Source of the DNA: Larkinella humicola
GTDB taxonomy: Bacteria; Bacteroidota; Bacteroidia; Cytophagales; Spirosomataceae
Direction: 5' to 3'
DNA: 64,000 nt
Assembly: GCF_008727875.1 (NCBI RefSeq)
Contig: NZ_VTWS01000001.1
Coordinates: forward strand, 620,001-684,000
Shown: piece by piece, positions 1 to 64,000 of the stretch
Layout: the number at the start of each line of letters is the position of its first letter
Numbering within the stretch: position 1 is the first letter of the stretch
Notes under the pieces: model-generated
What the model was told of the DNA's origin: nothing
The model's input: only the letters and a program-made list of their open reading frames with translations
The model's database searches: none
Made by a program: the position numbers and the translations under genes

Positions 1-2313
1 TCCCAACTGCGCGGCCCGGATCCGATCAATTTCGATGTTAATTGCGGGATAATTTATCGCCTGACCAATCTGAACATCCCGCAGGTAAGGGATTTTTTTC
101 AAACTGGCAATTACCTTTTGGGCATATTCTTCGTTTTGCGGTTTATTTTTCCCGATCACCTTCACTTCAATCGGTGTAGGCGAACCCTGACTCAAAATTT
201 TATCGGTTAACTCTATCGGTTCAAAGGAGAGTTTTATATCCGGCAAAGCGGCCTTCATTTTATCCCGGTACTGGTCCTTTAGCTGATCCAGATCGACGTC
301 ATAATCGTGATTTAAACTTACCTGCAACACCCCTTCCTGCGGACCGGCCATGAAGAGGTAAATCGGACTGGTTGAAAACTGTGATCCGTGCATCCCCACC
401 ATAGCCGAGGTAATATCGACGTTCTCTTTTCCCACCAGGTCGTGTAAAACATCAATGGCTTTGAGCATCGTAGTTTCGGTTTTCTCAAGCCGCGTACCAT
501 CCTGAGCCCGAAGGCGAACCTGAAACTGCCCGGCATTGACCCGAGGCAACACGTCCCGCCCGATGATCGATAAAAAGAAAGCCGTGCTGGCCAGTGCGAT
601 CACGACATAGCCGACGGTTATGGATTTTTTATAGGGAATCGTCCACGAAATAAACCGCACAAAATTGATCCGAAGCCGCTCGAAACGACCGATTTTACCA
701 TCGTTGTTGAGGTCAGCCTGGTGCGCTAGTTTCTGTTTTCCGCTCAGGATGCGTTCTTCCGACGACTGGGCCGCCACCGGAATCGACTGGGCCAGTCTGG
801 CGTCTTGTTTCCCGGCTATTCCGTTGGTTTTAATGACGTGCGCTTTCATCAGCCAGTTTGCCAGCACCGGCACCAGCGTCTGGGCCATGATGTAGGACGT
901 AATCATGGAAAACGCGATGGCCAGCGAAAGCGGTAAAAACAAGGCACCCGGTATGCCTTTCATGGTGAAGGCCGGGGCAAAAACCGCCAGAATACAGAAG
1001 AGAATCAGTAGTTTAGAGAAGGCGATTTCCTGACAGGCATCCCAGATGGCCAGCGCCTTGGGCTTTTTCATGTCCAGATGCTGGTGTATATTTTCGATCG
1101 TTACGGTCGATTCGTCTACCAGAATTCCGATGGCCAGCGACAACCCGCTCAACGTCATGATGTTGATGGTTTGCCCGAATAGCGATAGGAATAAAACCCC
1201 GGAGATAATACAGATCGGAATGGTAATAATAACGATCAATGCCCCACGCGGATCGCCCAGAAAGAGCAGCACCATTAACCCGGTCAAAATGGCGCCAATG
1301 ACGCCTTCGGTTATCAAACTTTCGACCGAATTGATGACATAAACTGACTGGTCAAACTCATACGACAACTTAACATCTTCGGGTAACAACGACTGAAACC
1401 GGGGCAATTCTTTTTTCAGATTCTGAACCACTTCCCACGTGGAGGCATCGGCTGATTTGGTAATGGGCAAATACACCGAACGACGCCCATTGACCAACAC
1501 ATAACCCGACGTAATATCCGCACCATCTTCCACTTTAGCCACATCCTTGAGGTAGATGTTCTGAACCGTTCCGGTGTATAACGGAATGTTTTCAAAGTCT
1601 TTAACTTCCCTGATGGTGGTGTTGGCGGGCGTAAAATAATTCAGGTCACCCACCCGCACGTTCCCGGCGGGAGTTGCCTGGTTATTAATCCGTAAAGCCG
1701 CTACCAACTGATCAGGCGTAAGATTGTGAGAGCGCAGCAAGGCCGGGTCGGCTTTAATGACAATGGTTCGCGAATTGCCCCCGAAGGGCGCCGGTGCTAC
1801 CAGACCGGGAATTGAACTGAAACCGGCCCGTATGTACACATTCGCCATGTCCTGCAGTTCGTTGTTGGTTCGGATGGGGCTGCTCAACACCAACTGCCCC
1901 ACCGGCAAGGTTGAGGCATCGAACCGAAGGATGAAAGGCGGCTGCGATCCGGGTGGAAAAATGGCCTGCGCCCGGTTGGTATACGACGACACTTCGGCGG
2001 CCGCCTGGGCCATGTTCGTACCTTCGTAAAACGATAATTTGATCAGCGTAAGTCCCTGAATATTTTTGGTTTCGATGCTTTTCACCCCCGACACATAAAG
2101 CAGGAGATTGACGTACTGTTTCCCGAAAAACGACTCCATCTGGTTGGGTGTGTAACCGCCAAAGGGGTGGGAAATGTAAATAACCGGCAAATCCAGATTG
2201 GGAAAAATGTCGATTTTGATCGTGCGAACGGCACCGACACCGAAATAAAATAAACCCGCCACCAATACCAGCACGGTAATGGGTTTGCGAAGGGCTGATC
2301 GGATTAAATCCAT
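1..2313 (-). CDS. RND efflux transporter permease (partial, C-terminus beyond left edge)
   Basis: An inner-membrane proton-driven resistance-nodulation-division pump of the AcrB/CzcA superfamily, which would export drugs, metals or other compounds with a periplasmic adaptor and an outer-membrane channel. The frame is open from an ATG at 2313 to base 1, giving 771 visible residues of an expected 1050-1150. The start is a typical RND N-terminus (MDLIRSALRKPI) followed by TM1. A periplasmic porter domain comes next, then the TM2-TM6 bundle with GLSLAIGILVDESTVTIENI, the conserved RND motif with the TM4 acidic residue. Between the two halves there is a loop with an EF-hand-like sequence, DLNNDGKIGRFE, at residues 534-545. 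The FadR-type regulator gene lies 48 bp upstream on the same strand, so the two probably form an operon. The substrate cannot be told from sequence. No adaptor gene is visible; it may lie beyond the edge. Confidence 0.93.
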   Translation of the reverse strand, partial: MDLIRSALRKPITVLVLVAGLFYFGVGAVRTIKIDIFPNLDLPVIYISHPFGGYTPNQMESFFGKQYVNLLLYVSGVKSIETKNIQGLTLIKLSFYEGTNMAQAAAEVSSYTNRAQAIFPPGSQPPFILRFDASTLPVGQLVLSSPIRTNNELQDMANVYIRAGFSSIPGLVAPAPFGGNSRTIVIKADPALLRSHNLTPDQLVAALRINNQATPAGNVRVGDLNYFTPANTTIREVKDFENIPLYTGTVQNIYLKDVAKVEDGADITSGYVLVNGRRSVYLPITKSADASTWEVVQNLKKELPRFQSLLPEDVKLSYEFDQSVYVINSVESLITEGVIGAILTGLMVLLFLGDPRGALIVIITIPICIISGVLFLSLFGQTINIMTLSGLSLAIGILVDESTVTIENIHQHLDMKKPKALAIWDACQEIAFSKLLILFCILAVFAPAFTMKGIPGALFLPLSLAIAFSMITSYIMAQTLVPVLANWLMKAHVIKTNGIAGKQDARLAQSIPVAAQSSEERILSGKQKLAHQADLNNDGKIGRFERLRINFVRFISWTIPYKKSITVGYVVIALASTAFFLSIIGRDVLPRVNAGQFQVRLRAQDGTRLEKTETTMLKAIDVLHDLVGKENVDITSAMVGMHGSQFSTSPIYLFMAGPQEGVLQVSLNHDYDVDLDQLKDQYRDKMKAALPDIKLSFEPIELTDKILSQGSPTPIEVKVIGKNKPQNEEYAQKVIASLKKIPYLRDVQIGQAINYPAINIEIDRIRAAQLG

Positions 2314-2361
2314 AACGTACTGTCCTTGGTTAGAAGTTGGAATCTACGGGTATCGAACGCA

Positions 2362-3033
2362 CTACCGGATCTGGCCCGTAATCTTTGCTGCCCAATACCA
2401 TGCTTTTTTAGGATCACGGTCGGCAACACTTTGCAGCAGGGAGGTGTGCATGGTTTGTTTACTCAGCAACGTCTCCGTCGTTATAAAAACTTCCATAAAC
2501 GACTTCTTCATTTTATTGGCAATGATCCGGTAGAGATCCACGAGAACTTCATTTTTCGATGCCATTGCCAGGCGGATGTGAAATTGAATATCGGCTTCGA
2601 TGCATTCTTCCGGGCGGTTTTGCAGGGCGGCTTCGTGCCGTTTTTGCAGATAACCGGTCATGACATCAATGTCTTCCTGCGTCCGGTTCAGGGCGGCTTT
2701 CTCGGCAATTTTGAGTTCCAGCAACTGGCGAACCTCGTTCACATCGTCGCCCTCGGCCCGCGACAAACTCTGGTGAAACGGCTCGACGCTGTTCTGCTGG
2801 AGTTCCACGAAGGTGCCGACGCCCTGCTGTACCCGAATGAGTCCCTTGTTGACCAGAATGCGAATCGCTTCCCGGATGGTTGAGCGGCCCACGCCAAACT
2901 GGTGCATGAGTTCGGGTTCGGAAGGCAGCCTTTCGCCAATTTTGTAGTGGTTCGACGCGATTTGGTGCTGGAGCTTGTTGACAACCGCATCGGCCAGACT
3001 CTCGCGCTTGATTAAGATCGTATCGGTAGTCAT
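2362..3033 (-). CDS. FadR/GntR family transcriptional regulator (FCD domain)
   Basis: A DNA-binding regulator of the GntR superfamily, FadR subfamily. The N-terminal winged HTH (about residues 10-75) carries the signature LPSEPELMHQFGVGRSTIRE followed by a GLIRVQQGVGTFV wing. The all-helical C-terminal half (about 85-220) fits the FCD ligand-binding domain, which usually binds a carboxylated metabolite, often through a metal. The start MTTDTILIKRESLADAV at 3033 is chosen because the 13 in-frame residues upstream look like read-through of the leader. The protein is then 223 aa, normal for the family. The gene is first in a likely two-gene operon with the RND pump (48 bp gap), so it probably controls that pump. 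Family and fold are clear; ligand and target are inferred. Confidence 0.88.
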   Translation of the reverse strand: MTTDTILIKRESLADAVVNKLQHQIASNHYKIGERLPSEPELMHQFGVGRSTIREAIRILVNKGLIRVQQGVGTFVELQQNSVEPFHQSLSRAEGDDVNEVRQLLELKIAEKAALNRTQEDIDVMTGYLQKRHEAALQNRPEECIEADIQFHIRLAMASKNEVLVDLYRIIANKMKKSFMEVFITTETLLSKQTMHTSLLQSVADRDPKKAWYWAAKITGQIR

Positions 3034-3080
3034 CAGATGATATGATGAGTAAAAATAAGTCGCAGACACCAAAACCGCAA
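3030..3080 (-). promoter_or_regulatory. Candidate promoter and operator of the regulator-RND operon
   Basis: On the minus strand a TTG (3078-3080) stands 20 nt from TATTTTTA (3050-3057), one base off the Bacteroidota -7 consensus TAnnTTTG. Just downstream the inverted repeat TCATCA-N7-TGATGA (3030-3048) overlaps the start codon, a common place for an autoregulatory operator. Both calls rest on short motifs and are weak. The rest of the 303-bp gap up to the helicase gene (3034-3336) shows nothing else I can support. Confidence 0.25.
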
Positions 3081-3336
3081 GCTCTACAGTCAGTATGATT
3101 TTTTCTTTACCAGGATTCTTTCAATTAATAAATTTTGTTACCAGAATAGTGCTATTTCGAGAGCAATGCGAGCAAAACCGCTGCCTGCCCACCGTAAATC
3201 TGGAAAGCGGTTTGGGGCAAAAAAAGGATTGGCAGTCCCCTTTCCTTTTGCTATCTTCACCTTTTCCGGGAAAAACTGGCACGTTCCTCCCAATCTGTAA
3301 CTTGCTATCCGCTATCTGTTTATTAGTTGTTTCTTT

Positions 3337-5436
3337 ATGCCCACCATTGTAAACGAAAAGCTCCAGCTTGCGCACGACTTCATCCTGCATACCAATCGAA
3401 ATGTCTTTTTGACGGGAAAAGCCGGTACGGGGAAAACAACATTTTTGCACGAAATTAAACAGTTGACATCCAAACGACTGGCGGTAGTGGCTCCCACCGG
3501 CGTGGCCGCCATCAACGCCGGGGGCGTCACCATTCATTCGCTGTTTCAATTGCCGTTTGGCCCGCTGGTTCCGGGAACGGCCGGTCAGGAATCCAAAAAA
3601 ATAAACCGGGAAAAAATCAAATTATTCCGGACACTTGATCTGTTAATTGTCGATGAAATCAGCATGGTTCGCGCCGATGTGCTCGACGGCATCGATGAAG
3701 TACTGCGACGCTACCGGCATCGTTCCGAACCCTTTGGGGGCGTTCAGTTGCTGCTCATTGGTGACATGCAGCAGTTACCGCCGGTGATTCGGGACGACGA
3801 CTGGGCTTTTCTGAAACCCTATTACGAAACCGGGTATTTTTTCGGGAGTCGCGCCCTCCGCAAAACGCCGTATATCTCAATCGAACTCCAGCACATTTAC
3901 CGGCAGTCCGACCAGCGCTTCATCGAGATTCTGAACAGCATTCGCGAAAAACGCGTCACGCATTTGCAATTGGACGAGTTGAACCAACGGTATATTGCCG
4001 ATTTTTCACCGGACGACAGCGAAGGATTCATCACCCTATCGACCCATAACAACGCGGCCCAGCAAATCAACAATCAGAAATTGCGGGCCTTAAAGACGCC
4101 CTCCCACACCTTTGAAGCCACCCTCGAAGGCGAATTTCCCGCCCACGCTTACCCCACTGATGCCAGCCTGGAACTGAAAGTGGGTGCGCAGGTGATGTTC
4201 ATCAAAAATGATATTTCCCGCGAAAAGCTGTTCTATAACGGAAAAATTGGGCAAATAACCGACATCGACGACGATTTTATTTATGTAAAATGTCCCAAAG
4301 AAATCGAAACACTCGCCGTGGATCGAATGGAGTGGACGAACATCCGGTATTCGCTGGATGCGACTACCAATGAAATCAAAGAAGAGCCGGTCGGTAAATT
4401 TGTTCAATATCCGCTCAAACTGGCCTGGGCCATTACGATTCATAAAAGCCAGGGCCTAACGTTTGAAAAAGCCATTATCGACGCGGCTTCGGCCTTCGCT
4501 CACGGGCAGGTATATGTGGCCCTGAGTCGCTGCAAATCGCTGGATGGGCTGGTGCTGCGTGCGCCCATACCCTCCCACAGCATTAAAACCGAGCTGATGC
4601 TGGAGGAATTCCACGAACAGGTTCAATTGCAAACGCCCGACGAACAGGAGTTGTGGAATTCGAAGCAAATCAACCAGGAAAACCTGCTGCTGGACCTGTT
4701 TCTGTTCGACCGATCGGAGTATTTGATCAACAAATCGCTGCGGCTGGTTACTGAAAATGTTTCCAGTCTGGATGAAGGGGCCGGGCAAATTCTGACTCAT
4801 TTTAAGACCCACTTCCACGAAAAAGCCGGTAGTTTAGCCATGCGGTTCCGCCAGCAACTGCCGGCCTACTTTGCCGAAAATCTCTTGCCGGAGGATAACC
4901 AGCCGTTGCAAGAGCGCATTCGAAAAGCGGGCTCTTACTTCTACAACCTGATCAATAACGAACTATTACCCATTCTTTATTATTATCCAACCGGTTCCGA
5001 TAACAAACTGGTTCAGGAGTCCCTGCGCGAATCACTGGAAGAACTGGAGAAAGAATTGTTCATCAAAATGCACTGTTTCGACGGTTGCCGAAGCGGTTTT
5101 GAAGCACTGGCGTACCTGAAAGCACGCAACGAATCTGAACTGGCTTTTCAGCCGAACCGGAAATTAAAGGAGCGTCGGAAAACCGGTGAGCCGTCCGACA
5201 GCAGCGGTAGTAAAAACGGTACCAGCCTCTACAAAGCTCTGACGAAATGGCGGGATGATCTGGCCGGTGAAAACGACAGTGCCGGGTACATGGTGCTTCC
5301 CCGGAAAACGATCCTGGAACTAAGCCGCATCCGGCCCAAAACGCTGGATGAATTATTAACCGTAAAAGGGTTCGGAAAAACGAAAGTCAAAATGATCGGC
5401 GAAGAAGTTCTCGCCATCATTCGGATGTTTCAGTAA
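3337..5436 (+). CDS. PIF1/RecD-like superfamily 1 helicase with C-terminal HRDC-like domain
   Basis: An ATP-dependent DNA helicase of the PIF1-like SF1B group, cytoplasmic, probably in replication or recombination repair. Walker A is GKAGTGKT at residues 27-34, Walker B is LLIVDEISMV (about 105-114), and motif III-type GDMQQLPPV follows. Motifs V/VI are in AWAITIHKSQGLTFEKAIID and VYVALSRCKSLDGL, as in PIF1 proteins. A central region of unassigned helical character (about 430-600) leads to a C-terminal HRDC-like segment with ELSRIRPKTLDELLTVKGFG. Length (699 aa) suits the Bacteroidota form of this family, where an HRDC domain follows the helicase core. The ATG at 3337 begins directly before the helicase core. 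The gene stands alone and converges on the acylase gene. Confidence 0.9.
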   Translation: MPTIVNEKLQLAHDFILHTNRNVFLTGKAGTGKTTFLHEIKQLTSKRLAVVAPTGVAAINAGGVTIHSLFQLPFGPLVPGTAGQESKKINREKIKLFRTLDLLIVDEISMVRADVLDGIDEVLRRYRHRSEPFGGVQLLLIGDMQQLPPVIRDDDWAFLKPYYETGYFFGSRALRKTPYISIELQHIYRQSDQRFIEILNSIREKRVTHLQLDELNQRYIADFSPDDSEGFITLSTHNNAAQQINNQKLRALKTPSHTFEATLEGEFPAHAYPTDASLELKVGAQVMFIKNDISREKLFYNGKIGQITDIDDDFIYVKCPKEIETLAVDRMEWTNIRYSLDATTNEIKEEPVGKFVQYPLKLAWAITIHKSQGLTFEKAIIDAASAFAHGQVYVALSRCKSLDGLVLRAPIPSHSIKTELMLEEFHEQVQLQTPDEQELWNSKQINQENLLLDLFLFDRSEYLINKSLRLVTENVSSLDEGAGQILTHFKTHFHEKAGSLAMRFRQQLPAYFAENLLPEDNQPLQERIRKAGSYFYNLINNELLPILYYYPTGSDNKLVQESLRESLEELEKELFIKMHCFDGCRSGFEALAYLKARNESELAFQPNRKLKERRKTGEPSDSSGSKNGTSLYKALTKWRDDLAGENDSAGYMVLPRKTILELSRIRPKTLDELLTVKGFGKTKVKMIGEEVLAIIRMFQ

Positions 5437-5450
5437 ATTGTTTCATAAAG

Positions 5451-5547
5451 AATTTCAAATGAAAAAGGTTGAATGTTGAATGTAAAAGTGTTTAAAGAGC
5501 GTTATGCCACTTTTACATTCAACATTCAACCTTTTTCATTTGAAATT
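5451..5547. repeat. Long perfect inverted repeat A (40-bp arms, 17-nt loop) between convergent genes
   Basis: The arms 5451-5490 and 5508-5547 are perfect reverse complements. The left arm contains the word TTGAATG twice and ends AATGTAAAAGTG. Its composition is skewed: 9 G against 1 C. The repeat fills nearly all of the gap between the helicase stop (5436) and the acylase stop (5555), so it could stop transcription from both sides, although it lacks the GC-rich stem plus T-run of an ordinary intrinsic terminator. It shares AATGTAAAAGT with repeat F at 29919-30008. Confidence 0.9.
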
Positions 5548-5554
5548 AGAAATC

Positions 5555-7744
5555 CTATTCCCCAGGATGATACGTCCTGCCAACGTGTTGCTGAATATCT
5601 TCCGGGTAGAACCAGATGTCCTTGAATTTCCCGGCACTGAACAGCGCGGACTGATCATTGAAATGCGGAGAAGCCGGGTCGCTGCTGTGGCCGCCGTTGA
5701 CAACCGTCCGGGCTTTCACGCGATCGCCAAACTCCACGACAGCGACAAAACTATTGCCCACACTGCCGTATCTTTTTTTCGTTCCGGGATAGGTCCGTGC
5801 TCCAAATGACGCCAGCGATCCCCAGGTAGCGGAGGTGAAACCGACCGGAAAGCTGGGCTTCTGATCATCGAAGGTTTCTTTAATTTTTCCGGTAAGTCGC
5901 TGAAACCGGTTGATTTCGCCCCAGGGGGTTTTCCAGGTGCCAAAATCCCGCGTAAGCTCCTCCAGCACTTCGGCAAGTGCTTTCACTTTATCCTTCGGGC
6001 TTGTGTTTTTCACGACGTAGTCCGTAAACGTCAGAAAGTCAAACCGCTGATTTCCTTTGATTTGCGCACGGGCCAGCCGTTGAATCTTTTCGCCCCAGAA
6101 AACCGCCAGCGTGGTGGCCACTGAAGTTGTTCCGTACGTTTTATCCCAGTTGTTTAGCAGGTCAATGGCTTCGCCCAACGGTTTGGACGGTTCCTCTGAC
6201 TTGGCAGAAACGGTTTTATAGGCCTGCACCAGCGACGGAATCAGGTCGTCAAAACCGGGCAGATGGGGGTCGTTGGCGGCCGCAATCAGTGTATCCAACG
6301 TGAAAACCGACTTCTGGCTCAACACCTGGACCGCGTTGACGCCCCGGTAATTTTCGGCATCCGGTGCCATGTAGGTCGGATACTGGCTGATGGCCGGGCT
6401 GCTGGGTCCCGAAACGGAAAACGGCGTTGAATTGCAGTTCTGAATCCAGCCGCTAACCGGGTTTTTCACCTGCACAATCTCGGTGATGTCGTGTAGTCCT
6501 TTCCAGTCCGTTTCCGGATCGCTCCCATCGACGGGCTCGTTCCAGTTGAATTTCGGGTTTCGTTTCGGGATAAAATTTCCGTGCCAATACGCTATCGTTC
6601 CCCGGCGGTCGGCATAAACCGTGTTGTTGGTCGCATTACCATTGAGCTTCATGACGTTCTGATAGCTCTTGTAATCTTTGGCCTTCGTCCGCAGATACGA
6701 TTGCGCCAGCGCATTCAACGGGTCGTTCATCATGCTGATGGTGATCCACTTGTCACCGAGCTGACCCGCCACCGGGCCGTGGTGCGTGCGGTAAATTGTA
6801 AAGTCTTTGTGCTTGATTTCATTTCCGGATTTGTAGGGCAACGAGATCGTTTCGGTTTTCACCGGACGCCATTCCGTACCGGATTTGTACTGGTAAATGC
6901 CGTCTTTCTTTTCAACCGTTTCCAGGTACTCGTCCATCGAGTCGGCATCACCGGAGGTGTGCATCCAGCCACAATTCTGGTTAAACCCCTGGTAGACAAA
7001 AAACTGCCCCCAGGTTACAGCCCCGTATGCATTCAAGCCTTTTTTACTGACCACATGCACTTCCGACCGGAAATAGAACGAGGTGTGAGGATTAATCAAC
7101 AGCATGGCGTTTTTCGATGCGGTTTTAGAAGGCGCAATGGCAAAACCGTTCGATCCGACGGGTTCGCGATCGGTCTTCTCAAAATCATACGCCTGCGCCG
7201 ACCATTTCGAAATGGTATAAAACGCTTTGATCCGCTCCGTAGAAATAACACTCAGGTTCCCGCCGATGCTACCTTCGCTGAACATGAGGGGCATCCAGGG
7301 CTGAAACCGCGTTAATAAGCGCGGTTTGACATTGGGGTGTGTGGCCAAATAATAGTTCGTCCCCTCGGCAAAGGCATCCAGCAGTTTTTTCATCCAGGCC
7401 GGTGATTTTTTGTAGATCGCCATGGCCTGCGTGGTGTCCATAAAAAGCCGGGCGCGGAGATCGTGGTACAGGGCGTCTTCGCCGTCGACCTCGGCCATGC
7501 GGCCAAGGGCATCGATGTAATTTTCTTCCACCCGCGCAAAATCGTCTTCGCATTGGGAATACAACAGCCCGAAAACGACGTCAGCATCGGTTTTTCCGTA
7601 AATGTGCGGAATATCCCAGGTGTCGCGGGTGATGGTGATGCCTTTGGCCCGCTGCTGCCAGCGTTTGACTTCGTCGGGTCGGAAAGCCTGCGTCCAGGCG
7701 GGTAATGCACTCAGGAGAATAAGCAGGAAGAAAAGTGATCGCAT
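5555..7744 (-). CDS. Secreted penicillin acylase family hydrolase
   Basis: An N-terminal nucleophile hydrolase that cleaves amide bonds in N-acylated substrates (acyl-homoserine lactones, acylated amino acids or similar); the natural substrate is unknown. The start at 7744 is chosen because MRSLFFLLILLSALPAWTQA is a clean Sec signal peptide; an upstream in-frame extension of 30 residues has no such character. The precursor is then 729 aa, the usual size. The A-chain region includes ITRDTWDIPHIYG. The B chain should start at the serine in VGSNGFAIAPSKT (Ser198 of this form), which is the catalytic N-terminal Ser after autoprocessing. Later conserved pieces are NPHTSFYF and the Asn-containing NGNATNNTVYAD. 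The product is probably periplasmic. It stands alone and converges with the helicase gene across repeat A. Confidence 0.92.
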   Translation of the reverse strand: MRSLFFLLILLSALPAWTQAFRPDEVKRWQQRAKGITITRDTWDIPHIYGKTDADVVFGLLYSQCEDDFARVEENYIDALGRMAEVDGEDALYHDLRARLFMDTTQAMAIYKKSPAWMKKLLDAFAEGTNYYLATHPNVKPRLLTRFQPWMPLMFSEGSIGGNLSVISTERIKAFYTISKWSAQAYDFEKTDREPVGSNGFAIAPSKTASKNAMLLINPHTSFYFRSEVHVVSKKGLNAYGAVTWGQFFVYQGFNQNCGWMHTSGDADSMDEYLETVEKKDGIYQYKSGTEWRPVKTETISLPYKSGNEIKHKDFTIYRTHHGPVAGQLGDKWITISMMNDPLNALAQSYLRTKAKDYKSYQNVMKLNGNATNNTVYADRRGTIAYWHGNFIPKRNPKFNWNEPVDGSDPETDWKGLHDITEIVQVKNPVSGWIQNCNSTPFSVSGPSSPAISQYPTYMAPDAENYRGVNAVQVLSQKSVFTLDTLIAAANDPHLPGFDDLIPSLVQAYKTVSAKSEEPSKPLGEAIDLLNNWDKTYGTTSVATTLAVFWGEKIQRLARAQIKGNQRFDFLTFTDYVVKNTSPKDKVKALAEVLEELTRDFGTWKTPWGEINRFQRLTGKIKETFDDQKPSFPVGFTSATWGSLASFGARTYPGTKKRYGSVGNSFVAVVEFGDRVKARTVVNGGHSSDPASPHFNDQSALFSAGKFKDIWFYPEDIQQHVGRTYHPGE

Positions 7745-7851
7745 CGTACAGGGTGTAAAGGCGGTATTCGTTCCTTCGTAAGATAGGCCAAAACGCGAAA
7801 CCGGGCAAGCTTTGACAAGTAGATTGTGACTCAATCACCCAAAATGCAAAC

Positions 7852-7880
7852 AAAAAAGCCCAACATGGCTGTCGGGCTTT
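7852..7880 (-). terminator. Intrinsic terminator after trxA
   Basis: On the minus strand an 11-bp stem (AAAGCCCGACA pairing with TGTTGGGCTTT, one G-U pair, 4-nt loop) is followed by a T-run. It lies 30 bp after the trxA stop and closes the dnaE-mntA-hepT-trxA stretch. Confidence 0.85.
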
Positions 7881-7910
7881 GGCAATCTATGATAAAATAG
7901 CACGCAATTC

Positions 7911-8231
7911 TTACAATTGGGCTACTAATTTCTGTTCCAGAACGGATTTGGCAACGGCACCAATGACCTTGTCCACCATTTTTCCGTTTTTAAACACCAT
8001 CAAAGTCGGAATGCTGCGGATACCGAATTGGGCCGGAATCTGGGCATTCATGTCCACATCCATTTTCGCCACGATGGCTTTGCCTTCGTATTCGCCAGCC
8101 AGTTGTTCCACAACGGGTCCGATCATTTTACAGGGGCCACACCATTCAGCCCAAAAATCCACAAGTACCGGTATATCAGAATTGATTACTTCTGCGAAGT
8201 TGGCGTCGGTTATTTCAATCGCTTTTGCCAT
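7911..8231 (-). CDS. trxA: Thioredoxin
   Basis: A small cytoplasmic disulfide reductase that keeps protein thiols reduced and supplies electrons to ribonucleotide reductase and others. The 106-aa length is standard. The active site WCGPCK has its cysteines at residues 31 and 34, the fold-defining Asp is in VLVDFWAEW, and the cis-Pro segment is [14 protein letters not shown]. The start [12 protein letters not shown] fits family members. It is last in a co-directional run after dnaE and the MNT-HepT pair and is followed by an intrinsic terminator. Confidence 0.97.
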
Positions 8232-8299
8232 GATTGTATCTCGATTTTTTGTCTTCTTTAACTCTTATGTACGTACAATGTTTTGAATTGAAAAAAAGT

Positions 8300-8653
8300 T
8301 CAACGAACTGAATCATTCGTATTTTCAAGCAATTGTACAATTTCGCCTTTCAAAATTGGAAGGTGTTTGATCACAATTGACCACACAACTGTATCGTTCA
8401 CAGCATCATACGCATGTATAATTCGATTTCGGGTATCAACAATTCTCCGGGTATTAGAAATGGAAAGCGCAGAATCCAGACGCAATGCATTATTGGTTGC
8501 TTCTCCTATAATTTCGAGTTCCCGTTCCATAGCCCTGCGAAGCATTTTATTGGTTTGATATACCTGAAATGATCTATTGTTTGCCAGATAGCCATCTATT
8601 GAGTCTATAGAGACTACAATATCTGTCAAACATTTGCGGATTTCTTCGGTCAT
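8300..8653 (-). CDS. hepT: HepT-like toxin (DUF86 family), partner of the MNT antitoxin
   Basis: A small all-alpha HEPN-fold RNase of the type VII MNT-HepT toxin-antitoxin systems. The RX4HXY motif that defines the active site is intact as RNRIIHAY (about residues 76-83), which suggests a working RNase and a tyrosine available for AMPylation by the partner. Length (117 aa) is normal. Its ATG overlaps the antitoxin stop by 4 bp, the usual coupled arrangement with antitoxin first. HepT proteins form dimers in a larger complex with MntA. Whether it acts in phage defence or only as a stability element is not visible here. Confidence 0.88.
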   Translation of the reverse strand: MTEEIRKCLTDIVVSIDSIDGYLANNRSFQVYQTNKMLRRAMERELEIIGEATNNALRLDSALSISNTRRIVDTRNRIIHAYDAVNDTVVWSIVIKHLPILKGEIVQLLENTNDSVR

Positions 8654-8961
8654 TCCAAAATTGATATTTTGGTACGATTCACCGACCGAATGAAATACGG
8701 ATTCTGCAAAGTAACTTCTTCTACTAACTCAACCGGGCGTCCTAATAACGTTTCCAATTCTTCCGCCAGTTCAAAATAGTTATCCGCATAATCTTCAATT
8801 TTGATCTTTTCGCGATCAAAGCTGAGAAGTAAATCGATGTCACTATCCTGCTTAAAATGACCCGTACAAGCCGAGCCAAAAGCATATAATTTGCTTACGT
8901 GATGTCGCGCGGCAATTTGCCTGATAGGCTCAAGATTGTGTTCAATCAATGACGTTAACAT
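8650..8961 (-). CDS. mntA: MNT-type nucleotidyltransferase antitoxin
   Basis: A minimal nucleotidyltransferase (103 aa) with the full GSX10DXD signature: GS of AFGSACTG, ten residues, then DID. The third carboxylate is probably in the segment RPVELVEEVTL. In characterised MNT-HepT systems this protein transfers AMP to the HepT active-site tyrosine and silences the RNase. It starts 13 bp after the dnaE stop on the same strand, so it may be transcribed from the dnaE promoter. No separate promoter was recognised in the short gap. Confidence 0.88.
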   Translation of the reverse strand: MLTSLIEHNLEPIRQIAARHHVSKLYAFGSACTGHFKQDSDIDLLLSFDREKIKIEDYADNYFELAEELETLLGRPVELVEEVTLQNPYFIRSVNRTKISILE

Positions 8962-8974
8962 AATCTCTTCACTG

Positions 8975-11900
8975 TTAATTCAAACGATAGCCGACTCCAT
9001 CGATGGCGTCCAATTCTTTCAGTAATTCATTGACCGGCGAGATTTTAAACGGCCTCGACAGCATGCTGACGTCAACCCGGTCTTCGTCGTCCGTTACCCG
9101 CAGTATCAGGTTGCAGGAACCGGGATAGGTCTTCACCAGATCGGCAATTTTGGTCACAAACTCATTGTTAATCAGCTTCAAATCCAGTTGAACACACAAT
9201 TCTTTGCTGTATTTTGTCCGGACTTCGGTTAGTAACTGAATGAAATTCGGGCGGAATTCGAAGGCGTCGGAGTTCCAGCGGTTTTGCAGTTTTCCTTTCA
9301 CATGGAGAAACAAGCCTTCTTCGATGTAATTCCCCATTCGCACAAAATCCTCCCCGAATAAACTCATTTCGACCGTTCCATTGTAATCTTCCAGTTTGAA
9401 AATCACAAACGGGTTTCCGTTTTTCGACTGCCGGAGTTGCTTGGTTGTCACAATACCGCCCACGGTAATTTCCCGTCCCTGATTCGCTTCGTCGAATAGT
9501 TTATCGAGCGTACAGGTACAGAAACTTTCCAGTTCAATCCGAAATTCATCCAGCGGGTGACCGGAGATGTAAAAACCGACCACGTCTTTTTCGAATTTCA
9601 GCCGTTCAATCTCGCTCCAGGGCTCTACAACGGGCGGTTTAGGCCGGGCAATGTTGGGTTCTCCGCCAATTCCGCCAAACAACGATTGCTGGGCCGCCGA
9701 CTTTTCGGCGTGGTAATTATTGGCGTATCGCGTCAGTTTCTCAATATACGTGGCGGTTTCTCCCTCGGCGGGGGTAAAATACTGCGCCCGGTGGAATTCC
9801 TCCTGATTATCAAAGGCTCCCGCGTAGGCCAGACTTTCCAGCGTTTTTTTATTGACCGTTCGCAAATTGATCCGAATTACGAAATCGTACACATCTTTAA
9901 ACGGCCCGCCTTTTTTGCGTTCTTCAATGATGGAATCTACCGCTGCGTCGCCGGTACCTTTGATGGCACCCAATCCAAACCGGATTTCTCCTTTCTGGTT
10001 GACCCCGAAAAACCGCTCCGATTCGTTGATGTCCGGCCCCAAAACCGGAATGCCGATGGCTTTACATTCTTCCATGAAGAAGGTAATTTTTTCGATGTTG
10101 CCCAGTGAGCTGGTCAAAACGGCCGCCATGTATTCCGACTTGTAATGCGTTTTTAAATACGCGGTTTGGTACGCAACAAAGGCGTAACAAGTCGAGTGTG
10201 ATTTGTTAAAGGCGTAGGAGGCAAAGGCTTCCCAGTCGGTCCAGACTTTTTCGCAGGTCTTGATGGCCAGCTTGTTAGCCGCACAACCGTCCATAAACTT
10301 GCCCTTCATTTTGTCGAGCGTTGCGCGGTCTTTCTTTCCCATCGCCTTCCGCAACACGTCGGCATCCCCCTTCGTGAAGTTGCCCAATTTCTGCGACAGC
10401 AGCATTAATTGCTCCTGATAAACCGTGATCCCGTAGGTGTCTGCCAGGTATTCTTCCATTTCAGGCAAATCGTATTTCACTTCTTCCCGCCCGTGTTTCC
10501 GGTTGATAAAGTTAGGAATGTAGGCAATCGGGCCGGGGCGGTAGAGGGCGTTCATGGCAATCAAGTCCTCGAACCGGTCCGGTTTGAGGTCTTTCATGTA
10601 TTTTTTCATCCCGTCGGATTCGAACTGGAAAATCGCGTTCGTTTCACCGCGCTGGAAAGTTTTGTACGTTTCCTCGTCGTCGAGCGGAATGTCGTCAATG
10701 TCGGTTTCGACGCCGTTGACAAACAAACCGCCGTGGTTTTGCTTGATCAGCCGCAGGCTTTCCTTGATGATCGTGAGGTTTCGCAGACCCAGAAAGTCCA
10801 TCTTGATAACCCCCGCATCCTCAATCACTTTCCCCTCATACTGGGTAATGATCAAGTCGGATTCTTTGGACGTCGAAACCGGCACGATGTTCGATAAATC
10901 TTCGGGTGCGATGATGATCCCGGCCGCGTGAATACCGGTATTTCGGATGTTTCCTTCCAGTTTCCGGGCCTGTTTCAGCACTTTTGCCTGCAAGTCATTT
11001 CCCGACTCGATCGCCCGCATCTTTTTCACGTTCTCGACCTCTTCCGGCTGAATCATCATGCCCAGCGACTCGATGGAATCCTCAAAAATTTTCTTGAGGG
11101 TCATGTTGTACGTCGGCTTGTCGGGCACCAGTTTCGCCAGCGCATTCGATTCGGGCAGCGGCAGTTCCATCACTCGGGCCACGTCCTTGATGGCCGATTT
11201 GGCCGCCATCGTACCGTACGTTACGATTTGGGCTACCTGCTGTTTGCCGTATTTTTTGACTACGTAATCGATTACCTTCTGGCGACCTTCGTCGTCAAAG
11301 TCGGTATCAATATCGGGCATGGACTTCCGGTCGGGATTCAAAAACCGCTCGAACAGCAGGTTGTATTTGATCGGGTCGATGTTCGTTATTCCGATGCAAT
11401 AGGCCACCGCCGACCCAGCCGCCGACCCCCGGCCCGGTCCCACCATCACGCCCAGGTCGCGCCCGGCCTGAATGAAATCCGAAACGATCAGAAAGTACCC
11501 TGCAAAACCCATCTGGCGAATCACCCCCAGCTCAAACCGCAACCGCTCGTCGGCTTCGGGCGTCAACACCCGGTATCGTTGTTTGGCCCCTTCGAAGGTT
11601 AGAAATTCAAGGTAGTCATCCTGGGATGCAAAACCGTCGGGAATCACGAAGTTGGGCAGCAGAATGTCGCGCTTCAGTTTCAGCGTCTCCACCTTGTCCA
11701 CAATCTCGTTGGTGTTATCGATCGCTTCCGGCAAATCGCGGAAGAGCGTCGACATTTCCTGGGTATTTTTGAAGTAAAACTGGTCGCTGAAAAACGCAAA
11801 GCGGGTTCCTTTTTTAGAACCTTCCTCATCGTTGAATTCCTTTTCCGACGGCGTGCTCAGTTTTTCGTTCGTATTGACACACAGCAGGATGTCGTGTGCC

Positions 11901-12547
11901 ACCCAGTCTTCCCGATCCACGTAATGCGAGTCGTTGGAGGCAATGATTTTGACGTTGTATTTCCGGGCAAATTTGACCAGCACTTCGTTGACCTTGATCT
12001 GATCGGGAATCTCGTGGCGTTGCAATTCCACGTAATAATCTTCCCCAAACCGGTCGAGCCACCACTGAAATTCTTTTTCACCCGCTTCCTCGCCTTTTTT
12101 CAGAATGGTTTTCGGCACCGACGCCCCGATGCAGCAGGTGGACGCAATCAGACCTTCCTTGTACTGATCGATCAGTTCCTTCGTAATCCGGGGGTACTTC
12201 CCGTAGAGTCCTTCCGTATAGCCCAGCGAACAGAGCTTGATCAGGTTTTTATAGCCCTGCGGGTTTTTCGCCAGCAGCAGCTGATGATAGCGAATGTCCT
12301 TCTGTTCTTTGGTAAACTGCTTTTTGGAGTGGTCTTCCACCACGTAAAACTCACAGCCCACAATCGGTTTGATGCCCTGTTTGGCGGCTTCGGCCACAAA
12401 CTCAAACACCCCGAACATGTTGCCGTGGTCGGTGATGGCGACGGCCGGCATGTTGTCGGATTTGGCTTTTTTAATCAGTTTCTTGATCTCAGCCTGCCCG
12501 TCGAGCAGCGAGTATTGGGTGTGGCAATGGAGGTGTGAGAATTGCAT
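8975..12547 (-). CDS. dnaE: DNA polymerase III subunit alpha
   Basis: The catalytic subunit of the replicative polymerase. The N-terminal PHP domain (residues 1 to about 220) opens with HLHCHTQYSLLDG and contains ITDHGNMFG. The C-family polymerase core follows, with VGPGRGSAAGS around 370-380 and the catalytic aspartates in PDIDTDF (Asp412 and Asp414); the third Asp is in IKMDFLGLRNL. A helix-hairpin-helix and an OB-fold segment (EITVGGIVTTKQLRQSKNG) form the C-terminal part. The length of 1190 aa is typical for the E1-type DnaE. The start MQFSHLHCHTQYSLL agrees with family members. Downstream on the same strand are mntA, hepT and trxA. Confidence 0.97.
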   Translation of the reverse strand: MQFSHLHCHTQYSLLDGQAEIKKLIKKAKSDNMPAVAITDHGNMFGVFEFVAEAAKQGIKPIVGCEFYVVEDHSKKQFTKEQKDIRYHQLLLAKNPQGYKNLIKLCSLGYTEGLYGKYPRITKELIDQYKEGLIASTCCIGASVPKTILKKGEEAGEKEFQWWLDRFGEDYYVELQRHEIPDQIKVNEVLVKFARKYNVKIIASNDSHYVDREDWVAHDILLCVNTNEKLSTPSEKEFNDEEGSKKGTRFAFFSDQFYFKNTQEMSTLFRDLPEAIDNTNEIVDKVETLKLKRDILLPNFVIPDGFASQDDYLEFLTFEGAKQRYRVLTPEADERLRFELGVIRQMGFAGYFLIVSDFIQAGRDLGVMVGPGRGSAAGSAVAYCIGITNIDPIKYNLLFERFLNPDRKSMPDIDTDFDDEGRQKVIDYVVKKYGKQQVAQIVTYGTMAAKSAIKDVARVMELPLPESNALAKLVPDKPTYNMTLKKIFEDSIESLGMMIQPEEVENVKKMRAIESGNDLQAKVLKQARKLEGNIRNTGIHAAGIIIAPEDLSNIVPVSTSKESDLIITQYEGKVIEDAGVIKMDFLGLRNLTIIKESLRLIKQNHGGLFVNGVETDIDDIPLDDEETYKTFQRGETNAIFQFESDGMKKYMKDLKPDRFEDLIAMNALYRPGPIAYIPNFINRKHGREEVKYDLPEMEEYLADTYGITVYQEQLMLLSQKLGNFTKGDADVLRKAMGKKDRATLDKMKGKFMDGCAANKLAIKTCEKVWTDWEAFASYAFNKSHSTCYAFVAYQTAYLKTHYKSEYMAAVLTSSLGNIEKITFFMEECKAIGIPVLGPDINESERFFGVNQKGEIRFGLGAIKGTGDAAVDSIIEERKKGGPFKDVYDFVIRINLRTVNKKTLESLAYAGAFDNQEEFHRAQYFTPAEGETATYIEKLTRYANNYHAEKSAAQQSLFGGIGGEPNIARPKPPVVEPWSEIERLKFEKDVVGFYISGHPLDEFRIELESFCTCTLDKLFDEANQGREITVGGIVTTKQLRQSKNGNPFVIFKLEDYNGTVEMSLFGEDFVRMGNYIEEGLFLHVKGKLQNRWNSDAFEFRPNFIQLLTEVRTKYSKELCVQLDLKLINNEFVTKIADLVKTYPGSCNLILRVTDDEDRVDVSMLSRPFKISPVNELLKELDAIDGVGYRLN

Positions 12548-12575
12548 GCTAATGTATTTTAACGACTGCTTTTTG

Positions 12576-13196
12576 TTAAAAGCGGATGTAAGACTTGACC
12601 GAGCTATTAATGAAGTGTTTGACCTGTTCCCAGGAAACTGCTTTCAGACTGACGGGATCTTCTTGTGGATCAGCATCTTCAAAATAAGTTAAAGAGCGTA
12701 TGACATACCCAATATAGCTATTAGGGTACTTCAATACAAAGAAGTCAAGCATTTGGTTTAATGAAAAATGGTTCATTAGTTCTGCTAGATCCCAAAAATC
12801 CTTTTTAGCTCCCCGACTGCTGATGGCTCCCAGCTTCATCGCAATGACATCCTCAACTGACCAAAAACGGATGGTCTCTTCTTGAAAAAACGGCTGAACA
12901 AGGGGGTATCGGTGGGCCAGCAAATCAACTTTGATGCCTTCAATCAATAAGCTCAATGTGTTTCGGGCTTCGTCCAGTTCAATAACCGGGGTAAAGTGCA
13001 ACAAGATTTCTTCAAAAATTTCCTGCTCAGAAAAGGCCTGATTTGTAAACAAATCTAAATCGACTGAAATCCAATGACCAAGCCGTAAAGACAAATTCGT
13101 CTCCCCAGCCAAAGCAAATGGTTGAAGCAACGGAAATTTTAGTAAGTTTTTTAGTAATTCCAGGGTGCCGGGCTGGACTGTTGCCGTGTATAACAT
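12576..13196 (-). CDS. AbiEii/AbiGii-type nucleotidyltransferase (toxin-family protein)
   Basis: A 206-aa protein of the nucleotidyltransferase group that includes AbiEii and MenT toxins. The core motif is LAGETNLSLRLGHWISVDLD, which aligns with the usual GGTALxLxxxHRxSxDxD: the aspartates of SVDLDLF are kept, but the usual GGT is AGE and the HR is HW. The second part has SVEDVIAMKLGAISSRGAKKDFWDL, the K...R..KDxxDL segment seen across the family. The start lies inside the end of the upstream partner gene (46-bp overlap), so translation is probably coupled. It may be a toxin or may have another tRNA/NTP-modifying role; the altered glycine motif leaves activity uncertain. Confidence 0.8.
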   Translation of the reverse strand: MLYTATVQPGTLELLKNLLKFPLLQPFALAGETNLSLRLGHWISVDLDLFTNQAFSEQEIFEEILLHFTPVIELDEARNTLSLLIEGIKVDLLAHRYPLVQPFFQEETIRFWSVEDVIAMKLGAISSRGAKKDFWDLAELMNHFSLNQMLDFFVLKYPNSYIGYVIRSLTYFEDADPQEDPVSLKAVSWEQVKHFINSSVKSYIRF

Positions 13197-13462
13197 CGAA
13201 ATTGCTCGGGCTTCAGGTCAAAGATAACGCAACAAAACGAAAGCGTTTTCTTTTTTAGGTAAGCAATTTCAAGCACTTCGGCTTTAACCCGTTCAAAACC
13301 GTAGTAGTGAAATAAAGCGGTAATATCCGCCCAAAGGCCATAATTCAATACTTTCTCAATCACAAACCGGGATTTGATTTCGAAGTCAAGGTGCTCAAAA
13401 TCGACATCCCAAAAAGCGGTTGGCGAAATATCCGGGCGGTTTTTGGGAGCTTCTGATGACAT
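13151..13462 (-). CDS. Small partner of the AbiEii-type protein (DUF6922-like)
   Basis: A 103-aa protein that overlaps the start of the nucleotidyltransferase gene by 46 bp. The text SPTAFWDVDFEHLDFEIKSR and the following FVIEKVLNYGLWADITALFHYYG resemble small proteins that sit directly before AbiEii-type genes in Bacteroidota. I recall these as DUF6922, but I cannot confirm the family name here. By position it would be the antitoxin or regulator of the pair. No HTH is obvious. The upstream neighbour is the kinase-like pseudogene, 67 bp away. Confidence 0.65.
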   Translation of the reverse strand: MSSEAPKNRPDISPTAFWDVDFEHLDFEIKSRFVIEKVLNYGLWADITALFHYYGFERVKAEVLEIAYLKKKTLSFCCVIFDLKPEQFRCYTRQQSSPAPWNY

Positions 13463-13529
13463 TATCTATTGAGTCTTAAATGCGCTTATTTGATGGAAAA
13501 ACCTAAGCTTTTATATTCCCATTCCGTGC

Positions 13530-14053
13530 TCATCGGCTTAAAAAATAGGTCTCAAATTCATCCAATTCCGCCAGTTCAACTTCCAGGTATTTTCCAAACA
13601 GCTTCTCACCCACCTGAGTCTTTAAAGCCGAAATTCCGACATCAATCAACCGTAACCCTTTTTCAGTCAGCATAATGTTGTCGTATTTCTCTCCGCTCTG
13701 ATCGGAAGGGCGCCGGATATACCGGTGGACAAAATCGGCCTTGTGCAGTTCTGTTAATTCATCCTCAAAAACATCCAGCAACAATTCCCGTTTGGAAATT
13801 TCAATACTACAGAAATCCTGAGGATAAAGCCGTTCCATCACCAACATGTCCCACTCGCTCGCTTCGTCGTAATCCAGTCGCATAAACCGGGCAACCAATC
13901 CATTGATCGGATTGGCAATCTTCAGCTTTTCGGCTTCCGATCCGATATCCGAACGCGTATCCCCCGAAAAACCTTGGCCACTTCGGTTTCGGATAAAGCC
14001 ACGACGAGATTATTCGCTCCGTAAGAAAGCTGGTTGGGATACCGTTTGTGCAT
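13530..14053 (-). pseudogene. Miniature protein-kinase-like gene broken by a 1-nt frameshift
   Basis: Two overlapping frames join into one protein of about 174 aa if one base is added at the run of five C at 13961-13965 (G-run on the coding strand). As read, translation from the ATG at 14053 (MHKRYPNQLSYGANNLV) leaves the frame after residue 31 and stops about a dozen codons later; the rest continues in the other frame to 13530. The joined protein shows a reduced kinase fold: a glycine-loop-like LSYGANN, a beta-3 lysine in EVAKVF, an alpha-C glutamate region, a hinge-like MLVMERLYP, HRY in place of HRD, then DNIMLTEKGLRLIDVGIS, matching the catalytic N and DFG (here DVG). The gene starts 1 bp after the lipoprotein stop. 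It may be a true pseudogene, a sequencing indel or a programmed frameshift. Confidence 0.7.
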
Positions 14054-14054
14054 G

Positions 14055-14858
14055 TTACCTCCTCCGCTTTTCCGCTTTCACCCATCCCTGCTGAAACGTA
14101 ATCATAACCGATTCATATTCAGACACCGGATAGTTGACCAGCATGTGTTTGGCATCGCGGCTCATGGGCAAATACACCAGGCCCCGAACGGATTCGCCGG
14201 GCTGTAAGGTCGTGGGTTTGAGCGCAACTTCTTTCCAGCGGTAGGATTCGTAATCGTAGCGTTGCATCCGGTCGGCAAACATGCCGTGGTCGATGATGCG
14301 TTTGGCTTGAATGGCCGTATAGATATTGTTGTGGTTAATCCGGTTTTGCACCCAGCGTTCGGGCCGCTGGTTGTTGCGGGACGACGAACTGGCGACATCA
14401 CTGGCCACTGCCGCCACCAGCAAAACGGTATTGATGACTTTCGCCGTTTTCAGCCGTTTCACTTCCCGCTCCTGGTTGTAAACTGTGCGATCCGCTTCGT
14501 GAATGGGGTCAGCCGCCGAAAACATGAGCGGTTTCTGGGGCGAACTGGCCGTCCGGAAAACCGTGTGCTGGTCTTCATCCAGGGCCGTGTATTCAAATTT
14601 GGCCGGATTGACGTCGAACGGGCGGTCCGTTTTGTTCTTCACTTCGATATCAAGCGCTACGTATTGCAAATCCAGCCGTTCGTAAGAAGCCACGACCACA
14701 ATCCCATCCTGTTCTGCTTTGGTGGTCGGCCGGCCGTCGATCAGGGCCACATCGCCGGAAACCGGTTTGAGTTGGTATACTTTTGTCGCACAGCCGCTTA
14801 ATCCAGCCAGCAATGCGATTGAAATCGATAAAGCCAGTATAGTTTTCCTCGTTTTCAT
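14055..14858 (-). CDS. Putative lipoprotein of unknown function
   Basis: A 267-aa protein with a lipoprotein signal: a basic start, a hydrophobic stretch and the lipobox LSGC with Cys at about residue 22. The mature part has a beta-rich segment with VALDIEVKNKTDRPFDVNP, like domains that hold extracellular immunoglobulin-like folds, and later LKPTTLQPGESVRGLVYLP, again typical of such folds. A short hydrophobic helix (about 140-155) interrupts the middle. No enzymatic motif is seen. The frameshifted kinase-like gene begins 1 bp after its stop, so the two were probably co-transcribed. Confidence 0.8.
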   Translation of the reverse strand: MKTRKTILALSISIALLAGLSGCATKVYQLKPVSGDVALIDGRPTTKAEQDGIVVVASYERLDLQYVALDIEVKNKTDRPFDVNPAKFEYTALDEDQHTVFRTASSPQKPLMFSAADPIHEADRTVYNQEREVKRLKTAKVINTVLLVAAVASDVASSSSRNNQRPERWVQNRINHNNIYTAIQAKRIIDHGMFADRMQRYDYESYRWKEVALKPTTLQPGESVRGLVYLPMSRDAKHMLVNYPVSEYESVMITFQQGWVKAEKRRR

Positions 14859-14950
14859 ACCATCATTTGTTTGATTAACCGAAGATACAATTCTCCTGAA
14901 CCAAAATCAAAAGGTTTTGTGATGAACGAACGGGAACGGGTTTAATCTGT

Positions 14951-16144
14951 TTATTTCACCAAATTCTGAATGGCCAGCCACACATTCCAGCCGCCGAAAA
15001 GTAAAGAGACGGCCACCACGAACAGCATCGCCAGATTTTGCAGCACCGAATTCCGGAAAGTTTCGGGAATGAGCTTTTTGTTGTTGACCGCCAGAAATAG
15101 AAATACCGTAACCACGGGCAATAAAATTCCGTTAACAGCCTGAACCACCACAATAATCGTTACTGGGTTGTAGTCTGATAACCCAAACGCCAGCCCCACT
15201 GCAATTACCAGCAACCACACGATCCGGTATTTCCACGAGCTGACCGGCCACCCCAGCAAGCTCTGGGCGGTGACCGCAGCCGCCAATGGCGCTGTCAACG
15301 AGGATGCAAAACCGGCGGCAAACAACCCAAAGGCAAACAACAGCCCACCCCACGCACCAACGCGCTCACTCAGCACGGCGGCCATGTTCATAAACGAAAA
15401 ACCGCCCGTCACCAGCAGCCCGGCAATGAGCAAAACAACCGAAATCAGTCCACCCAGCAACACGGCAATCCAGATGCCCAGACGCATTTCGGACAACGTC
15501 TGTCCCTGTGTAATGCCCGAACCAAAGAACAGATTATACGGAACGATGGTGGTTCCGATCAGACTGTTGATGAGCAGCAATGAACCCGCCGGATAGGAAG
15601 GAACCAGCAATGCCTTGGCCACTTCAAGGGCTGGTGGCGACGCCCCGACGGCAACGTAAACAAAAGCTCCACCCATCACAAACACGATGATTCCGAGGAA
15701 ATTAGCAATCCACCGGGTCGAGCCCATGGCGAGCAGCAGCACGCAAACCAGCCCAACGGCCAGCGTTAGCCAACGGGCCGACCAGCCCGTCAACAGTACC
15801 AGACCGGAAACCGCACCGAGGATGTTACCGGCCTGATAGGCGGCACAGCCCAGCAGAATGGCAAAAAACAACAGCGCCGGAATGGTTTTGCCGGTTTTTT
15901 GATTGGCCAGCGCAATGGTCTGACCCAAGTCCCGGCCCGTTGCAATGGTGATGCGGGATGCGGCTTCCTGCAACCAGACCGTACCCAGCGTGGCAAATGT
16001 CAGAACCCACAGCAGACTGAGGCCGTATTGCGCCCCCGCCATCGTACAGGCTGTAACTGAACCGGGACCAATGAAGGCCGCCGAGATAACAGACCAGAAA
16101 AGAATACTACCCAAACCGGAGCGTAACGAGAGTGACTTTTGCAC
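14951..16144 (-). CDS. Nramp-fold transporter lacking the metal-binding motifs
   Basis: A 397-aa inner-membrane protein with about 11 hydrophobic segments and the Nramp/LeuT-type layout. The helix 1 motif that is DPGN in metal transporters reads GPGS (residues 26-29), and the helix 6 motif MPHN reads VPYN (201-204). So the Asp, the Asn and the Met that hold Mn or Fe are all missing, while both helix breaks are kept. The gene starts 12 bp from the oxoprolinase stop on the same strand. Nramp relatives also accompany 5-oxoprolinase genes in other bacteria (the ycsG-ycsF arrangement of Bacillus). Substrate import for the oxoprolinase, not metal uptake, is therefore the better guess. Confidence 0.85.
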   Translation of the reverse strand: MQKSLSLRSGLGSILFWSVISAAFIGPGSVTACTMAGAQYGLSLLWVLTFATLGTVWLQEAASRITIATGRDLGQTIALANQKTGKTIPALLFFAILLGCAAYQAGNILGAVSGLVLLTGWSARWLTLAVGLVCVLLLAMGSTRWIANFLGIIVFVMGGAFVYVAVGASPPALEVAKALLVPSYPAGSLLLINSLIGTTIVPYNLFFGSGITQGQTLSEMRLGIWIAVLLGGLISVVLLIAGLLVTGGFSFMNMAAVLSERVGAWGGLLFAFGLFAAGFASSLTAPLAAAVTAQSLLGWPVSSWKYRIVWLLVIAVGLAFGLSDYNPVTIIVVVQAVNGILLPVVTVFLFLAVNNKKLIPETFRNSVLQNLAMLFVVAVSLLFGGWNVWLAIQNLVK

Positions 16145-16156
16145 AGAAAGAGTGAG

Positions 16157-19100
16157 TTAAGAATGAAGCGTTAAGAGTCTAGTTAGGTCTAATTTCAGCT
16201 TGCCAAAACCGCCACCGCCCGGCGTTTCAATCCGAATCCGCTCACCCGGGATCATAGAGCGGGTAAAAATTCCCGGCAAGGCGGTCTCTCGTCCATCGGG
16301 CTCAATCAGCGTCTGCTGTCCGGTTTGACCCGGCTCTCCGCCCTGTAATCCATACGGTGCTTCTACCCGGTGCTGGCTGAGCAAGGTGGCCTGAACGGTT
16401 TCCAGAAATTCGATTTCCCGGACAATGCCATCACCACCGGGCCAGGCGCCCGCTCCTCCCGAACCGGCCCGAATGTCAAACCGGTGCAGGCGCACCGGAT
16501 ACCGCCGTTCCAGTTCTTCCGGATCGGTGAGTTTGGTGTTGGTCATGTGTTGATGGACCGCCGAACGACCCGCAAAACCGGGTCCGGCCCCCGCGCCCCC
16601 GCCGATGGTTTCGTAATAGCCAAACGCCGAATTACCAAACAGGAAATTATTCATCGTACCCTGACTACAGGCGGATAACCCCAGGGCTTTCAGCAAGGTA
16701 TCCACCAGCCGCTGGCTGACTTCAGTATTGCCGCCTACCACGGCCGGACAGTCTGCCGGATCATCCGAAAACGTGGGATTGAGAAAGCACTCGGGCAATT
16801 GAAGCGAAACCGGGGCCATCAGGCCTTCATTGAGAGGGATGTCCTGTCCACACCATAACCGAAGCACGTACAAAACCGCACTGTATAAAATGGACAGGTT
16901 GGCATTCAGATTATGGACATGAACGGGCGACGTACCGGCAAAATCAAAGAGAATCGACTCCTTCTCAACGGTAATGATGACACAAATCCGGTTTCCATCG
17001 TCCAGCGACTCCTGCGCCGAAAAGGTTTGTCCGGCAAACTGCTCCAAAACCGGTTTTAATGAATGGGCAGCCGCCTGCTGAAGACGATGCATGTAGCCGT
17101 GGACCGTTGCTAACCCGTGCTGACCAACCAAGGCCTGCAAAGCGGTTTCTCCGGCCCGCAGTGACGCCAGCGCGGCTTCGATATCGGCCCGGTTTTCGGC
17201 CAGCGAGCGGGTTGGAAAAGTGGCTTCCGTAAACCGTTTCTGGACGTCATCCCACAAAAACTGGCCGTTTTTAACGAGGTATTGCGGTTCCAGCACCACA
17301 CCCTCCTCCATCAGTCGTGTAGCATCGGGCGGCATCGAACCGGGCACTTTTCCACCAATTTCGGCGTGATGGGCGCGGTTGACGACGTAGCCAATCAAGG
17401 CCTGGGTTTCGGTAAAAACACCTGCAATCAAGGTCACATCGGGCAAATGCGATCCGCCGTATTTGGGGTGGTTGGTGATCACCACATCGCCCGGACCCAG
17501 CGACAATTTGTTCAAGACCAAGCGAGTACAAATTCCCAGGCTTCCGAGATGCACCGGAATGTGGGGCGCATTGACCAGCAATTCGGCCTTTTCGTTCAGC
17601 AAGGCACAGGAGAAATCCAGCCGTTCTTTCACGTTCACCGAAAAAGCCGTTCGCTGCAACTGAGCGCCCATTTCTTCGGCAATGGCCGTAAACCGGCGGG
17701 CAAACAATTCCGTTTGAGCCGCTTCCAGCAAGGGTGCATCGGCGGTTTGAGACTCACCCGTATACCGGGCGACTGCATTTCGATTCGGGCCGATGGTAAC
17801 TTCCCAACCTTCTTCCAGAAAACCGGAGGACGTGGTATTCAATAACAAGGCCGGGCCTTTGAAAAACGCACCTTCCGGTAGCGTTATCCACTCATAAACA
17901 GGAACCGACCCGACGGAAAAAGCTGGTGTTGCCGGTATGTTTCGTACACCATCCTGGCTGAAAATCAGTTCTTTGCTTTTTTCACTGACCAGGACCCGAA
18001 TGTTTTCCAGCTCAATCACCCGATTGGCTGGAAAATGACCGTAAAGGTGCTGATACCGTTCCCGGAAGCGAGCTTCGAGGGCTTTTTCCAGATCCAAAAC
18101 CGACCCGGTTTTTTGGTCCATCATTTCGATATACGGGACTTCGATCGCACTTTCCTGGCCCTTCAACCGCATGAAAAACAGAACGTTATTTACCTCAACT
18201 GCCGTTTGTTCACCAATATCCTGCCGTAAAACCGCTGTTGCATCGTTGATTAAGTCAGTGACCACTTGTTTCAATTCGGGCGCGGCTTTTTCAAGTGCTT
18301 TTAGGATTTGCCGGGCGGCCATCCGCTCAATCCGGGCCTGACCGATTCCAAATGCACTCAGCAACCCGCCGTCGAACGGTAGAATCAGCGTCTGAATACC
18401 CAGCAACTGAGCCACGGTGCATCCGTGTAAGCCCCCGGCACCACCGAAAACCAGCAAGGCATAGTCTCTCGGGTCAAACCCACGGGCCACGGAAATTTTA
18501 CGAATCGCCCCGGCCATCGTTTCGTTGGCAATCCGTTCAAATCCGAGCAGCAGACTTTTTTCATCGACGGCTTTGCCGGTTTTCTGTTCCACCTGTTTCT
18601 GAACCCGTTGCAAAGCCAATTTTGCCTTTTCGACCTGTACCGGAATGCCAAACAAGGCCGGATGCAGCCGTCCCAGCAACAGATTGACGTCGGTAATCGT
18701 CAGTGGACCACCCGCTCCATAGCAAGCCGGACCCGGCGATGCGCCCGCGCTTTGTGGCCCCACCCGCAATTGCCCGAACGTCGAACCAGTTTCGTCGAAC
18801 CAGCAAACCGAACCGCCCCCGGCCGCCACGGTTTCTACGGCCAGCGAAGGCGATTGCAGCGCAAAAGGGCCTACTTTGGTCGTAAACTGGTAGTCGACCC
18901 GACCATCGAACCGGGCCACGTCCGTGCTGGTGCCGCCGACATCGAGGGTCAGCGTCCGGTTAATTGAAAAATCAGCCAGGCTTTTGGCAACGTGCCCGGC
19001 GCCAATCACTCCACCGGCCGGGCCACTCAGCAAACTGTCTTTGGGTTGAAACAGGTCGGCTTTCACTAGCCCTCCTCCGCTGGTCATCACCCGAACGGGA

Positions 19101-19969
19101 TTCCCGCCCAGTTGCCTGGTCAAATTGGACAGGTATGAACGCAAAACCGGGGTCAGATAGGCATCGACTACCGTCGTTTGCGTACGAGGCAGATACTGAA
19201 TGGCGGAGGAAAGCTCACTGGAAAGCGTCACCAGAAAACCGGCTTTGCGCAAGGCTGCGCTTATCTGCTGTTCATGTTCCGGGTTTTGGTAGGCGTTCAT
19301 CAGAGAAACGGCGACTACATCCGGTTTGGCCAAACGGAGATGTTCCAGAAGCTGGGTCACCGATACGTCGGCCAGAGGCTTAACCGGTTGCCCGTCGGCA
19401 TCCATCCGCTCGTCCAGTTCCCACACGGATTCGTAGACAAGCTCAGCCGGAGGAATATTCAGTTGAAAAAGATGGGGCCGTTGCTGCGTCCCGATTTTGA
19501 GCAAATCTTTAAAGCCTTTGGTAACAATCAGCCCGACCCGTCCCCCTTTTCGTTCCAGCAATGCGTTCGTTCCTTTGGTTGTTCCCAGACGCATTTCCAG
19601 CACCGGAAACGGTTTATCTAACGGTGTTAAGGTCAGTAATCGCGTGGCTAAAACCGGTGCTTCTTCCCCCGTGAATAACTCAACCGTTACTTCACTTTGG
19701 AGACTTATTACTCTATCCAACAGAAGATTACCCGATAAATCCAGGTTTAAAACCGTTGCTTCTTCACCGGTTTCCAAAATTCGCAACCGATAGCCATTAA
19801 AAATGGAAGCCTGAAGCCATTGCGCGTCCAGATGAAGCCCATTATCAGACGTGATTATCCCCCGAAGACAACTGCTGCTGAGTACTTTTGTGCGCTGTAC
19901 AGTACCCCCTGGATCGGTGGCCATACCATCCGTGAAGGTTCCACCGGTATCAATCCAGATTTGCCACAT
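16157..19969 (-). CDS. Hydantoinase/5-oxoprolinase, fused A and B domains
   Basis: An ATP-dependent ring-opening amidohydrolase that would turn 5-oxoproline to glutamate or open a related hydantoin. The N-terminal HyuA half (about 1-690) starts with [10 protein letters not shown], the phosphate-binding motif of the ASKHA fold, and contains [12 protein letters not shown] and [11 protein letters not shown]. The HyuB half (about 735-1270) contains [27 protein letters not shown] and [18 protein letters not shown]-type sequence. The single-chain layout is that of eukaryotic-type OPLAH and some bacterial enzymes. The start at 19969 gives [12 protein letters not shown] and a 16-bp gap to the PIG-L gene; the ATG/GTG further up at 19996 would overlap it. 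Substrate specificity among oxoproline, hydantoin and related imides cannot be decided from sequence. Confidence 0.92.
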
Positions 19970-19985
19970 TCTGTTGATGCCTGAG

Positions 19986-22508
19986 TTACTTCCCAACCGA
20001 AATCATATTGGCGAATAAACGATAGGCTCCTGGAACACCCGCCGGTAGTTCCCGGAAAAACACCAGACCAGTGTACATAAAGTGTCCCTTTCCGTATTTG
20101 CAATAAATCAAGCTCCCGTCTTTGGCGGCTTCATTGGTGTCGTGCGCCGAAAAGATGGGTTCATAGGCTTTGTCCCAGTCCTGCGCAAAATAGATGCCGC
20201 GCTCCTGAACCCAGCCGCTAAAATCCTGATCCGTAATCTTGTTGGGTGTAGTGAGCAAGGGATGTTGCGGTTTTAAAAAGGTCATTTTGGCCTCCTCTTC
20301 CGTGACCCGGTCCCGGCCAACGGTGAAGGGATACGGCCCGATCTGATTCACTTTCAGGCCATTCTGAATGAAGGAGCCACCCGGGGTTACGTACTGGACG
20401 ATCATGGTGCCACCATTTTTAACATAATCCATTAGCTTCGGCTGGTAATAGCGAAGCCATTCTTCCGTGTTGTAGGCCCGAACCCCCACGACAATGGCAT
20501 CGAAGCGTGCCAGGTCGGCGTTCAGTTCACGGGGCCCAAGCGGAGTGACCAGACAACCGATCTGCTGCAAAGCTGCCGGAACTTCATCTCCTGCTCCCGC
20601 AATGTACCCAATGTTTTTACTTTTTACCTTGACGTCCAGTTTCACCAATTTGGCTTCAGCCGCCGGGAACAGGGTCTGGGTGGGAATGTGTTTGTACGCC
20701 ACCACCCGCAGACTGCTGGCATACCCGGTTTTTTCCGGCGATTCGGTGCTGACCACCGCGCGCAGTTTGCCCTCGCTGTAGGCCGCCGACGGAAATACCC
20801 GGAACGAGACCCGCACCTCCTGCGCCTTTTCTTTCAATTCGAACGGCAATTGCGCCGGTTCGATCCGCCAGCCCGCTGGAACTTCGAGCTTTAACGTCCC
20901 GGAAACGTTTGCCCGGCCGGATTTCAAAATTACATCGACGGTTTTGGGCGTATTGTCGGCAAATACATACACCCGCTCGGCGAGGTTGACCATAACGGCT
21001 GGTTGAATAATGAACGGGCGGTAGATTTCGCCATCCACCGGATCGGTCGATTTGTAGCTCCACGGACGGCTAAAGGTAAACGTCTGGCCATCAATATCGA
21101 AGGTATAAAGCGTCGTGAATGCGGGCGGATTTTCGGGGTAGCCGATCAGGGCCTGGTTGCTCACCTGAAACAAGCCTTTCACCACCGGTTTTTCCAGCCA
21201 GTAAGGCTGCGAGATCGGTTGGTTGGCCGGAATGCTCACCGTCGTTGTAAACGCAGCCACATCATTCGGCTTCAGAACCAGATTCGTAACCGTATCTTTC
21301 TGGATCGCGGGCATTTGCATGCCGATCAGCTTGACCGGGTAGTCGGTGCGGTTCACCACGCTGCTCGTCACCCGAATGGCTTCACCGGGCGCGGCTGCGT
21401 AGTTGCCGGGGTTGGTTTCAAACCAGAGTCCGATGCACTGCTGAATCAACGTCTCGATTTCCAGGCGTTTGGTTTTGACGTAGATATTGGCCGTATCGAG
21501 CCGACTGAGTGCCTTATACGTCTGCACCAGCACCGGTACCGAAGCGACCGGTTTTTCGGGTTTAAAATTGGCAATCGCCTGATTGATCAACTGCTGCACC
21601 GGTTCGCTGCCCGCAACGCGTTTCCAGCTCAGATCGACACCATCGAAGGGGTCATTCGGGGCCGGTTCTCCGCCTTTCAAGGCCAGGTAATCGATTTTAA
21701 CACCCCGATTGGCCGGAACGCCAAAGCCCTGGCTTTTGTGCTGGCTTCGGCTTTCGGCGGCAATTTCGCCGTACGATTTTCCCAACAACGGATTATAGAG
21801 ACCGGTTTCCACCGAAATCACGCCCGGTTCGTCCGGTTTTTTGTTGCTCATAAACGCCCCCGGAATAAACACGTTCCAGAAAATCCGTTTGGGCTGCCAC
21901 GGTTTCACCCACTTCAGCTGCTCAGGATATTTGGTCGGGTCGTTGGCAATCTTAAAGGCTTCCTCAGCCAGATACCCCGATGCGCTGTGGTGTCCGTGAC
22001 CGGCGCGGCTGTCGGGCGGAAACCGGGTGATGATCACATCCGGGCGGTATTTCCGAATCATCCAGACCACATCGGCCAGGGCCTGCTCCTGCCCCCACAT
22101 CCGAACGGCTTCGTCCGTCGATTTGGAAAAACCGAAATCGTTGGCCCGGCTGAAAAACTGATCCGGCCCGTCGATGCGCCGGGCAGCCAGCAATTCCTGC
22201 GTCCGAATCACGCCAATGTATTCGCCCTGCTCGGGTCCGATCAGGTTCTGCCCACCGTCACCCCGCGTCATGGAAAGGTAGCCGGTTCGGAGCAGTCGCT
22301 CATTGGCCAGATACGTCAGCAACTGCGTATTTTCGTCGTCCGGGTGGGCTGCCACATACAGGACTGACCCTACCACGTTTAGTTTTTTGAGCCCCTGCAA
22401 GATGGTTCCGGCCGCGGCTGGTTTGTTTTGCCCGAACGAAAGGGAAGCGAACGCGGTGAGAACGAACGCGGTATAGCAGCAGAATTTAAAATAAGGTCTG
22501 TCGATCAT
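19986..22508 (-). CDS. Secreted PIG-L family deacetylase with long C-terminal extension
   Basis: A zinc-dependent N-deacetylase of the LmbE/PIG-L family, here exported: the N-terminus has a hydrophobic signal ending ASLSFGQ. The metal motif AHPDDE is at residues 54-59, and the second ligand region is GHGHHSASG. The catalytic domain covers about 40-300. The remaining 540 residues hold beta-rich, NEW3-like segments (FTTTVSIPANQPISQPYW) and a C-terminal part with a glutamine-amidotransferase-like fold of the kind seen in proteins that follow PIG-L domains. This 830-840 aa form is known in Bacteroidota. It is first in a co-directional run with the oxoprolinase (16-bp gap) and the Nramp-like transporter. 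The substrate is probably an acetylated sugar or amino compound in the periplasm. Confidence 0.9.
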   Translation of the reverse strand: MIDRPYFKFCCYTAFVLTAFASLSFGQNKPAAAGTILQGLKKLNVVGSVLYVAAHPDDENTQLLTYLANERLLRTGYLSMTRGDGGQNLIGPEQGEYIGVIRTQELLAARRIDGPDQFFSRANDFGFSKSTDEAVRMWGQEQALADVVWMIRKYRPDVIITRFPPDSRAGHGHHSASGYLAEEAFKIANDPTKYPEQLKWVKPWQPKRIFWNVFIPGAFMSNKKPDEPGVISVETGLYNPLLGKSYGEIAAESRSQHKSQGFGVPANRGVKIDYLALKGGEPAPNDPFDGVDLSWKRVAGSEPVQQLINQAIANFKPEKPVASVPVLVQTYKALSRLDTANIYVKTKRLEIETLIQQCIGLWFETNPGNYAAAPGEAIRVTSSVVNRTDYPVKLIGMQMPAIQKDTVTNLVLKPNDVAAFTTTVSIPANQPISQPYWLEKPVVKGLFQVSNQALIGYPENPPAFTTLYTFDIDGQTFTFSRPWSYKSTDPVDGEIYRPFIIQPAVMVNLAERVYVFADNTPKTVDVILKSGRANVSGTLKLEVPAGWRIEPAQLPFELKEKAQEVRVSFRVFPSAAYSEGKLRAVVSTESPEKTGYASSLRVVAYKHIPTQTLFPAAEAKLVKLDVKVKSKNIGYIAGAGDEVPAALQQIGCLVTPLGPRELNADLARFDAIVVGVRAYNTEEWLRYYQPKLMDYVKNGGTMIVQYVTPGGSFIQNGLKVNQIGPYPFTVGRDRVTEEEAKMTFLKPQHPLLTTPNKITDQDFSGWVQERGIYFAQDWDKAYEPIFSAHDTNEAAKDGSLIYCKYGKGHFMYTGLVFFRELPAGVPGAYRLFANMISVGK

Positions 22509-22533
22509 CAGAAGGAAGCAGTCACATGAATAA

Positions 22534-22541
22534 CAAAAATA
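22534..22541 (-). promoter_or_regulatory. Candidate -7 box for the PIG-L operon
   Basis: TATTTTTG on the minus strand matches the Bacteroidota -7 consensus TAnnTTTG and lies 26 bp from the PIG-L start codon. No matching -33 TTG was found at the usual distance. Confidence 0.45.
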
Positions 22542-22687
22542 GTCAGGGTAACCGAACGAATTACTACCGGCTTCGGCGCATTTTGAATTAAAAGTCCGTT
22601 TTTTTTGATCCCTAAAAATAAGTACAGTTTTTCTCTAAAAAATCTATCAAAACCAGTTTCCCGATTTTCAATTGCTGTCAATCCAAT

Positions 22688-22695
22688 TATATTTG
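22688..22695 (+). promoter_or_regulatory. Candidate -7 box for hppA
   Basis: TATATTTG fits TAnnTTTG and stands 37 bp before the hppA ATG. A TTG at 22672-22674 is too close (13 nt) to be a normal -33 element. The 224-bp gap is divergent, shared with the PIG-L operon. Confidence 0.5.
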
Positions 22696-22732
22696 CGACT
22701 TTGCAAAAATTAAACCTCATTAATCTTACAGC

Positions 22733-25417
22733 ATGAATTCGAGTATTTACCTTGTTCCCATTCTGGGTCTCATTGGCCTGGTGGTGATGTACACCAAATT
22801 TGTATGGGTTTCGCGCCAGGATGCTGGTAACGAACGGATGCAGGAGATCGCATCCTACATCGCCGACGGTGCCATTGCCTTTCTAAAAGCCGAATGGCGG
22901 GTCCTCATAATCTTCGGTGTTTTTGTTGCCCTCCTGCTCAGTTTTGCCGGTACTTTAGTTGAAAACTCCGACTGGCCCATCGGGATTGCCTTCGCCATCG
23001 GGGCTTTCACCTCGGCTCTCGCGGGGTACATCGGCATGAAAATCGCCACCAAAGCGAACGTTCGCACGGCACAGGCCGCCCGGACCAGCCTGACCCGCGC
23101 GCTGGCGGTTTCGTTCACCGGCGGCTCGGTGATGGGCATCGGCGTGGCCAGTCTGGCCGTGATCGGGCTGAGCGTTTTATTCATCATTTTTTATTCCATT
23201 TACGTGGGAGCCACCGGCGATGTGAACGGAATTCCCATGGAAAAAACATTGGAAGTGCTGGCCGGTTTCTCCCTGGGTGCCGAGTCGATAGCCTTGTTTG
23301 CGCGCGTCGGGGGCGGTATTTACACCAAAGCGGCTGACGTCGGTGCGGATTTGGTGGGAAAAGTTGAAGCTGGTATTCCGGAAGATGATCCACGGAACCC
23401 GGCCACCATTGCCGATAACGTGGGTGACAACGTCGGGGATGTTGCCGGGATGGGTGCCGATTTGTTCGGTTCCTACGTGGCCACCATTCTGGCCACGATG
23501 GTGCTGGGTCGGGAAATCCGGATTCCGGATGTGAGCAACATTTTTGGTCACGCGCCCATCGTGTTGCCGATGCTGATTGCCGGCATGGGGCTGATCTTCT
23601 CCATCATTGCCACCTATTTTGTGCGGGTAAAAGACGATAACGGCAACGTGCAGGCGGCTCTGAACATGGGCAACTGGGCATCCATCATCCTGACGGTTGT
23701 TGCGTCCTATTTTCTGGTGAACGCGGTTCTGCCCACCGGCATCCTGGAAATCCGGGGCGTTGAGTTCACACGGCTCGATGTGTTTTACGCCATCGTGACC
23801 GGTTTGGTGGTCGGGGCGTTGATGTCGATTATTACCGAATATTACACCGCGATGGGTCGCCGTCCGGTGATGACCATCGTTCGCCAGTCGTCAACCGGTC
23901 ACGCAACCAACATCATCGGCGGTTTATCGGTGGGCATGGAATCGACCGTTTTGCCGATTCTGACGCTGGCCGCCGGTATTTTTATTTCCTACAAATTTGC
24001 CGGTCTGTACGGGGTGGCGATTTCAGCCGCCGGGATGATGGCGACGACCGCCATGCAATTGGCCATCGACGCCTTTGGTCCAATTGCCGATAACGCCGGT
24101 GGGATTGCCGAAATGAGCGAACTCCCCGAAGAAGTTCGGGGACGGACGGATATCCTGGATGCCGTTGGAAACACGACAGCTGCCACCGGTAAAGGATTCG
24201 CCATTGCCTCAGCCGCCCTGACGTCGCTGGCCCTGCTGGCCGCTTTTGTGGGCGTTTCGGGCATCACCGGCATCGACATTTACAAAGCCGATGTGTTGTC
24301 CGGCCTTTTCGTCGGCGGAATGATTCCGTTCATCTTCTCGTCGCTGGCGATTGCCGCCGTGGGCCGGGCGGCCATGAAAATGGTGGAGGAAGTTCGTCGT
24401 CAGTTCCGCGAAATTCCGGGCATTCTGGAAGGAACCGGCAAACCGGAATACGAAAAATGCGTCGCCATTTCAACCCAGGCGTCGATTCGCGAAATGATTC
24501 TGCCGGGCGCTATCGCCTTGATTTCACCGGTCATCGTCGGTTTCATTTTCGGCCCCGAAGTATTGGGCGGTTTTCTGGCAGGGGTCACGGTTTCCGGCGT
24601 TTTAATGGGGATTTTCCAGAGCAACGCCGGTGGCGCGTGGGACAATGCCAAGAAGTCTTTCGAGAAAGGCGTCGAAATCAACGGGCAGATATATTACAAA
24701 AAATCGGAACCGCACAAAGCGTCGGTAACGGGTGATACCGTTGGTGATCCGTTTAAAGACACCTCCGGTCCATCAATGAATATTCTGATCAAGCTCATGT
24801 CGATCGTATCGCTGGTCATTGCGCCGTACATCGCCGTGCAATCGACTGAAACCACGGAATTTGTGCAGGAAGGTCAGGTTGCGGTGGGCGGCATGGAAGG
24901 CGTCGATCTGGAAAAATCAACGGGGGCTGACAATGAAACCGTTAGCACGCCCAATCTGGGCGCGTTTCAACCGGTTAAATTGACAAACGGCACTGAACTC
25001 TCCCTACCTGAACTGGGCGTTGAAAACAAACTACTGGCCTTCATCGAGGATGACCAAAAAGCGGTCGATAAAGAAACCTGGTTTGACTTCGATCGGCTGA
25101 CGTTCGAAACCGGCAGCGCCACGCTTAAACCCGAGTCGCAGGAGCAGTTGAAAAACATCGCCGAAATCCTGAAAGCCTATCCGGGTGTCGCCATTAAATT
25201 GGGCGGTTACACGGATAATACCGGCAATGCGGATTCCAACCTGAAACTCTCGGGCGACCGGGCTAAATCCGTTCAAAACGAATTGGCCAATCTGGACATC
25301 GACAAAAGCCGGCTGGATGCAGAAGGCTACGGACAGGAACATCCGGTGGCGTCGAATGACACCGAAGAAGGCCGCGCCCAAAACCGCCGGATTTCGATTC
25401 GGGTGACGAAGAAGTGA
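22733..25417 (+). CDS. hppA: Membrane pyrophosphatase (ion pump) fused to a C-terminal OmpA domain
   Basis: A membrane-integral pyrophosphatase that couples PPi hydrolysis to Na+ or H+ export. About 16 hydrophobic segments span residues 1-705. The PPi/Mg site shows as [20 protein letters not shown] and [18 protein letters not shown], and again in the late [14 protein letters not shown] and [14 protein letters not shown]. The motif [11 protein letters not shown] has Ala where K+-independent enzymes have Lys, so the pump should need K+. After the last TM a linker (about 706-780) leads to an OmpA-like peptidoglycan-binding domain (about 783-894) with [18 protein letters not shown] and [10 protein letters not shown]. 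Ordinary family members end near 670-760 aa. In M-PPases the C-terminus faces the periplasm, so the added domain would face the cell wall. Confidence 0.95.
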
Positions 25418-25518
25418 TTGGTTTACGGTTTTCAGTATACGGTTTACGGTGGCTGATGCATTATACCTAGTGCTTATGAGCATGCGTCAGCCACCGTAAA
25501 CTGAAAACCGTAAACCAA
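25418..25518. repeat. Long inverted repeat B (36-bp stem, 7-nt unit difference between arms)
   Basis: The right arm 25483-25518 pairs with the left arm 25418-25435 plus 25443-25460, with one mismatch. The left arm holds 7 extra bases (TATACGG, 25436-25442) next to the related word TTTACGG, as if one repeat unit had been gained or lost. Arms are made of TTTACGG and TTTTCAG words. The left arm has 13 G and 6 C. It follows the hppA stop directly and comes before the ordinary terminator at 25517-25553. Confidence 0.88.
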
Positions 25519-25553
25519 AAAAAGCCAGCCCAATCAATAAGGGCTGGCTTTTT
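25517..25553. terminator. Bidirectional intrinsic terminator between hppA and rplY
   Basis: A 9-bp GC-rich stem (AGCCAGCCC with GGGCTGGCT, 9-nt loop) is flanked by an A-run on the left and a T-run on the right, so it can serve both convergent genes. This shows that an ordinary terminator exists beside the long repeat B. Confidence 0.9.
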
Positions 25554-25583
25554 ACGTCTAATCTATTAGCAATCAAACCGGTG

Positions 25584-26147
25584 TTAAGCGGTTTTTCCCC
25601 GCATAGAACGCGGAATTTCAATCGTAGCAATCGGGAGAGCTGTGCTATCCAGAATTTCGACACCTTCCAGTTGGATGGCGCTTACTTTCACCGTTTTACC
25701 CAGTTCCAGGTTCGAAATGTTCACCTCAACGTAATCGGGAATCTTTGTGTAAGGCCCGCTCAGTTTCAGTTTACGCATTTTCTGAATTAATTTACCCCCC
25801 TGCTGTACACCGGGAGAAATACCGCTAAAACGAATCGGTACTTCCACTTTAATATCTTTTCCTTCAACAATTTCCAGGAAATCGGCGTGCAGAATTTGGT
25901 CGTTCACCGGATGGAACTGCGCGTCCTGCAAAATGGCTTTGTATTCGTCACCTTCAATGTTCAGAGTCACTTCGTACGCGTCTGGCGTTGTCAGCAAGGT
26001 GCGGAACAGGATAGCCGGCGAATAGAAATGGACCTGAGTTTTACCTCCGTACAATACGCAGGGTACATTTCCTTCGATACGAAGAGCCTTCGACTCTGTC
26101 TTACCGAGATTCGCTCTGTTATACCCTACAATCTCGTGTTGTTTCAT
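25584..26147 (-). CDS. rplY: 50S ribosomal protein L25 (long, Ctc-type)
   Basis: A ribosomal protein that binds 5S rRNA. The 187-aa length corresponds to the long TL5/Ctc form: an N-terminal L25 domain (about 1-90, with RIEGNVPCVLYGG and HPVNDQILHADF) and a C-terminal beta domain (about 95-180, with VEVPIRFSGISPGVQQGG and the ending VEVNISNLELGKTVKVS). The start MKQHEIVGYNR fits other Bacteroidota L25 proteins. It lies downstream of prs on the same strand, the usual Bacteroidota order, with the nested palindrome C between them. Confidence 0.96.
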   Translation of the reverse strand: MKQHEIVGYNRANLGKTESKALRIEGNVPCVLYGGKTQVHFYSPAILFRTLLTTPDAYEVTLNIEGDEYKAILQDAQFHPVNDQILHADFLEIVEGKDIKVEVPIRFSGISPGVQQGGKLIQKMRKLKLSGPYTKIPDYVEVNISNLELGKTVKVSAIQLEGVEILDSTALPIATIEIPRSMRGKTA

Positions 26148-26161
26148 TTTATATGAATTTT

Positions 26162-26311
26162 ATGGTTTTGATGGTTAAATGGTTTTAATGGCTGGATAGT
26201 TAAAAGGAATTGCCTGGTTTTGATGGTTGTACGGTTAAATGCTCTAGTTCTCTAAATCATTTAACCGTACAACCATTTTAACCATTAAAACCAATTAACC
26301 ATCGAAACCAT
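26162..26311. repeat. Nested inverted repeat C between prs and rplY
   Basis: An inner perfect hairpin has 19-bp arms (26223-26241 and 26258-26276, loop 16 nt). Outside it, 26162-26191 pairs with 26282-26311 over 30 positions with two mismatches. The left arms are repeats of ATGGTTTT and ATGGTTAA; the outer left arm has 9 G and no C. Together they fill nearly all of the 173-bp gap between the prs stop (26321) and the rplY start (26147), so an rplY leader or a prs tail would contain them. Confidence 0.88.
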
Positions 26312-26320
26312 GTATTCCAT

Positions 26321-27262
26321 TTAAGAATTTATAAACAATGAACTAATAGATTCATGATCGCGAATGCGGCCGATGGCTTTGGCAAACAAGTCCGCCACCG
26401 TCAGCACTTTTACTTTTGGACTCAGCTGGCGCAACGGCATGGTGTCGGACACCACGAGTTCTTCCAGCACCGAATTCGTAATGTTGTCGTGCGCTTTGCC
26501 CGACATCACCGGGTGCGTACAGATTGCTCGGACGGATTTGGCTCCTTTCTCCAGGATAATTTCAGCCGCCTTACACAAGGTTCCGCCCGTATCGATCAGG
26601 TCATCGACCAGAACGACATTGGCACCTTCCACATCCCCGATGACCTGCATCGAGGCAATTTCGTTGGCTCGCTTGCGGTGTTTGTCGCAAAGGACAATGT
26701 CGGCATTGAAATGCTTCGCAAACGTCCGGGCGCGGGCCGCACCACCAACGTCCGGCGAAGCAATCAGCAGGTTATCCAGATTCAGGTTTCGAATGTAAGG
26801 AACGAAAACCGAGGTTCCTTCCAGGTGATCGACCGGAAAATCAAAGAATCCCTGAATCTGCCCGGCGTGGAGGTCAATCGTCATCAGACGATCTGCCCCG
26901 GCAGCCGCCAGCATGTTGGCCACCAGTTTGGCGGCAATGGCCACCCGCGGTTTGTCTTTCCGATCCTGCCGGGCGTAACCGAAATACGGAATGACGACCG
27001 TTACGTAGTGAGCCGAGGCCCGACGTGCTGCGTCGACCATCAGCAACAACTCCATCAGGTTGTCGGCGGGCGGGTTTGTCGAATGAATCAGAAAAACGTC
27101 GCAACCCCGAACCGACTCTTCATAACTCGGAGACAACTCTCCATCGCTGAATTTACGCAGGGTGTAACCGCCGAGATTCTTACCGTAATGGTGAGCAATT
27201 TTCTCTGCCAGATACGTCGATTGACTACCTGAAAAAATCTTAACCGTGTTGAGGGATGCCAT
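26321..27262 (-). CDS. prs: Ribose-phosphate pyrophosphokinase
   Basis: Makes PRPP from ribose-5-phosphate and ATP for nucleotide, His and Trp synthesis; cytoplasmic and hexameric in studied members. The 313-aa length is standard. The PRPP-binding loop is VVLVDDLIDTGGTLCKAA, the flexible region has PYFGYARQDRKDKPR, and the ATP/Mg site has TIDLHAGQIQGFFD. The N-terminal KIFSGSQSTYLAEKIA fits class I enzymes. A TAnnTTTG promoter box lies 31 bp upstream. rplY follows on the same strand. Confidence 0.98.
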   Translation of the reverse strand: MASLNTVKIFSGSQSTYLAEKIAHHYGKNLGGYTLRKFSDGELSPSYEESVRGCDVFLIHSTNPPADNLMELLLMVDAARRASAHYVTVVIPYFGYARQDRKDKPRVAIAAKLVANMLAAAGADRLMTIDLHAGQIQGFFDFPVDHLEGTSVFVPYIRNLNLDNLLIASPDVGGAARARTFAKHFNADIVLCDKHRKRANEIASMQVIGDVEGANVVLVDDLIDTGGTLCKAAEIILEKGAKSVRAICTHPVMSGKAHDNITNSVLEELVVSDTMPLRQLSPKVKVLTVADLFAKAIGRIRDHESISSLFINS

Positions 27263-27292
27263 TCAGTGCTGAATCAGTGCCGAAAATGTCCG

Positions 27293-27300
27293 CAAAAATA
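27293..27300 (-). promoter_or_regulatory. Candidate -7 box for prs
   Basis: TATTTTTG on the minus strand fits TAnnTTTG and lies 31 bp from the prs ATG. No clear -33 TTG partner was seen. Confidence 0.5.
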
Positions 27301-27404
27301 CAAATAGTATTTGACTCTTGGGACGAGAACCTTAAAGTTTTCTTGTAGAAGATTGATTATAAGATTATTATAACATTATATTGAATATTTACGGCGAAGA
27401 CACC

Positions 27405-27974
27405 TTATTTTCTCACCCTATCAAACCGTTTCTGTACATACTGGTAACCGTTCACACACAAAACAGCCATGATCACACCAATCCCGGCACCCGCCAAAAC
27501 ATCCAGTGGATAATGAGCGCCGACGTAAATCCGGCTGTAGGAAACGACAGCGGCCCACAGAAAGACCCACCTGACCCAGCCAAACCGCTTCCCGATCAAC
27601 AACCACAATGCCATCGCCAGCGCAAAGGTGTTGGCGGCATGGGAAGACGCAAAACCGTAGGTGCCGCCACATTCCAGCACCGGATGAATGAGCTTTTGCA
27701 AGGCCGGCTCGTGACAGGGGCGCAACCGGAGTGTCAGCGGTTTCATGACCGCAGACGCCATCTGATCGCTCAACACCACGGCCAGCACCAACGTCAGCAC
27801 CAGACCGAAGGCCTGTTTCCGATATTGAAAAATCAACCAGCCAATCAGTAACGCATAGAACGGAATCCACGTATTGCGCATTGTGGCCCCCACCATAACC
27901 GGATCCAGCCACGGCGCATACAAGCCGTTCAGCCAGAGAAAGAGGTCGGTGTCGAGTTGCTTGAGTGTTTCCAA
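27405..27974 (-). CDS. PAP2-family membrane phosphatase
   Basis: An integral membrane lipid phosphatase, probably acting on undecaprenyl pyrophosphate or phosphatidic-acid-type substrates at the outer face. The three PAP2 motifs are present: K...RLRP in MKPLTLRLRPC, the SSH form in YGFASSHAANTFALA, and SRIYVGAHYPLDVLAG with the catalytic His and Asp. About five TM segments, 189 aa. The only good start is a TTG at 27974 (reads METLKQLDTDLFLW); no ATG lies in frame upstream before the repeat region. Palindrome D begins immediately upstream of this start and fills the gap to trpS. Confidence 0.9.
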   Translation of the reverse strand: METLKQLDTDLFLWLNGLYAPWLDPVMVGATMRNTWIPFYALLIGWLIFQYRKQAFGLVLTLVLAVVLSDQMASAVMKPLTLRLRPCHEPALQKLIHPVLECGGTYGFASSHAANTFALAMALWLLIGKRFGWVRWVFLWAAVVSYSRIYVGAHYPLDVLAGAGIGVIMAVLCVNGYQYVQKRFDRVRK

Positions 27975-27977
27975 ACT

Positions 27978-28068
27978 TGAATGAGTGAATGAGTGAATGA
28001 GCGATTGAGTGAATAGTGTGCGAAGATCCCGGCAAGCTATTCACTCAATCACTCATCCGCTCATTCAC
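27978..28068. repeat. Inverted repeat D with tandem 8-nt words, between trpS and PAP2 genes
   Basis: The left side begins with tandem GTGAATGA-type units (27978-28002). The arm 27993-28016 pairs with 28037-28068 perfectly except that the right arm has one extra 8-nt unit (reading GGATGAGT on the complementary strand). The left arm has 9 G and 1 C. It spans the whole gap from the trpS stop (28071) to the PAP2 start (27974). The same words make repeat E on the other side of trpS, and similar words make repeat I. Confidence 0.85.
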
Positions 28069-28070
28069 CA

Positions 28071-29045
28071 TTAATTGTAGCCTAATTTCCGTCGAACCCG
28101 TTCCATCGTGACCGAGGCAACGGCACGGGCTTTTTCTTCGCCGTTGCGCAGTTCGCGTTCCAGTGCTTCTTCGTTTTCCATGTAGAAATTGAACTTCTCG
28201 CGGGCTTCGGCAAACTGGCTGATAATCAGTTCATACAATTCCTTTTTGGCGTGGCCGTAGCCATACCCGCCGTTCAGGTAATTCTGGCGCATGGTTTCCA
28301 CCTGAGCCTCATCCGCCAGCAGTGCATACAACTGGAAGGTAATATCGGTAGCCGGATTTTTCGGTTCTTCGAGTGGCGTCGAATCCGAAACGATCTTTTT
28401 GATCACTTTATAAAGCTCGTTGGCCGGTACGAAAATGTCGATGTAATTGTTGTATGACTTGCTCATTTTCTGGCCGTCGATGCCCGGGATGGTCATAATC
28501 CGCTCATCGATGCGGGATTCGGGCAAGACAAAAATCTCCTCGCCCACCAGGTGATTGACCGCGCTGGCCATGTCGCGCGTCATTTCAACGTGTTGCTTCT
28601 GGTCTTTTCCAACCGGAACCAGGTTGGCGTCATACAGCAGAATATCAGCTGCCATCAGACACGGATACGTAAACAAACCGGCGTTGACATCCGCCAGCCG
28701 CTCCGACTTATCCTTGAACGAATGGGCGTTCGACAGCATCGGAAACGGCGTAAAGCAGTTTAGGTACCACGCCAGCTCGGTATGCTCCGGCACGTGCGAC
28801 TGCCGCCAGAAGGTGTTTTTGGTCGTATCAAGCCCAAATGCCAACCAGGCCGACGCCACCGCCCGGATGTAGTCCCGGCGCAAGGCACCGTCTTTGATGG
28901 TGGTTAGGGAATGCAGGTCGGCAATGAACAGAAAGGAGTCATTACCGGGTTCTTCCGACAGTTTGATGGCGGGTTTGATAGCCCCCAGAATATTACCCAA
29001 ATGCGGTCGTCCGCTGCTTTGAATACCAGTGAGAATGCGAGACAT
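28071..29045 (-). CDS. trpS: Tryptophan--tRNA ligase
   Basis: A class I aminoacyl-tRNA synthetase that charges tRNA-Trp. The HIGH-type motif is HLGNILGA near the N-terminus and KMSKS is KMSKSYNNYI. The start at 29045 (MSRILTGIQSSGRPH) is chosen because it matches the family; the 27 residues that could be read upstream come from palindrome E. Length is then 324 aa, standard. Notably, palindromes of the same word family lie on both sides: E starts 13 bp before the start codon and D begins 2 bp after the stop. Confidence 0.97.
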   Translation of the reverse strand: MSRILTGIQSSGRPHLGNILGAIKPAIKLSEEPGNDSFLFIADLHSLTTIKDGALRRDYIRAVASAWLAFGLDTTKNTFWRQSHVPEHTELAWYLNCFTPFPMLSNAHSFKDKSERLADVNAGLFTYPCLMAADILLYDANLVPVGKDQKQHVEMTRDMASAVNHLVGEEIFVLPESRIDERIMTIPGIDGQKMSKSYNNYIDIFVPANELYKVIKKIVSDSTPLEEPKNPATDITFQLYALLADEAQVETMRQNYLNGGYGYGHAKKELYELIISQFAEAREKFNFYMENEEALERELRNGEEKARAVASVTMERVRRKLGYN

Positions 29046-29058
29046 ATTTTTTGAATGA

Positions 29059-29150
29059 GTGAATGAGTGAATGAGCGAATGAGTGAATAGCTTCGCCAGA
29101 ATCATGCTTTCAGCGGAGCTATTCACTCATTCGCTCATTCACTCATTCAC
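29059..29150. repeat. Perfect inverted repeat E (34-bp arms) in the divergent trpS/DUF2461 gap
   Basis: Arms 29059-29092 and 29117-29150 are perfect reverse complements with a 24-nt loop. The arm is tandem 8-nt units close to GTGAATGA, with 12 G and 2 C in the left arm. Unlike the others it lies between divergent genes (trpS start 29045, next gene start 29201), so it cannot be only a terminator. A trpS transcript beginning beyond it would carry the hairpin in its leader. Confidence 0.92.
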
Positions 29151-29185
29151 AATTGAATTTCCGTACAAACTTCGCTATTTCTGGC

Positions 29186-29193
29186 TAGCTTTG
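29186..29193 (+). promoter_or_regulatory. Candidate -7 box for the DUF2461 gene
   Basis: TAGCTTTG fits TAnnTTTG and lies 7 bp before the ATG at 29201, which would make the transcript nearly leaderless. The nearest upstream TTG is too far (30 nt) to serve as the -33 element. Confidence 0.4.
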
Positions 29194-29200
29194 GAACTGT

Positions 29201-29911
29201 ATGAAGACGAAAAACGCACCTAATTCTCAGCTCTCCGTTCAAACACTTGACTTTCTGCGCGATCTGGTTCAAAACAACAACCGGGAGTGGTTTCAGGCGA
29301 ACCGCGCCCGCTACGATGCGGCTAAATCCGAGTTTGAAGGTTTTGTAGGCAAGTTGCTGCAGGGTATCGAAACGTTTCAGCCACTGCCCAACACCGCCGT
29401 AAAGGATTGCATTTTCCGCATCAACCGCGACATCCGGTTTTCCAAAGACAAGGCGCCTTACAAGAAAAATCTGGCGGCTGCTGTGGGTCCGGGTGGTCGG
29501 CATTCGGGTCGGATCGATTATTATTTCCACCTGCAACCCGGTGGCGAAACCTTTCTGGGCGCGGGCATGTGGCAACCGACACCGGCCCAACTCGCCAAGT
29601 TTCGGCAGGAAATCGACTACAACGTCGATGAATTGAAAGACATCATCGAGGCCCCGGAATTCAAGGCCTATTTTCCGGAAATATCCGGTGAAACCATGAA
29701 AACATCGCCCAAAGGCTATTCAGCCGACCATCCGGAGATTGGCTTACTGCGCCGGAAAGAATTGTTTTTCCTCCACCGGTATTCGGACCAGGAGGTGATA
29801 AAACCGGATTTTGTGGATGAAGTTGTGAAAGGTGCCCGGTTGATTAAACCGTATTGCGATTACCTCAATTACCTGTTTTACGAAGAAAAAGACGAGTCGA
29901 TAACGTTGTAA
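29201..29911 (+). CDS. DUF2461 family protein
   Basis: A 236-aa cytoplasmic protein of the widespread DUF2461/TIGR02453 family, of unknown function. Family hallmarks are near the N-terminus, LDFLRDLVQNNNREWFQANR and RYDAAKSEFEGF, then FRINRDIRFSKDKAPYKKN and the YFHLQPGGETFLGAGMW segment, followed by LRRKELFFLHRYSD. The start MKTKNAPNSQLS is the first in-frame ATG. It stands alone, divergent from trpS and converging on the DUF4332 gene. Confidence 0.92.
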   Translation: MKTKNAPNSQLSVQTLDFLRDLVQNNNREWFQANRARYDAAKSEFEGFVGKLLQGIETFQPLPNTAVKDCIFRINRDIRFSKDKAPYKKNLAAAVGPGGRHSGRIDYYFHLQPGGETFLGAGMWQPTPAQLAKFRQEIDYNVDELKDIIEAPEFKAYFPEISGETMKTSPKGYSADHPEIGLLRRKELFFLHRYSDQEVIKPDFVDEVVKGARLIKPYCDYLNYLFYEEKDESITL

Positions 29912-29918
29912 ATGAATG

Positions 29919-30008
29919 ATAAATGTAAAATGATGAACGCCAAATGTAAAAGTATCCGGGTGCTTCCCTCTTCACTTTTACATTTGGCGTTCATCATTTT
30001 ACATTTAT
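29919..30008. repeat. Perfect inverted repeat F (35-bp arms, 20-nt loop) between convergent genes
   Basis: Arms 29919-29953 and 29974-30008 are perfect reverse complements. The left arm repeats AAATGTAAAA words and has 6 G and 3 C. It fills the gap between the DUF2461 stop (29911) and the DUF4332 stop (30016). It shares AATGTAAAAGT with repeat A, 24 kb away. Confidence 0.92.
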
Positions 30009-30015
30009 TATTTGA

Positions 30016-30423
30016 TCAATACTCCAACCCGGCGGGTAAAGTTTTGGCCTGATTGATAAAATCGGTGATTTTTTCCAGCGTCGGGGGCCGCAGTGTAAGC
30101 TGCCGTTCCTGGTTGATTTCCATAATTTTGGCAAAGAGGTTTTCCGGTGAGCGATGGGCCAGTTCCTTGACGGTATCGACGCCGGCTTCTTCCAGCAAAT
30201 CGCTATAGACGCCACCAATCCCCGCTATGCGATTCAAATCCGCCCGGTTGGCCAGATCCAGGATCACGGCGGTTTCTACACCGACCGTAGCCGCCAGTTT
30301 TTTGCGCAAAGGCACAGTTTTGGAGGCTTCGAGCAGGGCGTCGGTGTTGGTCAAACCCTGTGCTTTCAAGGCTTCGGCCAGATCAGCAGTAATGCCTTTC
30401 AATTCTTGAACGGGTAAACTCAT
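30016..30423 (-). CDS. DUF4332 family helix-hairpin-helix protein
   Basis: A 135-aa cytoplasmic protein. Two helix-hairpin-helix-like repeats are visible: LKGITADLAEALKAQGLTNTDALLEA and LNRIAGIGGVYSDLLEEAGVDTVKELA, the pattern of DUF4332, which is related to the HhH domains of polymerase and helicase proteins. It may bind nucleic acid, but no function is established. It converges on the DUF2461 gene across repeat F; the upstream DoxX-like gene is 128 bp away. Confidence 0.85.
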   Translation of the reverse strand: MSLPVQELKGITADLAEALKAQGLTNTDALLEASKTVPLRKKLAATVGVETAVILDLANRADLNRIAGIGGVYSDLLEEAGVDTVKELAHRSPENLFAKIMEINQERQLTLRPPTLEKITDFINQAKTLPAGLEY

Positions 30424-30551
30424 GAGATTCGGTTTATTTTAGGAATATGACTACCTACTTGAGACCGCTTTCAGGTCAAAAAGTAACGCAGACTCCTAAA
30501 TAAACGGTGGAATTGCATTCGCGCTCGTATGGTTGAAGCCAACGTGAGGCA

Positions 30552-30944
30552 TTACCGCTCTTCTGCTTCCTTCAGCAGAAAGTAAAAAGCCAGTACATGA
30601 ATTAACTGAATACTAACGGTATTCCATTCTTCCCGCAAACCTGTTCCGAAAATCAGGGCGGTCATCGTTAATCCGCCCAACAAACCGCCCCAGACCAGAA
30701 ACCGCCCTCCCAAAAACAACAGAACGCCAATGGCCAGCTCAACAAAGGGCAACGTGAAAGCGAAGCCGCGGACAAAAAACTCGGGCAGAATGGTGGCCGA
30801 AAAATCACTCACCATTTTATCGGCAAACTTCGCCAGCTTGGGTATTCGAACCAGACCGTGCATCGCCAGATCGACGCCTAAGCCCAGTCGCAGAATCAGC
30901 AGCGCAAACTGACCCGTATTCCTTGAAAAGCTTCCTCGTGACAT
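30552..30944 (-). CDS. DoxX-like small membrane protein
   Basis: A 130-aa protein with four hydrophobic segments. The pattern LLILRLGLGVDLAMHGLVRIPKL at the start of TM1, followed by FVELAIGVLLFLGG in TM2, resembles the DoxX/SURF4-like family, found in many Bacteroidota with unclear roles (respiration or redox accessory). It is probably in the inner membrane. The upstream neighbour across 89 bp is the TonB receptor gene on the same strand, so the two may share a transcript. Confidence 0.8.
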   Translation of the reverse strand: MSRGSFSRNTGQFALLILRLGLGVDLAMHGLVRIPKLAKFADKMVSDFSATILPEFFVRGFAFTLPFVELAIGVLLFLGGRFLVWGGLLGGLTMTALIFGTGLREEWNTVSIQLIHVLAFYFLLKEAEER

Positions 30945-30950
30945 GTTTTT

Positions 30951-31030
30951 TATGGTTTCGGTTTACCGTCTCCGGTAGCTTTCGCTTGCCTTGTCAGCGA
31001 CTGAAAACTGTAAACCGAGTACTGTAAACT
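30951..31030. repeat. Degenerate member of the TTTACGG repeat family (G)
   Basis: Words such as CGGTTTAC (30959-30966), GTAAACCG (31010-31017) and ACTGTAAAC recur in the gap between the TonB receptor and DoxX genes. The only clear pairing is 8 bp, so any former palindrome has decayed. The words match those of repeat B. Confidence 0.4.
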
Positions 31031-31033
31031 CAT

Positions 31034-33112
31034 TTACCACCGAACTGCCAGCCTCACGCCACCCATAAAATTCCGGCGCGGGGCGGCATTGTAAAACCGG
31101 CCGCCAAACGCGTTGAGGTCATAGCCCAGGCTGTAGGTTTGATCGAGCAGGTTGTCACCACTGACATACGCATCGAGCGTCCAGCGTTTGGCCAGCGTTT
31201 TCCGGAACCCCAGCGTCGCGTTCAGCATCCGGGCAATGTCGGATTGGAAAGCGTTGGCATCATCGAGCGGGAATTTATCGATAAACTGGTGCGTCAGGTG
31301 CGCGTAGAATCCCAGCCGGGTTTCAGCATCAAAACCGGTGACGACCACCAACGGGGGGACGCCCGTGACGCGGTTACCAGACACATCGGCGGTGCCCTGC
31401 TGGTAATTCTTAAACCGGTAATTGGTCACCGTGGTGCTGTTCCAGACCCGGACGGTTTGCCAGAAGGCAGCGGGTTTCGGAACCACCAGATTATACGACA
31501 GTTGCGTTTCCAGCCCCTTTTGATTTGTGGCGCCTGCATTGATGAAGTATTCGGCTCCGCTTTCCACCGACCGCCGGACAATCGTTTGCCGCAATCGGAA
31601 CTGATACACGGCGACGTCGAACTGAAACCGGTTTAACTGCCCGCGCACGGCAGCTTCTAGGTTCGTACCCTGTTCCGGCTCCAGCGTCGGATTAAAGGTT
31701 CCGGCCGATGGCCGGACTTCCTGGATCGTAGGGGCGGAATAGCCGGTGCTGACGCTGGCAAAAACCGACACGTGATCGCCGATTTTCTTCAACAGCGCTA
31801 CCCTCGGCAACCAGACCGGCTGAAAGCCACGCGGTTGTGGGACAATGGGCTGATCCGAAAACCGGGTAAACCGATACGATACTTCGTTGCGGCTCAACCC
31901 GGCTGTGGCAATGATTCCGAACGGCAGACTGGCTTCCAACTGGGCAAACAAAACCGACTGCGACGCCCGGAATTCGTCGTCCGACTGCAGCGTGTCGGGC
32001 TGGCCACGGCGGTTGCCATAATTGCGGGTGATGGTGAAATTGTGCTGCCACTCGCCCCCAAAAATCAGTTGGGTGGGAACGCCCGATTCGATCATCTGCC
32101 AGCGCGTCACCGTCCGCCCCCCAATGCCCTGATCGGCGCGTTTTTCGTAGTTAGTAATAAACGGATTGGCAAAATCGGTTAGCGAACCGAACAAAACCGT
32201 CGTGTTCTGAATGCGGTCGTTCCAGCGGTATTGGTGCGAGAAACCCAGATAGCCGGTTTTCTGGTAAATAGCCGCCCGCTGATCCGCGCTGCCGGGAGAG
32301 ACCCGCGTCGAGGGCCGGGCCTGGCGGGGGTCGGCCAGAAACTGCGCCTGGGTCAACCCGCCCGGCGTCTGGTACATCAAATCCGAGTATAGCCCCATGA
32401 TCGAAACCGTTTGCTTGGGGTTGACGGCAAAGGTGGCGTTCAACGACAGGTTGTCGCGGTACATCCGGCTGTTGGCCCGGTAGCCGTCCGATTGTAAATG
32501 CCCGTAATTCAACGAAATAGCCGAATTATTCTGACCGGTTTGAATCGTATAGTTTTGACCCGACAACCCGTAGGAGCCCGCCAGCGCGCTCACTTCGGCC
32601 CGGTTGGCCTGTTCACCCGATGGGCTGGCCTGCCCGCTGAGCAAAACCGTACCACCGGTTCCGGCCCCGTACAAGCTGCCTGAGGGTCCTTTGATCACTT
32701 CCACCCGGCCAATGGAGCGAACGTCCAGCGCATTCAGGTAAGTGCCGCCCCCCGCATCGGTCATCGGCAATTCGTTCCAGTAGACTTTGACATTCCGAAC
32801 GCCAAACGGCGACCGGATCAGGCTCCCCCGGATCGAAAGCCGGTAGCTGCCCGGCGACCGTTCGTCCATCCGAACGCCCGGCAGGGTGTTGAAAGCCGGG
32901 ACGAGGGCCGGGGTACCAAACCGCTGATTCAGTTCTTTGCCGGAAAGCACATTGACCGATGCCGCCGTTTCGAGCAGCGGGCGGTTTGTCTCGTAGCCCC
33001 GAACGGTCACTTCCGCCAGTTGAATGGAATCGGTAACGGAACGGCTGGACGGCGTTTGCTGGGCAAAAAGGGGAATGGGAAGAAATAGAAAAAGTAAACT
33101 GTATTTAAGCAT
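31034..33112 (-). CDS. TonB-dependent outer-membrane receptor
   Basis: A 692-aa outer-membrane importer driven by TonB. A signal peptide (MLKYSLLFLFLPIPLFAQ) is followed at once by a TonB-box-like region (SIQLAEVTVRGYE) and the plug domain (about 40-160) with VNVLSGKELNQRF and RIEVIKGPSGSLYGAGTGGTV-like sequence. The remaining 520 residues form the beta-barrel and end in VRLAVRW with a terminal aromatic. There is no N-terminal carboxypeptidase-like domain and no SusD partner, so this is a siderophore, cobalamin or metal type rather than a SusC. The substrate is unknown; no neighbouring periplasmic binding protein helps. Confidence 0.93.
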   Translation of the reverse strand: MLKYSLLFLFLPIPLFAQQTPSSRSVTDSIQLAEVTVRGYETNRPLLETAASVNVLSGKELNQRFGTPALVPAFNTLPGVRMDERSPGSYRLSIRGSLIRSPFGVRNVKVYWNELPMTDAGGGTYLNALDVRSIGRVEVIKGPSGSLYGAGTGGTVLLSGQASPSGEQANRAEVSALAGSYGLSGQNYTIQTGQNNSAISLNYGHLQSDGYRANSRMYRDNLSLNATFAVNPKQTVSIMGLYSDLMYQTPGGLTQAQFLADPRQARPSTRVSPGSADQRAAIYQKTGYLGFSHQYRWNDRIQNTTVLFGSLTDFANPFITNYEKRADQGIGGRTVTRWQMIESGVPTQLIFGGEWQHNFTITRNYGNRRGQPDTLQSDDEFRASQSVLFAQLEASLPFGIIATAGLSRNEVSYRFTRFSDQPIVPQPRGFQPVWLPRVALLKKIGDHVSVFASVSTGYSAPTIQEVRPSAGTFNPTLEPEQGTNLEAAVRGQLNRFQFDVAVYQFRLRQTIVRRSVESGAEYFINAGATNQKGLETQLSYNLVVPKPAAFWQTVRVWNSTTVTNYRFKNYQQGTADVSGNRVTGVPPLVVVTGFDAETRLGFYAHLTHQFIDKFPLDDANAFQSDIARMLNATLGFRKTLAKRWTLDAYVSGDNLLDQTYSLGYDLNAFGGRFYNAAPRRNFMGGVRLAVRW

Positions 33113-33299
33113 GTCTTTGCCGGATTCGGGTTGTTTCTGGGATTCTTACGTAAAACTAATCGCTCAAAATGATTTTATACTCTTTAGGGCCAACTAACCT
33201 CAATTCAACCCCAAAAGTCGGCGTTTCAATCCAATCTGTATTGAGCCAACGGTTAATTCCCCTTTATTTTACAAAAAATAATAAACCATTGCAAAGTAC

Positions 33300-34370
33300 G
33301 TGACGACGTTGGAAAGACCGAACGACCGATGGCTCCGCTGGATAGGAATTCCGCTGATGGTGCTGTTGGGCAATATCCTTTACCTGAAAGAGTACCAGCA
33401 TAACCCGGTTCTGTATTCAGGCTGGGTCTTTATTGGCATGGCCTACATGACCCTGGCCTGGGAAGGTTCCGTGAGCTGGGTGCATTACGTCCGCAAAAAC
33501 TTCCCGGACGCCCGGCACGCCTTCCGGCGGATTGTCATCACGTTCACCGGCTACGGGCTACTGGCGGTTTTGTGCCAGTCGTTGTTCATCTTTCTGACTG
33601 ATCTGACCGGGCTGGCCATTATTCCCATCACGGCACGAGTCTATCAGGCTTACATCGGAATCGGTATCTTTTGTTCCCTGATTCTGGGGACGACCTACGA
33701 AATCATCTATTACCTGCAACAATACCGCAATGCCATTGCCGAAGCCGAAGCGATTCAAAAATCCCGGATTCAGGGTCAGTTCGACAGCCTGAAAAGCCAG
33801 GTCAATCCGCATTTTCTGTTCAACAGCCTCAATTCGCTGTCGGCTCTGATTTCCGAAGACAAGCAGCAGGCCAACAAATTCCTGGAAGAATTATCGAGTG
33901 TGTACCGGTATTTGCTGCAATCGAATGAGCGCAAGCTCGTATCACTCCAGACGGAACTGAACTTCATCCACTCGTTTTTTTACCTCTTAAAAACCCGGTA
34001 TGGCCCGGCCATCGAATTGCAGCTCGGCATCGAATCGTGCCTGCTGGAATGTTATTTGCCGCCCTTCAGCCTGCAAACGCTGATCGAAAACGCCATTCGT
34101 CACAACATTATTCTGGCCGACCGGCCGCTCGTGATCTCGCTCCAGGCCGAAACGCAGATCAACGACGGGATTGTTGCCCTGCGGGTGACTAACAACATTC
34201 AGCGAAAAAATGTACAGGTTAATAAGCAGCCCGGCGGTTTACGGCAACTCACCGAACGGTTTACCCTCCTGCGCTTGCCGCGCCCGGTGATCACCGACGA
34301 CGGTCAGCAGTTTAGTGTTCGGGTGCCACTGATCGTCAAAGGTGCCGATTTTTTGGTAAATTTACCCTGA
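33300..34370 (+). CDS. LytS-type sensor histidine kinase 1
   Basis: An inner-membrane sensor kinase (356 aa) of the His_kinase/LytS family. Four TM segments fill about 14-140. A short coiled stretch (AIAEAEAIQKSRIQGQFDSL) leads to the phosphoacceptor motif VNPHFLFNSLN with His171, and the ATP-binding N-box is LIENAIRHN with Asn264. The start is a GTG at 33300, before TM1. The next kinase gene begins 15 bp after the stop. No periplasmic sensor domain is present, so the stimulus is probably sensed in the membrane. It likely feeds the LytTR regulator at 36687. Confidence 0.93.
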   Translation: MTTLERPNDRWLRWIGIPLMVLLGNILYLKEYQHNPVLYSGWVFIGMAYMTLAWEGSVSWVHYVRKNFPDARHAFRRIVITFTGYGLLAVLCQSLFIFLTDLTGLAIIPITARVYQAYIGIGIFCSLILGTTYEIIYYLQQYRNAIAEAEAIQKSRIQGQFDSLKSQVNPHFLFNSLNSLSALISEDKQQANKFLEELSSVYRYLLQSNERKLVSLQTELNFIHSFFYLLKTRYGPAIELQLGIESCLLECYLPPFSLQTLIENAIRHNIILADRPLVISLQAETQINDGIVALRVTNNIQRKNVQVNKQPGGLRQLTERFTLLRLPRPVITDDGQQFSVRVPLIVKGADFLVNLP

Positions 34371-34385
34371 CTTTTCCCTACCGAT

Positions 34386-35435
34386 GTGGGCCTGAAATCT
34401 ATCCGTTATACCAACCGTGACACCTGGATCGCACTCGGCCTTTTGCCGGGTTATTACCTTTTCCTGAACTACATGATGCTCGGGAAGCCCTATTTCCAAC
34501 GGCTGGATATTTTTCTGGGAGCTTCGCTGCTGACGACACTGATCTGGACACCGGCTTTTTTTCTCCACGCCGTGCCGGCGGTTTATCTTCGCAAACGATT
34601 TCCGCACATTCGCCAGACCTGGATGCGCCTGTGCCTGGCCCTGTCGATTCACATTCTGATGTCTTCGGTTGCCATAACTTTTCTGTTTTACGTGTATAAG
34701 TGGATTCATTTTCCGGGCTATACCTTCGGGAGCAACCGCCTTTTCTGGGCAATTACCCTGGGAATTATTGGCAACATTGTCGCCAACATTGTTCACGAAA
34801 GTGTGTATACTTTTGAGAAATGGTCACAAACCATCAGCGAAACCGAAAAGCTTAAAAAAGCGAACTTACAGAGCCAGCTTGACAGTTTAAAACAGCAGGT
34901 CAATCCGCATTTTCTCTTTAATTCGCTCAATACGCTTTCGTCCCTGATTGATGAAGACACTGAAAAAGCGGAACTGTTTATCGAGGAATTATCGAGTGTA
35001 TACCGGTATTTATTGCAGACCAACGAAAACGCCCTGACCAGCCTTCGCGATGAATTGAGATTTATTGAATCGTATTTCCACCTCTTGAAAACCCGGTATG
35101 GAAATGGCATCGAATTGGAAGTACGTGTCGCCGATGGCTTCAGGGAAGCGCAATTACCACCGCTGACGCTCCAGATGCTGGTCGAAAATGCGGTAAAACA
35201 CAACATCATACTTTCTGATCAACCCCTCCAGATTCGCATTGAAACCACACAGAGCGGTCGGCTGATTGTTTCGAACAATGTGCAGTTGAAAAACCTCCGC
35301 GTGGCTTCCAATGGAGTCGGTTTGGCCAACATCGCCACAAAATACCAATTGCTGGGACAGGGAAATCTGGAAATCCTGAACACGGAAACCAGTTTTTGTG
35401 TCACCCTGCCCCTGATGACGAACGAACTTAAATAA
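34386..35435 (+). CDS. LytS-type sensor histidine kinase 2
   Basis: A second membrane histidine kinase (349 aa) with the same plan: four TM segments (about 12-145), a linker, QVNPHFLFNSLN with His175, and the N-box MLVENAVKHN. The catalytic half is close in sequence to kinases 1 and 3, while the membrane half differs, which argues for old tandem duplication followed by change of the sensor. The start is a GTG at 34386; the nearby ATG at 34384 is out of frame. Gaps of 15 bp before and 30 bp after indicate one operon. Confidence 0.93.
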   Translation: MGLKSIRYTNRDTWIALGLLPGYYLFLNYMMLGKPYFQRLDIFLGASLLTTLIWTPAFFLHAVPAVYLRKRFPHIRQTWMRLCLALSIHILMSSVAITFLFYVYKWIHFPGYTFGSNRLFWAITLGIIGNIVANIVHESVYTFEKWSQTISETEKLKKANLQSQLDSLKQQVNPHFLFNSLNTLSSLIDEDTEKAELFIEELSSVYRYLLQTNENALTSLRDELRFIESYFHLLKTRYGNGIELEVRVADGFREAQLPPLTLQMLVENAVKHNIILSDQPLQIRIETTQSGRLIVSNNVQLKNLRVASNGVGLANIATKYQLLGQGNLEILNTETSFCVTLPLMTNELK

Positions 35436-35465
35436 ACCCGAATGCCTGGCTTTTAATCCGATGCT

Positions 35466-36524
35466 ATGATGACTTTTAACGATACCCGCCTTCGGTTGAC
35501 GGGGCCACTGGTATTGTTCTTTTTTGGGGCGTTATTTTTCCGGGTTAAACTGCTGCTCAGTTACACCAGCATTGAGTTGATCCGGTATTTTATTGTGGGA
35601 ATTACCTCCGGTTATATTTGCTGGAACATAACCCGATGGCTCGTCCGGCGGATTCAGCGCCGGCATCCGGGTCTGACCAACACTCGCTACCGGTTTTATT
35701 TACTGCTTCTGGCGTTTCCTATCCTGGTCAACATCGGGTATTTTCTCCGTTTTTTTGGTCATACGCTGATCTATCCACACGACGGAGATTCGATCGTGGA
35801 TTGGGATGTCAATTTCTTCATCAGCTACCTGGAAACCATCGGCATTCAAATTTTTTACCACTTTTTATACATTGGCATTTATGAAGGGTCTTACCTGTTT
35901 ATTCAATGGCGAAAAACCAATCTCGAAAAAGAAGCCTTGCTGCGTATGCAATGGCAGGGCCGGTTTGAAGTGTTGAAAAACCAGGTGAATCCGCATTTTC
36001 TGTTCAATTCGCTCAATACGCTCTCGTCGCTTATCTCCGAAAATCCAACCCTGGCCGAAGAATTTGTCGACGACATGGCCAGCGTATACCGCTACCTGTT
36101 ACAAACCAACGAGCGCGAGCTGACGCCCCTTCGGAAAGAACTGGATTTTATCGATTCCTACTACCATTTGCTCAAAACCCGTTATGGTTCGGGGCTTTCC
36201 CTGCAAGTGGCGGTTCGGGAGGAGGACAAAGACGCTTTGCTGCCTCCGTTGACGCTGCAAATGCTGGTCGAAAATGCGGTCAAGCACAATACCATGTTGC
36301 CTGAACAGCCATTGCAAATCAAAATTGAGACGACGGACGGTTTTTTACAGATCAAAAATACCCTGCAACGCAAAAACGTTCGGGTGGAGTCGAACCACGT
36401 CGGTTTGTCAAACATCGCTTCCAAATACAAGCTGCTGAAACAACCCAGTCCGATTATTGAAGAAAAGGACGGACAGTTTATCGTAACCCTTCCCCTGCTG
36501 CAGGAACGGATTGGCGTCAACTGA
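35466..36524 (+). CDS. LytS-type sensor histidine kinase 3
   Basis: A third tandem kinase (352 aa). TM segments lie at about 14-30, 38-58, 75-98 and 118-148; the phosphoacceptor motif QVNPHFLFNSLN has His176, followed by an N-box MLVENAVKHN nearly identical to kinase 2. The first ATG (35466) is used. The LytTR regulator follows after 162 bp, the largest gap in the group; no clear promoter was found in it. Confidence 0.93.
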   Translation: MMTFNDTRLRLTGPLVLFFFGALFFRVKLLLSYTSIELIRYFIVGITSGYICWNITRWLVRRIQRRHPGLTNTRYRFYLLLLAFPILVNIGYFLRFFGHTLIYPHDGDSIVDWDVNFFISYLETIGIQIFYHFLYIGIYEGSYLFIQWRKTNLEKEALLRMQWQGRFEVLKNQVNPHFLFNSLNTLSSLISENPTLAEEFVDDMASVYRYLLQTNERELTPLRKELDFIDSYYHLLKTRYGSGLSLQVAVREEDKDALLPPLTLQMLVENAVKHNTMLPEQPLQIKIETTDGFLQIKNTLQRKNVRVESNHVGLSNIASKYKLLKQPSPIIEEKDGQFIVTLPLLQERIGVN

Positions 36525-36686
36525 AGAAGGATGCATTTCATGGCCGGACAATACCGGTTTGACCCACCAATTTGCGGTTTCAACGGAAGGTGATTTGGAA
36601 AAAACGAACCGAATCTGCTACTTGTAGGTACGATTTGAACCGTAACACCTTAACCCCCCTCTCCGAAAAAATAACGACCGATTCGT

Positions 36687-37463
36687 ATGGATGTACTGGT
36701 AATTGAAGACGAAGAACTGGCTGTCCGCAAGTTGACCAAACTGCTGCAGGACGTCGATCATTCCATCCGAATTGTTGGAACGGCCGCCAGCGTACGCGCA
36801 TCCGTCCAGTGGCTGCAAAACAATGCGACGCCGGATCTGATTTTGATGGACATCGAACTGGCTGACGGACAAAGCTTTGAAATCTTTGAGCAGACGCCGG
36901 TCGAATCGCCGGTTATTTTTACGACTTCCTACGACGAATACGCCCTGCGGGCGTTCAAGGTCAACAGCATCGATTATTTGCTGAAACCCATCAAACGGCA
37001 CGAACTGGAAGCGAGTCTGGAAAAACACCGCAAGTTGCGCAACCCCGCCGAACCCGAAACCGGCGGCCGGATGGCCATCGACGCACTCGTTCAGCAACTC
37101 CGTCAGCAGATTCAGCCCGCCGAATACCGCAAACGGTTTCTGGTCAAACACCTCTCGCAGTGGATGCCCATCGAGGTGGCCGACATCGCCTATTTTTACT
37201 CGGAAGAAGGCGTCAGTTTGTTCCGGACCCGAACGAATCAGAAATTTTCGGTAGACTACACGCTCGATGAACTTGAAGCGATGCTCGATCCTTTGCAGTT
37301 TTTTCGGGCCAACCGGCAATTTATCGTCGACATTAACTGCGTTCAGCAGATTCACCCCTACTTCAACAACAAACTGAAACTGACGTTAAAACCGGCTCCC
37401 GAAGAGGAGGTGCTGGTGAGCCGCGAACGCGCCACGGAGTTTAAGAAGTGGATGGGAAAATAA
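36687..37463 (+). CDS. LytTR-family response regulator
   Basis: A DNA-binding response regulator (258 aa). The receiver domain (1 to about 120) has the acidic pair in VIEDEE, the phosphoacceptor Asp55 in LILMDIELADG, Thr in FTTSYDEYA and Lys in DYLLKP. The LytTR DNA-binding domain (about 145-255) contains FLVKHLSQWMPIEVADIAYFYSEEG and the typical FRANRQFIVDINCVQQI. It is the only regulator near four LytS-type kinases, so several sensors may converge on it. Such proteins often bind near their own promoters. Confidence 0.95.
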   Translation: MDVLVIEDEELAVRKLTKLLQDVDHSIRIVGTAASVRASVQWLQNNATPDLILMDIELADGQSFEIFEQTPVESPVIFTTSYDEYALRAFKVNSIDYLLKPIKRHELEASLEKHRKLRNPAEPETGGRMAIDALVQQLRQQIQPAEYRKRFLVKHLSQWMPIEVADIAYFYSEEGVSLFRTRTNQKFSVDYTLDELEAMLDPLQFFRANRQFIVDINCVQQIHPYFNNKLKLTLKPAPEEEVLVSRERATEFKKWMGK

Positions 37464-37472
37464 AAACCGTCG

Positions 37473-37943
37473 CTACAAAAGTCGTTTCGGTAGCTCGATC
37501 AGCGGATTTGGGGTGTCTTCGAGCAATTGTTTGGCCCGCATCAGGTCGTTCCGAAACTGCCGCTGCAACTGGTGAATCAACAAAGGGGCCATCAACCGCT
37601 GCCACCCTCTGAGTTCCAGGCTCAGCTCATACGTCACCCGGGTTTCTTTGTCTACCCGCTCAAACAACCGCTGCTCCCAGAGGTCAACCGGACTATCGAC
37701 ACTCTCGTGGGCCGTCCGCCGGTTCGGTGCGGCTGCCGTCACTTCGGCCAGAATCGTCATTTCCTGATCAAAAAGCCGGAGTTCCTGCCGAAGTTTCATG
37801 CCCGAGCGGGCCAAACCGGGTACGTCCTGCTGCATGGCGAACAAATTGCTGCGCCAGAGCAAATCGTATTCATAACAGCCCAGCAATCCGTAGACTTCCG
37901 TTAACGGCAATCGAATCAATTCGGAATGACGAACGGTAATCAT
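37473..37943 (-). CDS. SRPBCC-fold (polyketide cyclase-like) protein
   Basis: A 156-aa protein. The start MITVRHSELIRLPLTEVYGLL at 37943 is chosen because the residues that could be read further upstream belong to another frame's coding region. The opening ligand-cavity strand, the following LARSGMKLRQELRLFDQEMTI-type strands and the C-terminal long helix (RLMAPLLIHQLQRQFRNDL) fit the START/SRPBCC helix-grip fold used to bind or modify hydrophobic small molecules. No function can be assigned. It follows the 37954-38388 gene after 10 bp, so the two are probably co-transcribed. Confidence 0.75.
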   Translation of the reverse strand: MITVRHSELIRLPLTEVYGLLGCYEYDLLWRSNLFAMQQDVPGLARSGMKLRQELRLFDQEMTILAEVTAAAPNRRTAHESVDSPVDLWEQRLFERVDKETRVTYELSLELRGWQRLMAPLLIHQLQRQFRNDLMRAKQLLEDTPNPLIELPKRLL

Positions 37944-37953
37944 GAAAGGCGGT

Positions 37954-38388
37954 TTAGGAGTTGGGATTTTGCCCGGCAATGAAACGTTCGGCCTCCGAAT
38001 GCGTTTCGCATAATTTCGTGGGAAGCACCGGGTTGCTTTTCTCAAACAGGGCTTCTGACGACAGTTTCGAAAACAAATCCGGCGACACAATGCTGATGTT
38101 GTAGCGCACTCCGGCGGCATAAGCCCTCGGAAAGTAATCATTCACAATCCAGTCGACGGTTCCGGCCCAGGCCACGTCAAATTCCTTCGTGTCATGCACA
38201 TGAAACCGACATGCCCGCTGCTGCCCCTCGGCTTGCTGCCAATCCAGCATTTTGAGCGTCGCCCGCATCAGTTCCTCATCGGTGCAAAAGCCGATCCACT
38301 TCATGAGAAGGTAATTCTTCGTGGGTTCATACCGTAAAATGGCGTAAACGTCCCCTTCTTCGTTTTCTATTCTGCTAATTTCATTCAC
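37954..38388 (-). CDS. Conserved hypothetical protein (STAS/SpoIIAA-like pattern)
   Basis: A protein of about 144 aa. The alternation of strands and helices, with YAILRYEPTKNYLLMKWIGF, ATLKMLDWQQAEGQQRACRFHVHDTKEF and a C-terminal FSKLSSEALFEKS, resembles small SpoIIAA/STAS-like proteins seen in Cytophagales, but I cannot name the family with confidence. The start is uncertain. No ATG precedes the domain; GTG codons at 38388, 38433 and 38436 are in frame. 38388 is used because a promoter-like TATATTTG at 38446-38453 would put the other two at the transcript end. It is upstream of the SRPBCC gene (10-bp gap) and downstream of crp. Confidence 0.65.
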   Translation of the reverse strand: MNEISRIENEEGDVYAILRYEPTKNYLLMKWIGFCTDEELMRATLKMLDWQQAEGQQRACRFHVHDTKEFDVAWAGTVDWIVNDYFPRAYAAGVRYNISIVSPDLFSKLSSEALFEKSNPVLPTKLCETHSEAERFIAGQNPNS

Positions 38389-38445
38389 GGCATTATGTAC
38401 CTTAGGTGTCGGATCCGTACGATTTGATGTCACCACAATCAACCA

Positions 38446-38453
38446 CAAATATA
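38446..38453 (-). promoter_or_regulatory. Candidate -7 box for the 37954-38388 gene
   Basis: TATATTTG on the minus strand fits TAnnTTTG exactly. It lies directly downstream of the Crp-family gene stop (38456) and 58 bp before the favoured GTG start. Confidence 0.45.
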
Positions 38454-38455
38454 CT

Positions 38456-39025
38456 TCAAACCCCGATACCCGACCGGTAGCGACCCAGCGTTTCGGGAGT
38501 AATTCCCAGATAACTGGCGACAAATTCTGACGGAATGCGATTCAATACTTTCGGGTGTTCTTCCAGCAACCGGCGATACCGGTCTTCCGGGGCTTCTTTC
38601 AGGAGAGAAGCCTCCCGCTTTTCAACCCGCATTAACTGGTCCTGCAGCAGCAAGGTAGCGAAGCGTTGCCAGGTCGGATAGGCTCGGCAAAGCGCCACCA
38701 CGTCGTCGTAGTGCATTTCGAGCAGGTGCGTTTCTTCCAACGTCGCCACATTGACATGAGACGGTTTTTGGGTAAAAAAACCGACGAATGAACCCAGAAG
38801 CGAATTTTCAAATAAAAACTCTTTCGACACTTCCCAGCCGTCGATTTCGTAAAATAACCGCCCGCATCCTTTTTCGATGAAGCCGATGGTGTTGCAAACG
38901 TCTCCCTCCCGCACGTACAGCTCATTTTTCGCCAGCACGCGGTACTGAATAATTTGCTCAAAAGCGGTTTTTTCTTCGCTGGACGGCCGAACGATGCGTT
39001 CAATATTGAACAGAACCCGATGCAT
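38456..39025 (-). CDS. Crp/Fnr family transcriptional regulator
   Basis: A 189-aa regulator with an N-terminal cyclic-nucleotide-binding-type beta-roll (about 15-120; LYVREGDVCNTIGFIEKGCGRLF) and a C-terminal HTH (about 145-189; RIPSEFVASYLGITPETLGRYR). The residues that bind cAMP in true Crp are not conserved, as usual for the short Bacteroidota members, so the signal is unknown. The end GRYRSGIGV replaces the usual LSRIR. The monooxygenase gene upstream stops 27 bp before its start; both run on the minus strand. Confidence 0.88.
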   Translation of the reverse strand: MHRVLFNIERIVRPSSEEKTAFEQIIQYRVLAKNELYVREGDVCNTIGFIEKGCGRLFYEIDGWEVSKEFLFENSLLGSFVGFFTQKPSHVNVATLEETHLLEMHYDDVVALCRAYPTWQRFATLLLQDQLMRVEKREASLLKEAPEDRYRRLLEEHPKVLNRIPSEFVASYLGITPETLGRYRSGIGV

Positions 39026-39052
39026 AGAGAATGAGTTGGGGCAGAAATATAC

Positions 39053-40201
39053 TTAAAAATCCACTTTATACAAGGTTTCCAACTGTCGTTCGCTCAGGGA
39101 ATCCGGTAACATCCGAAACAAGCCGTTGCGCACGGCCGCCAGCCAGGGCTGCTGCACCTGGGCCACCTGGCCAATGCGCCGGGATCTTTCCACAATCGAA
39201 TGCGTTCGCTTCAGCCGCCGTTGCTCAAACCGTTTGAAAGCGTCGGAAACCGACCCGCCCCGGTCCAGTTCGTCGGCCAGAACCACCCCGTCTTCAATGG
39301 CCTGGCAAGCGCCCTGTCCCATGTTAGGCGTCGTAGCGTGTGCGGCATCACCCAGCAACAGCACATTGCCGAAAGCATACCGGGGCAGGGGTTTCAGGTC
39401 GATGATATCATTCCAGAGTAAGCCGCCATCGGTGGTTCGGGCAATAACTTCCGGAATGGGCGCGTGGTAGTCTGCAAATCGGGTCATCAGGTCATTGACC
39501 CGAATGGTTCGCATCCGTCCATCGTTCGCGGGTGCGTTGGCCGTTGCAAACCAGTAAATCTGGTTGTTGGCAAGCGGCACAATACCCACCCGACCCTGTG
39601 TGCCCCAGGTTTCAGTTGCTTCGGTCAAATTCAGTCCGGTGGCGTCCACCACCGACCGCCAGCAGGTGTAGCCTGCGTAGCGGGGTTTGGAATCGGGAAG
39701 CAACTGCTGGCGAATGGCCGAATGAATGCCGTCGGCCACCAGCAGGCAGTCGGTCTGGTGTATGGTTCCGTCGTCGAACCGTATGATGATACCTTCGTTA
39801 CTTGAATCGATGGAAATGGCCCGTTTGCCCAGAATGATCGGATTACTAATCAATTGATCCATCAAAACCCGGTGCAGTGTGGCCCGGTGGATTGTAAAAT
39901 TATCGGTCCCGTATTTCTGGCTAACAGCGCGGCTGTCGGTGCGGGTAATGGCCCGGCCTTGTTCGTCTCGAATGACAAATGTGTCGATGACCCGACCAGC
40001 GGGCAGAATAGCTTCCGCAATGCCTAGTTTTTGGTAAGCCTTGATGGCGTTGGCGGCCAGTACGAGTCCCGCCCCCAGCGGTTTAATGGCCGGAGCGGCC
40101 TCGAACAACGTCGCCCGAATCCCGATTTTTTGCAAAGCAATGGCGGTGGTCAGTCCCGCAATCCCACCACCGATGATGGTAAATCGATTCATATTTTTCA
40201 T
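39053..40201 (-). CDS. FAD-dependent aromatic-type monooxygenase
   Basis: A group A flavoprotein monooxygenase (382 aa), cytoplasmic. The Rossmann FAD motif GGGIAG is at residues 11-16, followed by ALQKIGIRATLFE. The second FAD motif is VLLLGDAAHATTPNMGQG, and the DG-type motif appears as CLLVADGIHSAIRQQL. Members hydroxylate aromatic or polyketide substrates using NAD(P)H and O2; some inactivate antibiotics. The substrate cannot be told here. An alternative ATG three codons later is also possible. It is followed by the Crp-family gene after 27 bp, which may regulate it. Confidence 0.9.
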   Translation of the reverse strand: MKNMNRFTIIGGGIAGLTTAIALQKIGIRATLFEAAPAIKPLGAGLVLAANAIKAYQKLGIAEAILPAGRVIDTFVIRDEQGRAITRTDSRAVSQKYGTDNFTIHRATLHRVLMDQLISNPIILGKRAISIDSSNEGIIIRFDDGTIHQTDCLLVADGIHSAIRQQLLPDSKPRYAGYTCWRSVVDATGLNLTEATETWGTQGRVGIVPLANNQIYWFATANAPANDGRMRTIRVNDLMTRFADYHAPIPEVIARTTDGGLLWNDIIDLKPLPRYAFGNVLLLGDAAHATTPNMGQGACQAIEDGVVLADELDRGGSVSDAFKRFEQRRLKRTHSIVERSRRIGQVAQVQQPWLAAVRNGLFRMLPDSLSERQLETLYKVDF

Positions 40202-40318
40202 GATGTGGTTCTTTGATTGGCCCTATGGGTTACCTGTAGCGCAAATGTGCCCCATAAATCCCAGCAAACCCACGTCAACTTTCCTGAACCGGAAAAAGCC
40301 CCCGGTGAACCGACGCTG

Positions 40319-41656
40319 TCAGGGGATTAAGGGCAGGGTAACCACAAATTCGCGATCGGTTTCTTCAACTGTGGGTGTCGGCTGGCCCAGCATCTTGTAT
40401 TTTGTCAGGATGTTGAGTAACCCCTTCTGGGTCGATTTGACCCGATCGACTGATTTTTTTTGCAGATTGTTCCGAACGGTCAGCAGGGCGGAGTCGGTGG
40501 TAAAAATGTGGATTTTCAGCGGAAACTCGCTGGATACGATGTTGTGTTTAACAGCATTTTCAACCAGCAATTGCAGCGTCAACGGGGGAAGCCGACACGT
40601 CATAAAGGACTCATCTACCTCAATAGTAAGCGCTATGCCCCGCGCATAGCGGGTTTGCAACAGATGAAAATACGAATGAATAAATTGCAGTTCGCGTTTC
40701 AATGTCGTCAATTCGACATCGTTGGTTTGCAGAATGTAGCGGTACACACTCGCCATTTCATCCACAAACTGCTCAGCTTTCAAAGGTTCATCGGCAATCA
40801 GCGACGACAGTGAGTTAAGGGAATTGAACAGAAAATGCGGATTCAGTTGCGATTGCAATGCCCGCATCTGCACTTCGGACATTTCCTGCCGTAGTTGCTG
40901 AACCGATAGCTCGGTTTCGAGTTGTTTCCGCTCGTGTTTTTCCTGTTGCCGTTCTATTTTCTGTTCCAGAACCGCCGTTCGGATGGCGGCTTTCCGCTGG
41001 CGGTAGCCCAGTCCCAGCGAAAAAAAAACCAGTTCGAGGATGATGCCAATCTGGATGGCGGTCAGTGGTGCCGTCCAGAATGGCGAATTGGGTCCGGCAT
41101 AGGTGTCCAGATGGGTCAAAATCATGGAGGTCACCGCTCCCACCATCAGACAGGCCGAGCCGATGATGAAATACCGTGCGACGGTATCTTTCAATTGCAA
41201 AATCCTGTAGATCCCGTACACGGCCAATCCGATCATTCCCAGGCGAATGGCGGTATGTGCTGTATCGTACACTCTGGGGTACCAATCGTCGGTGATGTAA
41301 CAGAGAATAAATTGCAGGCTGACGTAAAAGGCGATGTAAAGTCGGGTGTATTGAAAAATCCGGAACAAATCCGGCATTCGTTTCCGCAATCCGATAAAGG
41401 CATCGGTGAAGCCAAAATAAATAAAATAGGCTATCATGGGCGCGCAGGCCCTGATGAAATACCAATCGTTGTTGGAAAGAGAAACCGCTTTCTGGAACCC
41501 ATCGAACCGGATGGCGAAATACGTCAGCCAGGTTAGCATGTAAAGCGTGTATAACCCGTAAATACGCTCCCGGTAGGTAATCCACTGAACAACATTGATC
41601 AGCAGGATCGAAATCACCATGCCGATGAACATGGTTTGCCAGACTTCATAGCTCAT
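40319..41656 (-). CDS. LytS-type sensor histidine kinase 4 (7TM sensor)
   Basis: A fourth kinase (445 aa), on the opposite strand from the other three. The N-terminal half (about 1-220) has seven hydrophobic segments in a 7TMR-DISM-like layout, followed by a coiled coil (about 222-265) with EQKIERQQEKHERKQLE. The phosphoacceptor motif LNPHFLFNSLN has His274, and the N-box is LLVENAVKHN. Without a regulator of its own nearby, it may signal to the LytTR protein at 36687-37463, about 3 kb away, or to one elsewhere. Confidence 0.92.
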   Translation of the reverse strand: MSYEVWQTMFIGMVISILLINVVQWITYRERIYGLYTLYMLTWLTYFAIRFDGFQKAVSLSNNDWYFIRACAPMIAYFIYFGFTDAFIGLRKRMPDLFRIFQYTRLYIAFYVSLQFILCYITDDWYPRVYDTAHTAIRLGMIGLAVYGIYRILQLKDTVARYFIIGSACLMVGAVTSMILTHLDTYAGPNSPFWTAPLTAIQIGIILELVFFSLGLGYRQRKAAIRTAVLEQKIERQQEKHERKQLETELSVQQLRQEMSEVQMRALQSQLNPHFLFNSLNSLSSLIADEPLKAEQFVDEMASVYRYILQTNDVELTTLKRELQFIHSYFHLLQTRYARGIALTIEVDESFMTCRLPPLTLQLLVENAVKHNIVSSEFPLKIHIFTTDSALLTVRNNLQKKSVDRVKSTQKGLLNILTKYKMLGQPTPTVEETDREFVVTLPLIP

Positions 41657-41756
41657 AGGGTACGCAGGGCTTGTGCGTTAAGGTACCGGCAAACTTACCA
41701 ACGAATCAACACTTTTTTCGATGAAACGGTATAAATGGTGGGTGAAGTGTATATAA

Positions 41757-41872
41757 GAAAGAGTTGTTTCGCGGAGTTGAGCGGAGTAAAAAAGAGCTAA
41801 GCAGAGTTTTCTATTATGATTTCTCTGTTTAACTCCTTTTTACTCCGCTCAACTCCTCGAAACAACTCTTTC
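41757..41872. repeat. Inverted repeat H (50-bp arms, 4 mismatches, 16-nt loop)
   Basis: The arms 41757-41806 and 41823-41872 pair over 50 positions with four mismatches, some of which become G-U pairs in RNA. The left arm repeats GGAGTTGA and GCGGAGT words, with 19 G and 5 C. It lies downstream of aconitase (stop at 41893) and upstream of kinase 4 (start 41656), both on the minus strand. It is the longest arm seen in the window. Confidence 0.9.
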
Positions 41873-41892
41873 AAACACGTTATCGCAACAAC

Positions 41893-44160
41893 TTACGCGT
41901 TTTGCTTCTGTTTGATCAGGTTCAGGGCCGAACCGGCTTTAAACCACTCGATCTGCGTTTCGTTGTAAGTGTGATTAACCTGGAATTCTTCGCTCGTTCC
42001 GTCGGAATGATTCAACCGGATCGTCAACTGTCCGTTCGGGCTGAATTCCGTCAGGCCCAGAATGTCGATCGTGTCGTCTTCGCGGATGTCTTCGTAGTCG
42101 TCCGGATTCGCAAATGTCAAGGCCAGCATGCCCTGTTTTTTCAGGTTCGTTTCGTGAATCCGGGCGAATGACTTCACCAGAATGGCCCGAACACCCAAAA
42201 ACCGGGGTTCCATAGCCGCGTGTTCGCGCGACGAGCCTTCGCCGTAGTTTTCGTCACCCACCACAATCGAACCAATGCCGGCCGCTTTGTAAGCCCGCTG
42301 CACAGCCGGTACTTCGCCAAATTCGCCCGACAACTGGTTTTTGACGGTATTGGTCTTTTCATTGTAGAAATTGACCGCCCCGATCAGCATGTTGTTCGAA
42401 ATATTGTCGAGGTGACCCCGGTATTTCAACCACGGACCCGCCATCGAAATGTGATCGGTCGTACACTTGCCTTTCGCCTTGATCAACAGTTTCAGGCCCG
42501 TCAGGTCGGTTCCTTCCCAGGCTTTGAACGATTCGAGCAGTTGCAAACGATCCGAAGTCGGGCTAACGGCAATCTGAATGCCGCTGCCATCTTCGGCCGG
42601 AGCCTGATAACCGGCATCATCCACGGCAAAACCGTTGACGGGCAATTCGATTCCCTGTGGTTCGTCCAGCATCACCGATTCGCCGGTTTCGCTGATCAGG
42701 CTGTCCGTCATCGGGTTAAACGTCAGACTACCGGCAATCGCCATCGCCGTCACCAGTTCGGGTGAAGCCACAAAGGCGTGGGTGGTGGCCAGACCGTCGT
42801 TCCGCTTGGCAAAGTTCCGGTTAAAGGACGTAATGATGGAGTTTTGACGTTTCGGATCATCGATGTGACGCGCCCATTGCCCGATACAGGGTCCGCAGGC
42901 ATTGGCCAGAACGACACCGCCAATTTGCTCGAAGGTCGTTAGTAAACCGTCGCGCTGGGTCGTAAACCGAACCAGTTCCGAGCCTGGCGTTACCGTATAT
43001 TCCGAATGGGTTTTCAGATTTTTGGAAATGGCCTGACGGGCAATCGAAGCCGCGCGGGTCAAATCTTCGTACGACGAGTTGGTGCAGGAACCGATCAGAC
43101 CGACATCCAGTTTTTCAGGCCAGCCGTTTTCTTTCACAGCCTGCGCAAATTTGGACAGCGGCCAGGCCAGATCCGGCGTGTAGGGACCGTTGACGTGGGG
43201 TTCGAGTTCCGACAGGTTGATCTCGATCACCTGGTCGTAGTAAGAAGCCGGATCGGCGTATACTTCGTCGTCCGAACGCAGGTGCTGACGAACGGCATGA
43301 GCCGCATCGGCCACGTCGGCGCGGTCGGTAGCCCGGAGGTAATCGCCCATTTTTTCGTCGTAGGCAAAAATCGACGTCGTTGCTCCGATTTCGGCGCCCA
43401 TGTTACAAATGGTGCCTTTTCCGGTGGCCGACAGACTATCCGCGCCCTCCCCAAAATATTCCACGATGCAGCCTGTTCCACCTTTAACGGTCAGAATACC
43501 GGCTACGCGCAGGATGATATCTTTAGCCGAAGCCCAGCCCGACAGTTTTCCGACCAGTTTGATACCGATCAGTTTTGGCATTTTCAGTTCCCAGGGCAAA
43601 CCGGCCATGACGTCACAGGCATCAGCACCACCGACCCCAATGGCGATCATGCCCAATCCACCGGCGTTTGGCGTGTGCGAATCCGTCCCGATCATCAAAC
43701 CGCCCGGAAACGCGTAGTTTTCGATTACGACCTGGTGAATAATCCCGGCACCCGGTTTCCAGAAACCGATTCCGTATTTGTCGGACACTGACGCCAGGAA
43801 GGCGTATACCTCCCGATTTTTATTGTTGGCATTTTCCAGATCCTGCACAGCCCCCACTTCAGCCTGGATCAGGTGATCGCAGTGAACGGTTGACGGCACA
43901 GCCACTTTGGAACGGCCGGCCTGCATAAACTGCAACAACGCCATTTGGGCTGTTGCGTCCTGCATTGCCACGCGATCGGGAGCAAAATCTACATAGTCTT
44001 TGCCCCGATTGAACGCCTTCTGGGCGATTCCGTTGCTAAGGTGGGCGTACAATATTTTTTCCGACAGCGTGAGCGGATGTCCCACAACGTGTCGGGCTGC
44101 TTCGACACGTTCGCCGAAACCATCGTATACGCGCTGAATCATGTCAAAATCAAAAGCCAT
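41893..44160 (-). CDS. acn: Aconitate hydratase (mitochondrial-type, single chain)
   Basis: A TCA-cycle enzyme turning citrate to isocitrate with a [4Fe-4S] cluster. The 755-aa length and sequence fit the mitochondrial-type aconitase usual in Bacteroidota. The cluster cysteines are in [14 protein letters not shown] and [11 protein letters not shown] (CxxC). Substrate-binding segments include [33 protein letters not shown] and, in the swivelling domain, [19 protein letters not shown]. The start [15 protein letters not shown] is the first ATG. Upstream 206 bp to the glycosyltransferase gene is AT-rich with no clear promoter. Confidence 0.97.
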
Positions 44161-44366
44161 AGACAGGAGGAATTAGCAGTGAATAGTAAAATGTATTTGA
44201 ATAAACAACACCGGCTACCGGAAAATGAGTTTCCTGATGAGCGTGTCAAAATTAGGTGATTTTCATTCTAAAATAAAACAGGATGGAATTTTCCCGATAA
44301 TTTGTAAACGTTATCGATATTCCGTTCCCTTTTTGGGGGCTATTTGCAGAAACAAGTCTGGAGAAG

Positions 44367-45140
44367 TCAATTACTACTCGACATGGCATTCGGGGTGTCC
44401 ACCGTGAGGTCGGTTTGGGAGCTGGATTTCCAGTCCAGCAAATTGTATTTAAGAATGCAGAATATGGCCCGAAAACCGTCGCGCCAACCGATTTTTTTCC
44501 CCTCCTGATACGTCCGGCCATAATACGAAATGCCAACTTCGTAGATCCGGATACCCGGAATACGGGCGATCTTAGCGGTTACTTCCGGTTCAAACCCAAA
44601 CCGTTTTTCGGTCAGGTCGATCGACTTGATGATCTCGCTCCGGAACACCTTGAAACAGGTTTCCATGTCGGTCAGGTTCAAATCAGTAAGCATGTTCGAG
44701 AGCAGCGTCAGAAACCGGTTGCCAACGGTATGCCAGAAATACAATACCCGGTGCGGTCGCCCCCCCATAAAACGGGACCCGTATACCACATCCGCCCGAC
44801 CGGCCAGCAACGGCTGCAACAAATGACCGTATTCTTCGGGATCATATTCCAGGTCGGCATCCTGAATGATGATAAAATTCCCGTGCGCGCATTGAATGCC
44901 TACCCGCAATGCCTCGCCTTTTCCCTGATTAACAGCCTGTTTGATATACCGAACGGTGGTGTCGGCATGATGCTCTTTAAACCGCCGGACGACCGATTCG
45001 GTTTGGTCCGTAGAACCGTCGTCTACGACGATAATTTCCCGACTCAACTGACCAGGAAGGCCGACTCCGGCCACTCGTTTCAAAACGAAACCGATGGTTT
45101 TTTCCTCGTTGTAAGCAGGAATGATAATCGATAAAAGCAT
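44367..45140 (-). CDS. Family 2 glycosyltransferase (dolichyl-phosphate-mannose-synthase-like)
   Basis: A GT-A glycosyltransferase (257 aa) that would transfer a sugar to a polyprenyl phosphate or lipid. N-terminal IIIPAYNEEKTIGFVLKR, then VVDDGSTDQT (DDGS at 40-43) and the metal-binding DAD at about 94-96 in IIQDADLEYDPEEY; later a DMETCFKVFR-type motif as in DPM1-like enzymes. There is no C-terminal membrane anchor. The membrane protein upstream on the same strand (60 bp away) is a probable partner in sugar lipid or glycan transfer. Confidence 0.9.
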   Translation of the reverse strand: MLLSIIIPAYNEEKTIGFVLKRVAGVGLPGQLSREIIVVDDGSTDQTESVVRRFKEHHADTTVRYIKQAVNQGKGEALRVGIQCAHGNFIIIQDADLEYDPEEYGHLLQPLLAGRADVVYGSRFMGGRPHRVLYFWHTVGNRFLTLLSNMLTDLNLTDMETCFKVFRSEIIKSIDLTEKRFGFEPEVTAKIARIPGIRIYEVGISYYGRTYQEGKKIGWRDGFRAIFCILKYNLLDWKSSSQTDLTVDTPNAMSSSN

Positions 45141-45200
45141 AGAAAAAAGTGAGTTTATCCCCTATTTTAACAGCTTTTATTTACTTTATCGACAAAACGG

Positions 45201-46919
45201 TTACAAATTTTTATTTTGAAGGACGAGCGTACTGCGAAACCCGTCCGCGACGGACTGGCCCCGCAATTCCAGATCCGGATAATAATACGGCGAGCAGGGC
45301 TCTTCCAGTTCGAAACAACTCTGCACGGTGGGGGTATTGACCGGAACCAGCACCACCAAGCCACTTTGGGTACGTTCGCGGGTAAACAGTTCGGCCACCG
45401 TACCGTAATCACGATAGGTCAGTGGCTTTGGAAACAGGGCATAGGTTTGCAGTGGGAACCGCTCTTTCCAGAGAAAAACATACCCATAATACCCCAGCAA
45501 AATGCCGATCAGCCCCACCACGAGGGTGTTGGTCCAGGGCATGATATTCCAGAAATTGGTTTTAGCCGGCAGGAAGGGTAAAACGGGCAAAAAAGCGGTC
45601 ATCCAGACAAAGGCATACCCGAACCGGAATTCCGGAGCCGATAAGAACCAGAACAGGAAACCGGCCAATGCAGCCCCGTAGGGCATCACCAGCGGTTGAA
45701 AACGGATTCGGCGCACGGGACTAAAAAAATGGCTCAGGGCCAGAAAAGGTGACACGACGGCCAGCAGCCAGGTTGGTTTGTTCAGAAAATAATAATCTTT
45801 GTATTGCCACCAGGCTGGAATCCATTCCGACGCCGGTGTTTTCAGACGTGATGCGTCATAATACGGTTCGATAATCCGGAATTTGGCCCAGAACTCGACA
45901 AAATCCTTTTCAAAACGCACCCGCTCCACCGGAATTTTCCAATCAAATGAAAACAGGTCCAGCGCCGGGAAAGGATACAGCAGATACCCCGACAGAATCG
46001 TTGTCCGAACCATCCAGGGCAAAACCGTCAACAGACCCAACCCGCCCATCCACACGAAATGACGGACGGTAAGCTGCTTTCTGACCGCCCAGGCAAGCGG
46101 CACCAGACCCAGCGCAATGGGAATCGTTGCTAATTTGACTGTAATGCAAACACAAACCAGCATGAACAGGAGGACGTGTCGAATGGAAAAAACCGGTCGA
46201 AGTTCCAGCCAGATCAGGAAGATGGTAATGGGCAGCAGCGCCCCCCACACATCGGGCGTCGGCGAAAAGACTTGCCGAATCTGGTAGAAAAGCAGAAGGC
46301 TCAGAATGACAACGGCTAAAAACCGGACGGGCGTGGCCGAGCGGATCTGGCTCAACAGCCGCCAGCAGACGACGAGATACAGAAATCCGTTGAGCGGAAA
46401 CAGCGTCTGACCTGCCCAGTCCGTGAAACCAAAGGCCGCCGAAGTGACCAGAAAACTGGAATTAAAAGCCAGCCGTCCGTGCAGATTACCCAAACCGGGA
46501 ATGACCCGAAACCGTTCGTACCAGCGCATGGAAGGCAAATGGTACATCCCACTGTCGATGTTGGCCGGTTCGAGGGCTGAGTAGAGCAATACAACCACCA
46601 CAAAGAGCCAGAAAAGCGGAATCTGTTTCTGCTGCCGCGTAAATCGCCGAAAATAAGCCAAAACGGAGGGCGGAGACCCTGCGGCCATCAAAACCGCCCC
46701 GGCCAGCCAGCCCAGAGCCAGGTAATGGTTGGCTGGCAGGAAAATGGAAGCCAGTTGCACGAACACAACCAGCAGACACAGCCCGACCAACACCAGATCA
46801 CTCCCTTTGACCGGCTCCGAATCATTGATCAAGCGCCATCGAATCAACAGTTTGTAGAAAGATAAACCGTAAGCAAAACAACCGGACGCCAGAACCGCCC
46901 ACAGAACCAGAAGTATCAT
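45201..46919 (-). CDS. Large polytopic membrane protein, glycan-type
   Basis: A 572-aa protein with about 12-13 hydrophobic segments starting at MILLVLWAVLASGCFAYG. A large outward loop region (about 340-400) and a C-terminal soluble tail (about 510-570) have no motif I recognise. The layout resembles GT-C-type or polysaccharide-assembly membrane proteins often found beside family 2 glycosyltransferases, but I see no DxD or similar catalytic motif I would trust. With the downstream glycosyltransferase it may build a glycolipid. Function unknown. Confidence 0.75.
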   Translation of the reverse strand: MILLVLWAVLASGCFAYGLSFYKLLIRWRLINDSEPVKGSDLVLVGLCLLVVFVQLASIFLPANHYLALGWLAGAVLMAAGSPPSVLAYFRRFTRQQKQIPLFWLFVVVVLLYSALEPANIDSGMYHLPSMRWYERFRVIPGLGNLHGRLAFNSSFLVTSAAFGFTDWAGQTLFPLNGFLYLVVCWRLLSQIRSATPVRFLAVVILSLLLFYQIRQVFSPTPDVWGALLPITIFLIWLELRPVFSIRHVLLFMLVCVCITVKLATIPIALGLVPLAWAVRKQLTVRHFVWMGGLGLLTVLPWMVRTTILSGYLLYPFPALDLFSFDWKIPVERVRFEKDFVEFWAKFRIIEPYYDASRLKTPASEWIPAWWQYKDYYFLNKPTWLLAVVSPFLALSHFFSPVRRIRFQPLVMPYGAALAGFLFWFLSAPEFRFGYAFVWMTAFLPVLPFLPAKTNFWNIMPWTNTLVVGLIGILLGYYGYVFLWKERFPLQTYALFPKPLTYRDYGTVAELFTRERTQSGLVVLVPVNTPTVQSCFELEEPCSPYYYPDLELRGQSVADGFRSTLVLQNKNL

Positions 46920-47343
46920 TTTAAGAGATTGAAGCGATTAAAACCGAAAGATCGTCCGCCGAAGTGGCCATGGCGGATCGTTTCATCCTTCAACATTAGG
47001 CATTTTAGGGGTTGAATTCACAAATAAAATTATTTCTTTTCTAAACGGCGTCATCATCCGGCAGACTCAAGGGCTTCAACCTGATTAATAATAGAGGGTT
47101 AAACCGCCAAAGCCGTTGCCTCAACGTAGTTTCCGGCCCCAATCCTGCGGTTGAATCTGATCATTTTTACCTAGTTTTCCTGAACGTTTAGCCCCCCAAA
47201 ATCGTTATAAAAACGCAACGATCACCCGCCCGGCCACCTTTCCCGCCTATAGATTTGTAAGTATTACGTCTTTTGCTTCTATATTTGGCACGAGACGTGG
47301 GGACCGATTGTCGGTGCAGTTTTAACATTCAACCTGAATCTAT
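46920..47343. other. 424-bp gap upstream of topA and the membrane-protein gene
   Basis: This divergent gap has no ORF I would support. It holds the topA promoter near its right end (47254-47287) and a weak imperfect inverted pair TCCGCC/GGCGGA around 46957-46980. I see no ncRNA or riboswitch I can name. Confidence 0.5.
47254..47287 (+). promoter_or_regulatory. Candidate topA promoter
   Basis: TTTG (47254-47257), 22 nt, then TATATTTG (47280-47287), the Bacteroidota -33/-7 arrangement with spacing at the edge of the usual range. The ATG is at 47344, giving a leader of roughly 50 nt. Confidence 0.6.
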
Positions 47344-49896
47344 ATGTCAAAAAACCTGGTTATCGTGGAATCACCCGCGAAGGCGAGGACCATTGAAGGG
47401 TATCTGGGTAAAGATTTCGTGGTAAAATCGAGCTATGGTCATGTTCGGGATTTACCAAAAGATGATATGGCGATTGACATCCAGAATGGCTTTCGTCCGA
47501 TCTACGAAGTCTCTCCCGATAAACGACAGGTTATCAGTGAATTAAAGAAACTGGTAAAGGAATCTGAGGTCATCTGGCTCGCAACGGACGACGACCGCGA
47601 AGGGGAAGCCATCTCCTGGCATTTGAAAGAAGCACTGGGTCTGAAAGACGATACCAAACGGATTGTTTTTCATGAGATTACCAAAAAAGCGATTCAGAAC
47701 GCCATTGATTCACCCCGTCTGATCGATATTGATTTGGTGAATGCCCAGCAGGCCCGTCGTGTTCTTGACCGGCTGGTGGGGTTTGAATTGTCACCGGTTT
47801 TATGGAAAAAGATCAAATCGGGCAGTTCGATGGCCTTATCGGCGGGTCGCGTGCAATCGGTTGCGGTTCGGCTCATAGTGGAGCGCGAACGTGAAATCGA
47901 CGGCCACAGCACGAAATCCAGCTACAAGGTGACGGCCCAGTTCATTGTCGACAACGGCAAGATTCTGAACGCCGAATTGCCCAAAAATTTCGGCACGCTC
48001 GACGAAGCGCGCGCTTTTCTGGACAAATGCCGGGCAGCCATTTTCACGATCAAAAATCTGGAAACCAAACCCGCCAAGAAATCGCCCGCACCGCCCTTTA
48101 CCACCTCGACGCTGCAACAGGAAGCCTCCCGCAAATTGTCATTCTCGGTTTTGCAAACCATGACCCTGGCGCAAAAACTGTACGAGAGCGGGAAGATTTC
48201 TTACATGCGGACGGACTCGATCAGTCTGTCGCAGGAAGCCATCGACAAGGCGAAACAGGCGATTACGACCGATTTTGGGGAGAAATACGTTCATACCCGC
48301 CAATACAAAACCAAATCCGAATCGGCGCAGGAAGCCCACGAAGCCATTCGACCAACCGATTTTTCGGTCAAAACCGCCGGGGGTGACCGCAACGAACAAC
48401 GCTTGTATGACCTGATCTGGAAACGCTCCATTGCCTCCCAAATGGCAGATGCCCAACTGGAACGGACGACAGCCACCATCGGCATTTCGACCACGCCGGA
48501 AGAATTGATTGCACAAGGTGAGGTGATCAAGTTCGACGGTTTTCTGAAAGTGTATCTGGAATCTACCGACGACGAAGACGAAGAAAGCAAAGGCATGCTG
48601 CCTCCACTTTCGATTGGTCAGGTGTTGAATCTGGATCAGATGAAAGCCTCTCAACGATTCAGCCGCCCTGCTCCCCGGTATACGGAAGCCAGTCTGGTGA
48701 AAAAACTGGAAGAAATGGGTATCGGCCGGCCGTCGACCTACGCGCCGACGATTTCGACCATCGTTAAACGGCAGTACGTCATCAAGGAAGACCGGCCCGG
48801 CAAAGAGCGCGATTTCAAGGAATTGATTCTGAAAAAGGGTGAAATCGAGGAAAAAACCGGCAAAGAAAATTACGGTTCCGAAAAAGCCAAGCTCTTCCCA
48901 ACCAACATGGGGTTGGTGGTGAACGATTTTCTGGTCGAATATTTCGAAGGGATTGTCGATTATAAGTTTACGGCCAACGTCGAGAAGGAATTTGATGAGA
49001 TCGCCAACGGCAAAATGGGTTGGCAGGACATGATTCAGAATTTCTACGGCGACTTCCACCGGAACGTAGAAACCGTGCAGGGTGCCGCTCCAACGGGCTC
49101 GAAACCGGGTAGCCGGGATTTGGGAATTCACCCTGAATCGGGCAAAAAGGTGTCGGCCCGACTCGGAAAATACGGCGCTTACGTCCAGATTGGGGAAGCC
49201 ACCGACGAAGACAAACCGCAGTTTGCCAACCTCAAAAAAGACCAGTTGATCGAAACCATCTCACTCGAAGATGCCCTCGATCTGTTCTCGCTGCCCCGCG
49301 AAGTCGGCTTTTTTGAAGACAAACCGATGGTGATCGGCATTGGCAAGTTTGGCCCGTATGTCCGGCACGACGACAAGTACGTCTCGCTTTCGAAAGAAGA
49401 CGATCCCTACACGATTACGGCCGAACGCACCGTCGAACTGATTCAGCAAAAGCGGTTGGAAAACATCAGCGAATCCATCGGGGAGTTTGAAGGCAAGCTG
49501 ATTTCCACCGGAAAAGGCCGTTTTGGCCCGTATGTCAAACACGACGACAAATACATTTCGCTGCCGAAAGGCGAATCGCCTGCCGGTTTGACGCTGGAAC
49601 GCGCCATCGAACTGATTCAGGCCAAACGCTTGACGGAGAGCAATAAATACATCAAGGAGTTTCCGGAAAATCCGGCGGTGAAAGTCGTCAACGGTATGTA
49701 TGGCCCCTACATTGCCATCGGAAAACGGAATGTCAAAATCCCGAAGGATGTTGAACCGGCAACGTTGACCCTGGAAGACTGCCTGAAACTGGCGGGCGAT
49801 ACGGGTAGCGAGGAAAAACCCAAAGCAAAGAAAGTGTCAAAAGCACCGGCAACACGTCCCGCTGCGGCCAAGAAAACCGCTGTAAAAAAGAAGTAA
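47344..49896 (+). CDS. topA: DNA topoisomerase I (type IA)
   Basis: Relaxes negative supercoils; cytoplasmic. The Toprim domain opens the protein (MSKNLVIVESPAKARTIEGYLG) and has the DDDREGEAISWH acidic site. The catalytic Tyr is in GKISYMRTDSISLS. Conserved core pieces include LSAGRVQSVAVRLI and GIGRPSTYAPTI. The C-terminal part (about 585-820) has no zinc-finger cysteines. Instead it has four repeats of the GxYGPYVxxxxKYxSL type, as in FGPYVRHDDKYVSL and MYGPYIAIGKRNVKI, followed by a Lys/Ala-rich tail. Length 850 aa. A terminator lies 25 bp after the stop. Confidence 0.97.
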   Translation: MSKNLVIVESPAKARTIEGYLGKDFVVKSSYGHVRDLPKDDMAIDIQNGFRPIYEVSPDKRQVISELKKLVKESEVIWLATDDDREGEAISWHLKEALGLKDDTKRIVFHEITKKAIQNAIDSPRLIDIDLVNAQQARRVLDRLVGFELSPVLWKKIKSGSSMALSAGRVQSVAVRLIVEREREIDGHSTKSSYKVTAQFIVDNGKILNAELPKNFGTLDEARAFLDKCRAAIFTIKNLETKPAKKSPAPPFTTSTLQQEASRKLSFSVLQTMTLAQKLYESGKISYMRTDSISLSQEAIDKAKQAITTDFGEKYVHTRQYKTKSESAQEAHEAIRPTDFSVKTAGGDRNEQRLYDLIWKRSIASQMADAQLERTTATIGISTTPEELIAQGEVIKFDGFLKVYLESTDDEDEESKGMLPPLSIGQVLNLDQMKASQRFSRPAPRYTEASLVKKLEEMGIGRPSTYAPTISTIVKRQYVIKEDRPGKERDFKELILKKGEIEEKTGKENYGSEKAKLFPTNMGLVVNDFLVEYFEGIVDYKFTANVEKEFDEIANGKMGWQDMIQNFYGDFHRNVETVQGAAPTGSKPGSRDLGIHPESGKKVSARLGKYGAYVQIGEATDEDKPQFANLKKDQLIETISLEDALDLFSLPREVGFFEDKPMVIGIGKFGPYVRHDDKYVSLSKEDDPYTITAERTVELIQQKRLENISESIGEFEGKLISTGKGRFGPYVKHDDKYISLPKGESPAGLTLERAIELIQAKRLTESNKYIKEFPENPAVKVVNGMYGPYIAIGKRNVKIPKDVEPATLTLEDCLKLAGDTGSEEKPKAKKVSKAPATRPAAAKKTAVKKK

Positions 49897-49920
49897 ATAC
49901 CGCTCCGTCCATCGGTATGA

Positions 49921-49952
49921 AGCCACTCAATCAAAATTGAGTGGCTTTTTTT
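49921..49952 (+). terminator. Intrinsic terminator of topA
   Basis: A perfect 10-bp stem (AGCCACTCAA with TTGAGTGGCT), 6-nt loop and a T-run. It is an ordinary rho-independent terminator and a useful contrast to the long word-repeat palindromes. Confidence 0.92.
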
Positions 49953-50060
49953 ACCATTTCATCAGGGCGCTTTCCTGCCCGAGCAGTCATGGTTAGAAAC
50001 AGCCGCTTTTTAGTTTCCGAAAGTTGAACTACTTTAAGCGCGCATTCTGTAGTATGTATC

Positions 50061-50771
50061 ATGCCCAAACGTCTTAAACTGGTTGTGCTTTCCGGTGCCG
50101 GGATCAGTGCCGAAAGCGGCTTGAAAACCTTCCGTGACTCCAACGGGCTGTGGGAAAACCACCGCATCGAAGATGTTGCCACGCCCGAAGGCTGGGCGAA
50201 AGATCCGGATCTGGTGCTTGAATTTTATAACCAGCGCCGGAAACAGGCCCTGGCCGCCCAGCCCAACGCCGGCCATCTCGCGTTAAAATCCCTGGAGAAG
50301 TCTTATGAGGTGACCATTATCACCCAGAACGTAGATAATCTGCACGAAAAAGCCGGTTCGTCGTCGGTGATCCACCTGCACGGCGAACTGTTCAAGTCGC
50401 GCAGCACGCGGGATGAAAACCTGGTGTACGACATCGACGGCTGGGAGTTGAAACGGAACGATCGCTGTGAAAAAGGGGCGCAATTGCGCCCCCACATTGT
50501 CTGGTTTGGCGAAGCCGTGCCGATGATGGAAACTGCCGTTGACCTGACCCATGCCGCCGACATTCTGATCATTGTCGGCACCTCGATGGTGGTTTATCCG
50601 GCAGCCGGTTTGATCGACTACGTTCGGCCGGGGGTCCCGATTTACGTGGTCGATCCGAACGTGCCGGATATACGTCCCCGCAAAAATCTGACGTTTATTC
50701 CCGAACCAGCCACGACGGGATTGTCGCGGCTGGCCGAGCAGTTGATCGTCAATGCAGCGGGCGGGGCTTGA
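50061..50771 (+). CDS. cobB: Sir2-type NAD-dependent protein deacylase lacking most zinc-site cysteines
   Basis: A sirtuin (236 aa) that removes acyl groups from lysine using NAD. NAD-binding GAGISAESGLKTFRDSNGLW, TQNVDNLHEKAG and the catalytic His in VIHLHGEL are intact, as is GTSMVVYPAAGL. The FYNQRRKQAL segment keeps the Tyr and Arg that favour succinyl/malonyl-lysine in CobB/SIRT5-type enzymes, so desuccinylase activity is likely. The zinc module is poor: between HGEL and RPHIVWFGE only one cysteine remains (NDRCEKG) where CobB has several, so the loop should fold without zinc. Its end overlaps the converging yitT gene by 23 bp. Confidence 0.92.
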   Translation: MPKRLKLVVLSGAGISAESGLKTFRDSNGLWENHRIEDVATPEGWAKDPDLVLEFYNQRRKQALAAQPNAGHLALKSLEKSYEVTIITQNVDNLHEKAGSSSVIHLHGELFKSRSTRDENLVYDIDGWELKRNDRCEKGAQLRPHIVWFGEAVPMMETAVDLTHAADILIIVGTSMVVYPAAGLIDYVRPGVPIYVVDPNVPDIRPRKNLTFIPEPATTGLSRLAEQLIVNAAGGA

Positions 50772-51639
50772 TCATCCCGCCTTTTACGTCGGCGATGCTG
50801 TGTTCAATCAGAAAGGCTTTTTCGTCGACTTCACTAATTTTATCTTTCAAGCGGGTGATCTCCAGGCGGGTAACAACCGCGTACAGAATATTGATGTCGT
50901 TTTCCCGCATGCCGCGTTTGCCGAATCCTTTCTCACCCTTCAGAACGGTGACCCCGCGTTCGAGTTCTTCCGTGATCAATTGGCGCACTTCTTCGTGCCG
51001 ATCCGAAACAATCATAACGGCGATGTATTCCTCAATTCCGTGGATGATGAAATCAACGGTTTTAGAGGCTGAGAGATACGTCAACATGGCGTAAAGGGCG
51101 GTTTCAACGTTGATAAACACGGCGGCTGACCCAAAAATCAGGACGTTAATCACCATGATGACATCTCCTACCGACAAGGGTGACCGCCGGCTTACGTAAA
51201 TTGCAAGTACCTCCGTACCATCGAGAACTCCGCCCCCCCGCATGGTGAGCCCGATCCCGGCACCGAGGAAAAACCCACCAAAGACGGCAATCAGCAGTTT
51301 ATCCGTTGTCACAATGGGATACGGAATAAAAGCGAGGCACAAAGCCAGCAATCCAATTCCGACGGCGGTTTTGATGGCAAACACCCAGGAAACCTGTCGA
51401 AATCCCATCCAGATAAACGGTAAACTGACCACGACCACCAATATGGACAGGTCAATACCGGTTTTGATCTGAAGCAGCAGCGAAATACCGATAACGCCCC
51501 CGTCCAGAAAATCATTGGGTAATAAAAATCCTTTTAGTCCCATTCCGGCGCAGAGAACGCCCAGTACAATAAATATAGCTTCTTTAATTTCACGAAAAAC
51601 GGCCGAATTTCGGGCGCGTTGTATGCGTTTTTTCACCAT
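50749..51639 (-). CDS. YitT family membrane protein (DUF161/DUF2179)
   Basis: A 296-aa inner-membrane protein with about five to six TM segments (20-200) of the YitT/DUF161 group (signature GFLLPNDFLDGGVIGISLLL) and a C-terminal cytosolic DUF2179 domain (about 210-290; MIVSDRHEEVRQLITEELERGVTVLKGEKGFGKR). The family is widespread and its transport role is not known. The gene converges on the sirtuin gene with a 23-bp overlap of coding ends. Confidence 0.92.
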   Translation of the reverse strand: MVKKRIQRARNSAVFREIKEAIFIVLGVLCAGMGLKGFLLPNDFLDGGVIGISLLLQIKTGIDLSILVVVVSLPFIWMGFRQVSWVFAIKTAVGIGLLALCLAFIPYPIVTTDKLLIAVFGGFFLGAGIGLTMRGGGVLDGTEVLAIYVSRRSPLSVGDVIMVINVLIFGSAAVFINVETALYAMLTYLSASKTVDFIIHGIEEYIAVMIVSDRHEEVRQLITEELERGVTVLKGEKGFGKRGMRENDINILYAVVTRLEITRLKDKISEVDEKAFLIEHSIADVKGGMIKPRPLH

Positions 51640-51794
51640 GATTCCTGAGTTGATTGTGGATAATTAACTGATTATCAAAACCATATATATTTACAGTCTC
51701 TTCCTGATCCGTTGACCTCACAGATTGTGTCAGCGGCTGAACGGTAGAATTCCTACGAAAGGTCGCAAGGATTTCAGGAGTAAATACAGTAATC

Positions 51795-52163
51795 TCAGGG
51801 GGCGTTGATGGCGATCTGGTGGCCAAAAAGACGCCGAAACCAGGCGAAAAAATAATAGAAGACATCGCGCCGGAGAGGAAGCGCCACACCGTTGATCGAC
51901 ACCCCAATTGCAGAAATAATTGCAAAAAAGGGCAACGGAATCTGGTGAGAAACCGTGGGGGTGACCAGGGCTTCGTGAACAAACAACTGAGTAAAACCGT
52001 CGGTTAGATTGTCCGTCAGTTCAAAACCGGATGACACATCAATCGTCGCCACTTTCAGGGACGGCTCCTTCCCCTGTTCAGCAGACACCCCGGCCCGGGA
52101 GGCCAGCGTCCACCCGATCAGGAGGAAAGAAATCACATGAAAAAGGGGGCGATACAAGGGCAT
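51795..52163 (-). CDS. Small secreted hypothetical protein
   Basis: A 122-aa candidate with a signal-peptide-like N-terminus (MPLYRPLFHVISFLLIGWTLASRAGVSAE) when the ATG at 52163 is used. The mature part has no known motif; a second hydrophobic stretch (PFFAIISAIGVSINGVALPL) and an aromatic-rich end (FYYFFAWFRRLFGHQIAINAP) are visible. Small exported proteins of this style occur in Spirosoma-like genomes, but I cannot match this one. A TATACTTG box (52215-52222, minus) one base off the -7 consensus lies upstream. It could be a spurious frame. Confidence 0.5.
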   Translation of the reverse strand: MPLYRPLFHVISFLLIGWTLASRAGVSAEQGKEPSLKVATIDVSSGFELTDNLTDGFTQLFVHEALVTPTVSHQIPLPFFAIISAIGVSINGVALPLRRDVFYYFFAWFRRLFGHQIAINAP

Positions 52164-52299
52164 CAAAGAATCATTTTTAGTCAAACGATGGTAAATCCCA
52201 CAGTGCGGATTTTACAAGTATACTAAATTTTTCGCTAAAAAGCCAGCCTGCTTTCAAACAATGTGCAAGAAAACCGGCCAATCGTCTGCGTAAAACCGC

Positions 52300-52307
52300 T
52301 ACCTTTG
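52300..52307 (+). promoter_or_regulatory. Candidate -7 box for folD
   Basis: TACCTTTG fits TAnnTTTG exactly and lies 19 bp before the folD ATG. No -33 TTG is visible at the usual distance. Confidence 0.5.
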
Positions 52308-52326
52308 CGTTTTATCGAATTAGCGC

Positions 52327-53208
52327 ATGCAACTCCTCGACGGAAAAGTTCTCTCCCAGCAAATCAAACAGGAACTCGCGGCTGAAGTCGCCGAAATTAA
52401 ATCCCAGGGTGGCAAAACTCCGCACCTGGTCGCCATTCTGGTCGGCACGGCGGGGCGTAGTGAAACCTACGTAGCCAGCAAAATGAAGAGCTGCGAAGAA
52501 ATCGGCATGGCCTCGACGCTCATCCGGTTCGAGGATACGGTTTCCGAAGCGGAGCTGATCGACGCCGTTCAGGCCGTCAACGCCAATCCGGACATGGACG
52601 GTCTGATTGTTCAGTTGCCCCTGCCCGCCCACATTTCGGCCGACAAAGTCATGGAAACCATCGATCCGGCCAAAGACGTGGACGGTTTTCATCCCATCAA
52701 CATTGGCCGGATGGCCAAAGGATTACCGGCCTATATTTCGGCCACTCCGCAGGGCATTCTGGAAATGCTGCAACGGTATCAGATCGAAACCGCCGGCAAG
52801 CACTGCGTGGTGGTGGGCCGCAGTCAGATTGTGGGTTTACCCATGAGCATCCTGATGCAGCGCAACACATACCCCGGCAATTGCACGGTGACCATGACCC
52901 ACAGCCGGACGCAAAATCTGCCGGAAATTTGTCGTTCGGCGGATATTCTGATTGCCGCTCTGGGCCGACCGGAATTTATCACCGCCGACATGGTGAAAGA
53001 AGGGGCTGTGGTAATCGACGTCGGGCTGGAACGCGTACCGGATGCCTCAAAAAAAAGCGGTTTTGCCCTGAAAGGTGATGTAAAATTCGACGAGGTGGCC
53101 CCCAAAACGAGCTACATCACCCCCGTTCCCGGTGGTGTTGGCCTGATGACGATCTGCTCCCTGATGCAAAATACGCTCAAATCGGCCCGCAAGGAAGTTT
53201 ATCATTGA
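52327..53208 (+). CDS. folD: Methylenetetrahydrofolate dehydrogenase/methenyl-THF cyclohydrolase
   Basis: A bifunctional enzyme of one-carbon metabolism that interconverts 5,10-methylene-, methenyl- and 10-formyl-THF. The catalytic-domain motif [22 protein letters not shown] has the conserved Tyr and Lys (YVxxK), and [26 protein letters not shown] is the family signature. The NADP domain has [17 protein letters not shown], and the C-terminal signature is [15 protein letters not shown]. Normal length (293 aa). Its stop lies inside the left end of palindrome I. Confidence 0.97.
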
Positions 53209-53267
53209 GTGATTTGTGATTGAGTGATGAGAAGGATGCAGTGTCACTCAATCACAAATCACTCAAT
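53204..53267. repeat. Perfect inverted repeat I (24-bp arms) between convergent folD and protease genes
   Basis: Arms 53204-53227 and 53244-53267 are perfect reverse complements with a 16-nt loop. The left arm is TTGAGTGA words with 8 G and almost no C. It overlaps the folD stop codon and ends 5 bp from the stop of the converging gene. The words relate to repeats D and E. Confidence 0.9.
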
Positions 53268-53272
53268 CAAGA

Positions 53273-56161
53273 TTAGAATCCCAGCCCGATCACCAGTGGC
53301 TGAACCAGCAGCTCACCGGTTTTGAGGTTGTAGAGGGTTCGGATCCCCGCTTCGAACGGCGTACGCAACCGCATGACGTTGAAGACAAACGAGAGATCCA
53401 GCCCCGTTGTATAATACTGATCGGTGACGACCCGGTTTTGCCCCTGCACGAGCACCTGGCTCTCCCCCAGCGCGGTATCGTAAAAACCGGTGGCTTTGAC
53501 GCGTTGGATGTAGAGCCACCGCCCGATTGACCAGTGGGGATTGAGCAGCGGCAGGCGGTATTCCACACTGCCTGTCATCAACTGATCATAACTGACGTAC
53601 GACTGACCGCGCGGATAGAAAACCGCCGGCGCAAACCGATACGTTCCCTGCATTTGCTGCTGATAGCCCGCCCGCAACCGCAACGAATGGTGTTTTCCGA
53701 CCCCCGGAAAATACAGACTTCCCTGCACCGCCCACACCTCGCCGGTTAGCTTTCCGCCGAAGGGCGTATTTCGCCAGACGGCCGAAACTGCCTGTCCCCA
53801 ACGGGGGCCGACATCCCGTTTGCTCTGTTTCAGGGTGCGTGAATAGGCTGCCGCGTAGGACATGCCGTGTAGCACGCGGTCAAAACCGACTTCCGTGATG
53901 GGACGCACCGGCAAGTCATATCCACTCACCTGCTGCAAATTGTAATACGCAGACAAAGAAGCGCTTTGAAAATATTTTGAGGTCGTGAGCTGAAGCGGAA
54001 TCCGGAAACCGGCGTTCAACTGGTTGTAATTCCAGGCGTCGCTCCGCAACGAATCGAGCGGTGCCCGGCGGTCGATGTAGACGGACGTGGACCGCTGGCC
54101 CCGCTGAAAACCGAGGTCAAGGATCGGAAAAAGCCCCTGGTAACTGAGATTTCCGTAATAATTCACCGTTCGCTCCGACTGGTCATACCCCACACCCAGG
54201 TCGATTTGGGTGGTGCTCAAGAGATCCTGCGACCGCAACCCGACCGTTCCGCTTTGGCCGTCGGAGCCCACCACCGGGCCCCAGCTGTACACATTGACGG
54301 CGTTCAGCAACCGGTTAAAGCGTTTTTTTGGAAAATCTGCCGTTGGCGACAGCGAATCGGCCAGGGCCGTCCGCACCTGCGCACCACCCGGTTCCTGACT
54401 GATCAAGGGGCCAAAATAGCGGACGGAGCCATCGCGAACCTCGCCGACGGGAGTCCACCGGGACGGATCGAGCTGCATTTCGGCAATGCGGTAGCCTTCG
54501 GCGTGAAAATCATGGAAGCTCAGTTTCTGGCCATCGGCGGAGACTGCCGGGTGGTAGGCCCCGAGTGGCCGGGAGGTTACCTGATACGACTGCCCGGTTT
54601 TGGTATCGAGCGCATACAGGTTGTCAATGCCGGACTGGGGCGAATTGTAGAAAATATACTGTTTCCAGGGTAGGGGATGGCTAATGTTCTGCCCGGAAAC
54701 CGGCAATAAATCCCGCTTGGTATTCGTCTCGGAATCAATGGATTGAATCATTTTTCCGGCTTTGGTCCGGGTCACCACCACTAGCGTTCGGTTATCGTCC
54801 TGCCAGCGGGGCTGACCATAAAAGTCATTTTCCGGATTGTCCAGAACCCGCAGTTCCTGACCGGTTTGGGCGTCGAGAATGACCAGCCGAATTTGATACG
54901 ATTCGTCGTTGCGGACGGCCACCACGCGGGTTCCATCGGGCGACAGGGACGCCACCGAATAGCGGCTGTGGCTGGACAATCGTTTGAGTTGGCGGGATTT
55001 CAAATCGAAGAGCTTGATTTCGGACTGAATCCGCTGCCCGAAACGAATGTCATACCGGAATTCGGTCCAGCAGATTTTTCCGGCCGCCACCGAAAGCATT
55101 TCGGGGTTGTTGTATAAACCGGGTACCATGACTTTGGTTTCGACGCCATTCCGGTCCAGCCTTACAAACTGCGCAATATCCCCCAACCCGGATTTTAAGG
55201 CAATCACCTCGTGGTCTGACACATACTGCGGATACTGGTAATTGGTAAACACCTTTCCCGATGCAGTTACCGGAAAAGTAACCGCATCGGTTAAACGAAG
55301 ACCTTCCTGTTGTTTCCGCCAGCTTTCTTCGATATCGTCCATCGACCGTCGGTAGAGTTCTTCAATCCGGTAGGTTGTCGTTTTTTTAACGCTGTTGGAA
55401 AACGAAAACGGATACAGGGGAAACCGGTAATAGCGATTCAGGGCCTTGCTCCAGGCATCTGCGCCGTAGGTTCGCTTTAGATACGTAGACATTAAGTATC
55501 CCAGAACGTAATGATTGGGCACATTGTCCCGGTACGATCCGCTGACAGCTTTGGGATATCGGAATCGTTTTCCGGCCAGTAGATTGGCCCGCATGCCCAG
55601 GTCGAAGTTTGGAATACGCCCGCGACCGGCCAGCGTCAGGGCGGTTTCTGTACCCACGGCATCGCCTTCCCAAAACCAGTCCGGCACGCCCAGGGTCAGG
55701 GCAGAAAAGGCGGAATTTCCAAAAACCGTATACGCCAGCCGCGTCAGTCCCTGCAACGCTTTATCGTATTGAACGACGTGCCGGAACTCGTGAACGGCCA
55801 GCAAATCGAGCCACTCGAGGTTTCCGGCCAGAAAAGGGTCCTGGGATGGAATGGCAAAAAACTCCGAGCGCCGGGGCATCATCGTCACAAAACCGTTGCT
55901 GACCATCGTCTGGTTTTGGAGAACCACCGACAACTTGCGGGGCCTTTTTTGCAGCGTTTCACTGACGGGTTCATATACCTGTTCCAGCCGCCGGGCGGTT
56001 TGCTGGGCGGTTTGGTCGAAACCGGTCGGATACAGAACCCGAAAGTGGGGTGTTTGCAGTTGATACCAGGGCAGGCGGGGGGGATTTTGATCCAGAACAG
56101 GGAGGGTCTGAGCCGCAGCCGACAGGGTTGTAAGCAGAATAACCGGCAACCAATAGCGCAT
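53273..56161 (-). CDS. Exported fusion: zinc metallopeptidase, TolB-like beta-propeller and outer-membrane beta-barrel
   Basis: A 962-aa protein with three recognisable parts. The start at 56161 (MRYWLPVILLTTLSAAAQ) gives a clean signal peptide. Residues about 20-290 look like a gluzincin peptidase: HEFRH at 124-128 (HExxH) and a downstream Glu165 in PDWFWEGDA, the expected third ligand. Residues about 300-610 hold TolB-like propeller blades, for example SVASLSPDGTRVVAVRND and YHPAVSADGQKLSFHDF. From about 640 on, alternating amphipathic strands and the terminal phenylalanine (VIGLGF) indicate an outer-membrane barrel. The peptidase would face the outside or the periplasm. It converges on folD across repeat I. 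Confidence 0.85.
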   Translation of the reverse strand: MRYWLPVILLTTLSAAAQTLPVLDQNPPRLPWYQLQTPHFRVLYPTGFDQTAQQTARRLEQVYEPVSETLQKRPRKLSVVLQNQTMVSNGFVTMMPRRSEFFAIPSQDPFLAGNLEWLDLLAVHEFRHVVQYDKALQGLTRLAYTVFGNSAFSALTLGVPDWFWEGDAVGTETALTLAGRGRIPNFDLGMRANLLAGKRFRYPKAVSGSYRDNVPNHYVLGYLMSTYLKRTYGADAWSKALNRYYRFPLYPFSFSNSVKKTTTYRIEELYRRSMDDIEESWRKQQEGLRLTDAVTFPVTASGKVFTNYQYPQYVSDHEVIALKSGLGDIAQFVRLDRNGVETKVMVPGLYNNPEMLSVAAGKICWTEFRYDIRFGQRIQSEIKLFDLKSRQLKRLSSHSRYSVASLSPDGTRVVAVRNDESYQIRLVILDAQTGQELRVLDNPENDFYGQPRWQDDNRTLVVVTRTKAGKMIQSIDSETNTKRDLLPVSGQNISHPLPWKQYIFYNSPQSGIDNLYALDTKTGQSYQVTSRPLGAYHPAVSADGQKLSFHDFHAEGYRIAEMQLDPSRWTPVGEVRDGSVRYFGPLISQEPGGAQVRTALADSLSPTADFPKKRFNRLLNAVNVYSWGPVVGSDGQSGTVGLRSQDLLSTTQIDLGVGYDQSERTVNYYGNLSYQGLFPILDLGFQRGQRSTSVYIDRRAPLDSLRSDAWNYNQLNAGFRIPLQLTTSKYFQSASLSAYYNLQQVSGYDLPVRPITEVGFDRVLHGMSYAAAYSRTLKQSKRDVGPRWGQAVSAVWRNTPFGGKLTGEVWAVQGSLYFPGVGKHHSLRLRAGYQQQMQGTYRFAPAVFYPRGQSYVSYDQLMTGSVEYRLPLLNPHWSIGRWLYIQRVKATGFYDTALGESQVLVQGQNRVVTDQYYTTGLDLSFVFNVMRLRTPFEAGIRTLYNLKTGELLVQPLVIGLGF

Positions 56162-56325
56162 AATTTCGAAAGAGGCCATCAAAAAAAATTGGACCGGTAA
56201 GGTACACAAAAGCGCTAAACAATCGAACTGGGGCGAAATATGATTTGCGAGTTGGCAATAAACCGGAAAACTGCTACCTTCAATCTCTCATTTCGGGCCA
56301 TCAGCCGGTGGCTATCCAATTCTTT

Positions 56326-56766
56326 ATGTTGCCCAACCGACCTTTTACCATATTAGTTGCCGAAGACGATGAAGAAGATCGGCTATTGCTGGATGAAGCG
56401 TTTATGCAAAATGGGTTGTTCGACTGCGGACGGTTTGTCGAAGATGGGGATCAGGTCATCGACTACCTGATGAACTGCATTGGCCCGGAGGCCGTCAACC
56501 CGCTTCCGTCACTGGTGATTATGGACATCAATATGCCCCTCCGGAATGGATTGGAGACCCTTCAGGCCATTCGGTCCGACCACCAGTTAAAAAATATTCC
56601 CGTGCTGATTCTGACTTCATCGCGGCAGGAAGTGGAAAAAGCGTACCGGTTGGGGGCTAATTCTTACCTCGTCAAACCCATCCAGTTTACGGAGTTGATT
56701 CAGATGATTAGTGACGTCACGACATATTGGCGGGACACGGTCAACCTACCCTACAACGAATATTGA
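56326..56766 (+). CDS. Stand-alone response regulator receiver (Rcp1-like)
   Basis: A single-domain receiver (146 aa) with the acidic pair in VAEDDEED, phosphoacceptor Asp67 in LVIMDINMP, Thr/Ser in LILTSSR and Lys in SYLVKPIQF. The start MLPNRPFTILVAEDD at 56326 is chosen; the upstream in-frame residues are not part of the fold. Rcp1-like receivers serve phytochrome-type or hybrid kinases through phosphotransfer; no kinase is adjacent here, so its partner is elsewhere. Confidence 0.9.
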   Translation: MLPNRPFTILVAEDDEEDRLLLDEAFMQNGLFDCGRFVEDGDQVIDYLMNCIGPEAVNPLPSLVIMDINMPLRNGLETLQAIRSDHQLKNIPVLILTSSRQEVEKAYRLGANSYLVKPIQFTELIQMISDVTTYWRDTVNLPYNEY

Positions 56767-56789
56767 CGCGTATTGTATACGTCCCGGAC

Positions 56790-57791
56790 TTACTTCACCA
56801 TGTGATAGAGAACGGAAGCCCGAAAACGCAATTCCCTGAACGTCTTGTTTGCCAACAAACCACCTCCAGTATAGTACCGGTGGATAATGTTTTTGCTATT
56901 GCCCTGAAAGTGCAGCGTGTGTAAAACGATTTCTTTCTTCAGCAACACGTTGTAGGCAACAGGATGTCCATTCTTAATTACGATTTTCTTCCGCCCCAAT
57001 CCGAATTCGTATTCATCCAGATCGTAATTGGTCGCCATCGAAATGTTGTGATCGAAAGCCGACCCGTTCTGGCAAGCCGACAGATTCCGGATTTTCGCAT
57101 TTTCCTCCTCGTAAAAAATATACAAAGCCGTCATGTCCGAAATACCGGCCCGGTCATTTTTGATGATCTTCTCTGCCCGGATCTGATCCATGAACGTCAT
57201 GAACCGGGGTTCGGTGTAGAGATTGCTCATCAGGTTGCAAAACTGGCTGATTCCTTCCCAGGTCCAGTACGATGAATGGCCCGAAGCTGACCGAACCCAC
57301 TGATAATCAACACCGATATTGTAGGCTGCCTGGTATTTTGTCAATCCGGCCTGGTTTACATAGTGGGTAATGTCCGAATAAATCATCACATCCGAGTCGG
57401 CCACAAAAACCTGACGATAGCCTTCGCGTCGCATTAGTTCTTTCACCAGATACCAGCGTACAAAGCAGAACAGCTCGTAGTCGTAATGATTGGGAGACTG
57501 GTGCTGATACACGCTTTTAAACCAGTCGGTTTCCGGATTTAGTAAGTCGCTGACATTGTGATGGATAAGAAACGGAAACCGGTTATTCTCTACATCGCCC
57601 AGAAGATGAATCGGGCTGTCGGGATTGGAATGAGCAGCTTGGCGAAGGGTGTATTCCAGATAAAAACTGTAGCGCTGATGTACGAAGATGATCGGGATTC
57701 CCGATCGTCCTCCCGACTTTTTGTTTTGTTCCTGTGTAGTACCGGGAACCGTTTCTTTCAAGTCGATAGAGGTGGGAGACGTATTTATCAT
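56790..57791 (-). CDS. Glycosyltransferase-like protein with DxD motif
   Basis: A 333-aa protein without signal or TM segments. The region GIPIIFVHQRYSFYLEYTLRQA at the start of the fold and the VFVADSDVMIYSDI motif (DSD, about residues 133-135) have the layout of GT-A nucleotide-sugar transferases. Conserved-looking later segments are GVDYQWVRSASGHSSYWTWEGI and VLHTLHFQGNSK. I cannot assign a family. It may modify surface glycans. No partner genes are adjacent; the receiver gene converges from the left. Confidence 0.65.
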   Translation of the reverse strand: MINTSPTSIDLKETVPGTTQEQNKKSGGRSGIPIIFVHQRYSFYLEYTLRQAAHSNPDSPIHLLGDVENNRFPFLIHHNVSDLLNPETDWFKSVYQHQSPNHYDYELFCFVRWYLVKELMRREGYRQVFVADSDVMIYSDITHYVNQAGLTKYQAAYNIGVDYQWVRSASGHSSYWTWEGISQFCNLMSNLYTEPRFMTFMDQIRAEKIIKNDRAGISDMTALYIFYEEENAKIRNLSACQNGSAFDHNISMATNYDLDEYEFGLGRKKIVIKNGHPVAYNVLLKKEIVLHTLHFQGNSKNIIHRYYTGGGLLANKTFRELRFRASVLYHMVK

Positions 57792-57864
57792 ACAGAAACT
57801 GTTGAGTAAAAACTGGTACTAATATAGTAATCTTATTGATTGACCCAATACGGATTCGATCCGT

Positions 57865-59295
57865 TTAAAAGTATTTCAAAATTATTTTGATGATTCGTTT
57901 AACTCTGTCTGAATAAGGCGGATAAAGTAACTTTAAGTTTCCAAATTGACGCTTTACCACACCGCGGGCATTGGAAAATTCCTGAAAACCATAAAAACCG
58001 TTCGATTTTCCAATCCCACTTTGATTAATTCCGCCCACCGGTAGTTCAGCATGGGCAAAATGAATCATCGTGTCATTCAGGACGGTATTCCCGGCCGTCG
58101 TCCGGTTCAGCCAGAATTGACGGTTCGATTCTTTCCCGCTAAAAACATACAAAGCAAGCGGTTTGGGCCGACCGGCCAGAAAACGAACCACTTCTTCGCG
58201 GGTGTCGTATGGAATTACCGGCAAAAGAGGGCCGAAAATCTCTTCCTGCATTATGGCCATTTTTACCGTCACATTTTCGAGCAGCGTGGGCTCCATAAAC
58301 CGGTCATCGGCATCCGTTTGCCCACCAATCGACACAGTGGCTCCTTTCTGTATGGCATCGTCCAACCAGAATTTGAGCCGCTGAAAATGCCGGTCGTTGA
58401 TGATCCGGGCGTAACTTTCCGAACGCTGAACTCCTTTTCCCTCTGGGTCATACATGGCCCGAATCGCTTCACGAACCTCCCGAATAAACCGGTCTTTTTC
58501 CGACCGCTGAATCAGGATGAAATCCGGAGCCACGCAGGTCTGCCCGTTGTTGATCCATTTTCCCCAGGCAATCTGCCGGGCTGCGGTTCGGATATCGGCG
58601 GTTTCGTCGATAATTCCGGGCGATTTGCCACCCAGTTCAAGGGTCACCGACGTCAGATTTCGGGCCGCTGCCGTCATCACCACTTTCCCCACTTCCGAGC
58701 TACCCGTAAAGAAAATGTGGTCGAAGGGTAATTCCAATAAGTATTGAGCCAACGTAGCATCGCCCTCCAAAACCGCCACTTCTTCCTGCGAAAATAGCTC
58801 TTCGACCAGCGTTCGGAGGAAAGCAGAAGCTCCGGGGGAGTGCTCCGACGGTTTGATGAACGCCGTGTTCCCGGCAGCAATCGCCGAAATAAGCGGTTTC
58901 AAGGTCAAGTAGATGGGGTAATTCCAGGGCGAAATAATCAGCGTTACACCTTTGGGCTCATAGTGGATAAAACTAGTGGTTCCCAGCAGGCCCAGCGGAG
59001 TGGGCACCGGATGGGATTTCATCCACCTTTTCAGATGCCGGATGGCCACATTTAGCTCGTTGATCGTTCCATACACCTCCGTCAGATCGGTTTCGGCTGC
59101 CGGTTTTCGAAAATCTGCATAGAGTGCCTTTGCTAAACCCGTCCGGTTCGCCAGCAGATATGCTTGCATCTTTTTCAGTTTGGCAATTCGTTCCTCCGCC
59201 GTGGATTCCTTTAGAAAAGCGGCCTGCCGACGCTGTGCATCGAACAAATCCCGGATCTGTGTACTATTTTCGCGATTAAAAGCAGGCCCAATCAT
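57865..59295 (-). CDS. Aldehyde dehydrogenase (class 3-like)
   Basis: An NAD(P)-dependent aldehyde dehydrogenase (476 aa) of the ALDH3-like group, often active on fatty or aromatic aldehydes. Catalytic Cys254 in NNGQTCVAPDF, general-base Glu220 in TLELGGKSPG, and the oxyanion Asn125 in SPWNYP are present. The C-terminal tail (LKLLYPPYSDRVKRIIKIILKYF) ends in a short amphipathic helix, as in membrane-associated ALDH3 members. It is divergent from the XRE regulator gene (73 bp apart), which may control it. Confidence 0.95.
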   Translation of the reverse strand: MIGPAFNRENSTQIRDLFDAQRRQAAFLKESTAEERIAKLKKMQAYLLANRTGLAKALYADFRKPAAETDLTEVYGTINELNVAIRHLKRWMKSHPVPTPLGLLGTTSFIHYEPKGVTLIISPWNYPIYLTLKPLISAIAAGNTAFIKPSEHSPGASAFLRTLVEELFSQEEVAVLEGDATLAQYLLELPFDHIFFTGSSEVGKVVMTAAARNLTSVTLELGGKSPGIIDETADIRTAARQIAWGKWINNGQTCVAPDFILIQRSEKDRFIREVREAIRAMYDPEGKGVQRSESYARIINDRHFQRLKFWLDDAIQKGATVSIGGQTDADDRFMEPTLLENVTVKMAIMQEEIFGPLLPVIPYDTREEVVRFLAGRPKPLALYVFSGKESNRQFWLNRTTAGNTVLNDTMIHFAHAELPVGGINQSGIGKSNGFYGFQEFSNARGVVKRQFGNLKLLYPPYSDRVKRIIKIILKYF

Positions 59296-59345
59296 TGCAT
59301 GATTACGTTTTCATGAAAAAACAGGTAATAATACAGAAATACTAA

Positions 59346-59353
59346 TATTTTTG
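59346..59353 (+). promoter_or_regulatory. Candidate -7 box for the XRE regulator
   Basis: TATTTTTG fits TAnnTTTG. It sits 15 bp before the ATG at 59369, so translation probably starts at that ATG and not at the TTG at 59351 inside the box. Confidence 0.5.
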
Positions 59354-59368
59354 TCAAAACACTGCCCG

Positions 59369-60469
59369 ATGAGTATTGTCAGCAACAACATCAAATACCT
59401 CCGTCGGCTCAATGGGTTGACTCAGGAACAGTTTGCCCGGCGGATTGGCATCAAACGCTCCCTGCTGGGGGCCTACGAAGAAGCCCGGGCCAACCCCAAT
59501 CTGGACAATCTGATGTCGATTGCCCGCGCATTCAGCACCACGGTCGATAATCTTTTGAAGAGTGATTTGCGGAAAATCCGTGAAACACCCGATCTGGCGC
59601 TGCCACTCGACCGGCCGTCGTCAGGGTCGCAGCCTCCTACCGTTTTTCCGGCTTCGCCCCTGCCGAAAGACATTACCGAAACTGAAAATACGGCAACAGC
59701 TCCCAAGGCATTGTCGTCCGTTCTTGAAAAATACTACCAGCAACCGGCCACCAAGCCGCCAATAAACTTTCAAAAACCGGTCGATACGTACCCGACCGCC
59801 CAGCCGCAGATCAAGCTGGTCTCGCAACGGATTGTTCCACGACCCGTTTCACGTCGCGAAGGATTTTCTCCCTATTCTTTGTCCGGTAATCAACCATCGC
59901 CACAACCTTTATCCTTCAATAATAGTTACGATAATACGAGATCGGTAACCAGCCCGGCCGCCGAACACCGCAGTAGTGCCGAGACGTATTCGACCAGTAC
60001 AATTGCTTACGTTCGAAAACGTCAGTTCAGTGATTACATGCAGCGGTATCAGCAACCCGATTTTCTAAACCGGTTGGCGATTTTACAGTTACCTTTGCTC
60101 CCGCCCGACACCTATCGGGCTTTTGAAGCGGGGGAAGAATTTGCCTATCCTGGCGCAGTACTCATTGGCAAGTACATTCGGAACTGGTATGACATTGCCG
60201 ACAACAAGCTGCATGTCTTGCTGATCCAGAACCAGGGCATCGTGTGCCGTCGGGTTTTCAATCAGGTCAAACTGAAAGGAACGCTGCTGTTGTCATCTGA
60301 TCAGCCTTCCATCAGCAGCCGGGAAGTTTCCATTCGCGACGTGCTCGAAGTATGGGAAATCTCTGCTTTTATCAGTCAGCAAATGCCCGAAGTCAGCCCT
60401 TCTCTGGATGGCATTCGAACCCTGGTTGAAGATTTGCAGTATGAGCTGGATCGCATTCAGAAAAAATAA
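59369..60469 (+). CDS. XRE-family regulator with degenerate S24/LexA-like domain
   Basis: A 366-aa DNA-binding protein. The N-terminal HTH (about 1-60) reads NIKYLRRLNGLTQEQFARRIGI then KRSLLGAYEEARANPNLDNL. A long Pro/Ser/Gln-rich linker (about 80-215) follows, then a C-terminal domain (about 225-345) matching the S24/LexA fold: LPPDTYRAFEAGEEFAYPGAVLIG and IVCRRVF. In active S24 proteins the first piece has GDSM and the second has a catalytic Lys; here the Ser position reads EEF and the Lys position is Arg, so self-cleavage is unlikely. The domain may still sense a ligand. Divergent from aldehyde dehydrogenase. Confidence 0.85.
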   Translation: MSIVSNNIKYLRRLNGLTQEQFARRIGIKRSLLGAYEEARANPNLDNLMSIARAFSTTVDNLLKSDLRKIRETPDLALPLDRPSSGSQPPTVFPASPLPKDITETENTATAPKALSSVLEKYYQQPATKPPINFQKPVDTYPTAQPQIKLVSQRIVPRPVSRREGFSPYSLSGNQPSPQPLSFNNSYDNTRSVTSPAAEHRSSAETYSTSTIAYVRKRQFSDYMQRYQQPDFLNRLAILQLPLLPPDTYRAFEAGEEFAYPGAVLIGKYIRNWYDIADNKLHVLLIQNQGIVCRRVFNQVKLKGTLLLSSDQPSISSREVSIRDVLEVWEISAFISQQMPEVSPSLDGIRTLVEDLQYELDRIQKK

Positions 60470-60540
60470 TGCCTAGTGTCATCATCCGAATGTACAGTTC
60501 GCTTATAAAAGTATATTGAAAACGTTACCGACTTACTAGT

Positions 60541-62244
60541 GTGAACACTTTGTTAATCAATCAGTCGACGACAAAAAACGCTATCCTTATCCGTACACTA
60601 AATTGGATGTCTGGGCTGGTGAGCGTCGGGGCTGTCATATTTTTTATCTATTATATCACCATTTATTCCGTCAACTTTCCTTTTCAGGATGATAATACTT
60701 TTCTTCAGTTAATTACTGAATTAAGAAAAGGATTAAGCTGGCCAGAAACGATTTCTACTTTTTTTCGGGCCGATAATGACCACCGTATTTTCGTCCCCCG
60801 GCTTGTTTCCTACATCGATTACCTTTTTAACGGCCATTTAAATTTCAGAAGTTATATTTTTATTGCCGCGATCAATTTAATTTTAGTAGCAGGTTACATC
60901 TATGTCCTGTTTCGGCAGTTAAAACTTCCTCTGGCTTATTTTCTTCCCATTCCACTGCTGATCTTCCAGCCTCAATACCACGAAGTGACGATCTGGGCAT
61001 TAACCGGTCTGCAGCACATCACCCTCCTGCTTCTGCTTTGCGCCTGCCTGATTCTGCTCCAGGAACCGTCACCGGTCCGGGTAGCTTCAGCCGTTTTCCT
61101 GGCACTTTTGGCCACCTACACCCACGGTAATGGTATTCTGGTTTTTGCTACCGGTTTTTTCATTCTCTTAATTAACCGCTATTACACGTTTTTGCTTCCC
61201 TGGACTCTGGCCATGATGGTCGCGCTCGCCGGTTATTTGGCGGGCTATACACCCGGCAGTGGGGTCAAAAGCAGCATCAACTGGCCGCTTATTCCCGCTT
61301 CTTTTGTGGCTAAAATCGGAGCAAACCTATCGGTCTGGCCTTTTTTATCCATCGGAGCCCCGATCGTTTGGGGAACACTCATCTGTATTCTGGTCATCCC
61401 CTACATGCTGAATGCGGTTTACAAATCTTTTCAAAAAAATACAATTAAACCGCCAATTACCCATACAATATTTGCTTTTTTTTGCTTTATATTTTTAACA
61501 ACGGGATTGATTACGGTTTTTCGGGCGTCCTCCGAGATTGTGTTGGAAAACCGCTTTAAAATTTATGCCGCCCTAAGCTCCGTTTTCTTTTATTTATTTT
61601 TACTCAATACATTCCCTAAACTACGCCGGGTTGTTTATTTCTCCTTTGTCATTTTTGCCCTGCTTTTTTACGTTAACTCCTATTTTTTTTACACGCCTGA
61701 AGTAGCGAATAAATACACCCGCTACGTTGCCGACACCTATAACTGGCGGAAGAATCAAACCGAGTTGTGCAATTTCAGCTCCATCGAAAGCAGCATTGAA
61801 TTTCTGGTACCCGCCTATCAGCAGGGTTTCTGGCAAGTCCCGGAACGGTTCGCCGGTTTTGACGAACAGCTGAAAGCTACTCTGCAGCAAAATCGTTTCA
61901 AACCCCTTGTTTTCCAGACGAAGAAGTACCTTCACGAAGAAAACGGTCCACCGCAGTTGCTGATTGAAACGCTGGAATTTCCGCTCCGCCGTCGGCAGTT
62001 GCGCGACGAATTGTTTGTGGTGCTGTACGATGAAACCGCCCGGCGAACGTATCTCGCCGGAACGCTGCCCAAAATGGCGGGCTGGCGTCGGTTGCTCACC
62101 GAAGGGGTTTATTTTGGGAACGGTTTTTCGACCACGGTGCCTTTAAAAGCCACGCAACCGGGGCACTATCGCCTGGGGTGTTTGCTAAAAGAAGCCGACG
62201 GAAAATCGGAGCTCATCATGACGCAGCAAACCGTGACGCTATGA
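60541..62244 (+). CDS. Large polytopic membrane protein of unknown function
   Basis: A 567-aa protein with about 11-12 hydrophobic segments between residues 20 and 400 and a soluble C-terminal tail (about 410-567). An early loop with FPFQDDNTFLQLITELRKG contains two aspartates in the place where GT-C enzymes have their catalytic acidic residues, so a glycosyltransferase role is possible but unproven. The start is a GTG at 60541; no ATG is better placed. It follows the XRE gene by 71 bp on the same strand. Confidence 0.7.
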   Translation: MNTLLINQSTTKNAILIRTLNWMSGLVSVGAVIFFIYYITIYSVNFPFQDDNTFLQLITELRKGLSWPETISTFFRADNDHRIFVPRLVSYIDYLFNGHLNFRSYIFIAAINLILVAGYIYVLFRQLKLPLAYFLPIPLLIFQPQYHEVTIWALTGLQHITLLLLLCACLILLQEPSPVRVASAVFLALLATYTHGNGILVFATGFFILLINRYYTFLLPWTLAMMVALAGYLAGYTPGSGVKSSINWPLIPASFVAKIGANLSVWPFLSIGAPIVWGTLICILVIPYMLNAVYKSFQKNTIKPPITHTIFAFFCFIFLTTGLITVFRASSEIVLENRFKIYAALSSVFFYLFLLNTFPKLRRVVYFSFVIFALLFYVNSYFFYTPEVANKYTRYVADTYNWRKNQTELCNFSSIESSIEFLVPAYQQGFWQVPERFAGFDEQLKATLQQNRFKPLVFQTKKYLHEENGPPQLLIETLEFPLRRRQLRDELFVVLYDETARRTYLAGTLPKMAGWRRLLTEGVYFGNGFSTTVPLKATQPGHYRLGCLLKEADGKSELIMTQQTVTL

Positions 62245-62253
62245 ACCAGCCGG

Positions 62254-63012
62254 TTACGGTTGACTCAGCCGAACCAGTAATTTGCGAAGCTTGCCAACCG
62301 CTCCTTCATCGCCGATGATGGCCGTACTGGTTTCATACCATTCCGGCGTTCCCAGATTCAGATACCGACCGGGTTTGCGCGGAGCATCGAGCAGGGCTTC
62401 CTCGCTGTTGTAATCCACCGCGAAAAAAACCTCCATCAGCGCCTTCAGTTCTTTCCACGGCAGGGTTTTGGTTTGGGTCTGGTTCGCGCGCCGGGTTTCC
62501 AGACGCACTTCCCGTCCGGCAAACGATGCGGTCAGGTGCGCTTCCGTCCGGCTGCCCGACTCGATTTCCAGATAAGTCGCTTCAAACGGTTTTTCTTTCC
62601 CCGAAACTTCGTACACGGCCTGAATCAATTCCTGGCTCAAAAACTGCCATTCGGAACGATGAGAAGGCGTTCCGGACTGGCTGCCCTGCGCATGGGTGTC
62701 GATGGTGACCAGAAAGTAGTCCTGATTATCACTTAACTTTTCTTCGTCAAACGCTTTGAGTTGGACTTTTCGAGCCAGATCGCCAACGGTTTGCTCCCAT
62801 ACGGCTGACAGATGCCCCGACCATTGGTAGTCATCCGTGGTGGTGAAGCCTTCGCCGGTAATTTCTTCCTCGTCCAGTTCTTCCCGATCGGTGTAGGTCA
62901 TCGTCAGGTTGATCGACAAACGGCCGTCGCTGGTCGGATGCAGTAGGATGGTAAAAAAATGGGCGTATGGTGGTGGAACTACCAGAGCGGTTTGGTACCG
63001 GATTTCGATCAT
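62254..63012 (-). CDS. Conserved hypothetical protein
   Basis: About 252 aa, with the ATG at 63012 (MIEIRYQTALVVPPPYAHFF); an ATG seven codons further up at 63033 is also possible. The sequence is rich in acidic and polar residues (ELDEEEITGEGFTTTDDYQW), soluble, with a C-terminal helical part (GDEGAVGKLRKLLVRLSQP). I do not recognise a family or a catalytic motif. It follows the menE-like gene on the same strand with a gap of 44-65 bp, so the two may be co-transcribed. Confidence 0.7.
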   Translation of the reverse strand: MIEIRYQTALVVPPPYAHFFTILLHPTSDGRLSINLTMTYTDREELDEEEITGEGFTTTDDYQWSGHLSAVWEQTVGDLARKVQLKAFDEEKLSDNQDYFLVTIDTHAQGSQSGTPSHRSEWQFLSQELIQAVYEVSGKEKPFEATYLEIESGSRTEAHLTASFAGREVRLETRRANQTQTKTLPWKELKALMEVFFAVDYNSEEALLDAPRKPGRYLNLGTPEWYETSTAIIGDEGAVGKLRKLLVRLSQP

Positions 63013-63077
63013 TTTAAAGCGCTGCTCAATCATGTTGCAAGAATAGGGATTAAAGACCGGAGAAAAAAGACGCCCGG

Positions 63078-64000
63078 CTACTGGTATGCCGAAACAATCG
63101 CTTTTCGGTCGATCTTCCCGGTGGGTGTTTCGGAAAAAACCGGCACCTGCACGGTTTTCCGGGGAACGGCATATGGTCCCATGGAAAGCTGTACGGCTTC
63201 TTTAATAACCGCATGACGGCTTTCCGGCCATTCTTTTCCTTCCAGAAACAATACCACCTGCTGCCCCAATCGCTCGTCCGGCACACCCGCGACAAAAAAC
63301 CGGGCAGCCATGCCTTCCTTCGCCAGTAGTTCGGCAATCACCTCCTCCACCCTTTCCGGCTGAATTTTCACCCCCCCGCTGTTGATGATCGAGTCGGCAC
63401 GGCCTAAAAGGCGAAAATGAAAAGAATCAATCAGGTCGACCACATCATTGGTTTGAATCGTTGCAAAGTCAGAAGCTGCGGCTTTGATAAAAAGGCAATT
63501 GCGCGCATCGACCCCGATTTCAACGCCTTTCAGTGCCTGAAATACATCCGTTCGATTCGGACCATTGATGCGCCGGACCGCAACGTGGGAGACGGTTTCG
63601 GTCATCCCATAGGTACTAAAAACCGGAGCCGAGACAGTTTGCAACCGGTCTTCCAACGTTCGATCCACGGCGGCTCCCCCCACCAGAATTGCCTTCATGC
63701 GGTTCAGAATAGGCAACGAATGCCCCGGATGGTCGAGCATCGCGTGCATCTGTAAAGGAACAAAAGCCGCAAAATTAACCGGTTCGGTTTCCGGATTGAG
63801 GGCTAGCAACGGATTGGACGACGGTTCAACGACGTTTATCACCAACCCGAGTTCAAGCCCCCGGACCAGCATCATGACCCCGGCGATGTAATCCACATTC
63901 AGGCAAGCCAGCGCGTGATCGCCCGGCACCAGACCGAAGGTATGGCCCGTCAGGAGCGCACTGGCTTTCATTTGGCGTCGACTCAGGGTGATCGGTTTCG
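63078..64000 (-). CDS. menE: o-Succinylbenzoate-CoA ligase-like AMP-forming synthetase (partial, N-terminus beyond right edge)
   Basis: The C-terminal 307 residues of an AMP-dependent acyl-CoA ligase, open through the right edge with ITLSRRQMKASALLTG before the first internal Met. Adenylation motifs include YGMTETVSHVAVR and the hinge NSGGVKIQPERVEEVI. The catalytic Lys of the A10 motif is in TGKIDRKAIVSAY. Length and sequence fit the short MenE type of Bacteroidota, which activates o-succinylbenzoate in menaquinone synthesis. Other men genes would be expected to the right but are not visible. Confidence 0.85.
   Translation of the reverse strand, partial: KPITLSRRQMKASALLTGHTFGLVPGDHALACLNVDYIAGVMMLVRGLELGLVINVVEPSSNPLLALNPETEPVNFAAFVPLQMHAMLDHPGHSLPILNRMKAILVGGAAVDRTLEDRLQTVSAPVFSTYGMTETVSHVAVRRINGPNRTDVFQALKGVEIGVDARNCLFIKAAASDFATIQTNDVVDLIDSFHFRLLGRADSIINSGGVKIQPERVEEVIAELLAKEGMAARFFVAGVPDERLGQQVVLFLEGKEWPESRHAVIKEAVQLSMGPYAVPRKTVQVPVFSETPTGKIDRKAIVSAYQ

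Follow-up and report, generated by a model that had tools for sequence, protein, structure and literature searches.

The window analysed here, a stretch of 64,000 nucleotides from Larkinella humicola, carries eight long intergenic inverted repeats, labelled A to F, H and I. All eight had been reported in an earlier note on this DNA and were confirmed at their positions, and on recount all eight were G-first, with the G-rich arm preceding the C-rich one.

Palindromes of the window

A, 5451..5547, no strand: 40-bp perfect arms and a 17-nt loop, ATGTTGA/ATGTAAAAG words; between convergent PIF1-type helicase and penicillin amidase genes
B, 25418..25521, no strand: TTTACGG words flanking a degenerate GGCTGACGCA-type core whose right half, GCGTCAGCC, spans 25484-25492; the neighbouring convergent genes encode H+-pyrophosphatase and ribosomal protein L25
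Ordinary terminator adjoining B, 25517..25556 (ends approximate), no strand: C-first, GCCAGCCC...GGGCTGGC accompanied by A and T tracts
C, 26149..26324, no strand: nested, ATGGTT words, outer arms 26149-26191/26282-26324, inner arms 26215-26247/26252-26284; between ribose-phosphate pyrophosphokinase and L25 genes
D, 27985..28068, no strand: TGAATGAG words; flanked by a tryptophan/tyrosine-type tRNA synthetase gene and a PAP2 gene
E, 29059..29150, no strand: TGAATGAG words and an inner part AGCTTCGC; between divergent tRNA synthetase and DUF2461 genes
F, 29915..30012, no strand: ATGTAAAA words; flanked by DUF2461 and DUF4332 genes in convergent orientation
H, 41757..41872, no strand: 50-bp arms, 10-nt words of GAGTTGAGCG type; between aconitase and histidine kinase genes
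I, 53204..53267, no strand: GATTGAGT words; between a convergent folD-type gene and ORF 53273-56209

The ratio of G to C in the 5′ arm was 9:1 in A, 12:1 in D, 13:4 in E, 7:3 in F, 18:5 in H and 8:0 in I, with partial arms giving 7:3 in B (26-bp outer part) and 6:1 in C (inner part). The chance figure previously attached to this agreement, 1 in 128, was too generous, as D and E have words in common and copies fall into families. RNA folds of the eight palindromes displayed z-scores of -7.1 to -16.4, and inspection of the eight stems revealed no T tract following them, apart from the separate terminator beside B. Both ordinary terminators said to coexist with the palindromes (near 25517 and 49921) were visible in the sequence, and the description of the arms as low-complexity words, different from REP-type repeats, was borne out. 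The palindromes belong to a lineage-limited class of inverted repeats found between genes, approximately 60-130 bp long, in which C-poor, mostly 7-nt words flank a small inner hairpin.

G-before-C polarity and heptameric words

Across 864 kb of the L. humicola genome, 127 palindromes scoring at least 16 were observed, compared with none in a mononucleotide shuffle. All types together comprised 85 G-first, 35 C-first and 7 tied palindromes, so the proposed polarity did not extend to every long palindrome, but it did hold for those with arms unable to fold on themselves (73 G-first, 9 C-first, 2 ties). Palindromes with self-complementary arms leaned the opposite way (9:19 G-first to C-first), as did ordinary terminators (27:57). 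The earlier note had also supposed that the bias keeps each arm from folding on itself; this stood as a correlation (77:16 for self-stems of at most 4, 8:19 above), in which either feature may have come first. The cut-off for self-folding was chosen after self-complementarity was seen to split the groups, and the better tests are therefore the Spirosoma-group loci and the core-anchored words. Spirosoma and allies displayed 17 G-first, 4 C-first and 1 tied locus (p=0.007). The conserved inner hairpin is GGCTGACGCA...TGCGTCAGCC, and the varied words beside this core were G-rich in 34 of 35 loci (34:1) from four genera. Inspection of the core alone revealed GACG/CGTC within its stem.

The non-self-folding class was also predominantly G-first in relatives, at 41:5 in Larkinella sp. 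C7 and 8:2 in L. punicea, although these are close relatives and their counts are not independent of those in L. humicola itself. By gap type, the ratio of G-first to C-first was 46:6 for convergent, 59:7 for codirectional and 14:2 for divergent genes. When polarity in L. humicola was counted by word family, the outcome depended on the clustering, with shared 11-mers giving 20:5 (p=0.004), 10-mers 15:4 (p=0.019) and 9-mers 9:4 (p=0.27). Two early clusterings were discarded as too coarse, one having fused 118 of 127 arms and the other having produced 17:8 and 22:11 families, neither significant; a first tandem-score classifier of palindromes was dropped as too coarse as well. The 5′ arms contained 27.8 % G and 11.8 % C. 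Background skew was rejected as the source of polarity, with coding strands at 27.3 % G and 27.0 % C, and the sense strands of gaps lacking palindromes were slightly C-rich. A sense-strand G-U signature was sought among mismatches and not found (45 G-U versus 35 A-C, p=0.31).

Differing words had a common 7-nt period, evident as a shift-7 autocorrelation z of +20.9 in L. humicola, +10.2 after removal of its two commonest families and +13.1 for the core-anchored words of other genera; the control class carried a weaker signal too (z +4.2), and some words were 8 or 10 nt instead of 7. Arms formed dispersed families, and loops were mostly not in common. The G-rich strand read inward from the closer gene's edge, both for arrays inside palindromes (23:4) and for lone arrays (11:1, 1 tie). 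None of 122 G-first arms contained the G-quadruplex pattern of four GGG runs, and a two-quartet pattern fitted 11 of 122 arms.

Persistence of sites and replacement of letters

The place and the G-before-C order of these elements usually persist between related species despite replacement of the letters. By hand count, 33 word sites could be anchored in C7 and 32 resolved, comprising 21 with the same words, seven with swapped words, two decayed and two lost; the palindrome was therefore still present at 28 of 32 sites, compared with 3 of 14 for palindromes not built of words, REP-like ones included. Maintenance of the arms between close strains, by which the earlier note would have its account judged, was thus largely borne out. 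Both counts exclude three terminator-like sites, all of which were kept (A 286221, A 346221 and B 12136). Anchors were lacking for 35 of the 72 sites in region A and for two in region B, and these fell outside the retention count. The seven swaps are a by-eye reading, which overruled automatic labels of same, swap and none (16/11/9 for the open class against C7). The hand-read swaps A 287457 and W 26223 carried the automatic labels 'same' and 'none', and several automatic 'swaps' proved by eye to be shortened same-word arms or REP-like inserts.

Within the window, the C7 counterpart of A had identical arms and an inverted loop with one mismatch, and the loop of F was exactly inverted in C7 (20 of 20 bases). 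The B site was occupied by AGACAAGAGAGGAT words in C7 and L. punicea, with the adjoining terminator replaced by a different one in both. The C site carried AGACAAGAGA words in C7, the D site other words in other Larkinella, and the I site related words in several Larkinella species. The word family of H was common to C7 and L. punicea, and the word arms of E were seen in 9 of 9 Larkinella genomes, decayed in some.

Arm co-variation was also evident, with concordant two-arm changes at 26 sites versus 1.6 expected in 17 ortholog pairs, although these are not 26 events because one word change can affect several neighbouring sites. The same pairs displayed 40 one-arm changes. Loop inversion was confined to A and F, two of nine scorable loops, and may be an assembly artefact in a perfect palindrome of 39-40 bp; the other seven were not inverted. 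One-armed remnants and one-sided expansions were present among the compared sites.

Explanations, known systems and meaning

Palindromes were found close to stop codons (median distance 8.5-9 nt) and occupied 52 of 227 convergent gaps versus 16 of 226 divergent gaps, with 16 of 141 palindromes lying between divergent genes. Gaps with palindromes were poorer in ordinary terminators (6/44 versus 21/88; 1/48 versus 41/374; stratified p=0.033), a weak test in which neither half was significant alone. Nearness to stop codons, density in convergent gaps, scarcity of ordinary terminators and very stable predicted folds would all suit bidirectional terminators under selection on the RNA hairpin, whose letters would be free so long as the helix forms. 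Intrinsic terminators are likewise hairpins past stop codons and bidirectional between convergent genes, but the palindromes have a longer stem and loop, show no T tract (U tract in the RNA) after the eight stems inspected, and have the reverse polarity to ordinary terminators here. Divergent gaps also hold palindromes of the same polarity, the sense strand has no G-U excess, and the one-armed remnants and one-sided expansions do not fit; we regard selected terminators as rather doubtful.

It is unlikely that the palindromes are REP- or MITE-like repeats moved by a transposase, with site persistence reflecting only a preference for inserting at gene ends or into older palindromes. Dispersed arm families are consistent with mobility, as are other palindromes of the genome that behave as present/absent inserts, some within word palindromes; REPs are known at gene ends and within longer palindromes in the available part of PMC3733652. 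The retention of word sites relative to non-word palindromes in C7 argues against it, however, as does the sharing of arms but mostly not of loops. The genome has seven matches to Y1 transposase, none with a word palindrome within 1.5 kb on either side, although an unlinked enzyme may act. No PF00078 match was found in L. humicola, which weighs against mobility and led us to reject reverse transcriptase as the writer. As characterized in the same part of PMC3733652, REP/REPIN elements (GTAG- and CGTC-tagged) are dispersed intergenic palindromes near gene ends, with several families per genome, but they are 20-40 bp, sequence-conserved and bear an unpaired tag. The Larkinella palindromes are longer, sequence-changing, polar and heptameric, with no transposase found adjacent, and word sites do not show the present/absent pattern of REP-type repeats between close strains.

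Loading of Rho by the 3′ arm, as suggested in the earlier note, went unsupported: the construction of this arm makes it rich in C and poor in G, but it comes second and in the predicted RNA fold pairs with the G-rich arm transcribed just earlier, loading would be better served by a C-first order, divergent gaps show the identical order, and the sense-strand G-U signature is missing, leaving Rho-dependent termination highly improbable. Equally implausible as the source of the polarity is a guard of TGA-rich words against read-through translation from either side (TGA 203 in 5′ arms versus 43 in complements), which was rejected because TAA, independent of G or C, occurred 130 versus 108 times, roughly as A/T imbalance would predict.

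The explanation that we favour, with about even confidence, is that heptamer slippage and template switching act together at intergenic hairpins of fixed position, and that these hairpins may also end transcripts. New units would arise by polymerase slippage, and template switching at the hairpin would rewrite one arm as a copy of the other, a step that would account for the inverted loops too. Word families would spread to further sites by copying from one dispersed element to another. The elements lie mostly at gene 3′ ends, where a hairpin would be tolerated and might, with less than even odds, assist the ending or trimming of transcripts arriving from either side. The available portions of PMC8604942 and PMC8794818 describe template switching as homogenising arms and inverting spacers, and that of PMC4692102 already proposes heptamer slippage. 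Such quasipalindrome mutation, as covered in those portions of PMC8794818 and PMC8604942, resembles our data in its compensatory two-arm changes and spacer inversion, but it is a mechanism and not an element class, and predicts neither a fixed G-before-C order nor 7-nt words.

Many changes affect one arm only and most scorable loops (7/9) are not inverted, observations that run against template switching. Slippage with template switching also leaves the arrival of families at old sites, and the polarity, unexplained. Our best guess is that the G-first order has a cause at the DNA level, in which a fork is stalled or broken at the hairpin and the 3′ end pointing to the centre belongs to the G-rich strand on both sides. 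A long shot is a sequence-independent writing rule, whereby C-poor 7-nt units are added on the strand with the centre-pointing 3′ end, working inward from either side of a hairpin or break. The resulting polarity would match a head-to-head junction of two telomeres, and rebuilding of a site would replace its arms wholesale, such that the genome would retain the site and the rule, not the letters. One route might be SbcCD acting on broken hairpins, with 7-nt slippage during the ensuing repair synthesis; an SbcD homologue is present in the genome.

No description of this class in Larkinella or Spirosoma was found in the open-licence PMC literature, which is no proof of absence. The closest known system is found in Xanthomonas and Nostoc, whose G-rich heptameric repeats in the available text of PMC4692102 share 7-nt units, a mostly intergenic location with few copies between divergent genes, a G-rich strand running into the gap, and persistence in the same gaps with length and sequence varying between relatives. 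Xanthomonas also has 70 and 75 array pairs in convergent orientation on opposite strands. Those repeats use one G-quadruplex-forming unit, GGGAATC or GGGGA(T/C)T, whereas the palindromes here use many words, and none of their 122 G-first arms has the four-GGG motif; near-perfect palindromes, a conserved inner hairpin and family swaps are not met in that text. The same arrangement here without a G-quadruplex argues that the quadruplex is not its reason.

The class offers a natural, replicated system in which to test template switching and slippage at hairpins. If the G-before-C order and the 7-nt unit are kept by selection or mutation while the letters are replaced, the sequence of a non-coding site does not reveal whether the site is conserved, and compensatory stem changes need not imply a selected RNA.

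Polarity and composition of the palindromes

The earlier note had described eight long intergenic inverted repeats in the window, each with more G than C in its 5' arm (G-first; the reverse is termed C-first, and polarity is given as G-first:C-first). All eight were recovered at their coordinates, and 8/8 were G-first. The genome containing the window is 7.86 Mb in size and its close relatives are Larkinella. Within 864 kb of it, 127 palindromes were identified at score 16 (85 G-first, 35 C-first and 7 ties), whilst a shuffled version of the same sequence yielded none of comparable score. These 127 palindromes are a mixture of two groups split by arm self-folding. Self-foldable arms, which include GCCCC...GGGG palindromes and REP-like repeats, lean C-first (9:19, 3 ties), whereas arms unable to self-fold displayed a polarity of 73:9 (2 ties); the 22 remaining palindromes were 9:10. 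The definition of the non-self-folding class (self-stem ≤4, loop ≥9, arm ≥18) is strand-blind, yet was fixed after the L. humicola data had been inspected; under it, polarity was 41:5 in Larkinella sp. C7 and 8:2 in L. punicea, both close relatives. AATATTCG-type words were C-first at L. humicola C11 358340 and 306823 (region B) while related words in C7 (site 348564) were G-first, making this family mixed in polarity. A weaker TTTACGG-type inverted repeat (window 30958-31018, 78 % complementary), between a MauE-like gene and a TonB-receptor gene, is probably a decayed ninth member.

In word palindromes, arms of short, mostly 7-nt, C-poor words surround a small inner hairpin, the core. Arm sequences showed periodicity at 7 and 14 nt independent of the word (z +20.9 in L. 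humicola), and the 7-nt period was also evident in C7 (z +12.6), once the two commonest families were left out (z +10.2) and for core-anchored words from other genera (z +13.1), though a self-complementary control class was also periodic at 7 (z +4.2). Spirosoma-group arms (n=12, from a list chosen by us) peaked at 8 (z +8.4), with a smaller peak at 7 (z +4.7). Overall 5' arm composition was 34.5 % A, 25.9 % T, 27.8 % G and 11.8 % C. The core GGCTGACGCA-N(4-30)-TGCGTCAGCC was present in 25 copies in the L. humicola genome, where its reversed control had 0. Despite widely differing words, the 30 bases 5' of the core were G-rich in 34 of the 35 loci read, and the arm 3' of it was often a near-perfect complement of the arm before.

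Distribution across lineages

The density of palindromes per 100 kb fell from 9.7 in L. humicola to 5.3 in Spirosoma and allies, 3.8 in other Larkinella, 0.9 in other Cytophagales and 0.8 in a broad Bacteroidota sample, indicating a class that is common in one section of the family but scarce in the rest of the sampled sequence. At these more distant loci, polarity was 17:4 in Spirosoma and allies, 3:1 in other Larkinella, 5:1 (2 ties) in other Cytophagales and 0:2 (1 tie) in the 360 kb Bacteroidota sample. The core was found in 24/181 family genomes (4/30 genera), in 7/291 order genomes, every one from the same family, and in 1/60 phylum genomes, L. humicola itself. The ATGTAAAA family was confined to Larkinella (5/181 genomes), and the exact 23-mer word GAATGAGTGAATGAGCGAATGAG occurred in 11/242 order genomes representing six genera and two families; its loci in the other family comprised G-first palindromes (4/5) and a single arm (1/5). 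Loci L231-L234, from another family of the order, carried G-first palindromes made of TGAATGAG words.

Placement and change between relatives

Across the L. humicola, C7 and L. punicea stretches, 141 members were located in convergent (52 members; 227 gaps available), codirectional (69; 736) and divergent gaps (16; 226) or elsewhere (4), at a median 8.5-9 nt from the stop codon. In partnerless 7-nt repeat arrays, too, the G-rich strand read inward into the gap from whichever gene edge was nearer (11:1, 1 tie), at gene starts and ends alike, indicating that this rule is independent of transcription direction.

Orthologous gaps with flanks 81-98 % identical revealed that place changes more slowly than content. 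By our reading, the 32 resolved word sites compared with C7 comprised 21 with the same words, 7 with another word family, 2 decayed and 2 lost, both of the latter retaining a one-arm remnant, whilst only 3/14 REP-like or other non-word sites were kept. Replacement words were, by eye, G-first in 7/7 swaps in C7 and in one more in L. punicea, which is not independent evidence because most families are G-first. Among 17 same-family pairs, two of which are not word palindromes, joint two-arm changes affected 26 sites against 1.6 expected, with 40 one-arm-only and 4 other changes, although several neighbouring sites may change in a single event. In the C7 assembly the loops of A (5451) and F (29915) appeared in inverted orientation, unlike those of 7 other scorable sites.

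REP-like (CGTGCCGGAGG) and GCCCC...GGGG palindromes differed in presence between strains, some lying inside word palindromes:
L. humicola C11, e.g. 107160, 197086 and 301880: strain-variable palindromes of these types
Counterpart of L. humicola region B 7872 in C7 and L. punicea: strain-variable palindromes of these types

In L. punicea, the arms at the site of window 53204 were split by a ~0.4-kb insert with a REP-like palindrome, and at that of 25418 the right arm was expanded to several tandem TCTCTTGTCTTACC units, the left arm remaining unexpanded. In place of the ordinary terminator beside B (window 25517-25556), both C7 and L. punicea carried a different, longer one.

Transcript ends and the origin of polarity

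Loading of Rho, suggested in the earlier note, appears disfavoured by the arm order and by predicted folds, which are very stable. Ordinary terminators occurred in 6/44 convergent gaps with a word palindrome versus 21/88 without (p 0.25), and in 1/48 versus 41/374 codirectional gaps (p 0.07). This combined deficit (stratified p 0.033) weakly favours a 3'-end role. Ordinary terminators across all stretches had the opposite polarity to word palindromes (27 G-first, 57 C-first, 13 ties), and no sense-RNA bias was found among arm mismatches.

Heptamer slippage and template switching, known processes (PMC4692102, PMC8604942, PMC8794818), would generate the period, near-perfect arms, joint arm changes and inverted loops. 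Alone, they are insufficient for the family swaps and for polarity. Our guess is that polarity is set at the DNA level; on either side, the G-rich strand is the one whose 3' end points to the centre, as it would in a head-to-head fusion of two telomeres. SbcCD has a role at palindromes, and an SbcD homologue, present in the L. humicola genome, could be the putative opener of such hairpins.

Xanthomonas heptamers (PMC4692102) have the same unit length as word palindromes, are likewise oriented by gene edge, also form convergent pairs and vary in content at fixed gaps; they were accounted for there by G-quadruplexes. The four-runs-of-GGG motif was present in 0/122 G-first arms of our class (a weaker two-quartet motif in 11/122), indicating that the arrangement occurs without G-quadruplex structure.
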